This document shows positions 1 through 64,000 of a stretch of 64,000 nucleotides of DNA, piece after piece. Each line of letters begins with the position of its first letter. The stretch's first letter is position 1. The DNA comes from Vibrio sinaloensis (GTDB lineage: Bacteria; Pseudomonadota; Gammaproteobacteria; Enterobacterales; Vibrionaceae): contig NZ_CP096200.1 of NCBI RefSeq assembly GCF_023195835.1, forward strand, positions 992,001-1,056,000. The letters run 5' to 3'. The translations under genes were made by a program, and so were the position numbers. The notes under the pieces were generated by a model, which did not search any database, was not told the origin of the DNA, and worked only from the letters and a program-made list of their open reading frames with translations.

Positions 1-45
1 TGGCGCGTCTACTTGCAGAGTTTGGTCTGTAATATTTATCCAATA

Positions 46-73
46 AAAAAGAGCGACTCATGTCGCTCTTTTT
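46..73. terminator. Bidirectional rho-independent terminator
   Basis: A perfect stem of about 12 bp with a TCAT loop is flanked by an A-tract on the left and a T-tract on the right, so it can end transcription in both directions. It lies 18 bp beyond the pyrC stop codon. Confidence 0.85.
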
Positions 74-91
74 GCGTCGATAGAGTCAGGG

Positions 92-1120
92 TTATTTAAC
101 GCTCCAACTCACCGTTTCACCCGCGCGGATTGGCACCACCACGTCTTGACCAAATGGCATGCTTTTCGCGACCGCCCACTCTTGTTTGGTTAGTGTGACT
201 GTATCTTGGTTGCGCTCAATTCCGTAGAAGTCCGGGCCATTGTGGCTAGCAAAGGCTTCTAGGTTCTCAAGTTTACCTTCTTGTTCAAACACTTCAGCAT
301 ACAGCTCTAGCGCCGCATGTGCTGTGTATGAACCGGCGCAGCCACAGGCAGCTTCCTTCATTCCTTTGGCGTGGGGCGCAGAATCTGTGCCCAAGAAGAA
401 CTTTTTGCTGCCGCTGGTGGCGGCCTCAATCAACGCAAGCTGGTGGGTGTTGCGTTTTAGGATAGGTAAGCAGTAAAAATGAGGCTTGATGCCGCCGACC
501 AACATATGGTTTCGGTTGTACAGAAGGTGGTGCGCGGTGATGGTCGCCGCCACGTTATCGTTGGCATTTTTAACAAAGTTCGCCGCATCTGCTGTCGTGA
601 TGTGTTCAAGCACAATCTTCAGATTTGGAAAATCGTTGACGATAGGCGCTAATACGGTATCGAGGAAGGCTTTCTCACGATCAAAGATATCGACATCATG
701 GTGGGTGACTTCGCCGTGGACCAACAACAGCATGCCGACTTCTTGCATCGCCTCAAGAACGTGGTAAATGTTCTTTGCGTCAGTGACACCTGAATCAGAG
801 TTAGTCGTTGCACCTGCAGGGTAGAGCTTGGCTGCCACCACAGCACCAGACGCTTTGGCTTTGCGAATTTCGTCAGGGGTGGTGTTGTCAGTCAGGTAGA
901 GCGCCATCAAAGGTTGGAATTGCTCACTTGGCTGCTGGGCCATAATACGTTCACGGTAAGCGAGCGCCATTTCGGTGGTGGTCACAGGTGGGACAGTGTT
1001 TGGCATGATCAGCGCGCGTCCATTGTAGCGGCTAATGTCTCGCACGGTATCCTTGAGCACCTCGCCGTCACGTAAGTGAACATGCCAGTCGTCAGGACGT
1101 GTGATTGTAAGTGTTGTCAT
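92..1120 (-). CDS. pyrC: Dihydroorotase
   Basis: Class II dihydroorotase closes carbamoyl-aspartate to dihydroorotate, step three of de novo pyrimidine synthesis, in the cytosol. The protein opens with [15 protein letters not shown], which holds the HxH zinc ligands. The conserved carboxylated-lysine region ([16 protein letters not shown]), the VHGEV and LEHI histidines and the late GTDSAPH motif follow in family order. The start at 1120 is chosen over an upstream in-frame start at 1186 because it gives the usual 342 residues and sits just after a GGGAGC ribosome site. A terminator follows directly. Confidence 0.96.
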
Positions 1121-1279
1121 TATTGCTCCCACCATTAATTGAGTTGTCTGATTGGAGCCCAAACGCGACGAAAACTGTGAAGGCAAACGCTTACGCTTAG
1201 GCGACAGGATGATAGAGCAAAGCGGTTTCTATTTCATCCCTTTTTTCATCGATACAGTGAGTTAATGGTGCTTAAGCGT

Positions 1280-1438
1280 TTAACGTACCGTCAGCCAAAG
1301 TGCGTGAATCGCCCCCGGTACAAAGAAGAAAAAGGTCAAAATCAGGTTGATTAAAAAGTCTTTGCCCAAGCCTTTATCAAGAAAGACCGCCACAGGTGGT
1401 AGAAAAATACATAAGATGATCATCACAAGTTTGTTCAT
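1280..1438 (-). CDS. YqaE/Pmp3-family small membrane protein
   Basis: This 52-residue protein has two hydrophobic segments (about 3-20 and 28-46) joined by a short DKGLGKDF turn, the layout of the YqaE/Pmp3/UPF0057 proteolipids. IFLPPVAVFL and the PGAIHALW ending fit the family. These peptides sit in the inner membrane and are linked to salt or cold stress in other organisms; the role here is unproven. The start is set by an AGGAG ribosome site 5-10 nt upstream; a longer reading to 1609 lacks support. Confidence 0.85.
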   Translation of the reverse strand: MNKLVMIILCIFLPPVAVFLDKGLGKDFLINLILTFFFFVPGAIHALWLTVR

Positions 1439-1631
1439 TGCTGCTCCTAGCTGATGGATTACGCCATCAGTATAGTCGGCTTTGCTCGCTAGTTGGCACC
1501 GTGTCGAGTTCAATATCAAAGCTGAGATTGGCGCAGTACGCTTTTCAGTGGGCATTTTTGTTCGTCGCGGCGAGAAAAGCTCATCAAATTGAGTATACTG
1601 GTGCGACAATAATAGATGCTTAGGATTAGCA

Positions 1632-3449
1632 ATGTCAGCCTCAACTCTTTCTCAAATCAATGTTTATCCGGTTAAATCTGTCTCTGGTGTGTCACTCTCT
1701 AGTGCTTGGGTCGAAAAGCAAGGTTTGATGTTTGATCGCCGTTTTATGCTTGCGTTAGCCGATGGCTCTATGGTCACTGCGCGCAAATATCCGCACATGG
1801 TGACCGTGAAATCGACACTCACAGCCGATGGTTTGATTCTTACCGCCCCTGGGCATGATCCACTGCGTCTTCGTTATAGTGAATTCAAGATGCAACCAAC
1901 CCCTGCGACAGTATGGAGTGACGACTTTAGCGCCTATACCACCACCGATGTTGCTGACGATTGGTTTAGTGCGGTGCTTGGACAACGCGTCGAGTTACTC
2001 TTTTGCGGGGAGCAGTCTAATCGGGTGCGAGAAAAGTTAGGCCACAATGTCAGTTTTGCTGATGGTTACCCGCTGCTGGTGATCAGTGATGCCTCGTTGG
2101 CCGAACTCAATCGCCGCAGTCCTGAAAATCACTCGATGGATCAGTTTCGCACCAACTTGGTGGTCTCTACTGACGAACCGTTTGCCGAAGACAGCTGGAA
2201 GCGAATTCGCATTGGTGACGTAGAGTTTGAGGCGGTCAAACCCTGTGAGCGCTGCATTTTGACCACGGTCGATGTTGAAACCGGTGAGTTCAGACCGACC
2301 AAAGAGCCGCTAAGAACGTTATCGCAGTTTCGTGCCAACAAATTTGGTGGGGTGTTCTTTGGCCAAAACTTGGTGGCGCTCAATGAAGGCACCATTCAAC
2401 AAGGTGATCAAGTTGAAGTGTTGGAGTACAAAGCCAAAGAGTCGTACGCCGACAATAGCCCAAGCAAGATGATCATGACTTGCGTTGAGCGAGAAGAGAT
2501 CGCTCGCGACTTTGTCACGTTTTGGCTCGAGCCACAGCAAGGTGAGGTACCAAGCTATCAGCCCGGTCAGCACTTACCGATTTCGATTCAAGTTAATGGC
2601 GAAACGATTGGACGACGCTACACGCTCTCGTCCAGTCCTTCGCGGCCTGGGCGTTTAGCTATCTCGGTGAAACGTATTGACGGTGGCCGAGTCTCGAACT
2701 GGTTAGTCGATCATCTTCAAATTGGCGATACCTTAGATTGCGAACAGCCCGACGGCAGTTTCCATCTTGGCAACAAGTCCCACTCGCCGCTGTTGCTGCT
2801 ATCAGCAGGCAGTGGTGTGACGCCGATGCTGTCGATGTTGCGTTATCTTGCTGATCACAATCAGCTCGATGATGTGGTGTTTTATCATCAATGTCGCAGC
2901 GTCGAGGACATCCCGTGCCGTGATGAGTTGGAGCAGTTGCGGGCAGAGCACTCTGGTCTGAAAGTCCTGATATCCTTGTCGCAAGCACCGCTAGATTGGT
3001 TTGGCCTAAAAGGACGATTTACCCTATCGCATCTTAAGCAAATTAAAGATGTTGAGCAGCGTCAGGTGTTTGTCTGTGGGCCAGATGGCTTTATGCACAA
3101 AGCGAAAAATTTACTGCTGAAGAAAGGTTTGCCCGAAAAGCAGTATCATCAAGAAGCCTTTGGGGTAAGCAGTACCGCGTCGCAGCCGCTGGCCTCAGTA
3201 ACCATTAATGTCAACGGCCAAGCATTTAGTGGCGATAATCAAAAAACATTGCTCGAACAAGCCGAAGACGCGGGCATTGCGATTGCCAATAGCTGCCGAG
3301 CCGGGTTGTGTGGCGCGTGCAAAGTGACGCTGGACGCTGGGCAAGTACATCACCCAGACGTGCCGGCATTGCCAAAGAGTGAGCGCCATCAAGGTCATAT
3401 TTTGGCCTGTTGTAGCGTGCCACAAACCGATATAGACGTAAGCGTGTAA
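1632..3449 (+). CDS. MOSC (YcbX-like) - ferredoxin reductase - 2Fe-2S ferredoxin fusion
   Basis: A 605-residue three-part protein. Residues 1-270 are a YcbX-like MOSC region with the likely molybdenum-cofactor cysteine in VKPCERCIL. Residues 285-510 form a flavodoxin-reductase-like module with the FAD-binding RRYTLSSSP and a NAD-binding SAGSGVTPMLS motif. The C-terminus is a plant-type ferredoxin with cysteines in SCRAGLCGACKV and a last one in ILACCS. E. coli YcbX reduces N-hydroxylated bases with electrons from a separate reductase (CysJ). Here the electron chain appears to be built into one chain, which suggests a self-sufficient molybdoenzyme. The substrate is inferred, not shown. Confidence 0.88.
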   Translation: MSASTLSQINVYPVKSVSGVSLSSAWVEKQGLMFDRRFMLALADGSMVTARKYPHMVTVKSTLTADGLILTAPGHDPLRLRYSEFKMQPTPATVWSDDFSAYTTTDVADDWFSAVLGQRVELLFCGEQSNRVREKLGHNVSFADGYPLLVISDASLAELNRRSPENHSMDQFRTNLVVSTDEPFAEDSWKRIRIGDVEFEAVKPCERCILTTVDVETGEFRPTKEPLRTLSQFRANKFGGVFFGQNLVALNEGTIQQGDQVEVLEYKAKESYADNSPSKMIMTCVEREEIARDFVTFWLEPQQGEVPSYQPGQHLPISIQVNGETIGRRYTLSSSPSRPGRLAISVKRIDGGRVSNWLVDHLQIGDTLDCEQPDGSFHLGNKSHSPLLLLSAGSGVTPMLSMLRYLADHNQLDDVVFYHQCRSVEDIPCRDELEQLRAEHSGLKVLISLSQAPLDWFGLKGRFTLSHLKQIKDVEQRQVFVCGPDGFMHKAKNLLLKKGLPEKQYHQEAFGVSSTASQPLASVTINVNGQAFSGDNQKTLLEQAEDAGIAIANSCRAGLCGACKVTLDAGQVHHPDVPALPKSERHQGHILACCSVPQTDIDVSV

Positions 3450-3459
3450 CGCTGGCCGG

Positions 3460-3494
3460 CGGCGGTGCTGCAAACAGGTTTTGCAGCACCGCCG
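3460..3494. terminator. Strong hairpin between convergent genes
   Basis: A near-perfect 15-bp inverted repeat (CGGCGGTGCTGCAAA and its complement, 5-nt loop) fills the gap between the MOSC fusion gene and the convergent transporter gene. It probably ends both transcripts, although the T-tract is poor. Confidence 0.7.
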
Positions 3495-3502
3495 TTTGCC
3501 TA

Positions 3503-4387
3503 TCAAGTGGCGGCGCGGCTCAGTCTGCGCCTTAGTTTTATTTGTGACAACGCCACCCCGCATATCACCATCATCCCACCGCTCAGGTGATAAGGGTAGA
3601 TCGCTTCTCCAAGCCAAGTGGCGGCCAAGCAGAGTGCCACCACAGGCATCAAGTTCATAAACATCGCGCTCGACTCCGCGCCGATAAGGTCTATCGACTT
3701 GACCCACATCCATGGCGCAATAATTGAGGCCGCGACACCTGCATAGGCGATAAGTCCAATAGCGGATTGGTTGGGGGCGAGGGTGTGGCTAGTGAGCCAA
3801 ATTGGGGTCAACATGATGAGTGCCAGTACCCCTTGGATATACACCATGGTCCAGTTGGGTAGCGGCATTTTCCAACGTTTTAACAATACGCAGTAGCTGG
3901 CGTAACAGAGCGAGGCGATCACCATAATCGCATCCCCCTGCGTCACCGACTGATGAAGGAAAAATAGCGGGTTACCCTTGCCCAGCATTAAAGCCAAACC
4001 AGCCAAGGCCAATACTCCCCCAAACAGACTGAGTACGGAAACGCCTTTGCCGAGGAGTGGCACGCTAATAAACAGGGCAAACAAGGGAACTAAAGAGCCG
4101 ATAAGCGCCATATTAGACGCCGTGGTTGAGAGCCCTGCGTAATAAGCGAGCGATTGGTTTAATACCATGCCAAGTAGGGCGAGAGTGGTCAATTTAGGTA
4201 AGTTGGCGCGTATCACCGGCCAATGCTTGAGAACACCTTTAGAGCAAAAAGGGGTCAAGATCAGCACCGCCAGTAACCAGCGATAAAAGCTCATCGCGCC
4301 GGGTTCAATCACATCGGCGGCCATCTTGGTGGCGATGGCATTACCACCCCAAATCATGACAGTAAATAACGGCAGAAGATAAACCAT
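3503..4387 (-). CDS. EamA/DMT-family transporter
   Basis: A 294-residue inner-membrane protein with ten hydrophobic segments arranged as two EamA repeats, typical of drug/metabolite exporters of the RhaT/YdcZ type. The N-terminus VYLLPLFTVMIWGGNAIATKMA is a classic first helix of the family. Substrate is unknown. It is divergent from the AraC-type regulator that starts about 100 bp away, so that regulator probably controls it. The start has an AGGGT ribosome site. Confidence 0.9.
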   Translation of the reverse strand: MVYLLPLFTVMIWGGNAIATKMAADVIEPGAMSFYRWLLAVLILTPFCSKGVLKHWPVIRANLPKLTTLALLGMVLNQSLAYYAGLSTTASNMALIGSLVPLFALFISVPLLGKGVSVLSLFGGVLALAGLALMLGKGNPLFFLHQSVTQGDAIMVIASLCYASYCVLLKRWKMPLPNWTMVYIQGVLALIMLTPIWLTSHTLAPNQSAIGLIAYAGVAASIIAPWMWVKSIDLIGAESSAMFMNLMPVVALCLAATWLGEAIYPYHLSGGMMVICGVALSQIKLRRRLSRAAT

Positions 4388-4485
4388 ATGTGACCCTAAA
4401 GAGATAAACGGTAGTAATAGTCTGTCAGGTCTGTATGATTATATATATCGTTATTAAGACATTGCGCGTCATAGGAAGACAAGTT

Positions 4486-5274
4486 TTGAGAAAATCAGCC
4501 AAACACCTCCACCCATCGTTATCAATCGACAAAGCACCATCAGAAGTATTTATGAATTTTGAAGCGTTTTTGTCGAATACTGAAACTCGAATGCACAGCC
4601 ATCCTTGGGGACAGGTACAGCTGATCAGTGGTGGGATCTTGGAGATGGAAGCGCAAGGAACGCGATTTCTAGCGCCACCTCATTTAGCGATTTGGGTGCC
4701 TGCTGGGGTGATGCACACCAGTTTCAACCGTAAACCGCTGTCTTACTGCTCATTGAATATTGCTCAGAGCTTGACGGAAAACTTTCCCGATTGCACCAGT
4801 TTAATCAAAGTAACGCCCATCGTGTCGGCGATTGTGGATGACTTTCGACAGCGCCAAATCAACATCGCAAGCACTCAACAAGACAAACGCTTGGTGCAAG
4901 TGCTGTTGGATCAGTTGGCTACCCGCGATACTCAGCACCATTTTTTGCCTTCAACGGATACCAAATACTTGGCCAAGATCTTAGCCGCGGTGGAGGAGAA
5001 CCCTATCGACAATACCAGTTTGTCACAGTGGGCTGAGCGAGTGCACACCACAGAGCGTACACTGGCCCGTCACTGCCAGGCAGAGCTGGGGATGAGTTTT
5101 ACCGAGTGGCGATTGCGAGTTCGCTACCTCTACTCAATGGACTTACTCAGAAAGGGCCACTCGGTAAAAGAGGTGGCCCTTACTCTGGGCTACAATCAGG
5201 CCAGCCCATTTATCGCGATGTTCAAAAAATACTCCGGGCAAACCCCGGAGCAATACAAGAGCCGATTACTTTGA
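4486..5274 (+). CDS. AraC-family transcriptional regulator
   Basis: An N-terminal cupin-like sensor region (MHSHPWGQVQLISGG) is followed by a C-terminal AraC double helix-turn-helix (SLSQWAERVHTTERTL; KEVALTLGYNQASPF). The longest reading begins at ATG 4435, but a TTG at 4486 preceded by AGGA at 9-nt spacing is a better initiation site; ATG 4552 would cut into the conserved sensor region. Its likely target is the divergent EamA exporter. The 3' end overlaps the convergent peptidase-like gene by 9 bp. Confidence 0.86.
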   Translation: MRKSAKHLHPSLSIDKAPSEVFMNFEAFLSNTETRMHSHPWGQVQLISGGILEMEAQGTRFLAPPHLAIWVPAGVMHTSFNRKPLSYCSLNIAQSLTENFPDCTSLIKVTPIVSAIVDDFRQRQINIASTQQDKRLVQVLLDQLATRDTQHHFLPSTDTKYLAKILAAVEENPIDNTSLSQWAERVHTTERTLARHCQAELGMSFTEWRLRVRYLYSMDLLRKGHSVKEVALTLGYNQASPFIAMFKKYSGQTPEQYKSRLL

Positions 5275-6192
5275 CTGCTCCGCTAGCACATAGTCCAAAC
5301 CACCGACAATGGCCGCGACTTGGGCTAGGTTGCACTCTTGAGCCGTCACTTTCGGGCTATCAGGGTAAACTTCGGTCGTGGTGCCGTAAGTGCAGTTGGT
5401 CACCCCGCCACACAGACCGAGTTTGACCATAGGGTATAAGATGACACCATGCTGAACCACGGGCGAGCCAATGATCTCTCCTTTCTCATCGGCTGGGGCG
5501 ATATGGGTGACTTTACTCACCGACTCGATCACTGCCGCTTGAAACTCTGGTTGTGGGTTTTCACTGTCGCCCACAGTGTAGAAGCCATCTGGAATCATCC
5601 CTTCGATATACTCGATGCCGTCTCGCGCGGCGAGGGCTGGGCGAAACTCAGATTCGTCGGTATCTGTGGTTTCGTGTAAATCGATATGAACCAATATCTC
5701 GCCGTCTAGGCTGGCAACCAGTGCCATCAAGTTGGCCGATTCTTCCGCTGGGGAATCGGTGTAGAACGAGCGGTTAGGATCAAGGGCTAATGGATTCCAT
5801 CGGTTAATGGTTTCGTAACCCCAGGGGCTGACGCAGGGCGCAACCACAATATTGAACTCCTGGCTGTATCGCGCCATCTCGGTGCGGGCGAATTCGAGCG
5901 CGCCGTGCACACCACTGGTCTCGTAACCGTGAACACCCCCGGTTACCAGGACAACCGGCTTGTGTGGTTGCCAATTTTTGCTCTTGATGCAATACAACGG
6001 GTAACGAGCTGGATCGTAAGAGAGCGCCCCGTACTGCTCAACATCAAACTGTTCACGCAGAGCGTCAATTTTCGGTATGACCTCTTGCTGATAGTGACGC
6101 TTGATTGAGGTTTGTGCACGCCACTGCTTGCGCTGCGCTTCGCCCCATTTTTCACCGGGTGTGCCGATCGGATAAGTGTAACTGCTGTGCAT
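5266..6192 (-). CDS. M14-family metallopeptidase / succinylglutamate desuccinylase-like protein
   Basis: A 308-residue zinc hydrolase of the carboxypeptidase A-like (M14) fold. It shows the HGYE zinc motif in GGVHGYETSG, the arginine-containing NRWNPLALDPNR stretch and a second histidine in HIDLHETTD. No signal peptide is visible, so it is probably cytosolic. Members of this group cut amide bonds of small acyl-amino acids or peptides; the substrate is not predictable from sequence. It converges on the AraC-type gene with a 9-bp overlap. Confidence 0.83.
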   Translation of the reverse strand: MHSSYTYPIGTPGEKWGEAQRKQWRAQTSIKRHYQQEVIPKIDALREQFDVEQYGALSYDPARYPLYCIKSKNWQPHKPVVLVTGGVHGYETSGVHGALEFARTEMARYSQEFNIVVAPCVSPWGYETINRWNPLALDPNRSFYTDSPAEESANLMALVASLDGEILVHIDLHETTDTDESEFRPALAARDGIEYIEGMIPDGFYTVGDSENPQPEFQAAVIESVSKVTHIAPADEKGEIIGSPVVQHGVILYPMVKLGLCGGVTNCTYGTTTEVYPDSPKVTAQECNLAQVAAIVGGLDYVLAEQSK

Positions 6193-6369
6193 GATTGAGC
6201 CCTAAAGGTGATTGGATACGCGCCATAGCATAGAGCGGCGGTGGGCGAGAGGCAATGTTCAAGCTAGCAAAAACCGTGGCGAGGGACAGTAAGATGTTTT
6301 TGTTTCTGTGGTGAGCAGGAAGTGTTACATTCCCTTACATTCTAACCGATTAATTAAGAGTATCTACTT

Positions 6370-7275
6370 ATGGCTGGGGCAAGTCTTTTAACCTTATTAG
6401 ATGATATTGCAACCGTATTGGATGATGTGGCCCTGATGTCCAAAATGGCAGCGAAAAAGACGGCTGGTGTGCTGGGAGATGACTTAGCACTGAACGCACA
6501 ACAAGTCTCGGGCGTAAGAGCGGAGCGAGAGATCCCTGTGGTTTGGAGTGTCGCCAAAGGATCATTTCGCAACAAGTTGATTTTAGTACCGGCGGCTTTA
6601 GCGATGAGCGCGTTTATCCCTTGGCTTATCATGCCGCTACTGCTACTTGGTGGATTGTTCCTCTGTTTTGAGGGGGCAGAAAAAGTCATCGAAAAACTGT
6701 TTCACCCTCGACCACACTCGCCGAACGAGGGGGCAACCAGTGACCTTTCTGCCGAAGAATACGAGCGTAGCAAGATCAAAGGCGCGATTCGAACCGACTT
6801 TATTTTGTCGGCCGAGATTATTGTCATTGCTCTGGGGACGGTGCAAGGACAAGCGATGACGACGCAAATTCTTGTGGTCAGTTTGATTGCACTGGTGATG
6901 ACGATTGGCGTGTATGGACTGGTTGCCGCTATCGTCAAGCTCGATGACCTTGGCCTTTATTTAGTGCGCCGCTCACAGCCACAAAGCGTGAGTATGAGCC
7001 TTGGCCAAGGGTTGATCGCTTTTGCGCCTAAGTTAATGAAAGTGCTTGCGGTGGTCGGAACCGCAGCGATGTTCTTGGTGGGAGGAGGCATAGTGGTACA
7101 TAACGTTGCGTTGATCCACCACTGGGTTGAGCCATTGATCCTCAATTTCTCTGACATCTCAGGGGGCCGTTTGGTGATCGCTACATTGCTCAACGGCGCA
7201 ATCGGTGTGCTGGCGGGGTTGGCTGTGGTGGCGGTGGTCACTGTTGCTCAGCGAGTGAAAAGCCAGCTGAGTTAA
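6370..7275 (+). CDS. yedI: DUF808 (YedI-like) inner-membrane protein
   Basis: The N-terminus AGASLLTLLDDIATVLDD and the block KMAAKKTAGVLGDDLALNA are hallmark sequences of the DUF808/YedI family. At 301 residues it matches the usual length. Five to six hydrophobic segments follow residue 70, so it is an integral membrane protein. Function is unknown in the family. It is monocistronic, with opposite-strand genes on both sides. Confidence 0.9.
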   Translation: MAGASLLTLLDDIATVLDDVALMSKMAAKKTAGVLGDDLALNAQQVSGVRAEREIPVVWSVAKGSFRNKLILVPAALAMSAFIPWLIMPLLLLGGLFLCFEGAEKVIEKLFHPRPHSPNEGATSDLSAEEYERSKIKGAIRTDFILSAEIIVIALGTVQGQAMTTQILVVSLIALVMTIGVYGLVAAIVKLDDLGLYLVRRSQPQSVSMSLGQGLIAFAPKLMKVLAVVGTAAMFLVGGGIVVHNVALIHHWVEPLILNFSDISGGRLVIATLLNGAIGVLAGLAVVAVVTVAQRVKSQLS

Positions 7276-7319
7276 TCCGCGAGGATATGGTTGTTCAGTT
7301 GAGGCCGAACACCTTTGAA

Positions 7320-7967
7320 TCAACCCTCGGCTTCGACTATCTGCTCAATGGCTTCGACTAATCTTTCTGCTGTCTGCGCACCTGAAATGAGGTGTTTCTG
7401 ATTGATAATAATGGCCGGGACGGCATTAATACCCGCTTCGAGCCATTGTTGCTCTGTGGCAGCCACTGCGTCAGCCCAACTCTGATCATGAATAATGTGC
7501 TGAGCGACTTGTGGGTCCAGTCCGACTTTGGCGGCGCATTCTATCAGTACTTTCTCATCACTGACATCAAGTTGATCAGTGAAGTAAGCGGCAAATAGCG
7601 CCATTTCCAGCTCCATCTGTTTCTCTTCACTTTGTGCCCAAAGCAGCAGTTGGTGCGCTTTTCGGGTGTTATAGATACGCATTTGGTCATAAAACTCAAA
7701 TCTAAACCCCACCTCTTGGCCGAGTTGGGTCAGAGTTTGGCGAGCGGCAATGCTGGCCTCCTCACTGGTGCCATACTTTTCTTGAATGTGCTCACGCAGG
7801 TTTTGTCCTTCTGGAGCCATCGCTGGGTTCAACTCGAACGGATGCCAATGAATATCCGCGCTGATGCTCGATTCAAGGCTCGACAACGCCCGTTCTAAGC
7901 GTTTAAAACCTATGATGCACCAAGGGCAAACTACATCCGAGACGATATCAATACGAACAGTGTGCAT
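7320..7967 (-). CDS. DsbA-family oxidoreductase (FrnE-like)
   Basis: A 215-residue thioredoxin-fold protein of the FrnE/2-hydroxychromene-2-carboxylate isomerase branch. The redox motif CPWC lies at the end of strand one (IDIVSDVVCPWC), and the C-terminal VPAIIIN carries the cis-proline. There is no signal peptide, so it is cytoplasmic, unlike periplasmic DsbA. The start at 7967 follows an AAGGAT ribosome site; an extension to 7988 is possible but less likely. Confidence 0.88.
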   Translation of the reverse strand: MHTVRIDIVSDVVCPWCIIGFKRLERALSSLESSISADIHWHPFELNPAMAPEGQNLREHIQEKYGTSEEASIAARQTLTQLGQEVGFRFEFYDQMRIYNTRKAHQLLLWAQSEEKQMELEMALFAAYFTDQLDVSDEKVLIECAAKVGLDPQVAQHIIHDQSWADAVAATEQQWLEAGINAVPAIIINQKHLISGAQTAERLVEAIEQIVEAEG

Positions 7968-8174
7968 GTTGTGATCCTTCTGTGCCATTGCTGATAAGTA
8001 TAGCCTTACTCAAGAGGTTGAATTCAAAGTAACACACACCTTAGCTCTACGCCTATTCACTACTACGCAAAAATTTGATTCAAGGGTGAAGAGCGACCAC
8101 AGCAGGCTTTGTTATGATGCGAAGTAATGGAGCACTCTGTTTAGAGTGTTGACTCCCTGAGAAAGGAATGGGTG

Positions 8175-9527
8175 ATGAACAATTCTCACGCGACCGATGT
8201 AATACTGCATGCCTTTGATTGGCCTTATGCCATGGTCGAGCAGCGTGCAAGGCAAATACAACAAGCGGGCTACCAGTCGGTATTGGTATCACCGCCAATG
8301 AAATCGTTAAAGCGCGATTCGGGTACCGAGTGGTGGCAGCGCTATCAACCGCAAGACTACCGAGTTATCGATAACCAACTCGGTAACACTCAAGATTTTA
8401 AGCAAATGCTGGAAACGCTAAAGGCGCTGGGCGTTCATGTTTATGCTGATGTGGTGTTTAACCATATGGCTAACGAGTCGGATAAGCGGAGCGACCTACA
8501 ATACCCCAGTGATGCGGATTTAGCCGACTATCAACGCAACCGCGAATATTATCAAGCGCAGCAACTGTTTGGTGATTTAAGCCAGCCGCTTTTCGGCTGT
8601 TCGGACTTTGTTGAAGCATTCGGCATTGAGGACTGGCAAGATCGCTGGCAGGTCCAAAATGGGCGCATCACTGGCGGCCCGTCTGATCCAGGCCTACCGA
8701 CTCTACGAGTTTGCCCCCATGTGGTTGAACAGCAGCAAGCCTACCTTCGTGCGCTCAAGCAACTGGGCGTGAAAGGGTTTCGCATCGATGCGGCCAAGCA
8801 TATGACCCTTGAGCACCTTAAGCAGGTATGGACCGAAGAGATTTGCCAAGATGTCCACATTTTTGGCGAGATCATTACTAGCGGCGGGGCCACCAAACCC
8901 GAATATGAACTGTTTTTGGAGCCATTTCTGGCCCAAACTTGCTTAGGCGCGTATGACTTCCCGCTGTTTCAGACCTTGTTTGATGCGTTAGACACTCAAG
9001 GCAGCCTAAAGAGCTTGGTTGACCCTTACTGCTTTGGTCAAGCGCTGTCGGAGAGCCGTGCAATCACGTTTGCGATTACACACGATATTCCCAATAACGA
9101 TGTGTTTGCCAACTTGGTGATGAGCGAAGCCAATGAGTGGCTGGCCTATTGCTACCTGCTCGGACGAGATGGTGGCGTGCCGCTTATCTACACCGACTTA
9201 AACACCAGTGGCATTGAAGATCAGCAGGGTGAGCCGCGCTGGATGGGGGCATGGAAAGACGAGAAGATGCTGGCTGCCATCGATTTCCACAATCGAATGC
9301 ATGGTAAGAGTATGAAAATACTTGAGGCGTCGGATGATCTGCTGGTGTTTGCTCGTGCAGACGAAGGTATGGTTATTATCAACAAGTCACAGCGTGCGCA
9401 AAGCGTCGATTTTATCACTAAGTCAGAATGGCTCGATCTACTGACCTTAGAGAGCGTTGAGCCCAAAGCGGGTCGTTGTTTGGTTAAGGTGCCGCCTCAA
9501 TCGGCGATGATGCTAGTGGTCATCTAG
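8175..9527 (+). CDS. Alpha-amylase family (GH13) protein, cytoplasmic
   Basis: A GH13 (beta/alpha)8 glycosidase of about 450 residues. The four conserved regions are visible: DVVFNH; GFRIDAAKH with the nucleophile aspartate; IFGEII with the acid/base glutamate; and ITHDIPNND. No secretion signal is present, so it likely acts on internal maltodextrins or glycogen. AAGGA precedes the ATG at 8175; an in-frame GTG one codon earlier is possible. A terminator follows at 9541. Confidence 0.92.
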   Translation: MNNSHATDVILHAFDWPYAMVEQRARQIQQAGYQSVLVSPPMKSLKRDSGTEWWQRYQPQDYRVIDNQLGNTQDFKQMLETLKALGVHVYADVVFNHMANESDKRSDLQYPSDADLADYQRNREYYQAQQLFGDLSQPLFGCSDFVEAFGIEDWQDRWQVQNGRITGGPSDPGLPTLRVCPHVVEQQQAYLRALKQLGVKGFRIDAAKHMTLEHLKQVWTEEICQDVHIFGEIITSGGATKPEYELFLEPFLAQTCLGAYDFPLFQTLFDALDTQGSLKSLVDPYCFGQALSESRAITFAITHDIPNNDVFANLVMSEANEWLAYCYLLGRDGGVPLIYTDLNTSGIEDQQGEPRWMGAWKDEKMLAAIDFHNRMHGKSMKILEASDDLLVFARADEGMVIINKSQRAQSVDFITKSEWLDLLTLESVEPKAGRCLVKVPPQSAMMLVVI

Positions 9528-9540
9528 CTGTGGGTATAGC

Positions 9541-9564
9541 AAAGGCGCCAGTTCGGCGCCTTTT
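9541..9564. terminator. Rho-independent terminator
   Basis: An AAAGGCGCC stem, 5-nt loop, and GGCGCCTTTT arm lie between the convergent amylase and chemoreceptor genes and can serve both. Confidence 0.85.
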
Positions 9565-9586
9565 GCTGCTGGTGATACTGACTCCC

Positions 9587-11455
9587 TTAAACGGTGAACT
9601 TGTTAAGAATAGCGTCTTGTTCGCGGATGTTTTCGGTTTGCGCTTGCATCGCGATATTGGCATTGGCGGCTGAGTCGGAGACTTGAGTCGACAAGTCTTT
9701 GATCTTAACCGTGTTGCTGTTGATCTCTTCAGCTACTAAGCTTTGCTCTTCGGCGGCAGAGGCGATTTGAATGTTCATATCGCTAATGCGCTGAATCGCA
9801 TCTCGAATTTGATTCAGTGCGACGTTAGCCTCTTGCGCGCGATCCACTGCACTGTCAGCGGTATTCTTACTGGTGCCCATGGCGTTAGACACCGATTTGG
9901 CGCCCGCTTGCAACTGCTCAATCATGTTGCGTATTTCGGTGGTTGACTCTTGTGTGCGCTGCGCAAGGGTGCGAACCTCATCGGCGACCACGGCAAACCC
10001 ACGGCCAGACTCACCCGCACGCGCTGCCTCGATTGCGGCGTTGAGTGCAAGTAAGTTGGTTTGATCGGCAATGTCATTGATCACTTTTAGGATTGTCTCA
10101 ATGTTGTCGGTGGCCGATTCCAATACTTTGACCTCTTCCACAGCTTCGTCGATGGTTTTCGACAGATTGTCGATGGCCCGCGTGGTTTCACTGACAACCG
10201 AAGTACCGACGCTGGTGGCTTCATCCGCTTCGCGCGCGGCGGCAGCGGCGCCTTGAGCATTGCTTGCCACATCGCCTGCGGTGGTCGCCATCTCGTGCAT
10301 CGCAGTGGCCAGTTGTTCCAGCTCATGCAACTGATCTTGCATGGCGGAGGCCGACTCTTGTAATCCCATCGAGGTCATTTCTGAGCCTCGCAGTATCTCT
10401 TCTCCGATCGCTTTCGATTGGCTAATTAACTGCTGCAAGCTGGAGGTGAAGTCGTTGAATCCTGAGGCAAGAATCGAAAACTCTTGATCGGTATTGGTAT
10501 CGAGTCGCTTGGTGAGATCCCCTTGTCCAGAAGCCACATCTTGAATCGCGTCGTTTAACGTATCGAGCGGGCGCATTAAGGTACGGATCAAGACCAAGAG
10601 CACGACAATACTGATCACCAAAGCGATAATGGTGTAAATGATCGAACTTGAGCGCAGTTCCGCCAGCGACTGGTAAGCAATCTCTTCGTCAAGTAACACA
10701 CCCACGTACCAATCTTCGCCTGGTACTTTTGAAAAATCGAGCGTGTAGACTTTGTCATTAATCGTGGCTTGCTGCGGCTCTTCCTTGATGGTGATATTGC
10801 CGAGGAAGTCTTGCATTGGCTTGCCATTAAGCTTGGCATCTGGGTGGGCGATGGTGGTGCCGTCACCGGCGACAATAAACACAAACCCTGCGTCAAACAG
10901 ATCAACCCGGTTCACTAGCTCTGCCAACGCGCCCAAGCTCACGTCGTAGAAGATAGCGCCGATAAAACTGCCGTTGTCTCGTACTGGGGTAGCAATCGAC
11001 ACGAGGATTTCTCCGGTCGCCGAATCGGCATACGGTGCGGTAATGATCAGCTTACCGGAGTTTTTGGCATCAATATACCAGGGCCGTACTCGCGGATCCC
11101 AGGTTGGGCCGGGGTTCCAAGAAGGGTCGTTGTTGATGTTCGAACCATCTTTTTCGAATCCCAGTCCGGCAAGCAAAAAGGTGTCTTTGACCACTGATCG
11201 GGTGATGACCTTTTCAATAGCGTTAGGGCTAAGGTCAACCTCAATCATGCTGGTGGCGTAGGCGGCAATGGCTTTGCGGGCGTTAATTTCGGCGGCAGTG
11301 GTGTCTCGCACCCCATCGACTATCTCATTGACGCTGGAGGTCACTTGGCTCTTTATTTCGCGCTGTACAGTGAAATATTGTTGAAGGGTTAAAAGGGTCA
11401 CTGTTGCTAACAGCAAAACAGACGAAGCCGCCACAATCTTATGGCTGAATTTCAT
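9587..11455 (-). CDS. Methyl-accepting chemotaxis protein
   Basis: A 622-residue chemoreceptor. A first membrane helix (about 8-27) leads to a periplasmic double-Cache sensor that contains the typical [15 protein letters not shown] stretch. A second helix lies near 272-294, followed by a HAMP linker and a long coiled-coil signalling domain with the conserved hairpin tip [19 protein letters not shown]. Cache receptors of this kind bind amino acids or organic acids; the ligand is not predictable here. GAGGAATG precedes the start. It is a single-gene unit. Confidence 0.95.
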
Positions 11456-11547
11456 TTGTCATTCCTCATCGATTAATAAGGCACTATTAATAAATTTATA
11501 GTTATCAAATGAGCTTTCAGCCAGAAAAAGTTAAACTTTTGTATTAT

Positions 11548-12150
11548 TTAACGGCCCAGCAGTGCTTGCTCCAGGCTAAGGAGCATAGCGTCGTTGTCAG
11601 CAAACAGGGTTTCAACCACTTGAGCCCGTTTTTTACCCGACAGCATTTGCTTGTTGGCCTCTCTAAGGCACAGGACCAGTTGTAACTCATTGTTAAGGCG
11701 AGAATCCTGATTGGGTTGCCACTGATTCACTTGCTTGGTGAGTTTGCTCTCTTTGAGCTCAGGTTTAAGCTCTGAGAGCTCGTCAAGTAACACGGCGAGC
11801 AAGCTACGCACTCGTGGGTGATTTTCGCCAAGTGTCTCTAATCGACTCAGCAGTGCCAATGTCAACTCATTGAGGGTGACAAAGCCCCCTTGTTTGGCCA
11901 GCGGCGTGGTGACTCGAGAAGAGACTTCGACTGCGCTGACTTGCGTGTTTGGCGTGTAGGTGAGTGAGGTTAAACTATCGAAAGGTAGCCAAAAGCTTTG
12001 TCCGGACTCAACCGCATACTCCAGTTTCCCTAGTTTGACCAGAACGAGTCCTTGCTTTACACACATCAGTTTGTGCTTGAGCGCATTTCTGCGCGGTGTG
12101 GAAAGCAGAAATTCATGAGTCTCGGTTTTGTAGGAGATGGCGTAGTGCAT
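11548..12150 (-). CDS. Cupin-like protein resembling an AraC sensor domain, no DNA-binding domain
   Basis: About 200 residues. The first 100 resemble the N-terminal cupin sensor of AraC regulators (LKHKLMCVKQGLVLVKLGKL, QSFWLPFDSLTSL). The C-terminal half is helical but I see no AraC double helix-turn-helix signature. It may be a degenerate or stand-alone sensor. The ATG at 12150 is chosen over an upstream TTG at 12162. It is transcribed away from the acyltransferase gene that follows. Confidence 0.7.
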   Translation of the reverse strand: MHYAISYKTETHEFLLSTPRRNALKHKLMCVKQGLVLVKLGKLEYAVESGQSFWLPFDSLTSLTYTPNTQVSAVEVSSRVTTPLAKQGGFVTLNELTLALLSRLETLGENHPRVRSLLAVLLDELSELKPELKESKLTKQVNQWQPNQDSRLNNELQLVLCLREANKQMLSGKKRAQVVETLFADNDAMLLSLEQALLGR

Positions 12151-12338
12151 AACATGGCTCAATTAGTTTGGGGCGCTAAGATTAACGTTTCTTAGTAAAA
12201 AAGCCAACTTTGTGCAATCAAGCGCGCAAATTCGTATAATAGCTCTGGTCTGACCTTAACGATTCTGCGAAAAGGGTAGCTGCCAAGAGGCTTTTCTGCG
12301 CGTAGAATGAAGCCGCTTTTTATCTGATGTAGAACAAA

Positions 12339-13439
12339 ATGACAACCAACAACGATCCTTTTATTGAAATTCGTCCTTACAATGACGACGAAATTCCAGC
12401 GGCGATTGACCGCTTAGTTAATGATGAAGAGTTCATTAGCGCTATTTTGAAGCACCGCTTTTCTAATCATTCAGGCTGGTTTCGTACCTTGATGTCGCCT
12501 GTGGTTAAAATATACCTGAAGATGAAATGGTCTAAGCTGAACTCGGTTGAGGCGATTCAGTTAGAGGTAAAAAAATACCTAGACCAGACCTTAAAAACCA
12601 CAACCCAAGGTGTCACTTACAGCGGACTCGACAAACTCGACCCGAATCAATCTTATCTGTTTGTTTCTAATCATCGTGATATTGCGATGGACCCTGCTTT
12701 GGTCAACTATGGCCTGTTCAACAGTGGTCACAAGACAGTGCGCATTGCCATTGGTGACAATCTGCTCAAGAAGCCTTGTGCGACAGAGCTAATGAAGCTT
12801 AACAAAAGCTTTATTGTTAAGCGTTCGGCCAAAGGCCCACGTGAAATGATGAAAGCGCTCGGGACGTTATCCGCCTACATCAAGCATTCTTTGGATACTG
12901 GCCACTCGATCTGGATTGCGCAAAAAGAAGGGCGTGCCAAAGATGGCAACGACTACACCGATCCGGCTATTCTAAAAATGTTCCACGTGGAAGGTCGCAA
13001 GCAAAAGCTCTCGTTTGCCGATTACATTAAGTCGCTGAAGATAGTGCCAGTCGCCATTTCATATGAGAACGACCCTTGTGATGTGGCCAAAGCGATTGAA
13101 CTGCAAGCCAAAGAGTCGCATGGTCGCTATGAAAAAGCGGAGTTCGAAGATATTCAAAGCATTATCCAGGGCATAGTGGGCGACAAAGGGCGCATCCATG
13201 TCGCATTTGGTGATGTGATAGAGCAAGACTTCGATACACCAGAGTTGTTGGCAAAAGAGATAGACCGTCAAGTGCATGCCAATTACAAACTGTTTCCAAT
13301 CAACCAATTGGCGGCAGGGGACGAGCAGGTGGATGACAAAGTGAAAGCGGATTTCGCCGCCAAACTCAATACGCTTCCACCTGAAGCCAGACCTTACTTG
13401 GTGGCAAGTTACGCCAACCCAGTGAAGAATCGTCCATAA
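12339..13439 (+). CDS. PlsC-type 1-acylglycerol-3-phosphate acyltransferase family protein
   Basis: A 366-residue acyltransferase-domain protein. It carries the histidine motif SNHRDIAMDP (a variant of NHxSxxD with one extra residue) and the substrate-binding motif IAQKEGRAKDG. No membrane-spanning segment is obvious; it may be peripheral. It probably transfers an acyl chain to a lysophosphatidate-like acceptor, but it is longer than PlsC (about 240 residues) and the exact substrate is unknown. A terminator follows at 13478. Confidence 0.85.
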   Translation: MTTNNDPFIEIRPYNDDEIPAAIDRLVNDEEFISAILKHRFSNHSGWFRTLMSPVVKIYLKMKWSKLNSVEAIQLEVKKYLDQTLKTTTQGVTYSGLDKLDPNQSYLFVSNHRDIAMDPALVNYGLFNSGHKTVRIAIGDNLLKKPCATELMKLNKSFIVKRSAKGPREMMKALGTLSAYIKHSLDTGHSIWIAQKEGRAKDGNDYTDPAILKMFHVEGRKQKLSFADYIKSLKIVPVAISYENDPCDVAKAIELQAKESHGRYEKAEFEDIQSIIQGIVGDKGRIHVAFGDVIEQDFDTPELLAKEIDRQVHANYKLFPINQLAAGDEQVDDKVKADFAAKLNTLPPEARPYLVASYANPVKNRP

Positions 13440-13477
13440 GTTCGTATTGTCTTAAAATGCGCGAAAGCTTTACTCAA

Positions 13478-13506
13478 AGCCAACTGGATCTACAGTTGGC
13501 TTTTTT
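13478..13506 (+). terminator. Rho-independent terminator
   Basis: An AGCCAACT stem with an 8-nt loop is followed by six T residues, just downstream of the acyltransferase gene. Confidence 0.85.
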
Positions 13507-13527
13507 GATCGGGTGACTCTAGCGTGA

Positions 13528-14127
13528 TTAGGGGGCGACAGCGCCGCCTAGAGTTAGATTGGTCGGCCATTTGGTGATCCGGTTTCCACCAAGGAAAATA
13601 TTGCCATTAACGGTCAAGGTATCGGGAAACTCCGTGATCTGCGAGCCGCCAATAAACAGATTCCCTTCGACAATCATCCCTTCTGGTAATTGCTCTAGTG
13701 GCGTTCTAATCACACTCAAATCGCCTTTTACCCGCATGCGAGGGGGCAGGCTATTCACGGGAGTATCGGTTAAGTTGATATAGCCACCCACCTTTACCCC
13801 ACGTGGCCAGCGAGTAATCTGTGCGCCGAGTAGATTGGCAAAGCCTTTAATCTTGACCCCTTTTGAAATCCGGCTCAATTGGCTGTTAGACGCGTCTAAG
13901 CTGCCTTGTATATCAAGTTCTTCAGGTAAAGTTTTGATGGCTGTCTTGGCTATGTTGAGATTGCCTTTTATGACCAATCCGGCTGGGAGTTCGGTGTAGG
14001 GTTTACCACGCAGGTCGAGGTTTCCATAGTTATCGAGATGATTGAGAATGCGGATTTGGTCGAGTGGATGGGCAGCCACTGTGAGGCTAACAAAGGTAAC
14101 AAGCATCAAGGAAAACAGAGCACGCAT
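13528..14127 (-). CDS. Exported protein built of leucine-rich-like repeats
   Basis: A 199-residue protein with an N-terminal signal peptide (FSLMLVTFVSLTVAA). The mature part is almost entirely a 20-22-residue repeat with the pattern LPxGhxVxGxLxhxxTxI (for example TELPAGLVIKGNLNIAKTAI), giving about seven copies. This predicts a solenoid like a leucine-rich repeat. Such proteins usually mediate binding; no partner can be named. The start at 14127 is an ATG; a TTG six bases upstream is possible. It is monocistronic. Confidence 0.8.
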   Translation of the reverse strand: MRALFSLMLVTFVSLTVAAHPLDQIRILNHLDNYGNLDLRGKPYTELPAGLVIKGNLNIAKTAIKTLPEELDIQGSLDASNSQLSRISKGVKIKGFANLLGAQITRWPRGVKVGGYINLTDTPVNSLPPRMRVKGDLSVIRTPLEQLPEGMIVEGNLFIGGSQITEFPDTLTVNGNIFLGGNRITKWPTNLTLGGAVAP

Positions 14128-14207
14128 AGTCAATCATCGCTTATGAGGATGTTTCAATCTTAGTAATCCACCTACTAAGGTCAATACTATTTGCCTCCGA
14201 GATAAAA

Positions 14208-14231
14208 AAAACGGGCATAGGCGCCCGTTTT
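14208..14231. terminator. Rho-independent terminator
   Basis: An AAAACGGGC stem and GCCCGTTTT arm, with an A-tract before and a T-tract within, lie just past the end of the YfcZ-like gene on the minus strand. Confidence 0.85.
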
Positions 14232-14249
14232 CTCTCATTCATCTGCTGG

Positions 14250-14543
14250 TTAACGTGCCAGAGAGCGCGTCTTCAGCTCGAAAATCAGCTTTTCTGCGCT
14301 GACTTCAAATTTAAAGCGAGCAGTGAGTTGTTCAGAATGCTCCTCAATTGAGCTGGTTTCGTACTCAACATTGGCACAAACTTGTTTGGCCAGGTCGATG
14401 TATTTAGCAAGTTCCGATTCAAGCAGTGCTTTGCCTTGAGCGAAAATCGTGACTTCAGCTACATCATCACCCTCTTTGATGATAAAGCCCATTTCTCCAG
14501 CGCAGCCACACGCTTCACACACTTGCTCTTGTTCGCTATTCAT
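14250..14543 (-). CDS. YfcZ/YiiS-family protein (DUF406)
   Basis: A 97-residue acidic protein with the family start CEACGCAGEMGFIIKEGDD and the typical length of YfcZ/YiiS. It holds three cysteines at the N-terminus that could bind metal. Function is unknown. A terminator follows at 14208-14231. Confidence 0.88.
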   Translation of the reverse strand: MNSEQEQVCEACGCAGEMGFIIKEGDDVAEVTIFAQGKALLESELAKYIDLAKQVCANVEYETSSIEEHSEQLTARFKFEVSAEKLIFELKTRSLAR

Positions 14544-15012
14544 CTCATCTATCCTCTTACAAATAATGGGGCTATTTTAGCGATTAACCCCAAGCGGATC
14601 TAGCAATATCCCTGAGTGCCAAAAATATGTCGCATTGATATTTTTGTTAACAAGTGATTGCTAATTAAGCACTTTAATGCGAGTGATTATTATTTAATTG
14701 TGATTTGTATCAACAATTGACGAAAATGGCGGTAACTTTTGCGTTGGAACCCTGTTCCATTCGTTGTAAGAGTCAAAAAATTATTAGATCATCAATGCCC
14801 CAAAATTAAACATATAAAAACAATATGCCTAGTAACGCTAATGAAACATTGAGTTGAATCGTTAGTACCGGCTTTGTTCTTCTGGTGCGATATTGAGTTC
14901 TACCGCCGCTTTGGCTGTTGAATCTGACGGCATTAACAGAACAAGCACGGCAAGGCGTCGCTTTTTTAGCCCATGATGGGCAACACAGATCGACAGAGAG
15001 AAGAGCCTGCAC
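14544..15012. other. Long AT-rich intergenic region upstream of luxT
   Basis: About 470 bp lie between two divergently read genes. The stretch is rich in A and T and holds no ORF I can support; a minus-strand open frame at 14806-15081 overlaps luxT and looks like a shadow. It presumably contains the promoters of both neighbours. No specific operator was recognised. Confidence 0.5.
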
Positions 15013-15474
15013 ATGCCAAAGCGTAGTAAAGAAGATACCGAAATCACGATACAAAAAATCATGGATGCGGTTGTAGATCAACTTTTGCGTCTCGGTTATG
15101 ACAAGATGTCATACACAACACTCAGCCAACAAACGGGGATTTCACGTACCGGGATCAGCCACCACTTTCCAAAAAAGACCGATTTTACAGCGGCGCTGGA
15201 TGGACGCATTTTTCAGATGTTCGTCGAGCATGTCGATTTTGAACACGACATCGATGCCTTTACCGCAAGTTGGGTGGCGGCGCTAGACAACAAAGAGTTC
15301 ATTGCGATCTTGCGCCTGTTATTTCACCATATCGTGACTTCGCAAAGTACCCATGAGTTTGCCCGCAATGGGGTCGAGCGTCTCTACGCCATGACCGAAA
15401 CGAAATATGGTCAAGCAAGCAGCAAAGAGCTTGAATGGTTAATTGGTAAGTCGCTGTTGCGTATGGCCGCTTAA
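15013..15474 (+). CDS. luxT: LuxT-like TetR-family regulator
   Basis: A 153-residue TetR-type protein with the N-terminal helix-turn-helix TTLSQQTGISRTGISHHFPKK. It is much shorter than usual TetR proteins (about 200), which matches LuxT of Vibrio (about 153 residues). LuxT modulates quorum-sensing outputs such as swrZ and the qrr1 small RNA in V. harveyi. I recognise the sequence from memory, so the name is likely but not verified. A strong terminator follows at 15496. Confidence 0.8.
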   Translation: MPKRSKEDTEITIQKIMDAVVDQLLRLGYDKMSYTTLSQQTGISRTGISHHFPKKTDFTAALDGRIFQMFVEHVDFEHDIDAFTASWVAALDNKEFIAILRLLFHHIVTSQSTHEFARNGVERLYAMTETKYGQASSKELEWLIGKSLLRMAA

Positions 15475-15495
15475 CCATTGCATGACGAATAATTG

Positions 15496-15523
15496 AGGCC
15501 CTCTCTGACGAGAGGGCTTTTTT
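15496..15523 (+). terminator. Rho-independent terminator
   Basis: GCCCTCT and AGAGGGC arms around a 6-nt loop are followed by a run of six T residues after luxT. Confidence 0.88.
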
Positions 15524-15722
15524 GTGCCTGTTAATCGAGGCTTGGATGTTTTTTGTCCATCTGAACCTTAGAAAAGTTAATTTACTCGACCAAAGGCTTC
15601 CAGGCCGCGTTCGATCTGCTACATTGAAAAGAGCACCGTAAATTACCAAGGCTTTGTTTAGTGGGTAATTGATGTTGTTACTTCATTGACCAAACCGAAA
15701 CTCGAGAGGAGTAGAAGTACGC

Positions 15723-16727
15723 ATGCCTTTTCCCGTTCTTATATGCGATGACTCCGCTTTAGCCAGAAAGCAGATGGCGCGCTCTTTACCCGCATCGCTC
15801 AATGCTGACATTACCTTTGCCGTGCACGGACTTGATGCATTGGATCAGCTAGGGAATCAGTCTTTTAAACTGATGTTCCTCGATTTAACCATGCCAGAGC
15901 TTGACGGGTTCGGCACCTTGGAAGCGATTCGCGACCGGGGCATTGACATTTCCGTGGTGGTGGTGTCGGGTGATATTCAGCCTAAGGCGAAACAGCGAGT
16001 TATGGATCTCGGCGCGAAGGCGTTTATCCAAAAGCCTATCGATAAAGAGGCGTTGAACTCGGTTCTTAAAGAGTTGGTCGAGCCACCAACCCAGCCACGG
16101 ATTGTGACCCCAACCAGCATTGACCTGCCGATTTTAAAGCGCCGCGATGTGTATATGGAGGTGGCAAACGTGTCGATTGGTCGGGCGGCCGATGCTTTAG
16201 CTCGTCATTTTGATGTGTTTGTCCATTTGCCGCTACCCAACGTCAACATTTTTGAGGTGAGCGAACTGCATATGGCATTGAGAGACTTGGCCGACAATGA
16301 CCAAGTTTCCGGAGTGTGTCAGGGGTTTAGTGGCGAAGGGATCGCCGGAGAAGCCTTGGTGTTGCTCAGCGACTCCAGTGTCTCGGACCTTAAAAAGCTG
16401 ATGAAGGTACCTGCAGACAGCGAAGAACTCGAAGAGCTTGAGCTGCTGATGGATGTGTCGAATATTCTCGTGGGGTCGTTTCTCAATGGCTTAGGAGAGC
16501 AGGCGGAGGTGCGTTTTTTTCAAAGCTCGCCGGTACTGCTTGGTCAGCATATCTCGATTGACTCAGTGATTGAATCAACTACAGGGGCGTTCAAGAAAAC
16601 CATGACCTTCGAAGTCAGTTACAACATTGATGGCACCTCAATTCGCTGTGATTTGCTGTTTATGTTTGTTGATGAATCCTTGCCGCTGCTGGATAACAAA
16701 CTTGCCTATCTGATGGAGGACTTCTAA
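15723..16727 (+). CDS. Response regulator with C-terminal CheC/CheX-like domain
   Basis: A 334-residue two-domain protein. Residues 1-120 are a receiver domain with the acidic pair (ICDDSA), phosphoacceptor aspartate in MFLDLTMPE and the conserved lysine in FIQKPID. Residues 135-330 resemble CheC/CheX-type phosphatases (EELELLMDVSNILVGSFLNG contains the typical E-N phosphatase pair spacing). It may dephosphorylate CheY-like proteins or itself. AGGAG lies 10 nt before the ATG. The PAS gene follows after 2 bp, so the two form an operon. Confidence 0.87.
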   Translation: MPFPVLICDDSALARKQMARSLPASLNADITFAVHGLDALDQLGNQSFKLMFLDLTMPELDGFGTLEAIRDRGIDISVVVVSGDIQPKAKQRVMDLGAKAFIQKPIDKEALNSVLKELVEPPTQPRIVTPTSIDLPILKRRDVYMEVANVSIGRAADALARHFDVFVHLPLPNVNIFEVSELHMALRDLADNDQVSGVCQGFSGEGIAGEALVLLSDSSVSDLKKLMKVPADSEELEELELLMDVSNILVGSFLNGLGEQAEVRFFQSSPVLLGQHISIDSVIESTTGAFKKTMTFEVSYNIDGTSIRCDLLFMFVDESLPLLDNKLAYLMEDF

Positions 16728-16729
16728 CT

Positions 16730-17170
16730 ATGCTTAATCTTCCTGCAGAATTTGAACAGTTCCACTGGATGGTCGATATGGTGCAGAATGTCGACCTGGG
16801 TCTGATCGTGATTGACCGTGAACACAAAGTCCAAGTGTGGAATGGCTTTATGACCCATCATAGTGGAGTGCAGTCGCATGATGCGATTGGCAAGTCGCTG
16901 TTTGAACTGTTTCCCGAAATTCCCAAAGAGTGGTTTTTATTGAAAACCAAGCCTGTTTACAACCTTGGCTGTCGCAGCTTCATCACTTGGCAGCAGCGCC
17001 CCTATTTGTTTAAGTGTCGCAACGTACGCCCTGTTACTCAACAGGCAGAGTTCATGTACCAAAACATTACCTTAAACCCAATGCGCACCCCAACCGGCGA
17101 GATTCGCTCCCTGTTTCTATCAATCCAAGATGCAACGGCAGAAGCCCTAGTGTCGCGCAATCCCGCCTAA
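16730..17170 (+). CDS. PAS-domain sensor protein
   Basis: A 146-residue protein that is essentially one PAS domain (GLIVIDREHKVQVWNGF ... GKSLFELFPEIP ... EIRSLFLSIQDAT). It has no attached kinase or GGDEF output, so it likely acts by protein contact. The gene starts 2 bp after the receiver-CheC gene and is probably its signalling partner. A terminator follows at 17183. Confidence 0.83.
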   Translation: MLNLPAEFEQFHWMVDMVQNVDLGLIVIDREHKVQVWNGFMTHHSGVQSHDAIGKSLFELFPEIPKEWFLLKTKPVYNLGCRSFITWQQRPYLFKCRNVRPVTQQAEFMYQNITLNPMRTPTGEIRSLFLSIQDATAEALVSRNPA

Positions 17171-17182
17171 GAAATGTTACCC

Positions 17183-17210
17183 ACGCCAAGGAATCCCTTG
17201 GCGTTGTTGT
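17183..17210 (+). terminator. Rho-independent terminator
   Basis: ACGCCAAGG and CCTTGGCGT arms with a 4-nt loop precede a T-rich stretch after the PAS gene. Confidence 0.75.
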
Positions 17211-17253
17211 TTATGCTTTTGGCATCGCCCGTTCGAATCGCAAGCCATAACTT

Positions 17254-18768
17254 ATGACCAACACACTCCCCACTCAACTCTATACCGCTCAGCAGGTCAG
17301 ACTGGGTGAACAAGAGGCCGCGCGTATAGCCGGAATCCAAATGTACCCACTGATGTTGGCAGCAGGCGAGGCGTGCTATGACTTATTGCGGCGTCAATAT
17401 CCGCAGGCGAAAAAGTTGTTGGTGTTATGCGGGAGAGGCAACAATGGTGGTGATGGGTTTGTCGTGGCAAAGCTCGCCAAGCAAAGCGGCATGGATGTCA
17501 CGCTGGCAATGCATGGTCAACCCGAACAGCTTCAAGGTGATGCTCTAACAGCCAAAGAGGCCTGGTTGGCTGCTGGAGGTGAAATAGGGGCAGTGGCAGA
17601 GTTGGATTGGTCACACATCCGCTGTGATGTGGTTATTGATGCTTTGTGTGGCATCGGTTTGTATGGCGAGGTTAAAGCGCCGCTCCAAACGGTGATTCAT
17701 CAGGTCAACAAGCTAACAGCTGCGGTGATTGCTGTCGATATCCCTTCAGGGCTGTGCAGCAATACGGGCAGAGTACTTGGCGCCAGCATTAACGCGGCGC
17801 ATACCGTTACTTTTATCGGTGTAAAACAGGGGCTAATGACAGGCCAAGCTCGAGCTTACACTGGTCAGTTGAACTTTGCAGGGCTTGGCGTTGAAGCGCA
17901 ATTCCAACAAATCCAATCGCCCAGTGCAGTGACTATCGACTTTCGTTTAGTTCAACCTTATTTACCGAGCCGCCACGTCACCGCACACAAAGGCGCGCAT
18001 GGACGACTACTGTGCCTTGGAGGCAATCAAGGTTATGCAGGCGCGATTCGGTTGTGCGCTAGTGCCGCGGTCAACACCGGCGCGGGTTTGGTGCGCGCGC
18101 TCTGTCATTCCAGCTCGATTTTACCTTTGCAGGTGAGTACGCCAGAGGTCATGACTCAAGCATGCGAGGAGCAACAGTCTCTCGTCGACAGCTTGCATTG
18201 GGCGCAGGTGCTTGCATTTGGCCCGGGGCTCGGCACAGATGAGTGGGCACAGCAACTGTTTCATACCTGTATAACCAGTGACTTAGCGAAAGTGGTCGAC
18301 GCTGATGGGCTCAATCTATTGGCTAAAAAGCCGAGCCATGACGATAAGCGAGTCATCACTCCTCATCCTGGTGAAGCGGCGAGGCTGTTGGGATGCTCTG
18401 TCGCACAAATCGAATCTGACCGCTTTTCTGCCGCTGTCGCACTTCAACTTAAATACGGGGGAGTCGTGGTATTGAAAGGGGCCGGAAGTTTGGTGTTTGA
18501 TGGAAAGCAGATGTATGTTTGCCCTGCGGGCAATCCTGGCATGGCTTCTGGGGGAATGGGCGATGTGCTCACCGGGATCATTGGCGCATTGTTAGCTCAA
18601 GGGTTAAGTTGCGCGCATGCGGCGATACTTGGAGTTTATCTTCATAGCTGCGCTGCTGATGAGTTAGCACGCGAGCAAGGATTGATAGGGATGCGAGCGA
18701 GTGAGGTGAGCGAACAGTCGCGTCAAGTGCTCAATCAGTGGATTGCTTCGCCTTGTGTGGTCAACTAG
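17254..18768 (+). CDS. nnr: Bifunctional NAD(P)HX epimerase / ADP-dependent dehydratase
   Basis: A 504-residue metabolite-repair enzyme that restores damaged hydrated NAD(P)H. Residues 1-215 are the YjeF_N epimerase domain with CGRGNNGGDGFVVAKL. Residues 230-500 are the ribokinase-like dehydratase with the nucleotide and catalytic motifs FGPGLGTD and NPGMASGGMGDVLTG. The length is standard for the two-domain form. In E. coli this gene lies beside tsaE; here it stands upstream of thrS. Confidence 0.94.
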   Translation: MTNTLPTQLYTAQQVRLGEQEAARIAGIQMYPLMLAAGEACYDLLRRQYPQAKKLLVLCGRGNNGGDGFVVAKLAKQSGMDVTLAMHGQPEQLQGDALTAKEAWLAAGGEIGAVAELDWSHIRCDVVIDALCGIGLYGEVKAPLQTVIHQVNKLTAAVIAVDIPSGLCSNTGRVLGASINAAHTVTFIGVKQGLMTGQARAYTGQLNFAGLGVEAQFQQIQSPSAVTIDFRLVQPYLPSRHVTAHKGAHGRLLCLGGNQGYAGAIRLCASAAVNTGAGLVRALCHSSSILPLQVSTPEVMTQACEEQQSLVDSLHWAQVLAFGPGLGTDEWAQQLFHTCITSDLAKVVDADGLNLLAKKPSHDDKRVITPHPGEAARLLGCSVAQIESDRFSAAVALQLKYGGVVVLKGAGSLVFDGKQMYVCPAGNPGMASGGMGDVLTGIIGALLAQGLSCAHAAILGVYLHSCAADELAREQGLIGMRASEVSEQSRQVLNQWIASPCVVN

Positions 18769-18800
18769 TCGACTTTTTCTCTTCATTTCTGTGACATCGA

Positions 18801-18828
18801 TTGTTATTTCGTCTTAATCCGTTACAAT
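18801..18828 (+). promoter_or_regulatory. Probable thrS promoter
   Basis: TTGTTA (18801-18806) and TACAAT (18823-18828) with a 16-bp spacer form a plausible sigma-70 promoter about 145 bp upstream of thrS. The long leader leaves room for translational autocontrol of the kind known for E. coli thrS, but I could not assign that structure. Confidence 0.5.
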
Positions 18829-18972
18829 AGCGGCTCGCTCCTGAGTTGTGCATCCGTATTTGCATATAAAAGGACACGATCTCTCGCCTTTAACGCATTG
18901 ATTTAATAGTTAAAGGCACGATTTACATACACGTGTTGCTTGGTGTGCAACACCACTGTAAAGGACAGTTAA

Positions 18973-20901
18973 ATGCCTATTATTACTCTTCCTGACGGTA
19001 GTCAGCGTCAATTTGACAACCCAGTTTCTACTCTTGAAGTCGCTCAATCAATCGGTCCTGGTCTTGCAAAAGCAACCATTGCAGGTCGTGTTGATGGTGT
19101 ACGCGTTGATGCGTGCGATCTTATCGAGCAAGACGCCAGCCTTGAAATCATCACAGTCAAAGATGAAGTTGATGGTTTGGAAATCGTTCGCCACTCATGT
19201 GCTCACCTGCTCGGTCATGCGATCAAGCAGCTTTTCCCTGAAGCAAAAATGGCGATTGGTCCTACCATCGACAACGGTTTCTACTACGATATCGACTTAG
19301 AGCACTCTCTAACGCAAGACGATCTTGAGAAGATTGAAAAGCGCATGAAAGAGCTGGCGAAAACTAAGTATCAAGTGATCAAGAAAAAGGTCAGCTGGCA
19401 GGAAGCACGCGACGCATTTGAAGCTCGCGGTGAAACATACAAGATGGAAATCCTAGACGAAAACGTTGCTCGCGACGATCGCCCGGGTCTTTACCATCAT
19501 GAAGAATACATCGATATGTGTCGTGGCCCACACGTACCACATATGGGTTTCTGTCAGCACTTTACGCTACTTAACGTAGCGGGTGCATACTGGCGTGGTA
19601 ACAGTGACAACAAGATGCTACAACGTATCTACGGCACTGCCTTCCACGACAAAAAAGCGCTGAAAGCGCACTTAACTCGCTTAGAAGAAGCGGCCAAGCG
19701 TGACCACCGTAAAATTGGTAAGCAGCTAGACCTATTCCACATGCAGCAAGAAGCGCCGGGTATGGTGTTCTGGCATCATAATGGCTGGTCTATCTTCCGT
19801 GATCTAGAAGTCTTCGTTCGTGCAAAACTGACTGAGTACGGTTACCAAGAAGTGAAAGGTCCACTTATTATGGATCGCGTGCTTTGGGAACGCTCTGGTC
19901 ACTGGGACAAATACGCAGAAGCGATGTTTACCACCTCTTCTGAAAACCGTGATTACGCACTTAAGCCAATGAACTGCCCGGGCCACGTTCAGATCTTCAA
20001 TCAGGGTCTGAAGTCGTACCGTGATCTGCCACTACGTATGGCCGAGTTTGGCTCATGTCACCGTAACGAGCCATCAGGCGCGCTACACGGCATTATGCGT
20101 GTTCGTGGTTTCACTCAGGATGACGCACACATCTTCTGTACAGAGAGTCAGATCCAAGAGGAAGTCACTAGCTGTATCAAGATGGTTTACGATACTTACC
20201 AAACCTTTGGTTTCGAAAACATCGTAGTCAAGCTATCTACTCGTCCTGAAAAACGAGTGGGTTCGGATGAGATTTGGGATCAATCTGAAGAAGCGCTAAA
20301 ACAATCTCTTGAATCGATGGAAATCCCGTACGAGATTCAAGAAGGCGAGGGTGCATTCTACGGTCCTAAGATCGAGTTTACCCTACATGACTGCCTAGAC
20401 CGTGCATGGCAATGTGGTACAGTTCAGCTAGACTTTAACCTGCCAGGTCGTCTAGGTGCGACTTACGTCGATGAAAACAACGAGCGTCAGGTACCGGTGA
20501 TGATCCACCGCGCGATTCTTGGCTCACTTGAACGTTTCATCGGTATTCTGATTGAAGAATACTACGGCTTCTTCCCAACTTGGTTATCGCCGGAGCAGGC
20601 GGTCATCATGAACATCACTGATAAACAGTCAGATTATGTTCAGGAAGTGGCACAAAAACTACAAAAATGTGGAATTAGAGCTAAAGCAGACTTGAGAAAT
20701 GAGAAGATTGGCTTTAAAATCCGCGAACATACTTTGAAGCGTGTACCGTATATGCTTGTTTGTGGTGACCAAGAGATGGAAGCCGGTGAAATCGCAGTAC
20801 GGACTCGTAAAGGTAAGGATCTCGGTAAATTTAAAGTGGATGACTTTATTGCATACATCCAAGACGAGATCTCAAGCCGTAAGCTCAATCTGGAGGAATA
20901 A
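18973..20901 (+). CDS. thrS: Threonyl-tRNA synthetase
   Basis: A 642-residue class II synthetase that charges tRNA-Thr. The order is a TGS domain (1-62), the SAD editing domain ([16 protein letters not shown], with HxxxH), the catalytic core with the zinc cysteine in [10 protein letters not shown] and motif 2 near [10 protein letters not shown], and the anticodon-binding domain ([13 protein letters not shown] onward). It heads the thrS-infC-rpmI-rplT cluster conserved in gamma-proteobacteria. infC begins 3 bp after its stop. Confidence 0.98.
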
Positions 20902-20904
20902 GCT

Positions 20905-21456
20905 ATTAAAGGCGGAAGACGCGGCCAACAACCGGCCAAACAAAATGCTCATCGTTTAAACGGTGAAATTCGTGGCGTTCGTGAAGTTCGTTTAACAGGC
21001 GCAGACGGTGAATCAGTTGGTGTTGTATCGATCCAAGAAGCAGTAGCAGCAGCTGAAGAAGCAGGTATGGACCTAGTAGAAATCAGTCCAAATGCTGAGC
21101 CACCTGTATGTCGTGTAATGGACTACGGTAAATTCCTCTTTGAGAAGAGCAAAGCTGCTAAAGAGCAGAAGAAAAAGCAAAAACAGATTCAGATTAAGGA
21201 AGTTAAATTCCGTCCTGGAACTGATATCGGAGACTATCAGGTAAAACTACGCAACCTGACGCGTTTCCTTGAAGAAGGCAACAAAGTGAAGGTAACAATT
21301 CGCTTCCGTGGCCGAGAAATGGCACACCAAGACATCGGTGTTGACGTTCTCAAGCGCTTGAAAGAAGACACTGTCGATCTCGCGGTCGTAGAGTCTTTCC
21401 CAAGTCGTATTGAAGGTCGTCAGATGATCATGGTACTTGCCCCTAAAAAGAAGTAA
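20905..21456 (+). CDS. infC: Translation initiation factor IF-3, ATT start codon
   Basis: A 183-residue IF-3 that keeps 30S subunits free and checks the start codon. The coding frame begins IKGGRRGQ at ATT (20905-20907), 8 nt after a GGAGG site inside the thrS end; no ATG lies near. An ATT start lets IF-3 repress its own translation, as known for E. coli infC. An ATG at 21067 would delete a third of the N-domain. Confidence 0.96.
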
Positions 21457-21476
21457 TTAACGGCTTTGCAAGTAAG

Positions 21477-21508
21477 AAAACTCAGCTGCCGTAAGGTGGC
21501 TGAGTTTT
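21477..21508 (+). terminator. Hairpin between infC and rpmI (terminator or attenuator)
   Basis: AAAACTCAGC and GCTGAGTTTT arms with G-U-paired inner bases and a GTAA loop form a stable hairpin. The T-run is short. It could reduce read-through into rpmI-rplT or form part of the L20 autocontrol site known in this operon in E. coli. Confidence 0.55.
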
Positions 21509-21562
21509 GTTCGCCCTAATTACTATTGTTTAAAACAACTCAACAATGCGGAGTTATTCATC

Positions 21563-21757
21563 ATGCCTAAGATGAAAACCAACAAAGGTGCTGCTAAGCG
21601 TTTCAAGAAAACTGCTGGTGGTATTAAGTACAAGCACGCTACAAAACGTCACATCCTGACTAAGCGTACTACTAAGAACAAGCGTCAGCTTCGTCCAAAT
21701 GCAATCCTTCCTAAGTGTGAAGTGGCTGCAGTTGTTCGTATGATGCCATACGCTTAA
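21563..21757 (+). CDS. rpmI: 50S ribosomal protein L35
   Basis: A 64-residue, very basic protein with the L35 signature [20 protein letters not shown]. It is part of the large subunit and sits between infC and rplT as usual. GCGGAG precedes the ATG. Confidence 0.97.
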
Positions 21758-21798
21758 TTCTTTTTAGTTTATCAATCGTTTAGTTTAGGAGAAGCATA

Positions 21799-22152
21799 AT
21801 GCCTCGCGTAAAACGTGGTGTACAAGCTCGTGCACGTCATAAGAAAGTTCTAAAACAAGCTAAAGGTTACTACGGTGCGCGTTCACGCGTATACCGCGTA
21901 GCTTTCCAAGCAGTCACTAAAGCTGGTCAATACGCTTACCGTGACCGTCGCAACAAGAAGCGTCAATTCCGTCAACTATGGATTGCACGTATCAACGCGG
22001 CATCTCGTCAAAATGGTCTATCTTACAGCCGTTTCATCAACGGTCTTAAGAAAGCATCTATCGAGATCGACCGTAAGATCCTTGCTGACATCGCGGTATT
22101 CGACAAAGCTGCATTCGCAGTACTAGTTGAAAAGGCGAAAGCTGCTCTTTAA
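21799..22152 (+). CDS. rplT: 50S ribosomal protein L20
   Basis: A 117-residue basic protein with [20 protein letters not shown] at the start, needed for early assembly of the large subunit and the translational repressor of this operon in E. coli. AGGAG precedes the ATG. In Vibrio the superintegron integrase gene typically lies next to rplT, as it does here. Confidence 0.98.
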
Positions 22153-22176
22153 TAAGAGTCAGTGATTAGGATTACG

Positions 22177-22205
22177 AAAAGGGAAGCTTAGGCTTCCCTT
22201 TTTTA
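22177..22205 (+). terminator. Rho-independent terminator of the rplT operon
   Basis: AAAAGGGAAGC and GCTTCCCTTTT arms around a short loop are followed by more T residues. It separates the ribosomal operon from the convergent integrase gene. Confidence 0.9.
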
Positions 22206-22249
22206 CGTCTGTTATCTCTAGGATTTAGCCGTTAAACTCGCGAGAATTC

Positions 22250-23212
22250 TTATAAGTTTGATAATGGACTAAGCACACCGCTCGCTCCTCGGTCAATAAC
22301 GTGCGTATAGATTTGTGTTGTGCGAACATCACTGTGCCCTAACTGCTCTTGAACCGTTCTTATGTCAGCCCCAGACTCCAACAAGTGTGTTGCAAAGCTG
22401 TGCCTCAAGGTGTGGCAGGTGACATTCTTATCGATATTTGCTTCCTTCGCTGCTCTCTTTACCGCGCGCTGAAGTGCTACCTCATTGATATGATGACGAC
22501 GCAATAGTCCAGATTCTGGATCAAGCGATAACTTGGCCGAAGGAAACAAGTAGTGCCAGTTGAACTCTAGTTCGCACCCTCGATACTTACGCTGCAGTGA
22601 TTCATTAAGCCAAACTCCCGCATAACCTGAGGTATTGATATCCTTTTTATAGTAGCGCAATGCTAAGCTCTGTTGCTCCTTAAGCAGAGGTATGAGCTCT
22701 TTAGCAAGTGTCACGGTTCGGTTTTTTCCGCCTTTACCTTGCCAGATTCGAACTGCGCAATAGTGATAATCGATGTCATGCACTCGCAGCCTCACAGCTT
22801 CCATCACCCGCAAACCAGAACCATAAAGCAACATAATGTGTAGCTTGTACTTTGGATCGATATGAGTAACAAACCTGCGCATTTCGTCTTTCGTCAAAAC
22901 AACTGGAAGCTTACGATCGAGAAGCGACTTCTGAAACTTCATCTCGTTGTTTAGTGGCGTGCGAAGGTATTCTCGGTAGACGAAATTGACGGCATTAAGC
23001 GCTAAAGCCTGCGTTTTGGCTGCAACTTTATCATTAACAGCCAAATGAGTAAGAAACGCCTCAACGTGACTTTCGTCGAGTTTAGCTGGATGCTGATTGT
23101 TGTTATGCTGTATGAACCGTACGATCCAGTTTACGTAAGCATCTATGGTTTTGGTCGCGTAGTGGCGGGCTCGCATATGCTCTTTGATACTCAAAATAAA
23201 CTGACTTTTCAT
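22250..23212 (-). CDS. intIA: Integron integrase, IntIA type
   Basis: A tyrosine recombinase of 320 residues, the length of Vibrio IntIA. It shows the N-terminal SAM-like domain, the first catalytic Arg in LLYGSGLRVMEAVRLR, the HTLRHSFATHLLESG box and the nucleophile Tyr in TTQIYTHV. The integron-specific insert is visible near LNESLQRKYRGCELEFNWHYLFPS. It excises and inserts cassettes at attI and folded attC sites. The start at 23212 is preferred to 23281 by length and homology. A LexA box overlaps its promoter region. Confidence 0.96.
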   Translation of the reverse strand: MKSQFILSIKEHMRARHYATKTIDAYVNWIVRFIQHNNNQHPAKLDESHVEAFLTHLAVNDKVAAKTQALALNAVNFVYREYLRTPLNNEMKFQKSLLDRKLPVVLTKDEMRRFVTHIDPKYKLHIMLLYGSGLRVMEAVRLRVHDIDYHYCAVRIWQGKGGKNRTVTLAKELIPLLKEQQSLALRYYKKDINTSGYAGVWLNESLQRKYRGCELEFNWHYLFPSAKLSLDPESGLLRRHHINEVALQRAVKRAAKEANIDKNVTCHTLRHSFATHLLESGADIRTVQEQLGHSDVRTTQIYTHVIDRGASGVLSPLSNL

Positions 23213-23240
23213 CTGTATTTTCCAAATATAGATATAGATA

Positions 23241-23256
23241 CTGTGTGTATTTACAG
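23241..23256. promoter_or_regulatory. LexA (SOS) box of intIA
   Basis: The 16-mer CTGTGTGTATTTACAG fits CTGT-N8-ACAG exactly and lies 29-44 nt upstream of the intIA start. This matches the known SOS control of integron integrases, so DNA damage or incoming single-stranded DNA should induce cassette shuffling. Confidence 0.88.
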
Positions 23257-23362
23257 TCTTATGAGTTGGTAGCGGTTGCAAGAATTAGGCGACACTTTGT
23301 TGTTTAATTGCAGCTAGGTTGTTCGGAAGTCACACTGCTTTGGTATCTGTTTCAAGCGGTTA

Positions 23363-23378
23363 TGTGATATTGTTCACT
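23363..23378. promoter_or_regulatory. Candidate CRP-cAMP site between intIA and attI
   Basis: TGTGA-N6-TCACT (23363-23378) differs by one base from the ideal CRP half-site pair. CRP control of the superintegron integrase is known in V. cholerae. The distance to the intIA start (about 150 bp) is long, so it could also act on the cassette promoter. Confidence 0.6.
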
Positions 23379-23399
23379 GCGACAAACCCAGCTAGTAAG

Positions 23400-23447
23400 T
23401 ATGGACTAAGCCGGACTATGGCGACACTGGGTTGTATAGATAGCGTT
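23400..23447 (+). other. attI: attI recombination site (approximate)
   Basis: The first cassette begins at G^TTA (cut between 23444 and 23445), so attI must lie just left of this point. Its left limit is an estimate; I could not define the two simple-site boxes with confidence. A cassette promoter (Pc) is expected between the integrase and this site, but no strong -35/-10 pair stands out. Confidence 0.7.
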
Positions 23448-23485
23448 ATATGCTTTCAAGTTTCAAACAATAAAAGGACTTAAAA

Positions 23486-23854
23486 ATGATTCTAAATCAC
23501 GTCTCAGTGGGCACTTCTGATGTGGTAAAAGCCGTTGGTTTTTATGACTCAGTTCTTTCTACGTTGTCTATTAAGCGTGCTCACTACATAGAAAATATCG
23601 CAGCGGCTTATGGTGAAAACTTTGAGTTTTGGGTCGGAAGCCCTTGTGAAGGAAAAACTACATCAAGTAATGGTGCTCATATTGCTTTCAATGCGTCTTC
23701 AAGAGTAGCAGTTGACCAATTCTATGCTACAGCCATTAAGCTAGGTGGTTCATGTGCGGGTAAGCCAGGCTTAAGACCTGAGTATGGTGAAACTTACTAT
23801 GCAGCGTTCGTACGTGACCTAGACGGAAACAAAATCGAAGCAGTTTCAATGTAG
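23486..23854 (+). CDS. VOC-family (glyoxalase-like) protein, cassette 1
   Basis: A 122-residue single-domain vicinal-oxygen-chelate protein. ILNHVSVGTSDVVKAVGFYD is the family first strand-helix, and the end YAAFVRDLDGNKIEAVSM carries the typical metal-ligand Glu. Members include glyoxalase-like and fosfomycin/bleomycin-binding proteins; the substrate is unknown. AAAGGA precedes the start. It is the attI-proximal cassette, so it should be the best expressed. A near-identical copy is at 30332. Confidence 0.88.
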   Translation: MILNHVSVGTSDVVKAVGFYDSVLSTLSIKRAHYIENIAAAYGENFEFWVGSPCEGKTTSSNGAHIAFNASSRVAVDQFYATAIKLGGSCAGKPGLRPEYGETYYAAFVRDLDGNKIEAVSM

Positions 23855-23869
23855 CTTCGAATACGCATA

Positions 23870-23992
23870 TAACAAGCAATTTAAGAGGGATTCACAACGC
23901 TTGGCACTTTTGTTTCTACTTCAGTTTTAGTGTTTATGGCACAATGCTTTAGGTGTGGGTGGAGGCGTTGTTCACCCCTTAATTGGGCGTTA
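23870..23992 (+). repeat. attC: attC site 1
   Basis: Runs from the TAACAA left core to the GCGTTA right core, 123 nt, with inverted central arms. Cut point between 23989 and 23990. Confidence 0.88.
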
Positions 23993-24566
23993 TGTTTATT
24001 TGTATTTCAGTGGCTTAAAGTTTCTTCGATCTATGTTCTTTGTCCCTTTGGCAGTTCGTTCGAGTACTTCAGCAAATCCGCATTGTCGGCCTAAATTCTT
24101 GAATTTCTAAGCCCGTAAAACATGCCAATATTCGTGGGTTGCTTCATTTGCAGGGTCGTGGTGGCTGGTTTTAAGTTTCACTGGCTTTAAGGCGCTTTCA
24201 GCGTATTTGCCAAGTAGCATGTCGGCTTGGCAGTTGCCTCGGCAATTTGCCATTGTTCTGCGCTGTGGTTGGAAAGAGAGGGCGCTTGTTGAGCCTTTGC
24301 CGGGTTGCCTCATTGGGCAGGGAAGTGGACTTACGCACTCTGTGTCTAGCTCATCTGGCGGCCAAGTGAGTTTTGGCGTGTGATTAGGCTCAGAAAATAC
24401 GGTCAGTAATGCAGTTCTTTGCCAAATAAATCAGTCATTTGTGGTAAAACATAACAAACAATTCAAGCAGACCCTCAACGCTCGGCGATTTTGGTTTGCG
24501 TCGGGTTTGGTGTTGCCGAGCAATGCGGAAAGTGAGCCAGGGCGTTTCGGGCTACTTAATTGGGCG
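23990..24566 (+). other. Cassette 2, no convincing gene
   Basis: Shares with the recurrent 540-bp cassettes the stretches CATTGTCGGCC, GTAAAACATGCCAA and GGGTTGC, but the small ORFs are not kept open. A 68-residue minus-strand frame (24107-24313) is not conserved in the relatives. Cassettes 17 and 23 are close relatives. Confidence 0.6.
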
Positions 24567-24569
24567 TTA
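24452..24569 (+). repeat. attC: attC site 2
   Basis: 118-nt site of the main type in this array (TAACAAACAATTCAAGCAGA left arm). Cut between 24566 and 24567. Confidence 0.9.
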
Positions 24570-24685
24570 TGCGACTAAGCAAAAAATCTTCTCTATCTCT
24601 CTTTCTCGCTCTCTTTGGCCATCTGTTTTTCGGTGTCGGCAAATCATCATTGTCGGCCCAAGTCCTTGAATCACTCAGGCCGTAA
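24569..24685 (+). CDS. Recurrent cassette ORF1, 38 aa (cassette 3)
   Basis: The ATG lies in the junction GTTATG, so the attC right core supplies the start codon. The peptide is MRLSKKSSLSLFLALFGHLF followed by a GVGKSSLSAQVLESLRP ending: a basic start, a hydrophobic stretch and a short tail. The stop lies 3 nt before ORF2. The same frame is open in cassettes 14, 16, 18 and 21. No clear ribosome site is present, so translation is uncertain. Confidence 0.35.
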   Translation: MRLSKKSSLSLFLALFGHLFFGVGKSSLSAQVLESLRP

Positions 24686-24688
24686 AGC

Positions 24689-24859
24689 ATGCCAAACTTC
24701 GAGGGCTGCCTCATTGGTTTCCTGAGTAGGCTTGTGGTGAATTTGGCTGGCTCAAAGCGCTGTAAGAGCAAGTTTATTGAAGGTTCATCTTCGCTGGTTT
24801 TTCTCAGCGTTGAGTTTTCCGAAGCAAAAAGCGAGTCACTAGCTGAAAATCACTATTAG
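24689..24859 (+). CDS. Recurrent cassette ORF2, 56 aa (cassette 3)
   Basis: A small ORF beginning MPNFEGCLIGF with a hydrophobic N-terminal half, a basic middle (KRCKSKF) and a VEFSEAKSESLAE tail. Length is 56 residues in all intact copies (cassettes 3, 14, 16, 18, 21, 22, 30, 39). Coupling to ORF1 is plausible because the two are 3 nt apart. Function unknown; the cassette could instead act as RNA. Confidence 0.4.
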   Translation: MPNFEGCLIGFLSRLVVNLAGSKRCKSKFIEGSSSLVFLSVEFSEAKSESLAENHY

Positions 24860-24997
24860 TCACTCGTTGGAAGCTGGTCTGTAACATAGTGACTTCGGCT
24901 GTTCAGTGAATCACAAAAAGTAATTGGTTTGTTTGAGGTTTTTCGAGTCTAGGGTAATCTTTCACTGCCCAACTTGGCTGATGCAGGTGAATTCGCA

Positions 24998-25115
24998 TAA
25001 CAAACAATTCAAGCAGACCCTCAACGCTCGCCGATTTTGGTTTGCGTGGGGGTTGGTGTTACCGAGCAATGCGGAGAGTGAGCCAGTGCGTTTCGGGCTA
25101 CTTAATTGGGCGTTA
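24998..25115 (+). repeat. attC: attC site 3
   Basis: 118-nt site of the main type. Cut between 25112 and 25113. Confidence 0.9.
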
Positions 25116-25142
25116 TATTGTTTTTCAAGTTCAGGGATTAAA

Positions 25143-25442
25143 ATGGGTGAGTTATTTAACACTCTATTGGTTTGTGCGGTGTTGGCTTCGTTGTTTCCGC
25201 TTATAAAATCCAGCAAGAGTTTTTATGATGAATGGAATGAAATGGAGAATGAGCATTGGCGCTCTAGAGGGGCTCCACCGTTCGTAGTGTTCCATTTTGG
25301 TATGTTCTTATTTGTCCCAATGCTTTTCGGCAAAGATCTGGATCAACTGAATAATAAGAGGTTGATAAAACTTAGGAATGATCTCAGGTACAGCTTTGCT
25401 ATTTTTTCGCTACTGTTGCTCGCATCCCAGTTAAATCAATAA
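25143..25442 (+). CDS. Small membrane protein, cassette 4
   Basis: A 99-residue protein starting MGELFNTLLVCAVLASLFPL, with three hydrophobic stretches (about 2-20, 47-63 and 82-96) and a charged loop DEWNEMENEHWRSRG. I do not recognise the family. The start sits after an AGGGA site 30 bp inside the cassette; a longer frame from 24924 runs through the attC and is rejected. Confidence 0.7.
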   Translation: MGELFNTLLVCAVLASLFPLIKSSKSFYDEWNEMENEHWRSRGAPPFVVFHFGMFLFVPMLFGKDLDQLNNKRLIKLRNDLRYSFAIFSLLLLASQLNQ

Positions 25443-25464
25443 ATTGGTTTTGGCAGCAGCAATA

Positions 25465-25586
25465 TAACAAAGCGTTTAAGGCGGATTCACAACGCTTGGC
25501 GATTTTGGTTCATGTCTGCTTAAGTGTATAAGGTACAATGGGTTAAGTTTGGTGGTTGGCGTTGTTCACCACTTAACGCGGCGTTA
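25465..25586 (+). repeat. attC: attC site 4
   Basis: 122-nt site of the second type (left arm TAACAAAGCGTTTAAGGCGG, right arm CACTTAACGCGGCGTTA). Cut between 25583 and 25584. Confidence 0.88.
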
Positions 25587-25703
25587 GGCAAAGGGCAGAA
25601 AAGTTCTTTGTTCTAATCTTCTTGCTCCCTTTGCCCATCGTTTATCTTAGTCGGCAATTCTGTATTGTCGGCTCAAATTCTAGAATCTCTCCAACCGTAA
25701 AAC

Positions 25704-25892
25704 ATGCCAAGATTCGTAGGTTGCCTCATTGGTTTTCAGTATCGGTTGGTGGTGAGTTTCACTGGTTTAAAGTGTGGAAAGGACAAGTTAATCGAAGCTT
25801 TCATTTTTGCTGTGAGTTCGCAGCTTTTAGTTTTCCAGTTCAATAGCTACTTCGTCGCTGCAAAGACGCATTTCGTGGATGTTGAAACCTAG
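25704..25892 (+). CDS. Divergent relative of recurrent ORF2, 62 aa (cassette 5)
   Basis: Begins MPRFVGCLIGFQYRLVVSF and matches the ORF2 family over the first 30 residues, then departs (FIFAVSSQLLVFQFNSYFVA is a second hydrophobic stretch). Directly upstream, the frame for VGNSVLSAQILESLQP ends at a TAA 3 nt before this ATG, the same tandem layout as in the main family. Conservation of both frames in a diverged copy is the best sign that they are coding. Confidence 0.45.
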   Translation: MPRFVGCLIGFQYRLVVSFTGLKCGKDKLIEAFIFAVSSQLLVFQFNSYFVAAKTHFVDVET

Positions 25893-26013
25893 GCTGTAAC
25901 ATAGCGGCTTCAGTTGTTCTTGAATCACAAAAAGTCAGTGGGTGATTGGTTGCTTATCGTGTTTAAGGTATTCTGTTTTCAAACAAAGTAAGTGAGTGCG
26001 AAGAAAATTTGCC

Positions 26014-26131
26014 TAACAAACAATTCAAGCTGATTCGCAACGCTCGGCGCTTTCGGTTTCAATTAGTTTGGTGATTACGGTGAAGTGTTTGAGTGCTTTG
26101 GCAGCGTTGCTCACAACTTAATTGGGCGTTA
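26014..26131 (+). repeat. attC: attC site 5
   Basis: 118-nt site with a distinct middle. Cut between 26128 and 26129. Confidence 0.86.
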
Positions 26132-26151
26132 AGCTACTTACAGGAACTTCA

Positions 26152-27045
26152 ATGGTTAAAGTAGAGTTTTATTGTGATGAAGCTGGTCGACTTGGTTATG
26201 TTGATCAACCTGAGAATTATAGTGGTGAGTTTACCCTTGTCGCAGGGATTGTTGTTGAAACTCATAACAAATTAAAGATTATTGAGTTTTGTGACTATTT
26301 AGCTAGTTGCTTTGGGGCATCTAACGCTAACGGGAAGTTTCACATAACTGACCTCGAAAGTAATCGAGAACCTTTACGTAGAGAAGTTTTCAATTTTCTT
26401 AAATCTGCAAATATCCCGTTAGCATATGGAGCCAATTATTTTCAGCCTCTCCACCTTGAGTACATGAAGCAGAAACAAGTAAATGCCAATGCGGTGGTTG
26501 AGATGAAAGCTCAAGGCATAGGGTTGTCAAAAAACATCAGTGTGTTTAAGAAAAATGCTCAAGCTGAAGCCTTCTACAACTTTTACAGTAAAGCAATGGG
26601 GTGTTCATTGTCTGTTTTCAACAAACCAGTTTTAGGTTTGGTGAAAACAGACAGAATTGACAGTAAGGTTTACGAAGAGTACTCAGAATCAATTGCTCGC
26701 TACCATTCACTTGATTCTTTACGCCCCCTAAAGGGGCGACACTATGATTATCAAACAGGAGAAGTTCATAACTTCGGAGTATCGGTGAATGTCCAGGCTG
26801 AAGACCCAAGGTTTAAGTTGCTGACAGATAGTCGTGGAGAGATCGAAATAGTAGGTTCCAATGTATCAATACTATCTGACATTGTTGCTAACAGCTTAAA
26901 CCATCATTTACTTGATTATGTCTCGAGTTCAGGGTTTGGGCCATTAAATAGTATTGATGCTATTGACGGCTATCCTTTAGCTGACCAAATACTAGCCGTG
27001 GGTCAAAAGAGTATGGATTTAAGATATCCGTACCCAGTAGCTTAA
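26152..27045 (+). CDS. DUF3800-like protein, cassette 6
   Basis: A 297-residue protein. The N-terminus VEFYCDEAGRLG resembles the YxDESG opening of DUF3800 proteins, and the late stretch ILSDIVANSLNHHLLDY resembles their C-terminal DxxA helix; both acidic residues would form an RNase H-like active site. Members occur on mobile DNA and some beside defence genes, so an antiphage role is possible but not shown. CAGGAA precedes the ATG. The TAA stop is the first three bases of attC 6. This is the longest cassette gene in the array. Confidence 0.6.
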   Translation: MVKVEFYCDEAGRLGYVDQPENYSGEFTLVAGIVVETHNKLKIIEFCDYLASCFGASNANGKFHITDLESNREPLRREVFNFLKSANIPLAYGANYFQPLHLEYMKQKQVNANAVVEMKAQGIGLSKNISVFKKNAQAEAFYNFYSKAMGCSLSVFNKPVLGLVKTDRIDSKVYEEYSESIARYHSLDSLRPLKGRHYDYQTGEVHNFGVSVNVQAEDPRFKLLTDSRGEIEIVGSNVSILSDIVANSLNHHLLDYVSSSGFGPLNSIDAIDGYPLADQILAVGQKSMDLRYPYPVA

Positions 27046-27160
27046 CAAACAATTCAAGCAGACCCTCAACGCTCAGCACTTTTGGTTTGCGTCGGGTTTT
27101 ATGTTACCGAGGAGTGCGGAAAGTGAGCCAGAGCGTTTCGGGCTACTTAATTGGGCGTTA
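27043..27160 (+). repeat. attC: attC site 6
   Basis: 118-nt site of the main type, overlapping the stop of the DUF3800-like gene. Cut between 27157 and 27158. Confidence 0.9.
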
Positions 27161-27212
27161 GTCTACCAATCAACAACATCACCCTAAATCCAGGTCTTGG
27201 GTGACGCAACAA

Positions 27213-27509
27213 TTACAAATGGTTTTGAGGTAGTTGTGATTGACCGAGTACAGCTACGACTAAAATGAAACCGTCTTCTTTTGTAAAGTAAGCTGTGTGT
27301 TTGCCTACAGGAAAGTAAAACCCGTTTGGGTAAATTTCATCACAACTCCGACCAACGGCAGGGTTGTCCGCAAGCATCTGAAATCCGGTTAGTAATGTAT
27401 CTTTATAGTTGCGCCACTGCATTTCAGAAAAATTGTTGACGGTATAACTTCTGATCTTTCGCAAATGAGCCTGAGCTAGTTTACTTAATTTGTACTTATT
27501 CTTCTGCAT
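27213..27509 (-). CDS. ParE/RelE-family toxin, cassette 7
   Basis: A 98-residue RelE/ParE-superfamily toxin (YKLSKLAQAHLRKIRSYTVN, DNPAVGRSCDEI, FPVGKHTAYF). The SCDEI...FPVGKH pattern is closer to ParE gyrase poisons than to RelE ribonucleases. It follows its antitoxin by 6 bp in an operon that reads against the cassette direction. A diverged copy is at 56487. Confidence 0.88.
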   Translation of the reverse strand: MQKNKYKLSKLAQAHLRKIRSYTVNNFSEMQWRNYKDTLLTGFQMLADNPAVGRSCDEIYPNGFYFPVGKHTAYFTKEDGFILVVAVLGQSQLPQNHL

Positions 27510-27515
27510 AACTGG

Positions 27516-27758
27516 TTATAAGGAGTTTAAAAAATCTTCACCATCAACGACATTGCCTTGTGCTAAGTCTTGCTTAGCTGACTCGAAACAATGTTTAAGG
27601 TAGTCTGCTTTCATTGCTTCTAGTTCTTCATAGTCTCTAATAGACATTACAACCACGGCATCTTTGCTGTTTTTGCTAATCTTCACTGGCTCGCGCTGGG
27701 CGCTAAGAAGTAACTCACCAAAATTACGTTTGGCGTCATTTGCTGTCAATGTGTGCAT
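27516..27758 (-). CDS. Phd/YefM-family antitoxin, cassette 7
   Basis: An 80-residue antitoxin with the Phd/YefM fold start MHTLTANDAKRNFGELLLSA and PVKISKNSKDAVVVMS. It binds the toxin and its own promoter. GGAG precedes the ATG at 27758. The module has its own promoter at 27790-27817, independent of Pc. Confidence 0.88.
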   Translation of the reverse strand: MHTLTANDAKRNFGELLLSAQREPVKISKNSKDAVVVMSIRDYEELEAMKADYLKHCFESAKQDLAQGNVVDGEDFLNSL

Positions 27759-27789
27759 GATCAATCTCCAAATCTGCAGTAACATTGAG

Positions 27790-27817
27790 ATTATAGTTAC
27801 TCGCATGAAATGGTCAA
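27790..27817 (-). promoter_or_regulatory. Promoter of the cassette 7 toxin-antitoxin operon
   Basis: On the minus strand, TTGACC (27812-27817) and a perfect TATAAT (27790-27795) are 16 bp apart, 32 bp upstream of the antitoxin start. The copy in cassette 44 keeps both boxes. Confidence 0.8.
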
Positions 27818-27853
27818 TATAATTAAATCGTGCGACTCGTGTAAAAGGTAAAC

Positions 27854-27974
27854 TAACAAGGCGTTTAAGGCGGATTCACAACGCTTGGTATTTTCAGTTT
27901 GAATCGGTTTTAGTGTTTACAGCACAATAGTTTAGGTAGGGTGGTTGCGTTGTTCACCACTTAACGCGGCGTTA
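27854..27974 (+). repeat. attC: attC site 7
   Basis: 121-nt site of the second type. Cut between 27971 and 27972. IS copy A begins 8 nt further on. Confidence 0.88.
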
Positions 27975-28045
27975 TACGTCCGAGTACCCCACGTTTAGTA
28001 GACACTTTACAAAGTTAGATCTAGGGTCTAATTGAGAGGTGATTT

Positions 28046-28354
28046 ATGGCTAAACATCGTAATCCAGCGTACACCGAAGAGTTCCGCAAAGAAGCAGTGC
28101 GCCTGGCCAGTCTTCCTGGCCGAACAGCCGTCTCCGTTGCCAAGGAACTGGGCATCAGTGCCCAGCAAATCCGGAACTGGAAGCGCCAGTTCACACGCCT
28201 ATCTGATAAACAGTTTAACACCTTAGACGGTGTCGATTATTCGAAGAAAGAGTCCGAAGAGCTTCGAGCGCTAAGGCGCGAGAATAAGCGACTCAAAGAT
28301 GAAATGGAATTCCTAAAAAAGGTCTCGGCGTACTTCGCGAAGCAGCAAGAGTGA
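28046..28354 (+). CDS. IS3 OrfA, copy A
   Basis: A 102-residue helix-turn-helix protein (TAVSVAKELGISAQQIRNWK) with a C-terminal leucine zipper (LRALRRENKRLKDEMEFLKK). It binds the IS ends. The slippery heptamer A AAA AAG at 28315-28321 should send some ribosomes into the -1 frame to make the OrfAB transposase; the -1 frame is open from there into OrfB. Confidence 0.92.
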   Translation: MAKHRNPAYTEEFRKEAVRLASLPGRTAVSVAKELGISAQQIRNWKRQFTRLSDKQFNTLDGVDYSKKESEELRALRRENKRLKDEMEFLKKVSAYFAKQQE

Positions 28355-29202
28355 AGTACGAGTTCATTGAAAGTTATACCAGTGAGTACTCGATTAGCTT
28401 AATGTGTCGCACGTTAGAAGTCAGTCGAAGTGGTTACTACAAGTGGTGCCATCATACGCCAAGTGAGCGTTCACAGCGGCGCGAACGCTTTGAACAACTA
28501 ATCATGTGTACCTTTGCCCAATATCGGGCGCGTTACGGTTCAGTGCGAATAGCAGAAGAGTTAAACGAAGCAGGCTATGCCTGCTGCGTGAACTATGTGG
28601 CTGATATCATGAATGAAAAAGGTGTCAGGGCTCGTAATGGTAAAGGGTTTAAATACAGCAAGGATGTGGCGGCTATGACGAATGTTGCTGATAATTTACT
28701 GCGTAGAGACTTTGAGTCTGAGGCTCCGAATCAGAAGTGGGTCACGGACATCACGTATATCTGGGTGAAGAGCCGTTGGCTCTTCTTGGCGACTGTGATG
28801 GATTTGCATTCAAGGCGCATCGTGGGTTGGTCGCTAGGGACAACCATGACCGTCGAGCTCATCACTAATGCGTTAAAAATGGCGTTTGAGTCACGTAAGC
28901 CGCCTAAGGGCGTCATTATCCACTCAGACCGGGGTGTACAATACAGAGCCTATAAATATCAAGACTTCATGCGCAAGCATGGAGGTGTACCGAGCATGAG
29001 TCGACAGGGCAACTGTTGGGATAATGCGGTGATGGAGTCGTTCTACAGTCGACTGAAAGTCGAACTGATATACGCAGAAGACTATCAAACTGTCGAAGAA
29101 GCCCGAATGGGTATCTTCGAATACATCGAGGTATTTTACAATCGCAAGAGAAGACACTCAGCGTTGGGGCATGTCAGCCCGGTTGAGTACGAAAGTATGT
29201 AG
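28351..29202 (+). CDS. IS3 OrfB transposase, copy A
   Basis: A 283-residue DDE integrase-fold domain with D in WVTDITYI, D in IIHSDRGVQY and E in NAVMESFYSRLKVE, and the HTH_21-like start. Its GTG overlaps the OrfA TGA by 4 bp, but the active protein is likely the OrfAB frameshift fusion. Confidence 0.93.
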   Translation: MKYEFIESYTSEYSISLMCRTLEVSRSGYYKWCHHTPSERSQRRERFEQLIMCTFAQYRARYGSVRIAEELNEAGYACCVNYVADIMNEKGVRARNGKGFKYSKDVAAMTNVADNLLRRDFESEAPNQKWVTDITYIWVKSRWLFLATVMDLHSRRIVGWSLGTTMTVELITNALKMAFESRKPPKGVIIHSDRGVQYRAYKYQDFMRKHGGVPSMSRQGNCWDNAVMESFYSRLKVELIYAEDYQTVEEARMGIFEYIEVFYNRKRRHSALGHVSPVEYESM

Positions 29203-29250
29203 TTATGTACTGTCTACTTTTTGTGGGGTACACCAACGTTTGAGGTAACA

Positions 29251-29634
29251 ATGATACAAGTAGAACTACCTATCGATGACAATATTGAATTACTCCTCGA
29301 AGCTATTGGTTATGAAAGGCAAGAGCAACTAAATATGGAGTTAGCTGAGTTTCTTCAATACCGTGATAAAGGTTACTTCACTCGTACTAAATATCGCCTT
29401 TCGGCTAGCGCAAATATGAATGCACATATTGAAGTTTCTATCTCTGATAATGACTATCTAGTCCTAGTGTTACAGCCAAGAGCAAAGTTAGTTCAACCTG
29501 CGATAGAACGAATAATTAGAGCATTCAATGCAGCTCGAGATTGTAACGGTAATGTTGAACCGTCTCAGTTTACTCAAGGCATATCTAAAGAAGCCGCTAG
29601 GGGTGTTAGAGTGTACTTGAACAAAAACGTATAA
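29251..29634 (+). CDS. Hypothetical protein, cassette 8
   Basis: A 127-residue acidic to neutral protein (MIQVELPIDDNIELLLEAIG...) without a signal or membrane segment. I do not recognise it. The start at 29251 lies 15 bp past IS copy A; a longer frame from 29221 begins inside the IS and is rejected. The IS cut it off from its upstream attC and may now supply or block transcription. Its TAA forms the start of attC 8. Confidence 0.6.
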   Translation: MIQVELPIDDNIELLLEAIGYERQEQLNMELAEFLQYRDKGYFTRTKYRLSASANMNAHIEVSISDNDYLVLVLQPRAKLVQPAIERIIRAFNAARDCNGNVEPSQFTQGISKEAARGVRVYLNKNV

Positions 29635-29750
29635 CAAGCAATTTAAGCAGACCCTCAACGCTTGGCATTTTCAGTTTGCAGGTAATTCAGTGGTTAAGGT
29701 GCTATGCAGAAACTATCATTGCGCGTTTCGGGCTACTTAATTGGGCGTTA
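29632..29750 (+). repeat. attC: attC site 8
   Basis: 119-nt site. Cut between 29747 and 29748. Confidence 0.88.
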
Positions 29751-29868
29751 TGCGACTGAGCAAAAATCTTCTCTGGCTCTCTTTGTCGCTCTCTCTGGCC
29801 ATCTGTTTTTCGGTGTCGGCAAGTCAGTATTGTCGGTCCAAGTTCTTGAACCAGTCAGGCAGTAAAAC

Positions 29869-30039
29869 ATGCCAAAATTCGCGGGTTGCCTCATTGGTTT
29901 TCAGAGCTAGTTGGTGGTGAGTTTCTCTGGCTCAAAGCGCTGCAATGGCAAGTTTATCGGAGCTTCATCTTCGCTGTTTATTCTCAGCGTTGAGTTTCCC
30001 GAAGCAAAAGCCGAGTCACTAGCTTAAATTCACCATTAG
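29869..30039 (+). pseudogene. Broken recurrent ORF2 (cassette 9)
   Basis: Aligned over the full 171 bp with the 56-residue family but stopped by TAG after MPKFAGCLIGFQS and again near the end. ORF1 upstream is shifted by loss of one A in the A-run after CGACTGAGC. Cassette 41 has the same lesions, so the two copies share a recent origin. Confidence 0.45.
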
Positions 30040-30176
30040 TCACTTGTTAGAAGTGAAGCTGTAACATAGTGACTTCGGCTGTTCAGTGACTCACAAAAAG
30101 TGTTTGGTTTGTTTGTGGTTTTTCGTGTCTGAGGTAATCTTCATCTGCCCAACTTGGCTTGGTCGATGAATTCGCA

Positions 30177-30294
30177 TAACAAACAATTCAAGCAGACCCT
30201 CAACGCTCGGCGATTTTGGTCTGCGTCGGGTTCTGTGTTGCAGAGGTATGCGGAAAGTGAGCCAGGGCGTTTCGGGCTACTTAATTGGGCGTTA
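30177..30294 (+). repeat. attC: attC site 9
   Basis: 118-nt site of the main type. Cut between 30291 and 30292. Confidence 0.9.
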
Positions 30295-30331
30295 TATGCT
30301 TTCAAGTTTCAAGCAATAAAAGGACTTAAAA

Positions 30332-30700
30332 ATGATTCTAAATCACGTCTCAGTTGGCGCTTCTGATGTGGTAAAAGCAGTTGGTTTTTATGACTCAGTT
30401 CTTTCTACGTTGTCTGTTAAGCGTACTCACTATATAGAAAATATCGCTGCGGCTTATGGTGAAAGCTTTGAATTTTGGGTCGGAAGTCCCTGCGAAGGAA
30501 AAGCTACATCAAGTAATGGTGCTCATATTGCTTTCAATGCTCCTTCAAAAGAAGCAGTTGACCAGTTCTATGCTACAGCTATTGAGCTGGGAGGTTCATG
30601 CGCGGGTAAGCCAGGTTTAAGACCAGAGTATGGCGAAACTTACTACGCAGCATTCGTACGTGACTTAGACGGAAACAAAATCGAAGCAGTTTCAATGTAG
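30332..30700 (+). CDS. VOC-family protein, cassette 10
   Basis: A 122-residue paralogue of the cassette 1 protein, with about ten substitutions and the same 5' leader from GTTATATGC to the AAAGGA ribosome site. Most codon differences are silent, which shows selection on the protein after duplication. Function is as for the cassette 1 copy. Confidence 0.87.
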   Translation: MILNHVSVGASDVVKAVGFYDSVLSTLSVKRTHYIENIAAAYGESFEFWVGSPCEGKATSSNGAHIAFNAPSKEAVDQFYATAIELGGSCAGKPGLRPEYGETYYAAFVRDLDGNKIEAVSM

Positions 30701-30715
30701 CTTCGAGTACGCATA

Positions 30716-30835
30716 TAACAATAAATTTAAGAGTGATTCACAACGCTCGGCGCTTTCACTTCAAGCTAGTTTGGTGTTTATGGCACAATGTTTTAGGTAA
30801 GGTGGTAGCGTTGTTCACACCTTAATTTGGCGTTA
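30716..30835 (+). repeat. attC: attC site 10
   Basis: 120-nt site. Cut between 30832 and 30833. IS copy B begins 8 nt further on. Confidence 0.88.
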
Positions 30836-30906
30836 TGTTCCCGAGTACCCCACGTTTAGTAGACACTTTACAAAGTTAGATCTAGGGTCTAATTGAGAGG
30901 TGATTT

Positions 30907-31215
30907 ATGGCTAAACATCGTAATCCAGCGTACACCGAAGAGTTCCGCAAAGAAGCAGTGCGCCTGGCCAGTCTTCCTGGCCGAACAGCCGTCTCCGTTG
31001 CCAAGGAACTGGGCATCAGTGCCCAGCAAATCCGGAACTGGAAGCGCCAGTTCACACGCCTATCTGATAAACAGTTTAACACCTTAGACGGTGTCGATTA
31101 TTCGAAGAAAGAGTCCGAAGAGCTTCGAGCGCTAAGGCGCGAGAATAAGCGACTCAAAGATGAAATGGAATTCCTAAAAAAGGTCTCGGCGTACTTCGCG
31201 AAGCAGCAAGAGTGA
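30907..31215 (+). CDS. IS3 OrfA, copy B
   Basis: Protein identical to OrfA of copy A, with the same slippery heptamer near its end. Confidence 0.92.
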   Translation: MAKHRNPAYTEEFRKEAVRLASLPGRTAVSVAKELGISAQQIRNWKRQFTRLSDKQFNTLDGVDYSKKESEELRALRRENKRLKDEMEFLKKVSAYFAKQQE

Positions 31216-32063
31216 AGTACGAGTTCATTGAAAGTTATACCAGTGAGTACTCGATTAGCTTAATGTGTCGCACGTTAGAAGTCAGTCGAAGTGGTTACTA
31301 CAAGTGGTGCCATCATACGCCAAGTGAGCGTTCACAGCGGCGCGAACGCTTTGAACAACTAATCATGTGTACCTTTGCCCAATATCGGGCGCGTTACGGT
31401 TCAGTGCGAATAGCAGAAGAGTTAAACGAAGCAGGCTATGCCTGCTGCGTGAACTATGTGGCTGATATCATGAATGAAAAAGGTGTCAGGGCTCGTAATG
31501 GTAAAGGGTTTAAATACAGCAAGGATGTGGCGGCTATGACGAATGTTGCTGATAATTTACTGCGTAGAGACTTTGAGTCTGAGGCTCCGAATCAGAAGTG
31601 GGTCACGGACATCACGTATATCTGGGTGAAGAGCCGTTGGCTCTTCTTGGCGACTGTGATGGATTTGCATTCAAGGCGCATCGTGGGTTGGTCGCTAGGG
31701 ACAACCATGACCGTCGAGCTCATCACTAATGCGTTAAAAATGGCGTTTGAGTCACGTAAGCCGCCTAAGGGCGTCATTATCCACTCAGACCGGGGTGTAC
31801 AATACAGAGCCTATAAATATCAAGACTTCATGCGCAAGCATGGAGGTGTACCGAGCATGAGTCGACAGGGCAACTGTTGGGATAATGCGGTGATGGAGTC
31901 GTTCTACAGTCGACTGAAAGTCGAACTGATATACGCAGAAGACTATCAAACTGTCGAAGAAGCCCGAATGGGTATCTTCGAATACATCGAGGTATTTTAC
32001 AATCGCAAGAGAAGACACTCAGCGTTGGGGCATGTCAGCCCGGTTGAGTACGAAAGTATGTAG
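31212..32063 (+). CDS. IS3 OrfB transposase, copy B
   Basis: Protein identical to OrfB of copy A; the DDE residues are intact. Confidence 0.93.
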   Translation: MKYEFIESYTSEYSISLMCRTLEVSRSGYYKWCHHTPSERSQRRERFEQLIMCTFAQYRARYGSVRIAEELNEAGYACCVNYVADIMNEKGVRARNGKGFKYSKDVAAMTNVADNLLRRDFESEAPNQKWVTDITYIWVKSRWLFLATVMDLHSRRIVGWSLGTTMTVELITNALKMAFESRKPPKGVIIHSDRGVQYRAYKYQDFMRKHGGVPSMSRQGNCWDNAVMESFYSRLKVELIYAEDYQTVEEARMGIFEYIEVFYNRKRRHSALGHVSPVEYESM

Positions 32064-32103
32064 TTATGTACTGTCTACTTTTTGTGGGGTACACCAACCG
32101 CAA

Positions 32104-32394
32104 TCAATCATCTAATCTTTTCATAGCTTTACGGTAAACATCGCTACGTTCGCGTTTTCCGACTGCTAAGACGGTTACAATGATTACATCGTCTTCAACT
32201 TTGTAGACGAGACGGTAGCCCGATTGACGGAGTTTAATTTTATACATGTTGTCAGCTCCAGAAAGTTTTGAAGCCGGAACATGTGGGTTATCCAAGCGCT
32301 CGATTAGCTTTTTCTTAAATTGTTGTTGCAGAGTAGAGCCAAGCTTTTTCCACTCTTTGAGTGCGCTCTTTTTAAAGTCGAGTTTATAGGTCAT
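32104..32394 (-). CDS. RelE-family toxin, cassette 11
   Basis: A 96-residue RelE-type mRNA interferase (TYKLDFKKSALKEWKKLGST, MYKIKLRQSGYRLVYKVEDD, VLAVGKRERSDVY). The basic residues and the C-terminal Tyr of RelE active sites are present. The ATG at 32394 overlaps the antitoxin end, so the two are translationally coupled. The gene reads against the cassette direction. Confidence 0.9.
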   Translation of the reverse strand: MTYKLDFKKSALKEWKKLGSTLQQQFKKKLIERLDNPHVPASKLSGADNMYKIKLRQSGYRLVYKVEDDVIIVTVLAVGKRERSDVYRKAMKRLDD

Positions 32395-32632
32395 CAATAT
32401 TTACCGAAATGCTCTCTTCAGATTCACGCTCTTTCGCAATAGCTAGTAGTTCAAGATCTTCGAGTCTGTCCATCATCATTTCGTACGCTTCTGCAGGTAC
32501 GCAATAAAATGCTGGTTCATTTCGGTTCAGTACAGCAACAGGTTCGCCATAAGCACTAGTTGCAACTTTCATAGGGTTAGCTTTCAACTCAGTAATGCTT
32601 GCAGCAACATCGGCTAAAATTCTAGTGGTCAT
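32384..32632 (-). CDS. RelB/Phd-YefM-type antitoxin, cassette 11
   Basis: An 82-residue antitoxin (TTRILADVAASITELKANPM, EPVAVLNRNEPAFYCVPAEAY) of a type common in Vibrio superintegrons. It should repress its own operon and neutralise the RelE-type toxin whose gene it overlaps by 11 bp. Confidence 0.88.
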   Translation of the reverse strand: MTTRILADVAASITELKANPMKVATSAYGEPVAVLNRNEPAFYCVPAEAYEMMMDRLEDLELLAIAKERESEESISVNIDDL

Positions 32633-32689
32633 ATAATCGGTCCCTTAAGTGGTCTTTATGTTGGTCATTTTAGCCTCAACTAAGCGGTA

Positions 32690-32810
32690 TAACAAGGCGT
32701 TTAAGAGGGATTCTCAACGCTTGGCATTTTCAGTTTGATTCAGCTTTAGTGTTTACGGCACAATGGCTTAGGTTCGGTGGTGGCGTTGTTCACCCCTTAA
32801 CGCAGCGTTA
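32690..32810 (+). repeat. attC: attC site 11
   Basis: 121-nt site of the second type. Cut between 32807 and 32808. Confidence 0.88.
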
Positions 32811-32826
32811 TGTGCTCGGAGGAAAT

Positions 32827-33273
32827 ATGGAATTTCAGAAAGTCCAAAAAGCGGACTTGGACGCAGTAACAAGGCTTGTTTCAGAGGTTTCGGCCAAGGA
32901 CGTGCTTCCACTGCTTAATGCACAAGGAAAGCAAGAGTATAAGGACAGAGTCTTACCTGACCTAGCAACCACTTTCGATGATGAGAGGTTTTCAGCATTC
33001 AAGGCTGTATCGGGTGAGGAAATACTTGGTTTTGCTGCTTTGCGTGATGGGAACTATTTAACGCACTTGTTTGTTGCTAATTCTCAGCAGGGTTCAGGGT
33101 TAGGTCGTACGCTATTGAATCATTTGCTTAATCAGACAGACGCTAGTGAGGTTAGTCTGCGTTCATCGGTGAATGCTGTTGGGTTCTACAATCGCCATGG
33201 TTTCGTAGCAACAGGCGAAGAAGCAGAGTTCAACGGAATTCGTTTCGTGCCAATGTCTTTAGTACGCACATAA
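32827..33273 (+). CDS. GNAT-family N-acetyltransferase, cassette 12
   Basis: A 148-residue acetyltransferase with the acetyl-CoA loop in LFVANSQQGSGLGRTLLNHL and the C-terminal VGFYNRHGFVATGE strand. The acceptor is unknown. GGAGGAAAT gives an excellent ribosome site 16 bp inside the cassette. A near-identical copy is in cassette 35. Confidence 0.9.
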   Translation: MEFQKVQKADLDAVTRLVSEVSAKDVLPLLNAQGKQEYKDRVLPDLATTFDDERFSAFKAVSGEEILGFAALRDGNYLTHLFVANSQQGSGLGRTLLNHLLNQTDASEVSLRSSVNAVGFYNRHGFVATGEEAEFNGIRFVPMSLVRT

Positions 33274-33390
33274 CAAACAATTTAAGCAGATTCGCAACGC
33301 TTGGCATTTTTGGTTTGAATCGGCTTTAGTGTTTACGGCGCAATGGTTTAGGAATGGTGGTGACGTTGCTCACTACTTAATTGGGCGTTA
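33271..33390 (+). repeat. attC: attC site 12
   Basis: 120-nt site overlapping the GNAT stop codon. Cut between 33387 and 33388. Confidence 0.88.
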
Positions 33391-33492
33391 TGTTACTCAT
33401 TGAAACTCAGTGAAAAATTGGAAATTAGCTCTCATCTTATGTTGCTTGCCTATCCTAAACTCTATAGGTTATTTCAACTTTGGGTATACGCT

Positions 33493-33873
33493 ATGAGTGC
33501 AGGTCGTCATGGAATCACAATTGGTATTGAGCGCATTGGCTCGGAATCCGTTTTAATGCTTAAGGCTACGGGTAAACTCACTCACGAAGACTATGAGAGA
33601 ATTGTTCCAGTCTTGGATTCTAATTTGCAAGGACTCAACTCCATGCATGTGAAAATGTTAGTCGACATTACTGAGTTTTCAGGTTGGGAGCTACGGGCAG
33701 CGTGGGACGATTTTCAGCTTGGCTTAAAGGTAGGTCTGAATATTGAGAAAATAGCGATCTACGGCGACAAAAATTGGCAAGAACTAGCCGCCAAAGTAGG
33801 CAGTTGGTTTATATCAGGTCAGATGGAATCATTTGGTAGCTACGAGTTGGCAGTAGAGTGGCTAACTGATTAA
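33493..33873 (+). CDS. SpoIIAA-like (STAS/SEC14-type) protein, cassette 13
   Basis: A 126-residue protein resembling the SpoIIAA-like family: GKLTHEDYERIVPVLDSNL, MLVDITEFSGWELRAAWDDF and IEKIAIYGDKNWQELAAKVG in the expected order. Members bind lipophilic ligands or act as anti-anti-sigma-like folds; the role is unknown. ATG 33493 fits the family start; an extension to 33400 would add about 31 residues without support. Confidence 0.78.
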   Translation: MSAGRHGITIGIERIGSESVLMLKATGKLTHEDYERIVPVLDSNLQGLNSMHVKMLVDITEFSGWELRAAWDDFQLGLKVGLNIEKIAIYGDKNWQELAAKVGSWFISGQMESFGSYELAVEWLTD

Positions 33874-33875
33874 CA

Positions 33876-33993
33876 TAACAAACAATTCAAGCAGACCCTC
33901 AACGCTCGGCGATTTTGGTTTGCGTTGGGTTTTGTGCTGCCGAGGAATGCGGAAGGTGAGTCAGGGCGTTTCGGGCTACTTAATTGGGCGTTA
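33876..33993 (+). repeat. attC: attC site 13
   Basis: 118-nt site of the main type. Cut between 33990 and 33991. Confidence 0.9.
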
Positions 33994-34109
33994 TGCGACT
34001 AAGCAAAAAATCTTCTCTATCTCTTTTTTTCGCTCTCTCTGGCTATCGGCTTTTCTGTGTCGGCAACTCTGCATTGTCGGCCCAAATTCTTGAATCACTC
34101 AGGCAGTAA
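33993..34109 (+). CDS. Recurrent cassette ORF1, 38 aa (cassette 14)
   Basis: MRLSKKSSLSLFFALSGYRL followed by a VGNSALSAQILESLRQ tail. The start codon is in the attC junction and the stop lies 3 nt before ORF2. Confidence 0.35.
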   Translation: MRLSKKSSLSLFFALSGYRLFCVGNSALSAQILESLRQ

Positions 34110-34112
34110 AAC

Positions 34113-34283
34113 ATGCCAAAGTTCGCGGGTTGCCTCATTGGTTTTCTGTATTGGTTCGTGGGGAGTTTCGCTGGAGTAAGGTGTGGCAAGCGCAAGTTTA
34201 TGGGAGCTTCATCTTCGCTGGTTGTTCTCAGCGTTGAGTTTCTCGAAGCAAAAGCTGAGTCATGCGCTGAAATTCACCATTAG
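34113..34283 (+). CDS. Recurrent cassette ORF2, 56 aa (cassette 14)
   Basis: Intact member starting MPKFAGCLIGFLYWFVGSF, so the N-terminal half is strongly hydrophobic; the tail reads VEFLEAKAESCAEIHH. Function unknown. Confidence 0.4.
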   Translation: MPKFAGCLIGFLYWFVGSFAGVRCGKRKFMGASSSLVVLSVEFLEAKAESCAEIHH

Positions 34284-34420
34284 TCACTTGTAGGAAGTGA
34301 AGCTGTAACATAGTGACTTCGGCTGTTCAGTGACTCACAAAAAGTGTTTGGTTTGTTTGTGGTTTTTCGTGTCTGAGGTAATCTTCATCTGCCCAGTTTG
34401 GCTTGGTCGATGAATTCGCA

Positions 34421-34538
34421 TAACAAACAATTCAAGCAGACCCTCAACGCTCGCCGATTTTGGTTTGCGTGGGGTTTGGTGTTACCGAGCAATGCGGAGA
34501 GTGAGCCAGTGCGTTTCGGGCTACTTAATTGGGCGTTA
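34421..34538 (+). repeat. attC: attC site 14
   Basis: 118-nt site of the main type. Cut between 34535 and 34536. Confidence 0.9.
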
Positions 34539-34656
34539 TGCGACTGAGCAAAAAATCTTCTCTATCTCTCTTTCTCGCTCTCTTTGGCAGTCGGTTCGCG
34601 GTGTCGGCAATTCAGCATTGTCGGCTCAAATTCTTGAATCACTCAGGCTGTAAAAT

Positions 34657-34827
34657 ATGCCAAATTTCGCGGGTTGCCTCATTGGTTTTCGGAGTTGGTT
34701 GGTGGTGAATTTGGCTGGCTCAAAGCGCTGTTAGAGAAAGTTTATTGAAGGTTCATCTTCGCTGGTTGTTCTCAGCGTTGAGTCTCTCGAAGCAAAAGCT
34801 CAGTCATGTGCTGAAATTCACCATTAG
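34657..34827 (+). pseudogene. Broken recurrent ORF2 (cassette 15)
   Basis: Keeps the 171-bp length and the MPNFAGCLIGF start but has TAG at KRC*RKF. ORF1 upstream is shifted by a 1-bp deletion near CAGTCGG. Confidence 0.45.
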
Positions 34828-34965
34828 TCACTTGTTGGAAGTGAAGCTGTAACATAGTGACTTCGGCTGTTCAGTGAATCACAAAAAGTGCTTGGTTTGT
34901 TTGAGGTTTTCTTTGTCTGAGGTAATCTTCATCTGCCCAACTTGGCTTATGTGCTTTAATTCGCA

Positions 34966-35084
34966 TAACAAACAATTCAAGCAGACCCTCAACGCTCGCC
35001 GATTTTGGTTTGCGTCGGGTTTGGTGTTTTCGGTGTAATGCGGGAAGTGAGCCAGAGCGTTTCGGGCTACTTAATTGGGCGTTA
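34966..35084 (+). repeat. attC: attC site 15
   Basis: 119-nt site of the main type. Cut between 35081 and 35082. Confidence 0.9.
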
Positions 35085-35200
35085 TGCGACTGAGCAAAAA
35101 ATCTTCTCTATCTCTCTTTCTCGCTCTCTCTGGCCATCGGTTTTACGGTGTCGGCAACTCAGCATTGTCGGCCCAAGTTCTTGAATCACTTAGGCCGTAA
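35084..35200 (+). CDS. Recurrent cassette ORF1, 38 aa (cassette 16)
   Basis: MRLSKKSSLSLFLALSGHRF followed by GVGNSALSAQVLESLRP. Same layout as in cassette 3. Confidence 0.35.
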   Translation: MRLSKKSSLSLFLALSGHRFYGVGNSALSAQVLESLRP

Positions 35201-35203
35201 AAC

Positions 35204-35374
35204 ATGTCAAAGCTCGCGGGTTGCCTCATTGTTTTTCTATGTTGGGTCGTGGGGAGTTTCGCTGGCGTAAAGTGTGGAAAGGGCAAGTCTATCGTTAGTT
35301 CATCTTCGCTGATTGTTCTCCGTGTTGAGTTTCGCGAAGCAAAAGCCGAGTCACTAGCTGAAATTCACCATTAG
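35204..35374 (+). CDS. Recurrent cassette ORF2, 56 aa (cassette 16)
   Basis: Intact member starting MSKLAGCLIVFLCWVVGSF with the tail VEFREAKAESLAEIHH. Function unknown. Confidence 0.4.
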   Translation: MSKLAGCLIVFLCWVVGSFAGVKCGKGKSIVSSSSLIVLRVEFREAKAESLAEIHH

Positions 35375-35512
35375 TCACTCGTTGGAAGCTGGTCTGTAAC
35401 ATAGTGACTTCGGTTGTTCAGTGACTCACAAAAAGTGCTTGGTTTATTTGAGGTTTTTCGTGTCTAAGGTAAGCTTTCACTGCCCAACTTGGCTGATGTA
35501 GGTGAATTCGCA

Positions 35513-35630
35513 TAACAAACAATTCAAGCAGACCCTCAACGCTCGCCGATTTTTGTTTGCGTCGGGTTTCGTGTTACCGAGCAATGCGGAAGGTTAGCCA
35601 GGGCGTTTCGGGCTACTTAATTGGGCGTTA
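35513..35630 (+). repeat. attC: attC site 16
   Basis: 118-nt site of the main type. Cut between 35627 and 35628. IS copy C begins 8 nt further on. Confidence 0.9.
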
Positions 35631-35701
35631 TGTTTCCGAGTACCCCACGTTTAGTAGACACTTTACTAAGTTAGATCTAGGGTCTAATTGAGAGGTGATT
35701 T

Positions 35702-36010
35702 ATGGCTAAACATCGTAATCCAGCGTACACCGAAGAGTTCCGCAAAGAAGCAGTGCGCCTGGCCAGTCTTCCTGGCCGAACAGCCGTCTCCGTTGCCAAG
35801 GAGTTGGGCATCAGTGCCCAGCAAATCCGGAACTGGAAGCGCCAGTTCACACGCCTATCTGATAAACAGTTTAACACCTTAGACGGTGTCGATTATTCGA
35901 AGAAAGAGTCCGAAGAGCTTCGAGCGCTAAGGCGCGAGAACAAGCGTCTACGTGATGAGATGGAATTCCTAAAAAAGGTGTCGGCGTACTTCGCGAAGCA
36001 GCAAGAGTGA
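35702..36010 (+). CDS. IS3 OrfA, copy C
   Basis: Differs from copy A by one residue (RLRDEMEF for RLKDEMEF). The frameshift heptamer is kept. Confidence 0.92.
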   Translation: MAKHRNPAYTEEFRKEAVRLASLPGRTAVSVAKELGISAQQIRNWKRQFTRLSDKQFNTLDGVDYSKKESEELRALRRENKRLRDEMEFLKKVSAYFAKQQE

Positions 36011-36858
36011 AGTACGAGTTCATTGAAAGTTATACCAGTGAGTATTCGATTAGCTTAATGTGTCGCACGTTAGAAGTCAGTCGAAGTGGTTACTACAAGT
36101 GGTGCCATCATACGCCAAGTGAGCGTTCAAAGCGGCGCGAACGCTTTGAACAACTGATCATGTGTACCTTTGCCCAATATCGGGCGCGTTACGGTTCAGT
36201 GCGAATAGCAGAAGAGTTAAACGAAGCAGGCTATGCCTGCTGCGTGAACTATGTGGCTGATATTATGAATGAAAAAGGTGTCAGGGCTCGTAATGGTAAA
36301 GGGTTTAAATACAGCAAGGATGTGGCGGCTATGACGAATGTTGCTGATAATTTACTGCGTAGAGACTTTGAGTCTGAGGCTCCGAATCAGAAGTGGGTCA
36401 CGGACATCACGTATATCTGGGTGAAGAGCCGTTGGCTCTTCTTGGCGACTGTGATGGATTTGCATTCAAGGCGCATCGTGGGTTGGTCGCTAGGGACAAC
36501 CATGACCGTCGAGCTCATCACTAATGCGTTAAAAATGGCGTTTGAGTCACGTAAGCCGCCTAAGGGCGTCATTATCCACTCAGACCGGGGTGTACAATAC
36601 AGAGCCTATAAATATCAAGACTTCATGCGCAAGCATGGAGGTGTACCGAGCATGAGTCGACAGGGCAACTGTTGGGATAATGCGGTGATGGAGTCGTTCT
36701 ACAGTCGACTGAAAGTCGAACTGATATACGCAGAAGACTATCAAACTGTCGAAGAAGCCCGAATGGGTATCTTCGAATACATCGAGGTATTTTACAATCG
36801 CAAGAGAAGACACTCAGCGTTGGGGCATGTCAGCCCGGTTGAGTACGAAAGTATGTAG
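36007..36858 (+). CDS. IS3 OrfB transposase, copy C
   Basis: Differs from copy A by SERSKRRERF for SERSQRRERF; the DDE residues are intact. Confidence 0.93.
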   Translation: MKYEFIESYTSEYSISLMCRTLEVSRSGYYKWCHHTPSERSKRRERFEQLIMCTFAQYRARYGSVRIAEELNEAGYACCVNYVADIMNEKGVRARNGKGFKYSKDVAAMTNVADNLLRRDFESEAPNQKWVTDITYIWVKSRWLFLATVMDLHSRRIVGWSLGTTMTVELITNALKMAFESRKPPKGVIIHSDRGVQYRAYKYQDFMRKHGGVPSMSRQGNCWDNAVMESFYSRLKVELIYAEDYQTVEEARMGIFEYIEVFYNRKRRHSALGHVSPVEYESM

Positions 36859-36891
36859 TTATGTACTGTCTACTTTTTGTGGGGTACACCA

Positions 36892-37465
36892 GTTTCATTC
36901 AAAAAATCAGAGGGTTAATCTTAGTTTCACCCTCTCCTACTTCTTCTCCTTCGGCAACTTGAGTTCCACGCACGCTGTAGTTGGACACTTATCCGATGGC
37001 GCTTTTTGTTCCGCGAACTTGCCTCATTCAAGTCCAAAGCAACCAGCGTCTCCTTCAAACTTTTTCGCTTGTGTTTAATCACAATCTTGCGCTTATCAAG
37101 TCATTGCCAATTTGCTTGCCCACTCAGTCATTGAGGTCGGCAATTCTACTTTGTCCTGCGCTGTGGTTGGAAAACACGAGGGTATTTGTTGTGGCTTTGT
37201 CGTGTTGCCTCATTGGGATGGGAAGTGGTAGTAAGCGCTTTAAGGCTATCGCACTTGTCGGCCAAGCCCCGTCATCGTGTGACGACACTCCGAAATCTCA
37301 TCAAGCATCGCAGTTCATTGCCAAATCAGTGCGCGCTTGTGGTAAAACATAACAATCAATTTAAGCAGACCCTCAACGCTTGGCATTTTTGGTTTGCAGG
37401 TAATTCAGTGGTTACGGCGCTATGCAGACACTACCGTTGTGCGTTTCGGGCTACTTAATTGAGCG
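36892..37465 (+). other. Cassette 17, no convincing gene
   Basis: Related to cassettes 2 and 23 in its right half (CTGCGCTGTGGTTGGAAA, GTTGCCTCATTGGG). A 118-codon plus-strand frame starting near 36996 is Cys- and Ser-rich and resembles the superintegron ORFs often annotated as DUF645; I regard it as unproven. Confidence 0.5.
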
Positions 37466-37468
37466 TTA
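37350..37468 (+). repeat. attC: attC site 17
   Basis: 119-nt site with right core GAGCGTTA. Cut between 37465 and 37466. Confidence 0.88.
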
Positions 37469-37584
37469 TGCGACTAAGCAAAAAATCTTTTCTATCTCTC
37501 TTTCTCGCTCTCTCTGGCCATCTGTTTTTCGGTATCGGCAAATCACCATCGTCGGCCCAAATTCTTAAATCACTCAGGCCGTAA
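37468..37584 (+). CDS. Recurrent cassette ORF1, 38 aa (cassette 18)
   Basis: MRLSKKSFLSLFLALSGHLF followed by GIGKSPSSAQILKSLRP. Same layout as in cassette 3. Confidence 0.35.
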   Translation: MRLSKKSFLSLFLALSGHLFFGIGKSPSSAQILKSLRP

Positions 37585-37587
37585 AGC

Positions 37588-37758
37588 ATGCCAAAGTTCG
37601 TGGGTTGCCTCATTGGTTTCTGGAGCTGGTTCGTGGAGAGTTTCGCTGGCGTAAAGTGTGGCAAGAGCAAGTTTATCGGAGCTTCATCTTCGCTGGTTGT
37701 TCTCGGCGTTGAGTTTCTCGAAGCAAAAGCTAAGTCATGCGCTGAAATTCACCATTAG
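37588..37758 (+). CDS. Recurrent cassette ORF2, 56 aa (cassette 18)
   Basis: Intact member starting MPKFVGCLIGFWSWFVESF with the tail VEFLEAKAKSCAEIHH. Function unknown. Confidence 0.4.
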   Translation: MPKFVGCLIGFWSWFVESFAGVKCGKSKFIGASSSLVVLGVEFLEAKAKSCAEIHH

Positions 37759-37896
37759 TCACTTGTTGGAAGCTGGTCTGTAACATAGTGACTTCGGCTG
37801 TTCAGTGAATCACAAAAAGTGCTTGGTTTGTTTGAGGTTTTTCGTGTCTAAGGTAATCTTTCACTGCCCGACTTGGCTTATGCAGGTGAACTCGCA

Positions 37897-38014
37897 TAAC
37901 AAACAATTCAAGCAGACCCTCAACGCTCAGCACTTTTGGTTTGCGTCGGGTTTCGTGTTTCCGAGGTATGCGGAAAGTAAGCCAGTGCGTTTCGGGCTAC
38001 TTAATTGGGCGTTA
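37897..38014 (+). repeat. attC: attC site 18
   Basis: 118-nt site of the main type. Cut between 38011 and 38012. Confidence 0.9.
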
Positions 38015-38104
38015 GGTGTTTTTTCTTAGAAATCATAGATTAGTGAACTCGCTCAATTGTCACACCGTAAAAATCGGGCAAAGTCAGAGTTTTATGGAGT
38101 GACT

Positions 38105-38320
38105 ATGAATAAAATTAACCCAGCTAAGTTGTACAACAGTAAGTGGACGGCGGTGAGCCCCCTCAACCGAGAAAAGCATTTCCTCGTGTCAGAGGTAGAG
38201 TTTGATGAAGATGGTTCAGTTTTGGTGTGTAAAGTCGAAGCGGTGCTTTCAAATAATGAGTACTCAATTGACTGGAGAGACCTTAAAGACCAAAGTAAAT
38301 GGCTCCAAGGCTGGAAATGA
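38105..38320 (+). CDS. TIGR02450-like Trp-rich protein, cassette 19
   Basis: A 71-residue protein (MNKINPAKLYNSKWTAVSPL ... SIDWRDLKDQSKWLQGWK) that matches what I know of the small Trp-rich TIGR02450 family common in marine gamma-proteobacteria. Function is unknown. TGGAG precedes the ATG; an in-frame start at 38057 is less likely. Confidence 0.8.
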   Translation: MNKINPAKLYNSKWTAVSPLNREKHFLVSEVEFDEDGSVLVCKVEAVLSNNEYSIDWRDLKDQSKWLQGWK

Positions 38321-38341
38321 CAAACTCTCAGGCTACACACC

Positions 38342-38459
38342 TAACAAGCAATTCAAGCAGACCCTCAACGCTCAGCACTTTTGGTTTGCGTCGGGTTTTG
38401 TGTTGCCGAGCAATGCGGGAAGTGAGGTAGTGCGTTTCGGGCTACTTAATTGGGCGTTA
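38342..38459 (+). repeat. attC: attC site 19
   Basis: 118-nt site of the main type. Cut between 38456 and 38457. Confidence 0.9.
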
Positions 38460-38480
38460 TGAGTATAGCGGTCATTATCG

Positions 38481-38738
38481 ATGGATTGGGAGTTAGAAGT
38501 GGATAATTGGACTAAGCAAGACTGTTATGATGCCATGATGTTGTTCGTGGATTACTACATGGTGGGTGATGAAAAAGATAGATGGAATGCCCTAATACAG
38601 GAATGCATTGCGGAGAATCGGTTTCCTCCGGGAAAGGGGTTTCTCCATGAAATAGATCAAGCTATTAAGATCTCAACAAAGCCCAGTATGAAAAATAAAG
38701 CTGATCTGTATGAGAAGATCTGTGGCTTTTGCATCTGA
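38481..38738 (+). CDS. Hypothetical protein, cassette 20
   Basis: An 85-residue acidic protein (MDWELEVDNWTKQDCYDAMM ... NKADLYEKICGFCI) with no signal or membrane segment. The family was not recognised. There is no strong ribosome site, but the frame fills the cassette and stops just before attC 20. Confidence 0.65.
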   Translation: MDWELEVDNWTKQDCYDAMMLFVDYYMVGDEKDRWNALIQECIAENRFPPGKGFLHEIDQAIKISTKPSMKNKADLYEKICGFCI

Positions 38739-38751
38739 GTCAATATACTCA

Positions 38752-38873
38752 TAACAAAGCGTTTAAGACAGATTCCCAACGCATGGCATTTTTCATTCCC
38801 TCGTTGGGTTTTGTGTTTACGGCGGCATGGTTAGGTTTCGTGGTGGCGTTGCTCACTACTTAACGCGGCGTTA
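38752..38873 (+). repeat. attC: attC site 20
   Basis: 122-nt site of the second type. Cut between 38870 and 38871. Confidence 0.88.
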
Positions 38874-38989
38874 TGCGACTGAGCAAGAAACCTTCTATGA
38901 CTCTCTTTTTCGCTCTCTCTGGCCATCTGTTTTTCGGTGTCGGCAACTCTGCATTGTCGGCCCAAATTCTTGAACCATTCAGGCGGTAA
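38873..38989 (+). CDS. Recurrent cassette ORF1, 38 aa (cassette 21)
   Basis: MRLSKKPSMTLFFALSGHLF followed by GVGNSALSAQILEPFRR. It keeps the frame although its upstream attC is of another type, so the start codon comes from whichever attC precedes it. Confidence 0.37.
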   Translation: MRLSKKPSMTLFFALSGHLFFGVGNSALSAQILEPFRR

Positions 38990-38992
38990 AAC

Positions 38993-39163
38993 ATGCCAAA
39001 GTTCGCGGGTTGCCTCATTGGTTTTCGCAGTTGGTTGGTGGTGAGTTTCGCTGACTCAAAGCGCTTTAAGGGCAAGTTTATCGGTAGTTCATTTTCGCTG
39101 GTTGTTCTCCTCGTTGAGTTTCTCAAAGCAAAAGCTGAGTCATGCGCTGGAATTCACCATTAG
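38993..39163 (+). CDS. Recurrent cassette ORF2, 56 aa (cassette 21)
   Basis: Intact member starting MPKFAGCLIGFRSWLVVSF with the tail VEFLKAKAESCAGIHH. Function unknown. Confidence 0.4.
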   Translation: MPKFAGCLIGFRSWLVVSFADSKRFKGKFIGSSFSLVVLLVEFLKAKAESCAGIHH

Positions 39164-39300
39164 TCACTCGTTGGAAGTTTGTCTGTAACATAGTGACTTC
39201 CGCTGTTCAGTGAATCACAAAAAGTACTTGGTTTGTTTGAGGTTTTTCTCGTCTAAGGTAATCTTCATCTGTCCAATCTGGCTTGGTCGATGAATTCGCA

Positions 39301-39418
39301 TAACAAACAATTCAAGCAGACCCTCAACGCTCGCCGATTTTGGTTTGCGTCGGGTTTGGCGTTGCCGAGCAATGCTGAAAGTGAGCCAGTGCGTTTCGGG
39401 CTACTTAATTGGGCGTTA
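39301..39418 (+). repeat. attC: attC site 21
   Basis: 118-nt site of the main type. Cut between 39415 and 39416. Confidence 0.9.
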
Positions 39419-39537
39419 TGCGACTAAGCAAAAAATCTTCTTTGTCTCTCTTTCTCGTTCTCTCTGGCCATCGGCTTTAAGGTGTCGGCAAATCAGCATT
39501 GTCGGCCCAAGTTCTTGAATCACTCAGGCCGTAAAAC

Positions 39538-39708
39538 ATGCCAAAGGTCGCGGGTTGCCTCATTGGTTTTCAGTGCTGGGTGGTGGTGAGTTTAGCTGGC
39601 TCAAATCGCTGGAAGCGCAAGTTTATCGGTAGTTCATCTTCGCTGTCTGTTCTCCTCGTTGAGTTTCGCAAAGCAAAAGCTGAGTCACTAGCTGAAATTC
39701 ACCATTAG
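39538..39708 (+). CDS. Recurrent cassette ORF2, 56 aa (cassette 22)
   Basis: Intact member starting MPKVAGCLIGFQCWVVVSL with the tail VEFRKAKAESLAEIHH. ORF1 upstream is cut to 20 codons by a TAA in GCTTTAAGG. Confidence 0.4.
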   Translation: MPKVAGCLIGFQCWVVVSLAGSNRWKRKFIGSSSSLSVLLVEFRKAKAESLAEIHH

Positions 39709-39845
39709 TCACTTGTTGGAAGCTGGTCTGTAACATAGTGACTTCGGTTGTTCGGTGAATCACAAAAAGTGTTTGGTTTGTTTGAGGTTTTTCGTGTCTA
39801 AGGTAATCTTAATCTAACCAACTTGGCTTGGTCGATGAATTCGCA

Positions 39846-39963
39846 TAACAAACAATTCAAGCAGACCCTCAACGCTCAGCACTTGTGGTTTGCGTTGGGT
39901 TTCGTGTTGCCGAGCAATGCGGAAGGTTAGCCAGGGCGTTTCGGGCTACTTAATTGGGCGTTA
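39846..39963 (+). repeat. attC: attC site 22
   Basis: 118-nt site of the main type. Cut between 39960 and 39961. Confidence 0.9.
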
Positions 39964-40537
39964 TGTTTACTTGTATTTCAATGGCTTAAAAATCCTTCGA
40001 CCTCTGTTCTTTGCCCCTTTGGCCATTCGTTCGAGTTGCCTCAGCAAATCCGTATTGTCGGCCCAAATTCGTGAATTTCTCAGCCTGTAAAACATGTCAA
40101 TGTTCGTGGGTTGCTTCATTTTCAAGTCGTGACGGTTAGTTTCAAATCTCACTGGCTCTAGGTCGCTTTCAGCGCATTTGCCAAGTAGCATGTTCGTTTG
40201 GCAGTTGCCTCGGCAATTTCCCATTGTTCTGCGCTTTGGTTGGAAAGAGAGGGCGCTTGTTGAACGTTTATCGGGTTGCCTCATTGGGCAGGGAAGTGGA
40301 TCTACGCGCTTAGTGTTTCGTGCCTTTGGCGGTCAAGTGAGTTTTGGCGTGTGACTGACTTCTTGAAACAGGGTCAATAACGCAGTTCTTTGCCAAATAA
40401 ATCAGTCATTTGTGGTAAAACATAACAAGCAATTCAAGCAGACCCTCAACGCTCAGCACTTTTGGTTTGCGTCGGGTCTTGTGTTGCCGAGTAATGCGGA
40501 AAGTGAGCCAGTGCGTTTCGGGCTACTTAATTGGGCG
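39961..40537 (+). other. Cassette 23, relative of cassette 2, no convincing gene
   Basis: About 460 bp very similar to cassette 2. The frame for SKSVLSAQIREFLSL, the homologue of the ORF1 end, stops 3 nt before an ATG, but ORF2 ends after 9 codons. Function unknown. Confidence 0.55.
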
Positions 40538-40540
40538 TTA
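40423..40540 (+). repeat. attC: attC site 23
   Basis: 118-nt site of the main type. Cut between 40537 and 40538. Confidence 0.9.
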
Positions 40541-40620
40541 GCTCTCTTTTAAGTTTCATCACGAAGTCAGAAAGCTGTTGTGGAGTTTATGTTCTACATG
40601 CAATTCGACTTGGAGGTAAT

Positions 40621-40863
40621 ATGAATACTAGGTTTTGCGAAAAATGTGGAAAAGACACTGAACACAAAGAAACAATGAAACAAAAACCATCGAAGTACGG
40701 AAAGTCCAAAAAAGAACAGTTCAAAGCGTTTCTAGATGGCTTCTTTAGTGGCTCAGCTGCATCTTTACCAGGTGGCGCTTCTTTGGAGGTAACAGATAGA
40801 TATATAGTATGTTCGAACTGTGGTGAAACAACCCTTGAAAATCATGGTCAAGAGTTTCAATAA
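40621..40863 (+). CDS. Small zinc-ribbon-like protein, cassette 24
   Basis: An 80-residue protein with CEKCGKDTEH near the start and CSNCGETTL near the end, two CxxC knuckles that could bind one zinc ion, separated by a basic Lys-rich stretch and a Gly/Ser-rich segment. Function unknown. TTGGAGGTAAT is a very good ribosome site. Confidence 0.78.
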   Translation: MNTRFCEKCGKDTEHKETMKQKPSKYGKSKKEQFKAFLDGFFSGSAASLPGGASLEVTDRYIVCSNCGETTLENHGQEFQ

Positions 40864-40884
40864 GTTATGTGGCGAACAGAGAGC

Positions 40885-40975
40885 TAACAAGGCATTTAAG
40901 AGTGATTCGCAACGCTTGGCAGTTTCGCTTCGCTCAAGTATAGCCAAGCGCCGCTCACACCTTAATGCGGCGTTA
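40885..40975 (+). repeat. attC: attC site 24 (short type)
   Basis: 91-nt site with a short central hairpin (CGCTTGGC and GCCAAGCG arms). Cut between 40972 and 40973. Same type as attC 26 and 37. Confidence 0.87.
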
Positions 40976-41093
40976 TGCGACTAAGCAAAAAATCTTCTAT
41001 ATCTCTCTTTCTCGCTGTCTTTAGCAGTCGGTTCGCGGTGTCGGCAATTCAGCATTGTCGGCTCAAATTCTTGAATCAATCAGGCCGTAAAAC

Positions 41094-41264
41094 ATGCAAA
41101 AGTTCGTGGATTGCCTCATTGGTTTTCAGAGTTGGTTGGTGGTGAGTTTCGCTGACTCAAAGCGCTGAAAGGACAAGTTTATCGTTAGTTCAACTTCGCT
41201 GGCCATTCTGAGCGTTGAGTCTCTTGGAGCAAAAGCTCAGCCATGCGCTGAAATTTACCATTAG
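41094..41264 (+). pseudogene. Broken recurrent ORF2 (cassette 25)
   Basis: Starts MQKFVDCLIGFQSWLVV but meets TGA in AAGCGCTGA after 28 codons. ORF1 is shifted by the same 1-bp deletion as in cassette 15. Confidence 0.45.
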
Positions 41265-41401
41265 TCACTTGTTGGAAGTTTGTCTGTAACGTTGTGGCTT
41301 CGGCTGTTCGGTGAATCACAAAAAGTGCTTGGTTTATTTGTGGTTTTTCGAGTCTAAGGTAATCTTTCACTGCCCAACTTGGCTTGGTCGGTGAATTCGC
41401 A

Positions 41402-41519
41402 TAACAAGCAATTCAAGCAGACCCTCAACGCTCGGCGATTTTGGTTTGCGTTGAGTTTTGTGTTGTCGAGCAATGCGGTAAGTGAGCCAGGGCGTTTCGG
41501 GCTACTTAATTGGGCGTTA
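41402..41519 (+). repeat. attC: attC site 25
   Basis: 118-nt site of the main type. Cut between 41516 and 41517. Confidence 0.9.
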
Positions 41520-41535
41520 TGTGCAAGGAGGCAAT

Positions 41536-42008
41536 ATGACCAAGGTTTACCTATTTGACTGGGGTGACACGCTTATGATCGATTTTCCAGAAAACAGCGG
41601 AAAAATGCGTGACTGGGTCAAGGTTCAGGCTGTTGATGGGGCTCTTGAAGTTCTTAGAAAGCTATCAATAAACAATAAGGTCTACGTTGCCACAAATGCC
41701 TCAGATTCATCAGAAGCTGATATCAAGGCTACATTTGACCGAGTTGGTTTGTCTCAGTACATCTCAGGTTACTTCTGTAAAGCGAACCTTGGTATCGGTA
41801 AGGGAAGCCAGAGTTTTTCGAGAAGATAATCGGGGTGTTAGGCATAGAGCCCAAATCAGTTGTGATGGTTGGGGACACATACGATAAAGACATTGCGCCA
41901 GCAATTACAGCGGGCATTGATGTAATTTGGTTTAATCCTACAAAACAAAGTGTTAGTGCTGTCCACAATGTAAAGCAGGTCAGTCATTTGTCGGAAATTT
42001 GCACATAA
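41536..42008 (+). pseudogene. HAD-superfamily hydrolase with a frameshift, cassette 26
   Basis: The first frame starts KVYLFDWGDTLMIDFPE with HAD motif I and holds motif II in VYVATNAS. It ends early at 41829 after GIGKGSQSFSRR. Read in another frame from GGAAGCCAGAG (about 41806), the protein continues KPEFFEKIIGVLGIEPKSVV and MVGDTYDKDI, HAD motifs III and IV, to a stop at 42006-42008 inside attC 26. One base has been gained or lost near 41803-41808. AGGAGG precedes the ATG. Either a decayed gene or a sequencing error. Confidence 0.85.
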
Positions 42009-42096
42009 CAAAGCATTTAAGAGTGATTCGCAACGCTTGGCAGTTTCGCTTCGCTCAAGTATAGCCAAGCGCTGCTCACACCTTAATGCGGCGTTA
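42006..42096 (+). repeat. attC: attC site 26 (short type)
   Basis: 91-nt site. Cut between 42093 and 42094. IS copy D begins 8 nt further on. Confidence 0.87.
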
Positions 42097-42167
42097 TGTG
42101 CCCGAGTACCCCACGTTTAGTAGACACTTTACAAAGTTAGATCTAGGGTCTAATTGAGAGGTGATTT

Positions 42168-42476
42168 ATGGCTAAACATCGTAATCCAGCGTACACCGAA
42201 GAGTTCCGCAAAGAAGCAGTGCGCCTGGCCAGTCTTCCTGGCCGAACAGCCGTCTCCGTTGCCAAGGAACTGGGCATCAGTGCCCAGCAAATCCGGAACT
42301 GGAAGCGCCAGTTCACACGCCTATCTGATAAACAGTTTAACACCTTAGACGGTGTCGATTATTCGAAGAAAGAGTCCGAAGAGCTTCGAGCGCTAAGGCG
42401 CGAGAATAAGCGACTCAAAGATGAAATGGAATTCCTAAAAAAGGTCTCGGCGTACTTCGCGAAGCAGCAAGAGTGA
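42168..42476 (+). CDS. IS3 OrfA, copy D
   Basis: Protein identical to OrfA of copy A. Confidence 0.92.
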   Translation: MAKHRNPAYTEEFRKEAVRLASLPGRTAVSVAKELGISAQQIRNWKRQFTRLSDKQFNTLDGVDYSKKESEELRALRRENKRLKDEMEFLKKVSAYFAKQQE

Positions 42477-43324
42477 AGTACGAGTTCATTGAAAGTTATA
42501 CCAGTGAGTACTCGATTAGCTTAATGTGTCGCACGTTAGAAGTCAGTCGAAGTGGTTACTACAAGTGGTGCCATCATACGCCAAGTGAGCGTTCACAGCG
42601 GCGCGAACGCTTTGAACAACTAATCATGTGTACCTTTGCCCAATATCGGGCGCGTTACGGTTCAGTGCGAATAGCAGAAGAGTTAAACGAAGCAGGCTAT
42701 GCCTGCTGCGTGAACTATGTGGCTGATATCATGAATGAAAAAGGTGTCAGGGCTCGTAATGGTAAAGGGTTTAAATACAGCAAGGATGTGGCGGCTATGA
42801 CGAATGTTGCTGATAATTTACTGCGTAGAGACTTTGAGTCTGAGGCTCCGAATCAGAAGTGGGTCACGGACATCACGTATATCTGGGTGAAGAGCCGTTG
42901 GCTCTTCTTGGCGACTGTGATGGATTTGCATTCAAGGCGCATCGTGGGTTGGTCGCTAGGGACAACCATGACCGTCGAGCTCATCACTAATGCGTTAAAA
43001 ATGGCGTTTGAGTCACGTAAGCCGCCTAAGGGCGTCATTATCCACTCAGACCGGGGTGTACAATACAGAGCCTATAAATATCAAGACTTCATGCGCAAGC
43101 ATGGAGGTGTACCGAGCATGAGTCGACAGGGCAACTGTTGGGATAATGCGGTGATGGAGTCGTTCTACAGTCGACTGAAAGTCGAACTGATATACGCAGA
43201 AGACTATCAAACTGTCGAAGAAGCCCGAATGGGTATCTTCGAATACATCGAGGTATTTTACAATCGCAAGAGAAGACACTCAGCGTTGGGGCATGTCAGC
43301 CCGGTTGAGTACGAAAGTATGTAG
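42473..43324 (+). CDS. IS3 OrfB transposase, copy D
   Basis: Protein identical to OrfB of copy A. Confidence 0.93.
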   Translation: MKYEFIESYTSEYSISLMCRTLEVSRSGYYKWCHHTPSERSQRRERFEQLIMCTFAQYRARYGSVRIAEELNEAGYACCVNYVADIMNEKGVRARNGKGFKYSKDVAAMTNVADNLLRRDFESEAPNQKWVTDITYIWVKSRWLFLATVMDLHSRRIVGWSLGTTMTVELITNALKMAFESRKPPKGVIIHSDRGVQYRAYKYQDFMRKHGGVPSMSRQGNCWDNAVMESFYSRLKVELIYAEDYQTVEEARMGIFEYIEVFYNRKRRHSALGHVSPVEYESM

Positions 43325-43474
43325 TTATGTACTGTCTACTTTTTGTGGGGTACACCAGCGACTGAGCAAAAAATCTTCTCTATCTCTCTTTTTCGCTCTC
43401 TTTGGCAGTCGGTTTTCGGTGTCGGCAATTTAGTATTGTCGGCCTAAATTCTTGAATCACTCAGGCCGCAAAAC

Positions 43475-43645
43475 AAGCCAAAGTTCGTGGGTTGCCTCAT
43501 TGGTTTTCAGTGTTGGTTGGCGGTGAGTTTGGCTGGCGTAAAGTGTGGCAAGGGCAAGTTTATCGGTAGCTCATCTTCGCTGGTCTTCCGCCGCGTCGAG
43601 TTTCTCGGAGTAAAAGTTTAGTCACTAGCTGAAATTCACCATTAG
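43475..43645 (+). pseudogene. Broken recurrent ORF2 (cassette 27)
   Basis: The start codon is AAG instead of ATG and TAG ends the frame early at VKV*. ORF1 has lost its ATG to IS copy D. Confidence 0.45.
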
Positions 43646-43783
43646 TCACCTGTTGGAAGTTGGTCTGTAACATAGTGACTTCGGCTGTTCAGTGACTCAC
43701 AAAAAGTGTTTGGTTTGTTTGAGGTTTCTTGTGTCTGAGGTAATCTTCATCTGCCCAGTTTGGCTTATGCAGGTGAATTCGCA

Positions 43784-43901
43784 TAACAAACAATTCAAGC
43801 AGACCCTCAACGCTCGGCGATTTTGGTTTGCGTCGGGTTTGGTGTTGCCGAGCAGTGCGGAAAGTTAGCCAGGGTGTTTCGGGCTACTTAATTGGGCGTT
43901 A
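43784..43901 (+). repeat. attC: attC site 27
   Basis: 118-nt site of the main type. Cut between 43898 and 43899. Confidence 0.9.
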
Positions 43902-43935
43902 GGCTACAACCAGTCGCTATAAAATGGAGATGGAA

Positions 43936-44301
43936 ATGGACAATCTGAATACCGTAGAAATAAAGTCATTCGTCCCCGCTGAAGACTTTGAAGTCTCTAA
44001 GCGCTTTTATCAGACAATGGGTTTTGAAATGGCATCTGAGTTTGACGGTATCGCATATTTCAAATCAGGCTCTTGTTCTTTCTTGCTTCAAAACTTTTAC
44101 GAACCTGCTCACTGCAACAATTTTATGATGCACCTCTTAGTTGAAGATGCTCAAAGTTGGTATACACATGTTTTAAAACTTAACCTGGACAAAGAGTTTG
44201 GTGTAAAGGTCACAGAGCTTATTGAACAGCCTTGGGGAATGCTCGAGTTTTGTTTAACAGATCCGAGTGGTGTGTTGTGGCGCGTAGCCGAAAATCAGTA
44301 G
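43936..44301 (+). CDS. VOC-family (glyoxalase/bleomycin-resistance-like) protein, cassette 28
   Basis: A 121-residue VOC-fold protein: VEIKSFVPAEDFEVSKRFYQ, FLLQNFYEP, MMHLLVEDAQSWY and the end FCLTDPSGVLWRVAE. It is unrelated in detail to the cassette 1 and 10 proteins. Proteins of this shape often bind or modify small toxic compounds. The ATG at 43936 follows GGAG by 6 nt; an in-frame ATG at 43924 is the alternative. Confidence 0.85.
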   Translation: MDNLNTVEIKSFVPAEDFEVSKRFYQTMGFEMASEFDGIAYFKSGSCSFLLQNFYEPAHCNNFMMHLLVEDAQSWYTHVLKLNLDKEFGVKVTELIEQPWGMLEFCLTDPSGVLWRVAENQ

Positions 44302-44303
44302 CC

Positions 44304-44426
44304 TAACAAGCAATTTAAGAGGGATTCTCAACGCTGGACACTTTTGCTTCAACTTCAAATTTAGTGTTTATGGCACAATGCTTTAGGGTTGGGTGGAGGC
44401 GTTGTTCACCCCTTAATTGGGCGTTA
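44304..44426 (+). repeat. attC: attC site 28
   Basis: 123-nt site. Cut between 44423 and 44424. Confidence 0.88.
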
Positions 44427-44444
44427 GGTGTTTAAAGGAAAATT

Positions 44445-44816
44445 ATGATACACAACGAACAAGGTTTCCGTGATTGGTTGGATGCTCAGTTGTCAGAGGA
44501 TATTCCTGAACGAATCATTGCGTTTAATATAAACATTTACGAGTCCCCATTTCTGATTGAAATTGTCGGTTCTGAAGAGTTTGATTTGGACAATGAGGAT
44601 TGGGCTTGCAATGAAGATTGGCTACCAAAAAAACGGCAAATTGAAGTCAGTGAATCACTATTCGGTAGTTCTTGGCAAACAGCAGAGCAAACTTTACTTC
44701 AGTTTACAAAGCAATACGTAAACTCATGTTGCTCAATTAGCCAAAAAGCTTTGTCCAACAAAAGTTTAAGTATTGGGTTTGTAGACGGCAACCTAAATAT
44801 AGTGAAACACACCTAA
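44445..44816 (+). CDS. Hypothetical protein, cassette 29
   Basis: A 123-residue acidic protein (MIHNEQGFRDWLDAQLSEDI ... FDLDNEDWACNEDWLPKKRQ) with no signal or membrane helix. I do not recognise it. AAAGGA precedes the ATG. Its TAA opens attC 29. Confidence 0.68.
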   Translation: MIHNEQGFRDWLDAQLSEDIPERIIAFNINIYESPFLIEIVGSEEFDLDNEDWACNEDWLPKKRQIEVSESLFGSSWQTAEQTLLQFTKQYVNSCCSISQKALSNKSLSIGFVDGNLNIVKHT

Positions 44817-44935
44817 CAAAGCATTTAAGATGGATTCCCAACGCTCGGCATTTTCGGTTTGCTTCGGAATAAGTGTTTACGGCACAATACTTTAAGTGCC
44901 GTGGTCTGCGTTGCTCACCACTTAATGCGGCGTTA
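44814..44935 (+). repeat. attC: attC site 29
   Basis: 122-nt site of the second type. Cut between 44932 and 44933. IS copy E begins 8 nt further on. Confidence 0.88.
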
Positions 44936-45006
44936 TGCGACCGAGTACCCCACGTTTAGTAGACACTTTACAAAGTTAGATCTAGGGTCTAATTGAGAGG
45001 TGATTT

Positions 45007-45315
45007 ATGGCTAAACATCGTAATCCAGCGTACACCGAAGAGTTCCGCAAAGAAGCAGTGCGCCTGGCCAGTCTTCCTGGCCGAACAGCCGTCTCCGTTG
45101 CCAAGGAACTGGGCATCAGTGCCCAGCAAATCCGGAACTGGAAGCGCCAGTTCACACGCCTATCTGATAAACAGTTTAACACCTTAGACGGTGTCGATTA
45201 TTCGAAGAAAGAGTCCGAAGAGCTTCGAGCGCTAAGGCGCGAGAATAAGCGACTCAAAGATGAAATGGAATTCCTAAAAAAGGTCTCGGCGTACTTCGCG
45301 AAGCAGCAAGAGTGA
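45007..45315 (+). CDS. IS3 OrfA, copy E
   Basis: Protein identical to OrfA of copy A. Confidence 0.92.
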   Translation: MAKHRNPAYTEEFRKEAVRLASLPGRTAVSVAKELGISAQQIRNWKRQFTRLSDKQFNTLDGVDYSKKESEELRALRRENKRLKDEMEFLKKVSAYFAKQQE

Positions 45316-46163
45316 AGTACGAGTTCATTGAAAGTTATACCAGTGAGTACTCGATTAGCTTAATGTGTCGCACGTTAGAAGTCAGTCGAAGTGGTTACTA
45401 CAAGTGGTGCCATCATACGCCAAGTGAGCGTTCACAGCGGCGCGAACGCTTTGAACAACTAATCATGTGTACCTTTGCCCAATATCGGGCGCGTTACGGT
45501 TCAGTGCGAATAGCAGAAGAGTTAAACGAAGCAGGCTATGCCTGCTGCGTGAACTATGTGGCTGATATCATGAATGAAAAAGGTGTCAGGGCTCGTAATG
45601 GTAAAGGGTTTAAATACAGCAAGGATGTGGCGGCTATGACGAATGTTGCTGATAATTTACTGCGTAGAGACTTTGAGTCTGAGGCTCCGAATCAGAAGTG
45701 GGTCACGGACATCACGTATATCTGGGTGAAGAGCCGTTGGCTCTTCTTGGCGACTGTGATGGATTTGCATTCAAGGCGCATCGTGGGTTGGTCGCTAGGG
45801 ACAACCATGACCGTCGAGCTCATCACTAATGCGTTAAAAATGGCGTTTGAGTCACGTAAGCCGCCTAAGGGCGTCATTATCCACTCAGACCGGGGTGTAC
45901 AATACAGAGCCTATAAATATCAAGACTTCATGCGCAAGCATGGAGGTGTACCGAGCATGAGTCGACAGGGCAACTGTTGGGATAATGCGGTGATGGAGTC
46001 GTTCTACAGTCGACTGAAAGTCGAACTGATATACGCAGAAGACTATCAAACTGTCGAAGAAGCCCGAATGGGTATCTTCGAATACATCGAGGTATTTTAC
46101 AATCGCAAGAGAAGACACTCAGCGTTGGGGCATGTCAGCCCGGTTGAGTACGAAAGTATGTAG
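45312..46163 (+). CDS. IS3 OrfB transposase, copy E
   Basis: Protein identical to OrfB of copy A. Confidence 0.93.
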   Translation: MKYEFIESYTSEYSISLMCRTLEVSRSGYYKWCHHTPSERSQRRERFEQLIMCTFAQYRARYGSVRIAEELNEAGYACCVNYVADIMNEKGVRARNGKGFKYSKDVAAMTNVADNLLRRDFESEAPNQKWVTDITYIWVKSRWLFLATVMDLHSRRIVGWSLGTTMTVELITNALKMAFESRKPPKGVIIHSDRGVQYRAYKYQDFMRKHGGVPSMSRQGNCWDNAVMESFYSRLKVELIYAEDYQTVEEARMGIFEYIEVFYNRKRRHSALGHVSPVEYESM

Positions 46164-46314
46164 TTATGTACTGTCTACTTTTTGTGGGGTACACCAGCGA
46201 CTAAGCAAAAAATCTTCTCTATCTCTCTTTCTCGCTCTCTCTAGCCATCGGTTTTTCGGTGTCGGCAGTTCAGCATTGTCGGCCCAAGTCCTTGAATCAC
46301 TCAGGCCGTAAAAC

Positions 46315-46485
46315 ATGCCAAATTTCGAGGGCTGCCTCATTGGTTTTCGGAGTAGGTTTGTGGTGAATTTGGCTGGCTCAAAGCGCTGTAAGAGCAAGTT
46401 TATTGAAGGTTCATCTTCGCTGGTTTTTCTCAGCGTTGAGTTTCCCGAAGCAAAAACCGAGTCGCTAGCTGAAATTCACCATTAG
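46315..46485 (+). CDS. Recurrent cassette ORF2, 56 aa (cassette 30)
   Basis: Intact member starting MPNFEGCLIGFRSRFVVNL, very close to the cassette 3 copy. ORF1 upstream would be intact but for IS copy E. Confidence 0.4.
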   Translation: MPNFEGCLIGFRSRFVVNLAGSKRCKSKFIEGSSSLVFLSVEFPEAKTESLAEIHH

Positions 46486-46622
46486 TCACTTGTTAGAAAT
46501 TGGTCTGTAACATAGTGACTTCCGTTGTTCGGTGAATCACAAAAAGTGCTTGGTTTGTTTGTGGTTTTTCGTGTCTAAGGTAATCTTCATCTGCCCAACT
46601 TGGCTTGGTCGATGAACTCGCA

Positions 46623-46740
46623 TAACAAACAATTCAAGCAGACCCTCAACGCTCGCCGATTTTGGTTTGCGTCGGGTTTTGTGTTACCGAGGAATGCGGA
46701 AAGTGAGCCAGGGCGTTTCGGGCTACTTAATTGGGCGTTA
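46623..46740 (+). repeat. attC: attC site 30
   Basis: 118-nt site of the main type. Cut between 46737 and 46738. Confidence 0.9.
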
Positions 46741-46766
46741 TGTCCTTTTCGGTTTTTTGAGGTTCT

Positions 46767-47246
46767 ATGAAAATAAGAAAAATGAGCTCAGCTGATTTGC
46801 CAGCTTTGTATGATATTTACACTGACAAAGAGGTTGTGAACAACAATCGTTACTTGCCTGACATCAAAAGGGAAGAGTTCGAGTTAATGTTCAATGACAG
46901 CCAGCTTAATTTTGTCGCGGTTGAAAGCGATGGAGAACTCTTAGGTCATTTGGCTATTAACTCAACGTCAAAGCCGAGGCTAAAGCACTCCGCATCTTTT
47001 GGTATTGCGGTCGCCAAAACCTCCCGAGGAAAGGGTGTGGGTCGTTTCTTAATGGAATACTTACTGGCGTATTGTGATGAGCAGCTAAACTTGACGCGTT
47101 TGGAGTTAGAGGTGCATGCAAACAACGTTGCTGCGTTGGCACTATATAAATCCTTTGGTTTTGAAGTTGAGGGTACAAAACGTAAGGCCGTGCTTGTTGA
47201 AGAGGATTTAGTAGACATCGTCATCATGTCGAGAGTACGGACATAA
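46767..47246 (+). CDS. GNAT-family N-acetyltransferase, cassette 31
   Basis: A 159-residue RimJ/RimL-like acetyltransferase: MKIRKMSSADLPALYDIYTD, acetyl-CoA loop AVAKTSRGKGVGRFLMEYLL, and LEVHANNVAALALYKSFGFE. Such proteins acetylate amino termini, polyamines or drugs; the substrate is unknown. TGAGG precedes the ATG. Confidence 0.9.
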   Translation: MKIRKMSSADLPALYDIYTDKEVVNNNRYLPDIKREEFELMFNDSQLNFVAVESDGELLGHLAINSTSKPRLKHSASFGIAVAKTSRGKGVGRFLMEYLLAYCDEQLNLTRLELEVHANNVAALALYKSFGFEVEGTKRKAVLVEEDLVDIVIMSRVRT

Positions 47247-47363
47247 CAAACAATTTAAGCAGATTCGCAACGCTTGGCATTTTTGGTTTGAGTCGGTTTA
47301 AGTGTTTACGGCACAATGGTTTAGTTGGGTTGGCAGCGTTGCTCACTACTTAATTGGGCGTTA
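47244..47363 (+). repeat. attC: attC site 31
   Basis: 120-nt site overlapping the GNAT stop. Cut between 47360 and 47361. Confidence 0.88.
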
Positions 47364-47378
47364 GATTTTTCTAGAAAT

Positions 47379-47681
47379 ATGAATAGAATCAAAGCAATTT
47401 TAATCATCACTCTTGCCATACATGCAATACTGTTTCTTGCAGTAGAACATGCCTTTTCTAGAGGAAGTGATTTTCAAATTATGGCGCTTATCCTACTGTG
47501 GTGTGCTGGCTCCTTAACTGCTGCAACTAAGTTTCGCAAAGCAACTCGAGGGCAGCGAGGCAACACGTTTCTTATAAAACTGAGCCATGTGGTGTTGTGG
47601 TTAATAGCGCTCTTACCAATCAGTTTCGGGGGATTTTTGCTATTTCTGGTCGTCGCCTTAAATGGTGTGGATTTTAGGTGA
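47379..47681 (+). CDS. Small integral membrane protein, cassette 32
   Basis: A 100-residue protein with three hydrophobic segments (IKAILIITLAIHAILFLAV, FQIMALILLWCAGSLTA and VVLWLIALLPISFGGFLLFL) and a basic loop KFRKATRGQRG. No family was recognised. The start lies 18 bp past the cassette junction with only a weak ribosome site. Confidence 0.72.
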   Translation: MNRIKAILIITLAIHAILFLAVEHAFSRGSDFQIMALILLWCAGSLTAATKFRKATRGQRGNTFLIKLSHVVLWLIALLPISFGGFLLFLVVALNGVDFR

Positions 47682-47704
47682 CGGGAAACCAAAAAGTACA
47701 AATC

Positions 47705-47824
47705 TAACAAGCAATTTAAGCAGATTCGCAACGCTTGGCATTTTTGGTTTGAATTGGTTTTAGTGTTTACGGCACAATGGTTTAAGTGTGGTGGTCGCGT
47801 TGCTCACTACTTAATTGGGCGTTA
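47705..47824 (+). repeat. attC: attC site 32
   Basis: 120-nt site. Cut between 47821 and 47822. Confidence 0.88.
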
Positions 47825-47850
47825 GCCGTCAACGTCAAAATGGAGAAAAC

Positions 47851-48282
47851 ATGGAAGTCCAATTTTTAGAAAAAAACTCTGATTATGAGTCAGTCCTAGA
47901 GGTGTTGTTGCAACTTCGCCCAAATTACAACTTAGATACTTTGTCTGCTCAAATCGAGAAACAGCAATCAAATGGCTACCAAGTCGTCTATGTTAGATCG
48001 TCAGAAGGTGTGCTTGCGGCAGCAGGTTTTAGCGTAGGTGAAAAGCTGGCTTGGGGTAAGCATATTTACATTGAAGACTTGGTAACTAATGCTCAATTTC
48101 GTTCGCGTGGAGTAGGTCATTTTATTATCAATTGGTTTAAAATGTACGCCTTAGAAATCGGTTGTGAACAAATACATCTGGATTCTGGTGTTCAGCGTTT
48201 TCCGGCACATAAGTTCTACTTACGCGAAGGCTTTAATATCGCTAGTCACCACTTTTCTATGGTTGGTGTCCAAGACGGCTAA
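47851..48282 (+). CDS. GNAT-family N-acetyltransferase, cassette 33
   Basis: A 143-residue acetyltransferase: IYIEDLVTNAQFRSRGVGHF is the acetyl-CoA loop, and CEQIHLDSGVQRFPAHKFYL the following strand and helix. TGGAGAAAAC precedes the ATG. A decayed copy is in cassette 46. Confidence 0.89.
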   Translation: MEVQFLEKNSDYESVLEVLLQLRPNYNLDTLSAQIEKQQSNGYQVVYVRSSEGVLAAAGFSVGEKLAWGKHIYIEDLVTNAQFRSRGVGHFIINWFKMYALEIGCEQIHLDSGVQRFPAHKFYLREGFNIASHHFSMVGVQDG

Positions 48283-48401
48283 CAAAGCGTTTAAGACGGA
48301 TTCACAACGCTTGGCATTTTCAGTTTTAATCGGTTTTAGTGTTTACGAGACAATGGTTTAGGTTAGGTGGTCTGCGTTGCTCACCACTTAACGCGGCGTT
48401 A
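48280..48401 (+). repeat. attC: attC site 33
   Basis: 122-nt site of the second type. Cut between 48398 and 48399. Confidence 0.88.
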
Positions 48402-48426
48402 GCCGTCATGGAGCTTGCTATACTCA

Positions 48427-48448
48427 AAGTGATAGAATAGTATCACTT
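48427..48448. promoter_or_regulatory. Palindromic operator of the cassette 34 toxin-antitoxin operon
   Basis: AAGTGATA (48427-48434) and its complement TATCACTT (48441-48448) flank a 6-bp spacer, 25 bp upstream of the antitoxin start. Such palindromes bind the antitoxin or toxin-antitoxin complex for autorepression. Confidence 0.65.
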
Positions 48449-48472
48449 TAGTATTCCTTTGGAGCAGCTCTC

Positions 48473-48730
48473 ATGAAAGTAGAACTAGTTACATCACTTA
48501 AACGACAAGCAACTAAGATCCTCGCCGATCTCCACGATAGCAAAGAGCCAGTGTTAATTACTGAGCATGGTAAGCCATCTGCGTATCTCGTTGATGTTGA
48601 TGATTACGAATTTATGCAGAATCGTTTAGCTATTCTTGAGGGTATTGCAAGAGGTGAGCGTGCGCTAGCTGACGGTAAAGTGGTAAGTCATGATGAAGCC
48701 AAGGACAAAATGTCAAAATGGTTGAAGTAA
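48473..48730 (+). CDS. Phd/YefM-family antitoxin, cassette 34
   Basis: An 85-residue antitoxin: KVELVTSLKRQATKILADLH, PVLITEHGKPSAYLVDVDDY, then a toxin-binding C-terminus. TTGGAG precedes the ATG. It overlaps the toxin start by 13 bp, reads in the cassette direction and has its own operator. Confidence 0.9.
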   Translation: MKVELVTSLKRQATKILADLHDSKEPVLITEHGKPSAYLVDVDDYEFMQNRLAILEGIARGERALADGKVVSHDEAKDKMSKWLK

Positions 48731-49020
48731 TCTGGACTGAACCAGCGTTATCTGACCTCAATGATATCGCTGAATATATCGCACTTGAAAATATCGTAGC
48801 TGCAAAGCAGTTAGTACAAACGATCTTCTCGAAGGTCGAACGCCTACAAACTTTCCCGGAGTCAGGTCGTATTCCACCCGAACTAGAACATTTAAGTTAT
48901 CGTGAAGTTGTCGTTAATCCATGTCGTGTTTTCTATAAACAAGACGGTGACAAAGTATTTGTTCTGTTTGTTATGCGTGCAGAGAGAGATTTGAGAAAGT
49001 TCTTGTTGAGTAAGCAGTAA
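48718..49020 (+). CDS. RelE/ParE-family toxin, cassette 34
   Basis: A 100-residue toxin: VEVIWTEPALSDLNDIAEYI, LQTFPESGRIPPEL, SYREVVVNPCRVFYKQDGDK and VFVLFVMRAERDLRKFL. The P-(E)-(S)-GR and RVFY motifs are typical of the ParE branch. It is translationally coupled to the antitoxin. Confidence 0.9.
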   Translation: MVEVIWTEPALSDLNDIAEYIALENIVAAKQLVQTIFSKVERLQTFPESGRIPPELEHLSYREVVVNPCRVFYKQDGDKVFVLFVMRAERDLRKFLLSKQ

Positions 49021-49038
49021 CCTTTGGAAATGAGCGGC

Positions 49039-49156
49039 TAACAAACAATTCAAGCAGACCCTCAACGCGTGGCACTTTTGGTTTGCGTTGGGTTTTGTGT
49101 TGCCGAGTAATGCGGAAGGTTGGCCAGGGCGTTTCGGGCTACTTAATTGGGCGTTA
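49039..49156 (+). repeat. attC: attC site 34
   Basis: 118-nt site of the main type. Cut between 49153 and 49154. Confidence 0.9.
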
Positions 49157-49172
49157 TGTGCTCGGAGGAAAT

Positions 49173-49619
49173 ATGGAATTTCAGAAAGTCCAAAAAGCGG
49201 ACTTGGACGCAGTAACAAGGCTTGTTTCAGAGGTTTCGGCCAAGGACGTGCTTCCACTGCTTAATGCACAAGGAAAGCAAGAGTATAAGGACAGAGTCTT
49301 ACCTGACCTAGCAACCACTTTCGATGATGAGAGGTTTTCAGCAGTCAAGGCTGTATCGGGTGAGGAAATACTTGGTTTTGCTGCTTTGCGTGATGGGAAC
49401 TATTTAACGCACTTGTTTGTTGCTAGTTCGCAGCAGGGTTCAGGTTTAGGTCGTACGCTATTGAATCATTTGCTTAATCAGACAGACGCTAGTGAGGTTA
49501 GTCTGCGTTCATCTGTGAATGCTGTTGGGTTCTACAATCGCCATGGTTTCTTAGCAACAGGCGAAGAAGCAGAGTTCAACGGAATTCGTTTCGTGCCAAT
49601 GTCTTTAGTACGCACATAA
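49173..49619 (+). CDS. GNAT-family N-acetyltransferase, cassette 35
   Basis: A 148-residue protein with three residue changes from the cassette 12 copy (KAVSGEEI context, VASSQQG, FLATGE). The 5' leader with GGAGGAAAT is identical, but the following attC is of a different type, so the gene has been joined to two attC types. Confidence 0.9.
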   Translation: MEFQKVQKADLDAVTRLVSEVSAKDVLPLLNAQGKQEYKDRVLPDLATTFDDERFSAVKAVSGEEILGFAALRDGNYLTHLFVASSQQGSGLGRTLLNHLLNQTDASEVSLRSSVNAVGFYNRHGFLATGEEAEFNGIRFVPMSLVRT

Positions 49620-49734
49620 CAATCAATTCAAGCAGACCCTCAACGCTCAGCACTTTTGGTTTGCGTCGAGTTTAGTGTTGCCGAGCAATGCGGAAAGTGA
49701 GCCAGAGCGTTTCGGGCTACTTAATTGGGCGTTA
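49617..49734 (+). repeat. attC: attC site 35
   Basis: 118-nt site of the main type. Cut between 49731 and 49732. IS copy F begins 8 nt further on. Confidence 0.9.
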
Positions 49735-49805
49735 TGTTTCCGAGTACCCCACGTTTAGTAGACACTTTACTAAGTTAGATCTAGGGTCTAATTGAGAGGT
49801 GATTT

Positions 49806-50114
49806 ATGGCTAAACATCGTAATCCAGCGTACACCGAAGAGTTCCGCAAAGAAGCAGTGCGCCTGGCCAGTCTTCCTGGCCGAACAGCCGTCTCCGTTGC
49901 CAAGGAGTTGGGCATCAGTGCCCAGCAAATCCGGAACTGGAAGCGCCAGTTCACACGCCTATCTGATAAACAGTTTAACACCTTAGACGGTGTCGATTAT
50001 TCGAAGAAAGAGTCCGAAGAGCTTCGAGCGCTAAGGCGCGAGAACAAGCGTCTACGTGATGAGATGGAATTCCTAAAAAAGGTGTCGGCGTACTTCGCGA
50101 AGCAGCAAGAGTGA
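49806..50114 (+). CDS. IS3 OrfA, copy F
   Basis: Protein identical to OrfA of copy C. Confidence 0.92.
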   Translation: MAKHRNPAYTEEFRKEAVRLASLPGRTAVSVAKELGISAQQIRNWKRQFTRLSDKQFNTLDGVDYSKKESEELRALRRENKRLRDEMEFLKKVSAYFAKQQE

Positions 50115-50962
50115 AGTACGAGTTCATTGAAAGTTATACCAGTGAGTATTCGATTAGCTTAATGTGTCGCACGTTAGAAGTCAGTCGAAGTGGTTACTAC
50201 AAGTGGTGCCATCATACGCCAAGTGAGCGTTCAAAGCGGCGCGAACGCTTTGAACAACTGATCATGTGTACCTTTGCCCAATATCGGGCGCGTTACGGTT
50301 CAGTGCGAATAGCAGAAGAGTTAAACGAAGCAGGCTATGCCTGCTGCGTGAACTATGTGGCTGATATTATGAATGAAAAAGGTGTCAGGGCTCGTAATGG
50401 TAAAGGGTTTAAATACAGCAAGGATGTGGCGGCTATGACGAATGTTGCTGATAATTTACTGCGTAGAGACTTTGAGTCTGAGGCTCCGAATCAGAAGTGG
50501 GTCACGGACATCACGTATATCTGGGTGAAGAGCCGTTGGCTCTTCTTGGCGACTGTGATGGATTTGCATTCAAGGCGCATCGTGGGTTGGTCGCTAGGGA
50601 CAACCATGACCGTCGAGCTCATCACTAATGCGTTAAAAATGGCGTTTGAGTCACGTAAGCCGCCTAAGGGCGTCATTATCCACTCAGACCGGGGTGTACA
50701 ATACAGAGCCTATAAATATCAAGACTTCATGCGCAAGCATGGAGGTGTACCGAGCATGAGTCGACAGGGCAACTGTTGGGATAATGCGGTGATGGAGTCG
50801 TTCTACAGTCGACTGAAAGTCGAACTGATATACGCAGAAGACTATCAAACTGTCGAAGAAGCCCGAATGGGTATCTTCGAATACATCGAGGTATTTTACA
50901 ATCGCAAGAGAAGACACTCAGCGTTGGGGCATGTCAGCCCGGTTGAGTACGAAAGTATGTAG
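50111..50962 (+). CDS. IS3 OrfB transposase, copy F
   Basis: Protein identical to OrfB of copy C. Confidence 0.93.
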   Translation: MKYEFIESYTSEYSISLMCRTLEVSRSGYYKWCHHTPSERSKRRERFEQLIMCTFAQYRARYGSVRIAEELNEAGYACCVNYVADIMNEKGVRARNGKGFKYSKDVAAMTNVADNLLRRDFESEAPNQKWVTDITYIWVKSRWLFLATVMDLHSRRIVGWSLGTTMTVELITNALKMAFESRKPPKGVIIHSDRGVQYRAYKYQDFMRKHGGVPSMSRQGNCWDNAVMESFYSRLKVELIYAEDYQTVEEARMGIFEYIEVFYNRKRRHSALGHVSPVEYESM

Positions 50963-51198
50963 TTATGTACTGTCTACTTTTTGTGGGGTACACCAATTTC
51001 TTTTTGGTTCAGTACGTTATAATGTTAAAAATCAAGTCGAAAGCCGAAACGTGAATACGTCTCTCAGTGGTGGTCTCCTGAGACTGATGATGGCAGCCTC
51101 GATTTACTTTGCGTCAAATCCACCTGTTTTTGTGGTGCAGTTTCTCTTAGCGGAAACTGTGGGGTTTTTAACTAGTCAGACTAAGGAGGGAGAGCTTA

Positions 51199-51314
51199 TG
51201 GGTATGAAAATTATCAACAAAATTAGTAGTAAATTTAAGAAACTTTCAAAATGTGTTGCCATGTTTTGGGAGAACCACCGCTCTTTTAAGTTTAACTTAC
51301 TGATGATCTGGTGA
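51199..51314 (+). CDS. Possible small cationic peptide, cassette 36
   Basis: A 38-codon frame (MGMKIINKISSKFKKLSKCV ...) preceded by AAGGAGGGAG, the strongest ribosome site among the small frames of the array. The first half is basic and the end (FKFNLLMIW) is hydrophobic. A TATAAT lies at about 51017-51022, leaving a leader of about 170 nt. The layout is compatible with a type I toxin or a leader-controlled peptide, but this is speculative. A longer frame from 50931 starts inside IS copy F and is rejected. Confidence 0.4.
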
Positions 51315-51380
51315 AACTCCAGTGAAAAGAGCAAATTAGTAGGTGCGCATAGCCCAAACCACCTATAGTGCACTGAAATA

Positions 51381-51500
51381 TAACAAACAATTTAAGAGTG
51401 ATTCAGCACGCTTGGCATTTTTGGTTTGGGGTGAATTTAGTGTTTACGGTGGTCTATTTGAGTGTCGTGATCGCGTGCTTCACACCTTAATTGGGCGTTA
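51381..51500 (+). repeat. attC: attC site 36
   Basis: 120-nt site with a divergent centre. Cut between 51497 and 51498. Confidence 0.86.
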
Positions 51501-51525
51501 TACGCTTTTGAGGAAATAGCCCAAT

Positions 51526-51954
51526 ATGAACAAGGTAGTATTCAGAAATTGCGATGAGAATAGTCAGTATTGGGTTGCTCTAGAGAAGTTGTTTCAAACA
51601 GAATGGTCTAATTTTCTGTTCGCAGATACTTATAAGCCAGAATCTAATCTTCCACCGGTAATTGTCGCTCTCAGAGACAATCAAGTTATCGGTGGTCTTG
51701 CTTGCTCGCGCTTTAAAGAACCTCATGGTGACTCAGAAGTTATTTGGTTTAATGCTGTTTATGTTTCACCAGAGTGGCGTGGTCAAGGTATTGCTAGCGA
51801 ACTGATTAACCGAGGTGTTAGCCAAGTATCAGCAGCAACTCAAAGTAACCTGTATGCTTACACCAATGTACCATCGTTGTACGAGTCATTAGGTTGGTTA
51901 GCAGTTGACATTGAAAGTGGGCTAAATCATAAGGTTATGAAAGTTTCTTTGTAG
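51526..51954 (+). CDS. GNAT-family N-acetyltransferase, cassette 37
   Basis: A 142-residue acetyltransferase: WFNAVYVSPEWRGQGIASEL is the acetyl-CoA loop and YTNVPSLYESLGWLAV the C-terminal strand. It lies in an ordinary cassette with GAGGAAATAG near the start. Substrate unknown. Confidence 0.89.
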   Translation: MNKVVFRNCDENSQYWVALEKLFQTEWSNFLFADTYKPESNLPPVIVALRDNQVIGGLACSRFKEPHGDSEVIWFNAVYVSPEWRGQGIASELINRGVSQVSAATQSNLYAYTNVPSLYESLGWLAVDIESGLNHKVMKVSL

Positions 51955-51968
51955 TGTCAGCACGCGTA

Positions 51969-52059
51969 TAACAAAGCATTTAAGAGTGATTCGCAACGCT
52001 TGGCGTTTTCGCTTCGCTCAAGTATAGCCAAGCGTCGCTCACACCTTAATGCGGCGTTA
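51969..52059 (+). repeat. attC: attC site 37 (short type)
   Basis: 91-nt site. Cut between 52056 and 52057. Confidence 0.87.
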
Positions 52060-52092
52060 TGAGCACACGCAAGAAAGGAAGTCTGCGGATAA

Positions 52093-52515
52093 ATGAAGTA
52101 CTCAGAAAGGGCAGCCCGTAGTAACGACTTCGACTTTTTGTTTGAGTTAAAGAAAGCGGCAGAATACGAGGCGGTGTCACGTGTTTTTGGTTGGGACGAA
52201 TCACTTCAGCGTCACTTGCACGAAGTTGAATGGTCTAAGGCTAAACCGACAATAATTGAAATCGATGGTAAGAGAATCGGGAGCTACCTATTCAAACCGC
52301 AGGGCGGTGGCTACTACTTCGGTCGTTTCTTTTTGCTTCCAGACTATCAAGGTAAAGGTATTGGAAGTGCTGTTATCAAAGACTGTATTGGCAAAGCGAA
52401 GTCGCAACCTATAACTCTGTGTTACCTAGTAGGTAATCAAGTCCACAGCTTATATGAGCGACATGGCTTCAGGGTTACACATCAAGATGAGCACTTTGTT
52501 CATATGTGCAACTAG
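52093..52515 (+). CDS. GNAT-family N-acetyltransferase, cassette 38
   Basis: A 140-residue acetyltransferase: RFFLLPDYQGKGIGSAVIKD is the acetyl-CoA loop, and VHSLYERHGFRVT the last conserved element. GGAAG lies 14 nt before the ATG. Substrate unknown. Confidence 0.88.
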   Translation: MKYSERAARSNDFDFLFELKKAAEYEAVSRVFGWDESLQRHLHEVEWSKAKPTIIEIDGKRIGSYLFKPQGGGYYFGRFFLLPDYQGKGIGSAVIKDCIGKAKSQPITLCYLVGNQVHSLYERHGFRVTHQDEHFVHMCN

Positions 52516-52521
52516 TGCTCA

Positions 52522-52638
52522 TAACAAATTGTTCAAGCAGACAGCTAACGTTTGGCGATTTTGGTTTGGTTGGGTTTAGTGATTACGGTAGCTTCGTTTG
52601 AGTGCAGTGGTAGTTAGCTGCTACTTAACAAGGCGTTA
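52522..52638 (+). repeat. attC: attC site 38
   Basis: 117-nt site with unusual arms (CAAATTGTTCAAGCAGACAG and TTAACAAGGCGTTA). Cut between 52635 and 52636. Confidence 0.85.
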
Positions 52639-52756
52639 TGCGACTGAGCAAAAAATCTTCTATATCTCTCTTTCTCGCTCTCTTTGGCAGTCGGTTTTCG
52701 GTGTCGGCAATTTAGTATTGTCGGCCTAAATTCTTGAATCACTCAGGCCGTAAAAC

Positions 52757-52927
52757 ATGCCAAAGTTCGTGGGTTGCCTCATTACCTTTCAGAGTCGGTT
52801 GGGGGTGAGTTTCGCTGGCTCAAAGCGCTGTATGGGCAAGTCTATCGGTAGTTCATCGTCGCTGCTTGTTCTCAGCGTTGAGTTTCCCGAAGCAAAAGCT
52901 GAGTCACTAGCTGAAAATCACCATTAG
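52757..52927 (+). CDS. Recurrent cassette ORF2, 56 aa (cassette 39)
   Basis: Intact member starting MPKFVGCLITFQSRLGVSF. ORF1 upstream is cut to 25 codons by a TAG. Confidence 0.4.
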   Translation: MPKFVGCLITFQSRLGVSFAGSKRCMGKSIGSSSSLLVLSVEFPEAKAESLAENHH

Positions 52928-53064
52928 TCACTTGTTGGGCGTTGGTCTGTAACATAGTGACTTCGGCTGTTCGGTGAATCACAAAAAGTGTTTGGTTTGT
53001 TTGAGGTTTTTCTTATCTGAGGTAACCTTTCACTGCCCAACTTGGCTTGGTCGTTGAATTCGCA

Positions 53065-53182
53065 TAACAAACAATTCAAGCAGACCCTCAACGCGTGGCA
53101 CTTTTGATTTGCGTTGGGTTTGGTGTTACCGAGCAATGCGGAAAGTGAGCCAGGGCGTTTCGGGCTACTTAATTGGGCGTTA
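53065..53182 (+). repeat. attC: attC site 39
   Basis: 118-nt site of the main type. Cut between 53179 and 53180. Confidence 0.9.
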
Positions 53183-53379
53183 TGCGACTAAGCAAAAATC
53201 CTCTATGGCTCTCTTTTTCGTTCTCTCGGGCCATCGGTTTTCCGCGTTGGCTGGTTGTGAGTTTGGCTGGCGTAAAGTGTGGAAAGGGCAAGTTTATCGG
53301 CAGTTCAGCTTCGCTGGTTTTTCTCAGCGTTGAGTTTCTCGAAGCAAAAGCTCAGCCATGTGCTGAAATTCACCATTAG
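53182..53379 (+). CDS. Deletion-fused ORF1-ORF2, 65 aa (cassette 40)
   Basis: A deletion of about 90 bp joins the start MRLSKNPLWLSFSFSRAIGF in frame to the ORF2 body VVSLAGVKCGKGKFIGSS and its tail. The cassette is 452 bp instead of about 545. The survival of an open frame across the deletion is notable but may be chance. Confidence 0.38.
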   Translation: MRLSKNPLWLSFSFSRAIGFPRWLVVSLAGVKCGKGKFIGSSASLVFLSVEFLEAKAQPCAEIHH

Positions 53380-53516
53380 TCACCTGTTGGAAGTAGGTCT
53401 GTAATATAGTGACTTCGGCTGTTCAGTGACTCACAAAAAGTGTTTGGTTTGTTTGAGGTTTTTCGTGTCTGATGTAATCTTCATCTGCCCAACTTGGCTT
53501 GGTCGGTGAATTCGCA

Positions 53517-53634
53517 TAACAAACAATTCAAGCAGACCCTCAACGCTCGCCGATTTTGGTTTGCGTCGGGTTTGGTGTTACCGAGCAATGCGGAAAGTGA
53601 GTCAGTGCGTTTCGGGCTACTTAATTGGGCGTTA
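53517..53634 (+). repeat. attC: attC site 40
   Basis: 118-nt site of the main type. Cut between 53631 and 53632. Confidence 0.9.
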
Positions 53635-53752
53635 TGCGACTGAGCAAAAATCTTCTCTGGCTCTCTTTGTCGCTCTCTCTGGCCATCTGTTTTTCGGTGT
53701 CGGCAAGTCAGTATTGTCGGTTCAAGAACTTGGACCAGTCAGGCAGTAAAAC

Positions 53753-53923
53753 ATGCCAAAATTCGCGGGTTGCCTCATTGGTTTTCAGAGCTAGTTGGTG
53801 GTGAGTTTCTCTGGCTCAAAGCGCTGCAATGGCAAGTTTATCGGAGCTTCATCTTCGCTGTTTATTCTCAGCGTTGAGTTTCCCGAAGCAAAAGCCGAGT
53901 CACTAGCTTAAATTCACCATTAG
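53753..53923 (+). pseudogene. Broken recurrent ORF2 (cassette 41)
   Basis: Same nonsense codon (GFQS*) as in cassette 9, and nearly identical to it over the whole cassette. Confidence 0.45.
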
Positions 53924-54061
53924 TCACTTGTTAGAAGTGAAGCTGTAACATAGTGACTTCGGCTGTTCAGTGACTCACAAAAAGTGTTTGGTTTGTTTGT
54001 GGTTTTTCGTGTCTAAGGTAATCTTTCACTGCCCAACTTGGCTTATGCAGGTGAATTCGCA

Positions 54062-54179
54062 TAACAAACAATTTAAGCAGACCCTCAACGCTCGGCGATT
54101 TTGGTTTGTGTTAGGTTTAGTGTTGCCGAGCAATGCGGAAAGTGAGTCAGTGCGTTTCGGGCTACTTAATTGGGCGTTA
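54062..54179 (+). repeat. attC: attC site 41
   Basis: 118-nt site of the main type. Cut between 54176 and 54177. Confidence 0.9.
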
Positions 54180-54297
54180 TGCGACTAAGCAAGAAATCTT
54201 CTATATCTCTCTTTCTCGCTCTCTTTGGCGGTCGGTTCGCGGTGTCGGCAGTTCAGGATTGTCGGCTCAAATTCTTGAATCACTCAGGCCGTAAAAC

Positions 54298-54469
54298 ATG
54301 CAAAAGTTCGTGGGTTGCCTCATTGATTTTCGGAGTTAGTTGGTGGTGAGGTTGGCTGGCTCAAATCGCTGGAAGAGCAAGACTATCGGAAGTTCTTCAT
54401 TTACTGGTCTTCCGCCGCGTCGAGTTTCTCGGAGTAAAAGTTTAGTCACTAGCTGAAATTCACCATTAG
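54298..54469 (+). pseudogene. Broken recurrent ORF2 (cassette 42)
   Basis: Starts MQKFVGCLIDFRS and stops at TAG; a further 1-bp indel lies downstream. The end resembles the degenerate copy in cassette 27. Confidence 0.45.
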
Positions 54470-54606
54470 TCACTTGTTGGAAGTTGGTCTGTAACATAGT
54501 GACTCCGGTTGTTCAGTGAATCACAAAAAGTGTTTGGTTTGTTTGTGGTTTTTCGTGTCTGAGGTAATCTTCATCTGCCCAGTTTGCCTTGGTCGATGAA
54601 TTCGCA

Positions 54607-54724
54607 TAACAAGCAATTCAAGCAGACCCTCAACGCGTGGCACTTTTGGTTTGCGTCGAGTTTTGTGTTGCCGAGTATTGCGGAAAGTGAGCCAGGGCGT
54701 TTCGGGCTACTTAATTGGGCGTTA
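54607..54724 (+). repeat. attC: attC site 42
   Basis: 118-nt site of the main type. Cut between 54721 and 54722. Confidence 0.9.
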
Positions 54725-54730
54725 TGTGTA

Positions 54731-54991
54731 TTAACTTGGATCTCTTTTTCGGTAGTAATATACGGATATACGCTGAGAAAAAAATGCTAGAGCTAGCATT
54801 GCCAACACGCCAATCACGATGAGAGCAATAAAAACGGCAGCTAAATCGTTATAACCATTAGACGCTACGTATAAGTTGACTAACTTGATTCCTAGCACCA
54901 ATATGAGAATCATCCCGATTATGGCGAACAAAAGAATGCCCCATGCATGTAGATCTGGGGATATTGGTCTTTGGTATTTCTGAGCAGCCAT
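54731..54991 (-). CDS. Small membrane protein in reverse orientation, cassette 43
   Basis: An 86-residue protein (MAAQKYQRPISPDLHAWGIL ...) with two hydrophobic helices (GILLFAIIGMILILVLGI and AVFIALIVIGVLAMLALAF) and a basic C-terminus YYYRKRDPS. It opposes the cassette direction and so needs its own promoter; GGCTATACTTG about 35 bp upstream offers a -10 box. A longer frame to 55051 lacks a ribosome site. Family unknown. Confidence 0.72.
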   Translation of the reverse strand: MAAQKYQRPISPDLHAWGILLFAIIGMILILVLGIKLVNLYVASNGYNDLAAVFIALIVIGVLAMLALAFFSQRISVYYYRKRDPS

Positions 54992-55052
54992 AATATTTAC
55001 CACTGAGCAACCTTGTATCAAGTATAGCCGAGTAACTTCTAGACTATACACA

Positions 55053-55175
55053 TAACAAAGCGTTTAAGACGGATTCCCAACGCTGGGCGGTTTCAGTTCA
55101 AAGATATGCATCAGTGTTTATGGCATAATGTCTTGAGTGCAGTGGTAGCGTTGCTCACCACTTAACGCGGCGTTA
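55053..55175 (+). repeat. attC: attC site 43
   Basis: 123-nt site of the second type. Cut between 55172 and 55173. IS copy G begins 8 nt further on. Confidence 0.88.
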
Positions 55176-55246
55176 TATGCCCGAGTACCCCACGTTTAGT
55201 AGACACTTTACAAAGTTAGATCTAGGGTCTAATTGAGAGGTGATTT

Positions 55247-55555
55247 ATGGCTAAACATCGTAATCCAGCGTACACCGAAGAGTTCCGCAAAGAAGCAGTG
55301 CGCCTGGCCAGTCTTCCTGGCCGAACAGCCGTCTCCGTTGCCAAGGAACTGGGCATCAGTGCCCAGCAAATCCGGAACTGGAAGCGCCAGTTCACACGCC
55401 TATCTGATAAACAGTTTAACACCTTAGACGGTGTCGATTATTCGAAGAAAGAGTCCGAAGAGCTTCGAGCGCTAAGGCGCGAGAATAAGCGACTCAAAGA
55501 TGAAATGGAATTCCTAAAAAAGGTCTCGGCGTACTTCGCGAAGCAGCAAGAGTGA
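55247..55555 (+). CDS. IS3 OrfA, copy G
   Basis: Protein identical to OrfA of copy A. Confidence 0.92.
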   Translation: MAKHRNPAYTEEFRKEAVRLASLPGRTAVSVAKELGISAQQIRNWKRQFTRLSDKQFNTLDGVDYSKKESEELRALRRENKRLKDEMEFLKKVSAYFAKQQE

Positions 55556-56403
55556 AGTACGAGTTCATTGAAAGTTATACCAGTGAGTACTCGATTAGCT
55601 TAATGTGTCGCACGTTAGAAGTCAGTCGAAGTGGTTACTACAAGTGGTGCCATCATACGCCAAGTGAGCGTTCACAGCGGCGCGAACGCTTTGAACAACT
55701 AATCATGTGTACCTTTGCCCAATATCGGGCGCGTTACGGTTCAGTGCGAATAGCAGAAGAGTTAAACGAAGCAGGCTATGCCTGCTGCGTGAACTATGTG
55801 GCTGATATCATGAATGAAAAAGGTGTCAGGGCTCGTAATGGTAAAGGGTTTAAATACAGCAAGGATGTGGCGGCTATGACGAATGTTGCTGATAATTTAC
55901 TGCGTAGAGACTTTGAGTCTGAGGCTCCGAATCAGAAGTGGGTCACGGACATCACGTATATCTGGGTGAAGAGCCGTTGGCTCTTCTTGGCGACTGTGAT
56001 GGATTTGCATTCAAGGCGCATCGTGGGTTGGTCGCTAGGGACAACCATGACCGTCGAGCTCATCACTAATGCGTTAAAAATGGCGTTTGAGTCACGTAAG
56101 CCGCCTAAGGGCGTCATTATCCACTCAGACCGGGGTGTACAATACAGAGCCTATAAATATCAAGACTTCATGCGCAAGCATGGAGGTGTACCGAGCATGA
56201 GTCGACAGGGCAACTGTTGGGATAATGCGGTGATGGAGTCGTTCTACAGTCGACTGAAAGTCGAACTGATATACGCAGAAGACTATCAAACTGTCGAAGA
56301 AGCCCGAATGGGTATCTTCGAATACATCGAGGTATTTTACAATCGCAAGAGAAGACACTCAGCGTTGGGGCATGTCAGCCCGGTTGAGTACGAAAGTATG
56401 TAG
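55552..56403 (+). CDS. IS3 OrfB transposase, copy G
   Basis: Protein identical to OrfB of copy A. Confidence 0.93.
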   Translation: MKYEFIESYTSEYSISLMCRTLEVSRSGYYKWCHHTPSERSQRRERFEQLIMCTFAQYRARYGSVRIAEELNEAGYACCVNYVADIMNEKGVRARNGKGFKYSKDVAAMTNVADNLLRRDFESEAPNQKWVTDITYIWVKSRWLFLATVMDLHSRRIVGWSLGTTMTVELITNALKMAFESRKPPKGVIIHSDRGVQYRAYKYQDFMRKHGGVPSMSRQGNCWDNAVMESFYSRLKVELIYAEDYQTVEEARMGIFEYIEVFYNRKRRHSALGHVSPVEYESM

Positions 56404-56486
56404 TTATGTACTGTCTACTTTTTGTGGGGTACACCATTTACCAATCAAGATCATCACCCTAGTTTTTATTTCGGGTGATGTCTTCG

Positions 56487-56783
56487 CTACAAGTGGTTTT
56501 GTGGGAGTTGTGATTGACCAAGTACAGCCACAACTAAAATAAAACCGTCTTCTTTTGTAAAGTAAGCTGTGTGTTTTCCTACCGGAAAAAAGAAGCCGCT
56601 TGGATAAATCTCATCGCAACTGCGACCTACGGCTGGATTATCGGCGAGCATTTGAAACCCAGTTAGCAATGTATCTTTATAGTTGTTCCACTGCATTTCA
56701 GAAAAGTTATTGACGGTATAACTTTTAATTTTTCGTAAATGAGCCTGAGCCAATTTACTTAGTTTGTATTTATTCTTTTGCAT
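56487..56783 (-). CDS. ParE/RelE-family toxin, cassette 44
   Basis: A 98-residue paralogue of the cassette 7 toxin with four substitutions (for example IKSYTVN, MQWNNY, YPSGFFF). Many more silent changes than replacements separate the genes, so both copies were under protein-level selection. Reversed in the array. Confidence 0.88.
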   Translation of the reverse strand: MQKNKYKLSKLAQAHLRKIKSYTVNNFSEMQWNNYKDTLLTGFQMLADNPAVGRSCDEIYPSGFFFPVGKHTAYFTKEDGFILVVAVLGQSQLPQNHL

Positions 56784-56789
56784 AGTGGG

Positions 56790-57032
56790 TTACAAGGCGC
56801 TTAGGAAATCTTCACCATCAACTACATTGCCTTGTGCTAAGTCTTGTTTAGCCGACTCGAAACAATGTTTAAGGTAATCAGTTTTCATTGCCTCTAGTTC
56901 TTCATAGTCTTTGATAGACATTACCACTACGGCATCTTTACTGTTTTTGCTAATCTTTACTGGCTCACGTTGGGCGCTTAGAAGCAACTCACCAAAGTTA
57001 CGCTTTGCATCATTTGCTGTTAGTGTGTGCAT
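56790..57032 (-). CDS. Phd/YefM-family antitoxin, cassette 44
   Basis: An 80-residue paralogue of the cassette 7 antitoxin (changes: SIKDY, MKTDY, FLSAL). The ATG at 57032 follows GGAG; a 2-codon longer reading is unsupported. The promoter boxes TTGACC and TATAAT are kept upstream. Confidence 0.88.
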   Translation of the reverse strand: MHTLTANDAKRNFGELLLSAQREPVKISKNSKDAVVVMSIKDYEELEAMKTDYLKHCFESAKQDLAQGNVVDGEDFLSAL

Positions 57033-57127
57033 ACTCAATCTCCAAATTTGGAATTACAGTAAGATTATAGTTTGTCGCACAAAATGGTCAATACGATTGA
57101 ATCGTGCGATTTGTGTGAAATGTAAAC

Positions 57128-57247
57128 TAACAAGCAATTTAAGAGGGATTCACAATGCTTGGCACTTTCACTTCAAGCTAGTTTAGTGTTTATGGCACAA
57201 TGCTTTAGGTAGGGTGGAGGCGTTGTTCACCCCTTAATGGGGCGTTA
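57128..57247 (+). repeat. attC: attC site 44
   Basis: 120-nt site. Cut between 57244 and 57245. Confidence 0.88.
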
Positions 57248-57265
57248 TAACACAAAATCAAATCC

Positions 57266-57294
57266 TTGCTCAAAATCGTGACTTGAACTATTAT
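57266..57294 (+). promoter_or_regulatory. Promoter of the cassette 45 toxin-antitoxin operon
   Basis: TTGCTC (57266-57271) and TATTAT (57289-57294) lie 17 bp apart. A direct repeat TTGTACG / TTGTACT follows and may be the antitoxin operator. Confidence 0.6.
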
Positions 57295-57327
57295 TTGTAC
57301 GTTATTTTGTACTGACTGGAGTTCAAT

Positions 57328-57609
57328 ATGAGCCGTATTCATTTCGATCAAGATATTCAGCCATTATCTGAATTTCGTGCAGGTGTAGCTTCTTACATCA
57401 AACAAATCAATGAGACTCGCCGCCCATTGGTGATCACACAACGTGGTAAAGGTGTAGCAGTTGTTCTCGATGTTGCAGAGTATGAAGCAATGCAAGAGAA
57501 AATCGAACTACTAGAAGAAATGCGCACAGCTGAAGCTCAATTAGCTTCAGGTCTTGGTGTTTCCAATGATGATGCTCGTGCTCAAGTATTAGGGCGCATT
57601 AAGAAATGA
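57328..57609 (+). CDS. Phd/YefM-family antitoxin, cassette 45
   Basis: A 93-residue antitoxin: IQPLSEFRAGVASYIKQINE, RPLVITQRGKGVAVVLDVAE, then a helical toxin-binding end. It overlaps the toxin start by 4 bp (ATGA). ACTGGAG precedes the ATG. Confidence 0.9.
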   Translation: MSRIHFDQDIQPLSEFRAGVASYIKQINETRRPLVITQRGKGVAVVLDVAEYEAMQEKIELLEEMRTAEAQLASGLGVSNDDARAQVLGRIKK

Positions 57610-57893
57610 AAGTAGTTTGGTCTCCTTTAGCGCTTCAGAAGCTAGGCGATGCAGCGGAATTTATTTCTTTGGATAATCCATCTGCCGCAGAAAAGTGGGT
57701 GAACGAAGTTTTTGATAAAACTGAACTACTTGGAAGTATGCCTGAAATGGGGCGCTTTGTTCCTGAAATGCCCCATACGAATTATCGCGAAATCATTTTT
57801 GGTCACTATCGTATTATCTACAGCTTAACTCATGAGATCCGCGTACTAACAGTACGTAATTGTCGTCAAATGTTGTCGGAAGATGATGTATAA
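57606..57893 (+). CDS. RelE/ParE-family toxin, cassette 45
   Basis: A 95-residue toxin: VVWSPLALQKLGDAAEFISL, MPEMGRFVPEMPH, YREIIFGHYRIIYSL and a VLTVRNCRQML end, the ParE/RelE pattern with GR and YRIIY. Coupled to the antitoxin. Confidence 0.9.
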   Translation: MKVVWSPLALQKLGDAAEFISLDNPSAAEKWVNEVFDKTELLGSMPEMGRFVPEMPHTNYREIIFGHYRIIYSLTHEIRVLTVRNCRQMLSEDDV

Positions 57894-57903
57894 AACTGTG
57901 TTA

Positions 57904-58021
57904 TAACAATCAATTCAAGCAGACCCTCAACGCTCAGCACTTTTGGTTTGCGTCGAGTTTGGTGTTGCCGAGCAATGCGGAAGGTGAGTCAGTGCGTTTC
58001 GGGCTACTTAATTGGGCGTTA
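57904..58021 (+). repeat. attC: attC site 45
   Basis: 118-nt site of the main type. Cut between 58018 and 58019. Confidence 0.9.
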
Positions 58022-58059
58022 GCTTACTTAACGGAATATTTGAATTACAAGGAAGTAAT

Positions 58060-58128
58060 ATGTTTCGAGACATGAGTTCTCATATATCGGGAAAATTGGT
58101 ATTAGTGTTATTTACCATGGCAAGTTAG
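58060..58128 (+). CDS. 22-codon ORF at the start of fused cassette 46
   Basis: ATG after CAAGGAAG; the frame MFRDMSSHISGKLVLVLFTM ends in a TAG formed by the start of a second cassette (AAGTTAGCC). It is probably the truncated 5' end of a cassette gene whose remainder and attC were deleted. Confidence 0.4.
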   Translation: MFRDMSSHISGKLVLVLFTMAS

Positions 58129-58147
58129 CCGTCAAAATGGAGAAAAC

Positions 58148-58576
58148 ATGGAAGTACAATTTTTAGAGAAAAATTCTGATTACAAGTCAGTCCTAGAAGT
58201 GTTGTTACAACTTCGCCCAAATTACAACTTAGATACTTTGTCTGGTCAGATCGAGAAGCAGCAATCAAATGGTTACCAAGTCGTCTAGGTCAAATCGCCA
58301 GAAGGCGTACTAGCAGCAGGCTTTAGCGTAGGTGAAAAGCTTGCTTGGGGTAAGCATATTTACATTGAAGACTTGGTAACTAATGCGCAATTTCGTTCGA
58401 GTGGTGTAGGCAAATTTATTATCGATTGGTTTAAAACATATGCTTTAGAAAGCGGTTGCGAACAAATACATTTGGATTCTGGTGTTCAGCGTTTTCTAGC
58501 ACATTAGTTCTATTTACGCGAAGGTTTCAATATCGCTAGTCACCACTTTTCTATAGTTGGCGTCCAAAACGGCTAA
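58148..58576 (+). pseudogene. GNAT acetyltransferase pseudogene, cassette 46
   Basis: Clear relative of the cassette 33 gene over its full length with no frameshift, but two in-frame TAG codons (QVV*VKS near 58286 and LAH*FYL near 58505) and loss of one Ala codon. The ribosome site GGAGAAAAC is kept. Both stops are amber, each one base from the sense codon in cassette 33. Confidence 0.85.
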
Positions 58577-58694
58577 CAAAGCGTTTAAGACGGATTCACA
58601 ACGCTTGGCATTTTCGGTTTGCAGTAAATTTAGTGGTTAAGGCACAATGGTTTAGGTAGGGTGGTTGCGTTGCTCACCACTTAACGCAGCGTTA
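58574..58694 (+). repeat. attC: attC site 46, last of the array
   Basis: 121-nt site of the second type. Cut between 58691 and 58692. The truncated IS copy H follows. Confidence 0.88.
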
Positions 58695-58700
58695 TGCGAC

Positions 58701-59089
58701 CCGAGTACCCCACGTTTAGTAGACACTTTACTAAGTTAGATCTAGGGTCTAATTGAGAGGTGATTTATGGCTAAACATCGTAATCCAGCGTACACCGAAG
58801 AGTTCCGCAAAGAAGCAGTGCGCCTGGCCAGTCTTCCTGGCCGAACAGCTGTCTCCGTTGCCAAGGAATTGGGCATCAGTGCCCAGCAAATCCGGAACTG
58901 GAAGCGCCAGTTCACACGCCTATCTGATAAACAGTTTAACACCTTAGACGGTGTCGATTATTCAAAGAAAGAGTCCGAAGAGCTTCGAGCGCTAAGGCGC
59001 GAGAATAAGCGACTCAAAGATGAAATGGAATTCCTAAAAAAGGTCTCGGCGTACTTCGCGAAGCAGCAAGAGTGAAGTAAGAGTTCGTT
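58701..59089 (+). mobile_element. IS3-family element, copy H, truncated on the right
   Basis: The left 380 bp match copy A closely, including all of orfA and the frameshift site, starting 9 nt after the attC 46 cut. Similarity stops between 59079 and 59089, within the first codons of orfB, and the right end is absent. This marks the far boundary of the integron. Confidence 0.9.
58767..59075 (+). CDS. IS3 OrfA, copy H
   Basis: A 102-residue OrfA with the same protein sequence as copy A. Without OrfB it cannot transpose, but it could still bind IS ends and repress the other copies. Confidence 0.9.
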   Translation: MAKHRNPAYTEEFRKEAVRLASLPGRTAVSVAKELGISAQQIRNWKRQFTRLSDKQFNTLDGVDYSKKESEELRALRRENKRLKDEMEFLKKVSAYFAKQQE

Positions 59090-59392
59090 CCAGTTGCATA
59101 TACGGCTCATCTTCCTTTCTCGCAATTAACCTTAAGTATCCTAACTTCAATCTGAGTCATGCTCTAACATTTTCAACACCAGGCAATATCTTGCTTGTTG
59201 AGCTAATTTTTGCCCCGTCGTTTTTTGTATTAAGCTGCCAAGGTTTCTCTATTTGTCCGTCGTGAGCAGAGTGATGATTGGGTATCAAGTTAACCCTCAG
59301 ATTCAAATCCACTGGTGGCGGCCAAAAACATTAACGTTCAACAATACAAGTAGTTACAACGGAACATCATTCATATCAAGGATATTGACCAC
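59090..59392. other. Junction region between integron and chromosome
   Basis: About 300 bp with no supported gene, no attC and no visible repeat. It presumably holds the promoter of the phospholipid operon. Confidence 0.6.
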
Positions 59393-60154
59393 ATGTCTAT
59401 TCAACCTGAATCGAATCGTCGCCCTCTAGCTGTGCGCGATATCTCGGTGATCAAACGCGTTGCTGTTTGGTTGAGTCAGAAGAATATAACCCCCAATCAA
59501 ATTTCACTGATGAGCATCTTGTTTGCCACTGGTGGTCTCGCGTTTGCCGTAGGTTATCACTTCCAGCCTGAGCCAACCTGGTTGGTGTTGTTCGCTCTGA
59601 TGATTCAAATGCGCTTGTTGTGCAATTTGTTCGACGGCATGGTCGCTGTAGAAGGCGGAAAGAAAACACCAGCTGGTGAGTTGTTTAATGATGTGCCAGA
59701 TCGTATTGCGGATCCGCTGCTAATAGTTGCAGCAGGCTGGGTAGCCCACTCCGCATTTGCAATGTCACTGGCTTGGACTGCGGCATTGTTGGCAGTACTT
59801 AGCGCTTACATTCGCGTATTGGGAGTGAGTATGGGGTGTGCTGCTGACTTTCGCGGGCCAATGGCTAAGCAGCATCGAATGGCTTTGCTCACTGTCACAT
59901 TGTTAGTGACTGCAATTAGCCAGTGGCTAGAGATGTTGCCAAGCGTTAGTGATTATATGATGGATATTGCACTTGCGGTCATGGTTATCGGCTGCAGTAT
60001 CACCTGCTGGCGTCGATTGCTGTCGATTTTTAAGACTAAACAGCAGCTCGTAACCTCATCATCGAGTGAAGAAAACAGTCACCAGGCCAAGCAGTCTGCG
60101 CATGCGCTAGACGGCTCTGCTGATAAGCCGTGGAGTGAGCTTCATCATGATTAA
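59393..60154 (+). CDS. CDP-alcohol phosphatidyltransferase family protein
   Basis: A 253-residue integral membrane enzyme with about six helices. The CDP-alcohol motif is the variant NLFDGMVAVEGG ... GELFNDVPD: Asn replaces the first and third Asp and Val the Arg of DxxDGxxAR...GxxxDxxxD. A variant of this kind occurs in a distinct conserved branch, so it is not obviously dead. The substrate alcohol is unknown. It heads a three-gene phospholipid operon and overlaps the next gene by 8 bp. Confidence 0.88.
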   Translation: MSIQPESNRRPLAVRDISVIKRVAVWLSQKNITPNQISLMSILFATGGLAFAVGYHFQPEPTWLVLFALMIQMRLLCNLFDGMVAVEGGKKTPAGELFNDVPDRIADPLLIVAAGWVAHSAFAMSLAWTAALLAVLSAYIRVLGVSMGCAADFRGPMAKQHRMALLTVTLLVTAISQWLEMLPSVSDYMMDIALAVMVIGCSITCWRRLLSIFKTKQQLVTSSSSEENSHQAKQSAHALDGSADKPWSELHHD

Positions 60155-61079
60155 TATCCCTACGAATTCGCTACACATGATGGCTACCATTACGTTGGTT
60201 TTGGTGGTTGGCACCCTGGTTTACTTATATTTGTCACGCCGCAATTTAGATAAGGACTACCACGAGCTAAAACTGCGCATTCGCTCTTGGTTGTGGATGA
60301 TCGGAATCGTCTTTGTCGTGCTCTATCTGCCTACTCAATACACGCTGATCTTTGTCGCCTTTTTAAGTTTTATGGCATTGAAAGAGTTCCTCTCGATTGT
60401 ACCAACGCGGATGACAGACCGACGCGTGATTTTCTGGGCTTACCTTTCGATCCCGTTCCAATACTACTGGTTATCACTCGGTTGGTATGGCATGTACATC
60501 ATATTTATACCAGTCTACATGTTCCTTTATTTGCCTATGGTTGCGGTGCTGATTGGTGACACCAAAGGTTTCATCCGCTCGGCTGGCATCATTCATTGGG
60601 CGCTGATGTTAACGGTTTTTTGTGTTAGCCACATGGCCTACCTGTTGGTCTTGCCAAGCAAGAATCCTGAGGCCGGTTCAATGGGAATGCTACTGTTTTT
60701 ATTGGTATTCACTCAGTTCAATGATGTTTGCCAATACGTATGGGGTAAGAGTTTCGGTAGACATAAAATCGTACCGAGAGTCAGTCCTAATAAAACATGG
60801 GAAGGCTTTATTGGTGGCGCGGCAACCATCATTCTGATCAGTTACTTTGTTGCGCCTTACCTGACACCATTAACCTCAGTCCAAGGTTTAGTCGCGGGGA
60901 TGATCATAGTCTTGAGTGGCTTTATTGGTGACCTAGTTATTTCATCGGTTAAACGTGATTTGCAAATTAAGGATACCAGCCAGTTCATTCCCGGCCATGG
61001 CGGTATTTTGGATCGTATCGATAGCCTGATGTTCACCGCTCCTTTGTTCTTTCACTATATCTATTATCTTTACTACTAA
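60147..61079 (+). CDS. Phosphatidate cytidylyltransferase (CdsA-like)
   Basis: A 310-residue polytopic membrane enzyme that makes CDP-diacylglycerol from phosphatidate and CTP. The CDS signature is complete near the C-terminus (SSVKRDLQIKDTSQFIPGHG, then GILDRID), preceded by RVSPNKTWEGFIGG. Because a CDP-alcohol transferase and a PlsC-like protein flank it, this operon probably forms a second, self-contained phospholipid branch. The start at 60147 has GGAG upstream; a GTG at 60135 is possible. Confidence 0.93.
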   Translation: MINIPTNSLHMMATITLVLVVGTLVYLYLSRRNLDKDYHELKLRIRSWLWMIGIVFVVLYLPTQYTLIFVAFLSFMALKEFLSIVPTRMTDRRVIFWAYLSIPFQYYWLSLGWYGMYIIFIPVYMFLYLPMVAVLIGDTKGFIRSAGIIHWALMLTVFCVSHMAYLLVLPSKNPEAGSMGMLLFLLVFTQFNDVCQYVWGKSFGRHKIVPRVSPNKTWEGFIGGAATIILISYFVAPYLTPLTSVQGLVAGMIIVLSGFIGDLVISSVKRDLQIKDTSQFIPGHGGILDRIDSLMFTAPLFFHYIYYLYY

Positions 61080-61088
61080 GAGGACGCG

Positions 61089-61733
61089 ATGAAAGTTTTC
61101 AAAGTTCTGTTCGTCTTGCTGTTTGTCAAGCCACTGGTATTTGTTGGTTTGGGCATCAACATCATCAATCGACAAAACCTGCCTCTTAATGGACCCATGG
61201 TGGTGGCTGCTAATCACAATAGTCACCTCGATACTTTGGTGTTATTGGCGCTTTTTCCAATCAGTATGGTGCATAAGGTTCGCCCCGTGGCGGCAGCGGA
61301 CTACTTTTGTAAGAACAAAGTCTCAGCATGGTTATCACTCAATATCTTGGGCATTATTCCCATCCACCGTTCACCGAGTAAAAGTGATCGTCATGCTGTA
61401 TTTGATGAGTGCCACAAGGCCCTCAATCAAGGAGATATCTTGATTATTTTTCCTGAGGGAAGCCGAGGCGAACCCGAAACCATGAGTGGGCTAAAAAAAG
61501 GGATTTATCATTTAGTGAATGAGCATCAAGCCTGTCCTGTCATTCCTGTGGTGATGCGCGGACTTGGCCGGGCGTTACCCAAAGGTACCGCGATGTTTGT
61601 CCCCTTTAACTGTGATGTGGTTTTGGGAGCACCAATCGCGAAGTTCAAAAGTGCGGATGACTTTCTTACTACCATGCAAGCAGAATATCAGCAGCTAGCC
61701 CAAGCGTGTATTGTCACGCGCAGCGAACAGTAG
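61089..61733 (+). CDS. 1-acylglycerol-3-phosphate O-acyltransferase (PlsC-like)
   Basis: A 214-residue acyltransferase with one N-terminal membrane helix, the catalytic NHNSHLDT motif and the FPEGSRGEPE glycerol-phosphate motif. It converts lysophosphatidate to phosphatidate, the substrate of the CdsA-like protein encoded just upstream. It starts 9 bp after that gene, with AGAGGA before the ATG. Confidence 0.93.
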   Translation: MKVFKVLFVLLFVKPLVFVGLGINIINRQNLPLNGPMVVAANHNSHLDTLVLLALFPISMVHKVRPVAAADYFCKNKVSAWLSLNILGIIPIHRSPSKSDRHAVFDECHKALNQGDILIIFPEGSRGEPETMSGLKKGIYHLVNEHQACPVIPVVMRGLGRALPKGTAMFVPFNCDVVLGAPIAKFKSADDFLTTMQAEYQQLAQACIVTRSEQ

Positions 61734-61776
61734 CTTAGTTTTAGTGCGTGATTTCTTTTTAATTGCTCCTAAGCAG

Positions 61777-61809
61777 AGTGCCCGAGTTCTTAGTCTAGAA
61801 TCGGGCACT
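61777..61809 (+). terminator. Hairpin after the phospholipid operon
   Basis: AGTGCCCGA and TCGGGCACT form a 9-bp stem with a 15-nt loop that can itself fold. There is no T-run, so its role as terminator is tentative. Confidence 0.4.
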
Positions 61810-61927
61810 GGTTAAAGTGTTTGATCTGTTCAACAATGTTTCGGCTTGATCCCGGTTTAGACGTTAAAGAAATGATTAAATCATTTTTTGTGGTGCCCTA
61901 GGGCTGAACTTAAAAAAAGGGATATAG

Positions 61928-62452
61928 ATGAACAGAAGAATACTTTTAGTCTTAACTGTTTTGTTGGCAATGCTTGGTTGTGCCGACTCTCATTCATTGA
62001 AGGTAAATCAGTTGGACAGCAATGTTCGGTTAGAACCAACCAGTGCTGTCTACATCGCTTTATCGCATGATGGCCAATATGGTAGCCATTATTATGCAGG
62101 TTCTGGGAAAATGCTTAGTCAAACAATCAAAAGTGAATTAGCAACAACGCTGAATAATGTTGTAATAGCGAAGGTTCCAGAAGATTACAACACGGCATTG
62201 GACTTTGCTTCTTCGCGTAAATTTGATTATCTGGTATACCCAACTATTTTACATTGGGAAGACAGAGCTACCGAGTGGTCAGCAAAGCCTGACAAGGTTG
62301 AGGTGAAAATAGTCGTTGTGGATGCAAAATCTGGCGCAGTAGTGAAGTCGGGTATTATCGATGGGAAAAGTGGCATCGCGACGTTTGGAGGAGACAAACC
62401 GCAAGATTTGTTACCACTTCCGATAAAAGAGTTCTTTACTGACATGCTTTAA
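61928..62452 (+). CDS. DUF4823-like lipoprotein
   Basis: A 174-residue protein with a lipoprotein signal peptide (LVLTVLLAMLGC, lipobox Cys at about 18). The mature part resembles DUF4823 lipoproteins found in Vibrio (SAVYIALSHDGQYGSHYYAG, KFDYLVYPTILHWEDRATEW, VVVDAKSGAVVKS). Function unknown. AAAGGGAT precedes the ATG. Confidence 0.82.
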   Translation: MNRRILLVLTVLLAMLGCADSHSLKVNQLDSNVRLEPTSAVYIALSHDGQYGSHYYAGSGKMLSQTIKSELATTLNNVVIAKVPEDYNTALDFASSRKFDYLVYPTILHWEDRATEWSAKPDKVEVKIVVVDAKSGAVVKSGIIDGKSGIATFGGDKPQDLLPLPIKEFFTDML

Positions 62453-62548
62453 ACTGAAGAGCACAGTAAACCCGCCATGGGTAATTCTCAACATTTGGCA
62501 CTGGATTGTGCGACTGGGTAGGACATGGCAAACGAGTGGAGGAAGACC

Positions 62549-63127
62549 ATGAAAGGACAAGTCGTAGAATGGAATGACAGTAAAGGTTATGGCTTCATCT
62601 CTTCTGCTGATGGTCAACTGAGGGTGTTCTTCCATATTTCATCAGTTACAAATCGTGGTTACCGGCCTAAAAAATCGGATGGGGTTATTTACGACTTGGT
62701 TGAAGACAGCAAGGGTCGGCTCAATGCTCAAAATGTCGTGATTCCCGGTGCGAATGGATTTCCATTCACTGTATTGTTTGGCTTCAGTTTTTTGGTGGCA
62801 GCGACCGCTTCAATCATAGTGTTTAATGGAGAGCACCTACTGATCCCAGTTTATCTATTGATGAGCGTTTTCACCTATTTGATGTTTGCTTGGGACAAAC
62901 AGGCTGCGCAATCCGGACGTTGGCGAACTTCTGAAAATACATTGCATATGCTGTCTTTGCTTGGGGGTTGGCCTGGAGCGCTATTGGCTCAGTTCCAACT
63001 GCGGCATAAATCTAGTAAGCAGCCTTTTAAGTTGATTTTGTGGATAACCATCATACTCAATGTAGCGGGATTTGTTTGGTTATTTAGCGAATCAGCGAGG
63101 AGAATCATTCAAGCTTTAATGTTCTAA
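62549..63127 (+). CDS. Cold-shock domain - DUF1294 membrane protein
   Basis: A 192-residue fusion. Residues 1-65 are a cold-shock domain with KGYGFISS and VFFHISSV, the two RNA-binding motifs. The rest is DUF1294: three to four hydrophobic segments and the signature FAWDKQAAQSGRWRTSENTL followed by LSLLGGWPGALLAQFQLRHK. It is likely an inner-membrane protein that can bind nucleic acid on the cytoplasmic side. GGAGGAAGACC sets the start at 62549. Confidence 0.88.
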   Translation: MKGQVVEWNDSKGYGFISSADGQLRVFFHISSVTNRGYRPKKSDGVIYDLVEDSKGRLNAQNVVIPGANGFPFTVLFGFSFLVAATASIIVFNGEHLLIPVYLLMSVFTYLMFAWDKQAAQSGRWRTSENTLHMLSLLGGWPGALLAQFQLRHKSSKQPFKLILWITIILNVAGFVWLFSESARRIIQALMF

Positions 63128-63213
63128 CCAATCTTTCAAGATATGGCGTATGTACAGGCAGTGAACTCACCGTGTTATAGTAATCTTTCGCTGACGATAA
63201 CGAACTGAGAGAA

Positions 63214-63241
63214 GGGGCGGGCAAGGCTTTCCACCCGCCCC
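63214..63241. terminator. Hairpin past the peroxiredoxin gene
   Basis: GGGGCGGG and CCCGCCCC arms form a strong stem just beyond the peroxiredoxin stop codon on the minus strand. The T-tract is weak. Confidence 0.6.
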
Positions 63242-63256
63242 GATGCTAAACACCGC

Positions 63257-63733
63257 TTACTTCAGCGCGGCCAAAATGGTTTCGGCTTTACTTGCTTCAA
63301 ATTGTTTTGGCTGTTCGACATTAAGCTCGGTGACGACACCATTATCGATGATCATCGCATATCGTTGCGAACGCACACCACCGAAGTTTCCGGTGTCCAT
63401 TTCCAGCCCCAGAGCTTTGGTGAAACTTGCATCCCCATCGCCGAGCATCAAGATTTCCGAGGCGTTTTGAGCCTCTCCCCAAGCGTGCATGACAAAGGCG
63501 TCATTGACAGAGACACAGGCGATCATATCGATACCCGTGGCTTTGATTTGATCAGCAAGCACTACGTAGCCCGGTAGGTGTGCTTCGGAGCAAGTTGGGG
63601 TGAACGCGCCTGGAACCGCGAATAACACCACTCGTTTATTAGCAAAAAGCGTCTCGGTGCTGTGGGTTACCATACCCTCATCTTTCAGTTCACTGAGGGT
63701 GGCATTAGGTATTGCTTGGCCTTTCTGAATCAT
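63257..63733 (-). CDS. Peroxiredoxin, Prx5 type
   Basis: A 158-residue thiol peroxidase of the Prx5 group. The peroxidatic cysteine is in VPGAFTPTCSEAHLPGY, with the supporting Arg in GVRSQRYAMIID. Prx5 enzymes reduce hydrogen and alkyl peroxides with glutaredoxin or thioredoxin. No signal peptide, so cytoplasmic. It is read toward the CSD-DUF1294 gene. Confidence 0.95.
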   Translation of the reverse strand: MIQKGQAIPNATLSELKDEGMVTHSTETLFANKRVVLFAVPGAFTPTCSEAHLPGYVVLADQIKATGIDMIACVSVNDAFVMHAWGEAQNASEILMLGDGDASFTKALGLEMDTGNFGGVRSQRYAMIIDNGVVTELNVEQPKQFEASKAETILAALK

Positions 63734-63897
63734 GTCCGCATTCCTTGTGTTATTTGACCCAATCAGTGTAGCGGTAAGAGCATAAACCGACCACTTATTT
63801 CAGATTTGCCAGGCAGGTTGTTGCAGGCCTGTGTGAGTTGAGTGATGGGCTTACTCTGGTTACCATAAGCGTTCATTTTTGCGTTAGAGAGTACAGC

Positions 63898-64000
63898 ATG
63901 TCATTTCCACCTTGCCCAAATTGCCAATCAAACTATGTTTACCAAGATCAATCACTGCTGGTTTGCCCAGAATGCAGTTATGAATGGAATCCCGACCAAG
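63898..64000 (+). CDS. PhnA/YjdM-like zinc-ribbon protein, cut by window edge
   Basis: The first 34 codons begin SFPPCPNCQSNYVYQDQ and continue with CPECSYEWNP, the four-cysteine zinc ribbon of the YjdM/PhnA family (about 110 residues when complete). Despite the older name it is not part of C-P lyase. The rest lies beyond the window. Confidence 0.88.
   Translation, partial: MSFPPCPNCQSNYVYQDQSLLVCPECSYEWNPDQ

Follow-up and report, generated by a model that had tools for sequence, protein, structure and literature searches.

How does an insertion sequence (IS) come to stand repeatedly beside the recombination sites of an integron, and what does it recognise there? The question is raised by a 64,000-nt stretch of Vibrio sinaloensis DNA (hereafter the window), in which an IS3-type element recurs along a cassette array. 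An earlier note on this DNA had described eight copies of 1256 bp, inserted only at integron junctions and always in one orientation. BLAST of the window indeed returned eight copies, all on the + strand, seven of them full-length at 1256 bp; because the eighth spans only ~386-389 bp, it is counted here as a truncated remnant (Table 1). These are the only matches in the entire 4,167,209-bp genome and all lie within the one array, so that the core DNA of the window is free of the element, as the note had stated. Its offsets were likewise confirmed: seven left ends lie 8 nt past the attC G^TT cut, each preceded by GCGTTAT plus four nucleotides (NNNN), and that of the remnant lies 9 nt past it, preceded by GCGTTATGCGA plus C. 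Five full copies are mutually identical, while the remaining two, identical to each other, are 15 nt off those five. Exact 4-bp target-site duplications (TSDs) of positions +5 to +8, which the note had proposed for clean copies, were found in three of the seven full copies (ACGT, GTTT and GCGA), the flanks of the other four being mismatched.

Table 1. Features of the integron and of the IS copies in the window.
Feature	Position	Strand	Details
Putative integron integrase (IntI) gene	22250..23281	-	Pfam Phage_integrase 1.8e-40, Phage_int_SAM_4 1e-26
Candidate attI-like core GCGTTAT	23443..23449	+	first GCGTTAT downstream of intI, ahead of first cassette
Cassette array	23868..58695	+	46 attC; R' cores GCGTTA(T/G/A), 23987 to 58689
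IS copy 1	27980..29235	+	1256 bp; target GTTAT followed by ACGT; TSD ACGT/ACGT
orfA	28046..28354	+	102 aa; helix-turn-helix HTH_Tnp_1
A6G heptamer AAAAAAG	28315..28321	+	near orfA end; candidate -1 shift into orfB
orfB	28351..29202	+	283 aa; DDE transposase (rve; NF033516 transpos_IS3)
IS copy 2	30841..32096	+	identical to copy 1; left GTTC, right ACCG, without TSD
IS copy 3	35636..36891	+	15 nt from copy 1; TSD GTTT/GTTT
IS copy 4	42102..43357	+	identical to copy 1; left GTGC, right GCGA
IS copy 5	44941..46196	+	identical to copy 1; TSD GCGA/GCGA
IS copy 6	49740..50995	+	identical to copy 3; left GTTT, right ATTT
IS copy 7	55181..56436	+	identical to copy 1; left ATGC, right TTTA
IS copy 8	58701..59089	+	3'-truncated remnant, 389 bp; left end 9 nt past cut

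The array extends beyond the interval 27972..58700 to which the earlier note had assigned the element, taking in the integrase gene, the attI-like core and the attC sites from 23987 onwards. We take the integrase to be IntI because its gene adjoins the cassette array. The 46 attC cores were chosen by eye among pattern matches; eight of these sites bear an IS and 38 are IS-free, and an attC covariance model (R1) was built on 23 of the latter 38.

The element has the two-ORF layout of the IS3 family, with OrfA matching HTH_Tnp_1 (3.1e-15) and a DDE-type OrfB matching rve (2.2e-27) and NF033516 transpos_IS3 (340.1 bits versus a cut-off of 160); a by-eye count of residues gave DD35E spacing in OrfB. 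In this family a -1 frameshift at an A6G heptamer yields a fused OrfAB protein, and such a shift presumably occurs here as well. The OrfB reading frame is open across 299 aa. IS3 elements also have terminal inverted repeats with 5'-TG...CA-3' ends. The right terminus (...ACACCA) agrees with this rule and the left (CCGAG...) disagrees, and GTACCCCAC / GTGGGGTAC form an inverted pair. Non-coding DNA is limited to 66 nt ahead of orfA and 33 nt past orfB. Membership of the IS1111 group was rejected, since OrfB matches rve/DDE-type models only and not the DEDD type. A search by sequence for solved structures resembling OrfB found no match.

Among nucleotide-level relatives (Vibrio and one Aliivibrio, the window's eight copies included) we counted 61 distinct left ends, merging those whose 40-nt flanks agreed and setting aside L066, L072 and L193 of an initial 64 as members of a more distant group. 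Fifty-four lie at +8, four at +9 and three elsewhere; the +8 rows include L026, a weak case (69-bp remnant, 79%), and L177, the genome G189 copy discussed below, which is not at attC. Since GTTAN was found at other single offsets in only 28 of 5940 cases in the flanks of these 54 rows, the +8 position is far beyond chance and random insertion was rejected. The rows at +8 and +9, 58 in total, share one orientation, and of 41 loci tested, 36 have an attC model match that ends directly 5' of the IS. L141 and L174 resemble attC by eye; the model gave no match at L174, and none at the L141 junction among the 300 of 514 matches listed.

Exact 4-bp TSDs, the short target duplications of IS3 elements, flank 21 of 48 two-ended copies and are absent in the other 27, while random re-pairing of flanks (n = 2000) gave a mean of 2.1 and a maximum of 10. 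Distant relatives (52-62% OrfB identity) in Shewanella, Pseudoalteromonas, Alloalcanivorax, Marinimicrobium, Gilvimarinus and other hosts provided 19 readable left ends, of which 13 lie at +8, one at +9 and five without a core; three of these five carry exact TSDs at other sequences. In an OrfB tree of 61 of the 95 distinct OrfB sequences (L070, L092, L213 and L215 were not included), 44 rows form one clade with support of 100/100, outside which fall 17 outgroup rows, and rows with the core at +8 occur in all four main branches of this clade. The identification of a DDE IS3-family element inserting beside the attC right core is thus supported by profiles and across species.

Insertion 'only' at integron junctions did not stand, as two same-genus copies, in genomes G034 and G189, lie outside integrons. 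Both adjoin GGCGTTAT and have matching TSDs, and neither site gave an attC model match. The G034 copy, which has a DUF3080 gene on one side and a MatE gene on the other, shows TSD ACCT/ACCT; the G189 copy, recovered as two halves on two contigs and joined by inference, breaks a gene with an EAL domain between GGGCGTTAT and GAGG. The G034 copy is inverted relative to GGCGTTAT, and a Gilvimarinus right end is inverted too; a single orientation, true of the eight window copies and of all +8 and +9 rows, is therefore not kept 'always'.

We consider it likely that the element belongs to a clade within the IS3 family that has specialised in integron attC sites, and that its transposase reads the duplex right core and makes a 4-bp staggered cut beyond it. 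OrfAB, the presumed frameshift product, would recognise the duplex core (G)GCGTTAR and cut directly past it, at +5 to +8 from the G^TT point of IntI, and the left end of the IS would end up facing the core. The IS would therefore occupy the first part of the downstream cassette, just within its 5' end, and run in array direction; because attC and the integrase cut remain intact, it would be cargo of a still-mobile cassette. Insertion position, orientation bias, TSDs, clade-wide conservation, core-adjacent non-integron copies and a doubled IS-loaded cassette are all read from sequence, and from these we infer that the transposase itself would recognise the core.

The earlier note had left open whether the duplex core, the folded attC or IntI-bound DNA is recognised. 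Because the off-attC copies adjoin GGCGTTAT, a short core can suffice, and these copies favour the view that the duplex core is enough and that attC context enhances insertion. This 8-mer occurs at 183 sites in the V. sinaloensis genome, 151 of them outside the array and none of these with an IS, whereas all seven insertions at it fall within the array (hypergeometric P 2.8e-6 if the seven are independent). Attachment-site context therefore adds preference, and GGCGTTAT by itself is no predictor of insertion sites. The same figures speak for a transposase that reads the folded (cruciform or single-stranded) or IntI-bound attC and makes its 4-bp cut at the hairpin foot, the core being incidental. 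This reading, which we regard as rather unlikely, also draws on the consensus fold, where the +5 to +8 slot borders the R''-R' stem from outside, and on the co-orientation of all +8 and +9 rows while the inverted cases are located at sites without an attC model match. Moreover, five pairs (TAACG...CGTTA) form a weak attC-like foot at the G189 site, on account of which we weighted duplex reading lower and the folded target higher. However, the G034 copy combines the core and an exact TSD with only two foot pairs, and the fold at G189 is weak (-6.0 kcal/mol); G034 is the cleaner off-attC case because of the G189 foot. A V. diabolicus copy (L051), too, is preceded by the right half of attC only, although later deletion is possible. 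In a control, 34 of 38 IS-free attC but only one of 12 non-array core sites had 5-6 foot pairs; the test discriminates imperfectly, as the model-supported attC L135 scored 0 pairs and both the off-attC G189 site and L063 scored 5.

It is very improbable that the copies multiplied from one founding insertion through cassette duplication by IntI, not by transposition. There is one clear case of such duplication: in genome G150 the same IS-loaded cassette is present at two places (L186 and L179), the two being identical from the GGCGTTAT that precedes the IS as far as GGCGTTATG, where the cassette ends, and flanked by differing sequence on either side. That two such copies match from one core to the next shows that insertion leaves the integrase cut unharmed; IntI would have made the duplicate. 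As the sole source of copies, however, duplication was rejected, being contradicted by TSD diversity (14 different exact TSDs overall, three in the window), and identical IS copies precede different cassettes. The IS can spread by its own transposase and is probably also carried along when the integron moves cassettes. Still less credible is near-random insertion followed by selection that spares copies at silent cassette junctions alone. Copies in other places may be purged, and most cassettes in large arrays are described as unexpressed in the available text of PMC11023631, but 54 of 61 left ends are base-exact at +8 with four more off by one, both same-genus non-integron copies adjoin the core too, and other in-cassette positions, which should be tolerated, are rare among the copies read.

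Elements of the IS1111-attC group (ISPst6, ISKpn4; IS1111/IS110 families) likewise target cassette attC (PMC11187229; PMC12444791, available parts) and, as far as the former describes them, use a DEDD transposase and a seekRNA from a sizeable non-coding region. The present element differs in its DDE-type transposase, its 4-bp TSDs and its very short non-coding DNA. If specialisation of the IS3 clade holds, a second, apparently protein-read route to attC exists beside the RNA-guided one, and two unrelated transposases finding one site could be compared directly. The IS3 elements IS1397, ISKpn1 and ISPsy8 strongly prefer REP palindromes, and for the first two the transposase is said to set specificity (PMC1525189, available text). 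They share the family and a repeated palindromic target with the present element, whose targets are mostly attC right cores; this contrast is drawn from descriptions, not sequence comparison. Group IIC-attC introns also enter attC with a typical orientation, but are retroelements that use the bottom-strand hairpin and lie opposite to the cassettes (PMC7923331, available text), whereas our element is DDE-type and co-directional with them. The V. cholerae N16961 superintegron likewise contains IS3 copies, with recombination between them; the accessible portion of PMC11023631 describes copies of 1261 bp that lie in opposite directions, one of them within a cassette CDS, and mentions no TSD, a contrast again by description and not by sequence. 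Precedents thus exist in the IS1111-attC and REP-targeting elements; an attC-specialised IS3 element was not found in the mostly open-access literature searched.

Somewhat short of an even chance, in our judgement, is the wider proposal that this DDE lineage is an integron specialist in which arms or IntI add orientation and efficiency to duplex-core reading, and which, by leaving the integrase cut functional, makes cassettes doubly mobile, by transposase and by IntI, and has spread through gammaproteobacterial integrons. It would explain how IS copies build up in arrays without cassette breakage, and suggests that they travel between genomes inside cassettes. Repeated IS DNA would feed deletions and inversions in arrays, and the off-target sites open a direct way to test duplex against hairpin recognition.

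The first named relative among the best 60 of at least 5000 matches is ISEc15 (46.5% OrfB identity), with ends TGGAGTGACCCC (left) and GGTCACTCCA (right), in contrast to CCGAG...ACACCA here. Five plasmid loci, in which the DNA left of the ISEc15 terminal repeat is of three different types, have no attC core at +8. In one of these flanks GTTAG lies a single base closer than +8, and a lone match of this kind can be chance. No E. coli record covered 80% of the IS, the 20 matches listed being 158-bp pieces. Phage records searched with the IS gave no match, and a scan of viral sequences returned 12 loci, two from one contig.

The element has the proteins of an IS3 insertion sequence: in protein-domain searches OrfA matched HTH_Tnp_1, and OrfB matched rve and the NCBIfam IS3 model. 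The genome consists of two contigs (4,167,209 bp), with the window at 992001-1056000 of contig 2. The earlier note had counted eight 1256-bp copies; sequence comparison kept seven of these as full copies and revealed the eighth to be truncated, with all eight on the + strand. Its statement that the core DNA of the window is free of the element was borne out, since a search of the whole genome gave no copy elsewhere, and its left-end position was recovered as well, with GCGTTAT plus four bases at seven left ends and one additional C at the eighth. Exact target site duplications (TSDs) flanked three of the seven full copies (ACGT, GTTT and GCGA), and recombination between copies probably swapped the flanks of the other four. 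The flanks of copy 44941, when joined without the IS, gave GCGTTATGCGA^CTAAGCAAAAAATC, which agrees with IS-free junctions of the same array, so that the empty site is known. Several of the cassettes with a shared start stood in tandem at a spacing of ~545 bp, as a family of similar repeated cassettes.

Integron features in the window
Feature	Position	Strand	Basis
intI	22250-23281	-	protein-domain matches
attI-like core	23443		pattern search
46 attC cores	after attI-like core, last at 58689		
Numerous cassettes sharing the start GCGACTGAGCAAAAA / GCGACTAAGCAAAAA	24564, 29745, 33988-35079, 37463, 38868-39413, 40970, 52633-54174		

Among same-genus genomes, 28 of 227 (the window's own included) had a match at 1e-30, and copies were subsequently listed by handle in 30 genomes. 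The full set of nucleotide-level relatives retrieved gave 61 distinct readable left ends, counting the window's eight, of which 54 lay at +8 and four at +9 from the G^TT cut. The three left ends elsewhere belonged to an inverted copy outside attC in genome G034 (L140), to a further copy in that genome whose flank is rearranged (L137:3413) and to a ~85-bp fragment (L153). Of 41 loci tested, 36 had an attC ending immediately 5' of the IS according to a covariance model for which 23 of the window's 38 IS-free sites were used; the listed model matches (300 of 514) included 7 of the 8 occupied window attC. The remaining five loci comprised a right-half attC beside the IS (L009), a short attC recognisable by eye (L174), a remnant (L026) and two off-target sites (L177 and L038). 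Exact 4-bp TSDs were observed for 21 of 48 two-ended copies, versus 2.1 expected on re-pairing.

Three copies in genome G150 (L172, L179 and L186) measured 1187 bp instead of 1256 bp and missed the same internal stretch; they nonetheless had two different TSDs, GTGC and ACCG. Such a defective copy may have moved in trans. Locus L137 (G034, C1:81158-85203) carried two oppositely oriented copies ~1.5 kb apart, with attC model matches on either strand, both in the interval and on its outer sides, which looks like a rearrangement within the array.

The claim that the element inserts only at cassette junctions did not survive, as two same-genus copies were found outside integrons. In G034 the copy lay between DUF3080 and MatE genes, with the TSD ACCT/ACCT; GGCGTTAT adjoined its right end, and the copy is therefore inverted. 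This site had no attC model match and two foot pairs. In genome G189 the presumed halves of the copy were on two contigs with GAGG common to both; the reading frame continued across both halves, and its downstream part had an EAL domain (4e-44). The G189 target, GGGCGTTAT, likewise had no match to the attC model, but a TAACG ~50 nt upstream of CGTTA gave a 5-pair foot (-6.0 kcal/mol). These two insertions indicate that a short core was sufficient at least once and probably twice. Yet GGCGTTAT occurs 183 times in the window's genome, 32 times in the window and there always within the array, which contains all seven insertions at this 8-mer (2.8e-6 if these are independent). Preference must also come from something beyond the core: attC arms, IntI, DNA context or selection. 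The single orientation noted earlier held for each of the 58 rows with an offset of +8 or +9, but not for one of the two same-genus copies outside attC. One Gilvimarinus right end was also inverted, which together with that copy makes for small numbers; L137:3413, its right flank rearranged, also allows interpretation as an inverted insertion where a cassette begins.

Manual reading of distant members (52-62% OrfB identity) gave 19 readable left ends, 13 of which lay at +8: L062 (Shewanella), L067, L070 (Alloalcanivorax), L071, L072, L073, L074 (Marinimicrobium), L075 (Pseudoalteromonas), L092 (Gilvimarinus), L135 and L229 (one Pseudoalteromonas plasmid), L193 and L213. One lay at +9 (L215), and the core was absent at five: L060, L061, L063, L064 and L065/L066 (one flank), the last three with exact TSDs at their non-core sites. 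L060, though without a core, was surrounded by many attC model matches. Bottom-strand folds closed on the core with 4-6 pairs at L062, L067, L071, L073, L074, L075, L213 and L229, and without closing pairs at L070, L072, L193 and L135. In controls, 5-6 foot pairs were present at 34 of 38 IS-free attC versus 1 of 12 non-array core sites. The fold test is rough, because the L213 fold was unstable (z +1.1) and L135 was an attC by covariance model (128.5 bits) yet had no pairs. Being of Vibrio type, the model fails to detect many attC sites in other genera, and it therefore gives no ground for placing L193 or L213 outside attC.

In the OrfB tree, 44 rows formed a single clade (support 100/100). 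Because rows with the core at +8 were present in all four main branches, core targeting is best read as ancestral to the clade. The targeting label required nine changes, a figure inflated by the scoring of six rows with unread ends as a separate group; four rows without the core were placed among core+8 rows. The first named relatives among the matches listed were ISEc15, for which the core at +8 was found in none of five loci compared (two sharing a flank made up of another copy of the IS end); at one, L233, GTTAG lay one base closer. Left ends of the clade (CCGAG, CAGTG, CCAAG, AGGAC) lack the 5'-TG of ISEc15 ends, whereas the clade's right ends retain CA-3', and this asymmetry could set the orientation. 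Plasmid copies of the element are annotated merely as 'IS3 family transposase' or 'transposase', whereas ISEc15 copies are named as such. In two E. coli genomes (L211 and L212) a group II intron reverse transcriptase gene stood between two annotated IS3 transposase gene pieces.

IS1111-attC elements (PMC11187229, PMC12444791) and group IIC-attC introns (PMC7923331) are described as also targeting attC, and IS1397, ISKpn1 and ISPsy8 as IS3 elements with REP targets (PMC1525189). One earlier paper mentions transposases of the IS3 family close to the final cassette in two Vibrio arrays (PMC1382264). No attC-targeting IS3 element was among the papers listed in our literature searches; the present one is IS3 by its proteins and attC-directed by its behaviour.

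Neither G^TTAT nor the attC is disrupted by the insertion. Genome G150 contained one IS-loaded cassette twice, its IS shortened to 1187 bp; the identity spanned GGCGTTAT 5' of the IS and the cassette up to GGCGTTATG, and the sequence differed beyond on both sides. This stretch would be the unit that IntI moves. Window copy 30841 precedes a cassette ~96% identical to the G150 one (first 600 nt compared), which suggests that different species share such cassettes. Three Vibrio plasmids (L131, L133 and L134) had attC arrays bearing the IS, and the listed neighbours in L134 included GNAT acetyltransferases and an aminoglycoside phosphotransferase-family gene.
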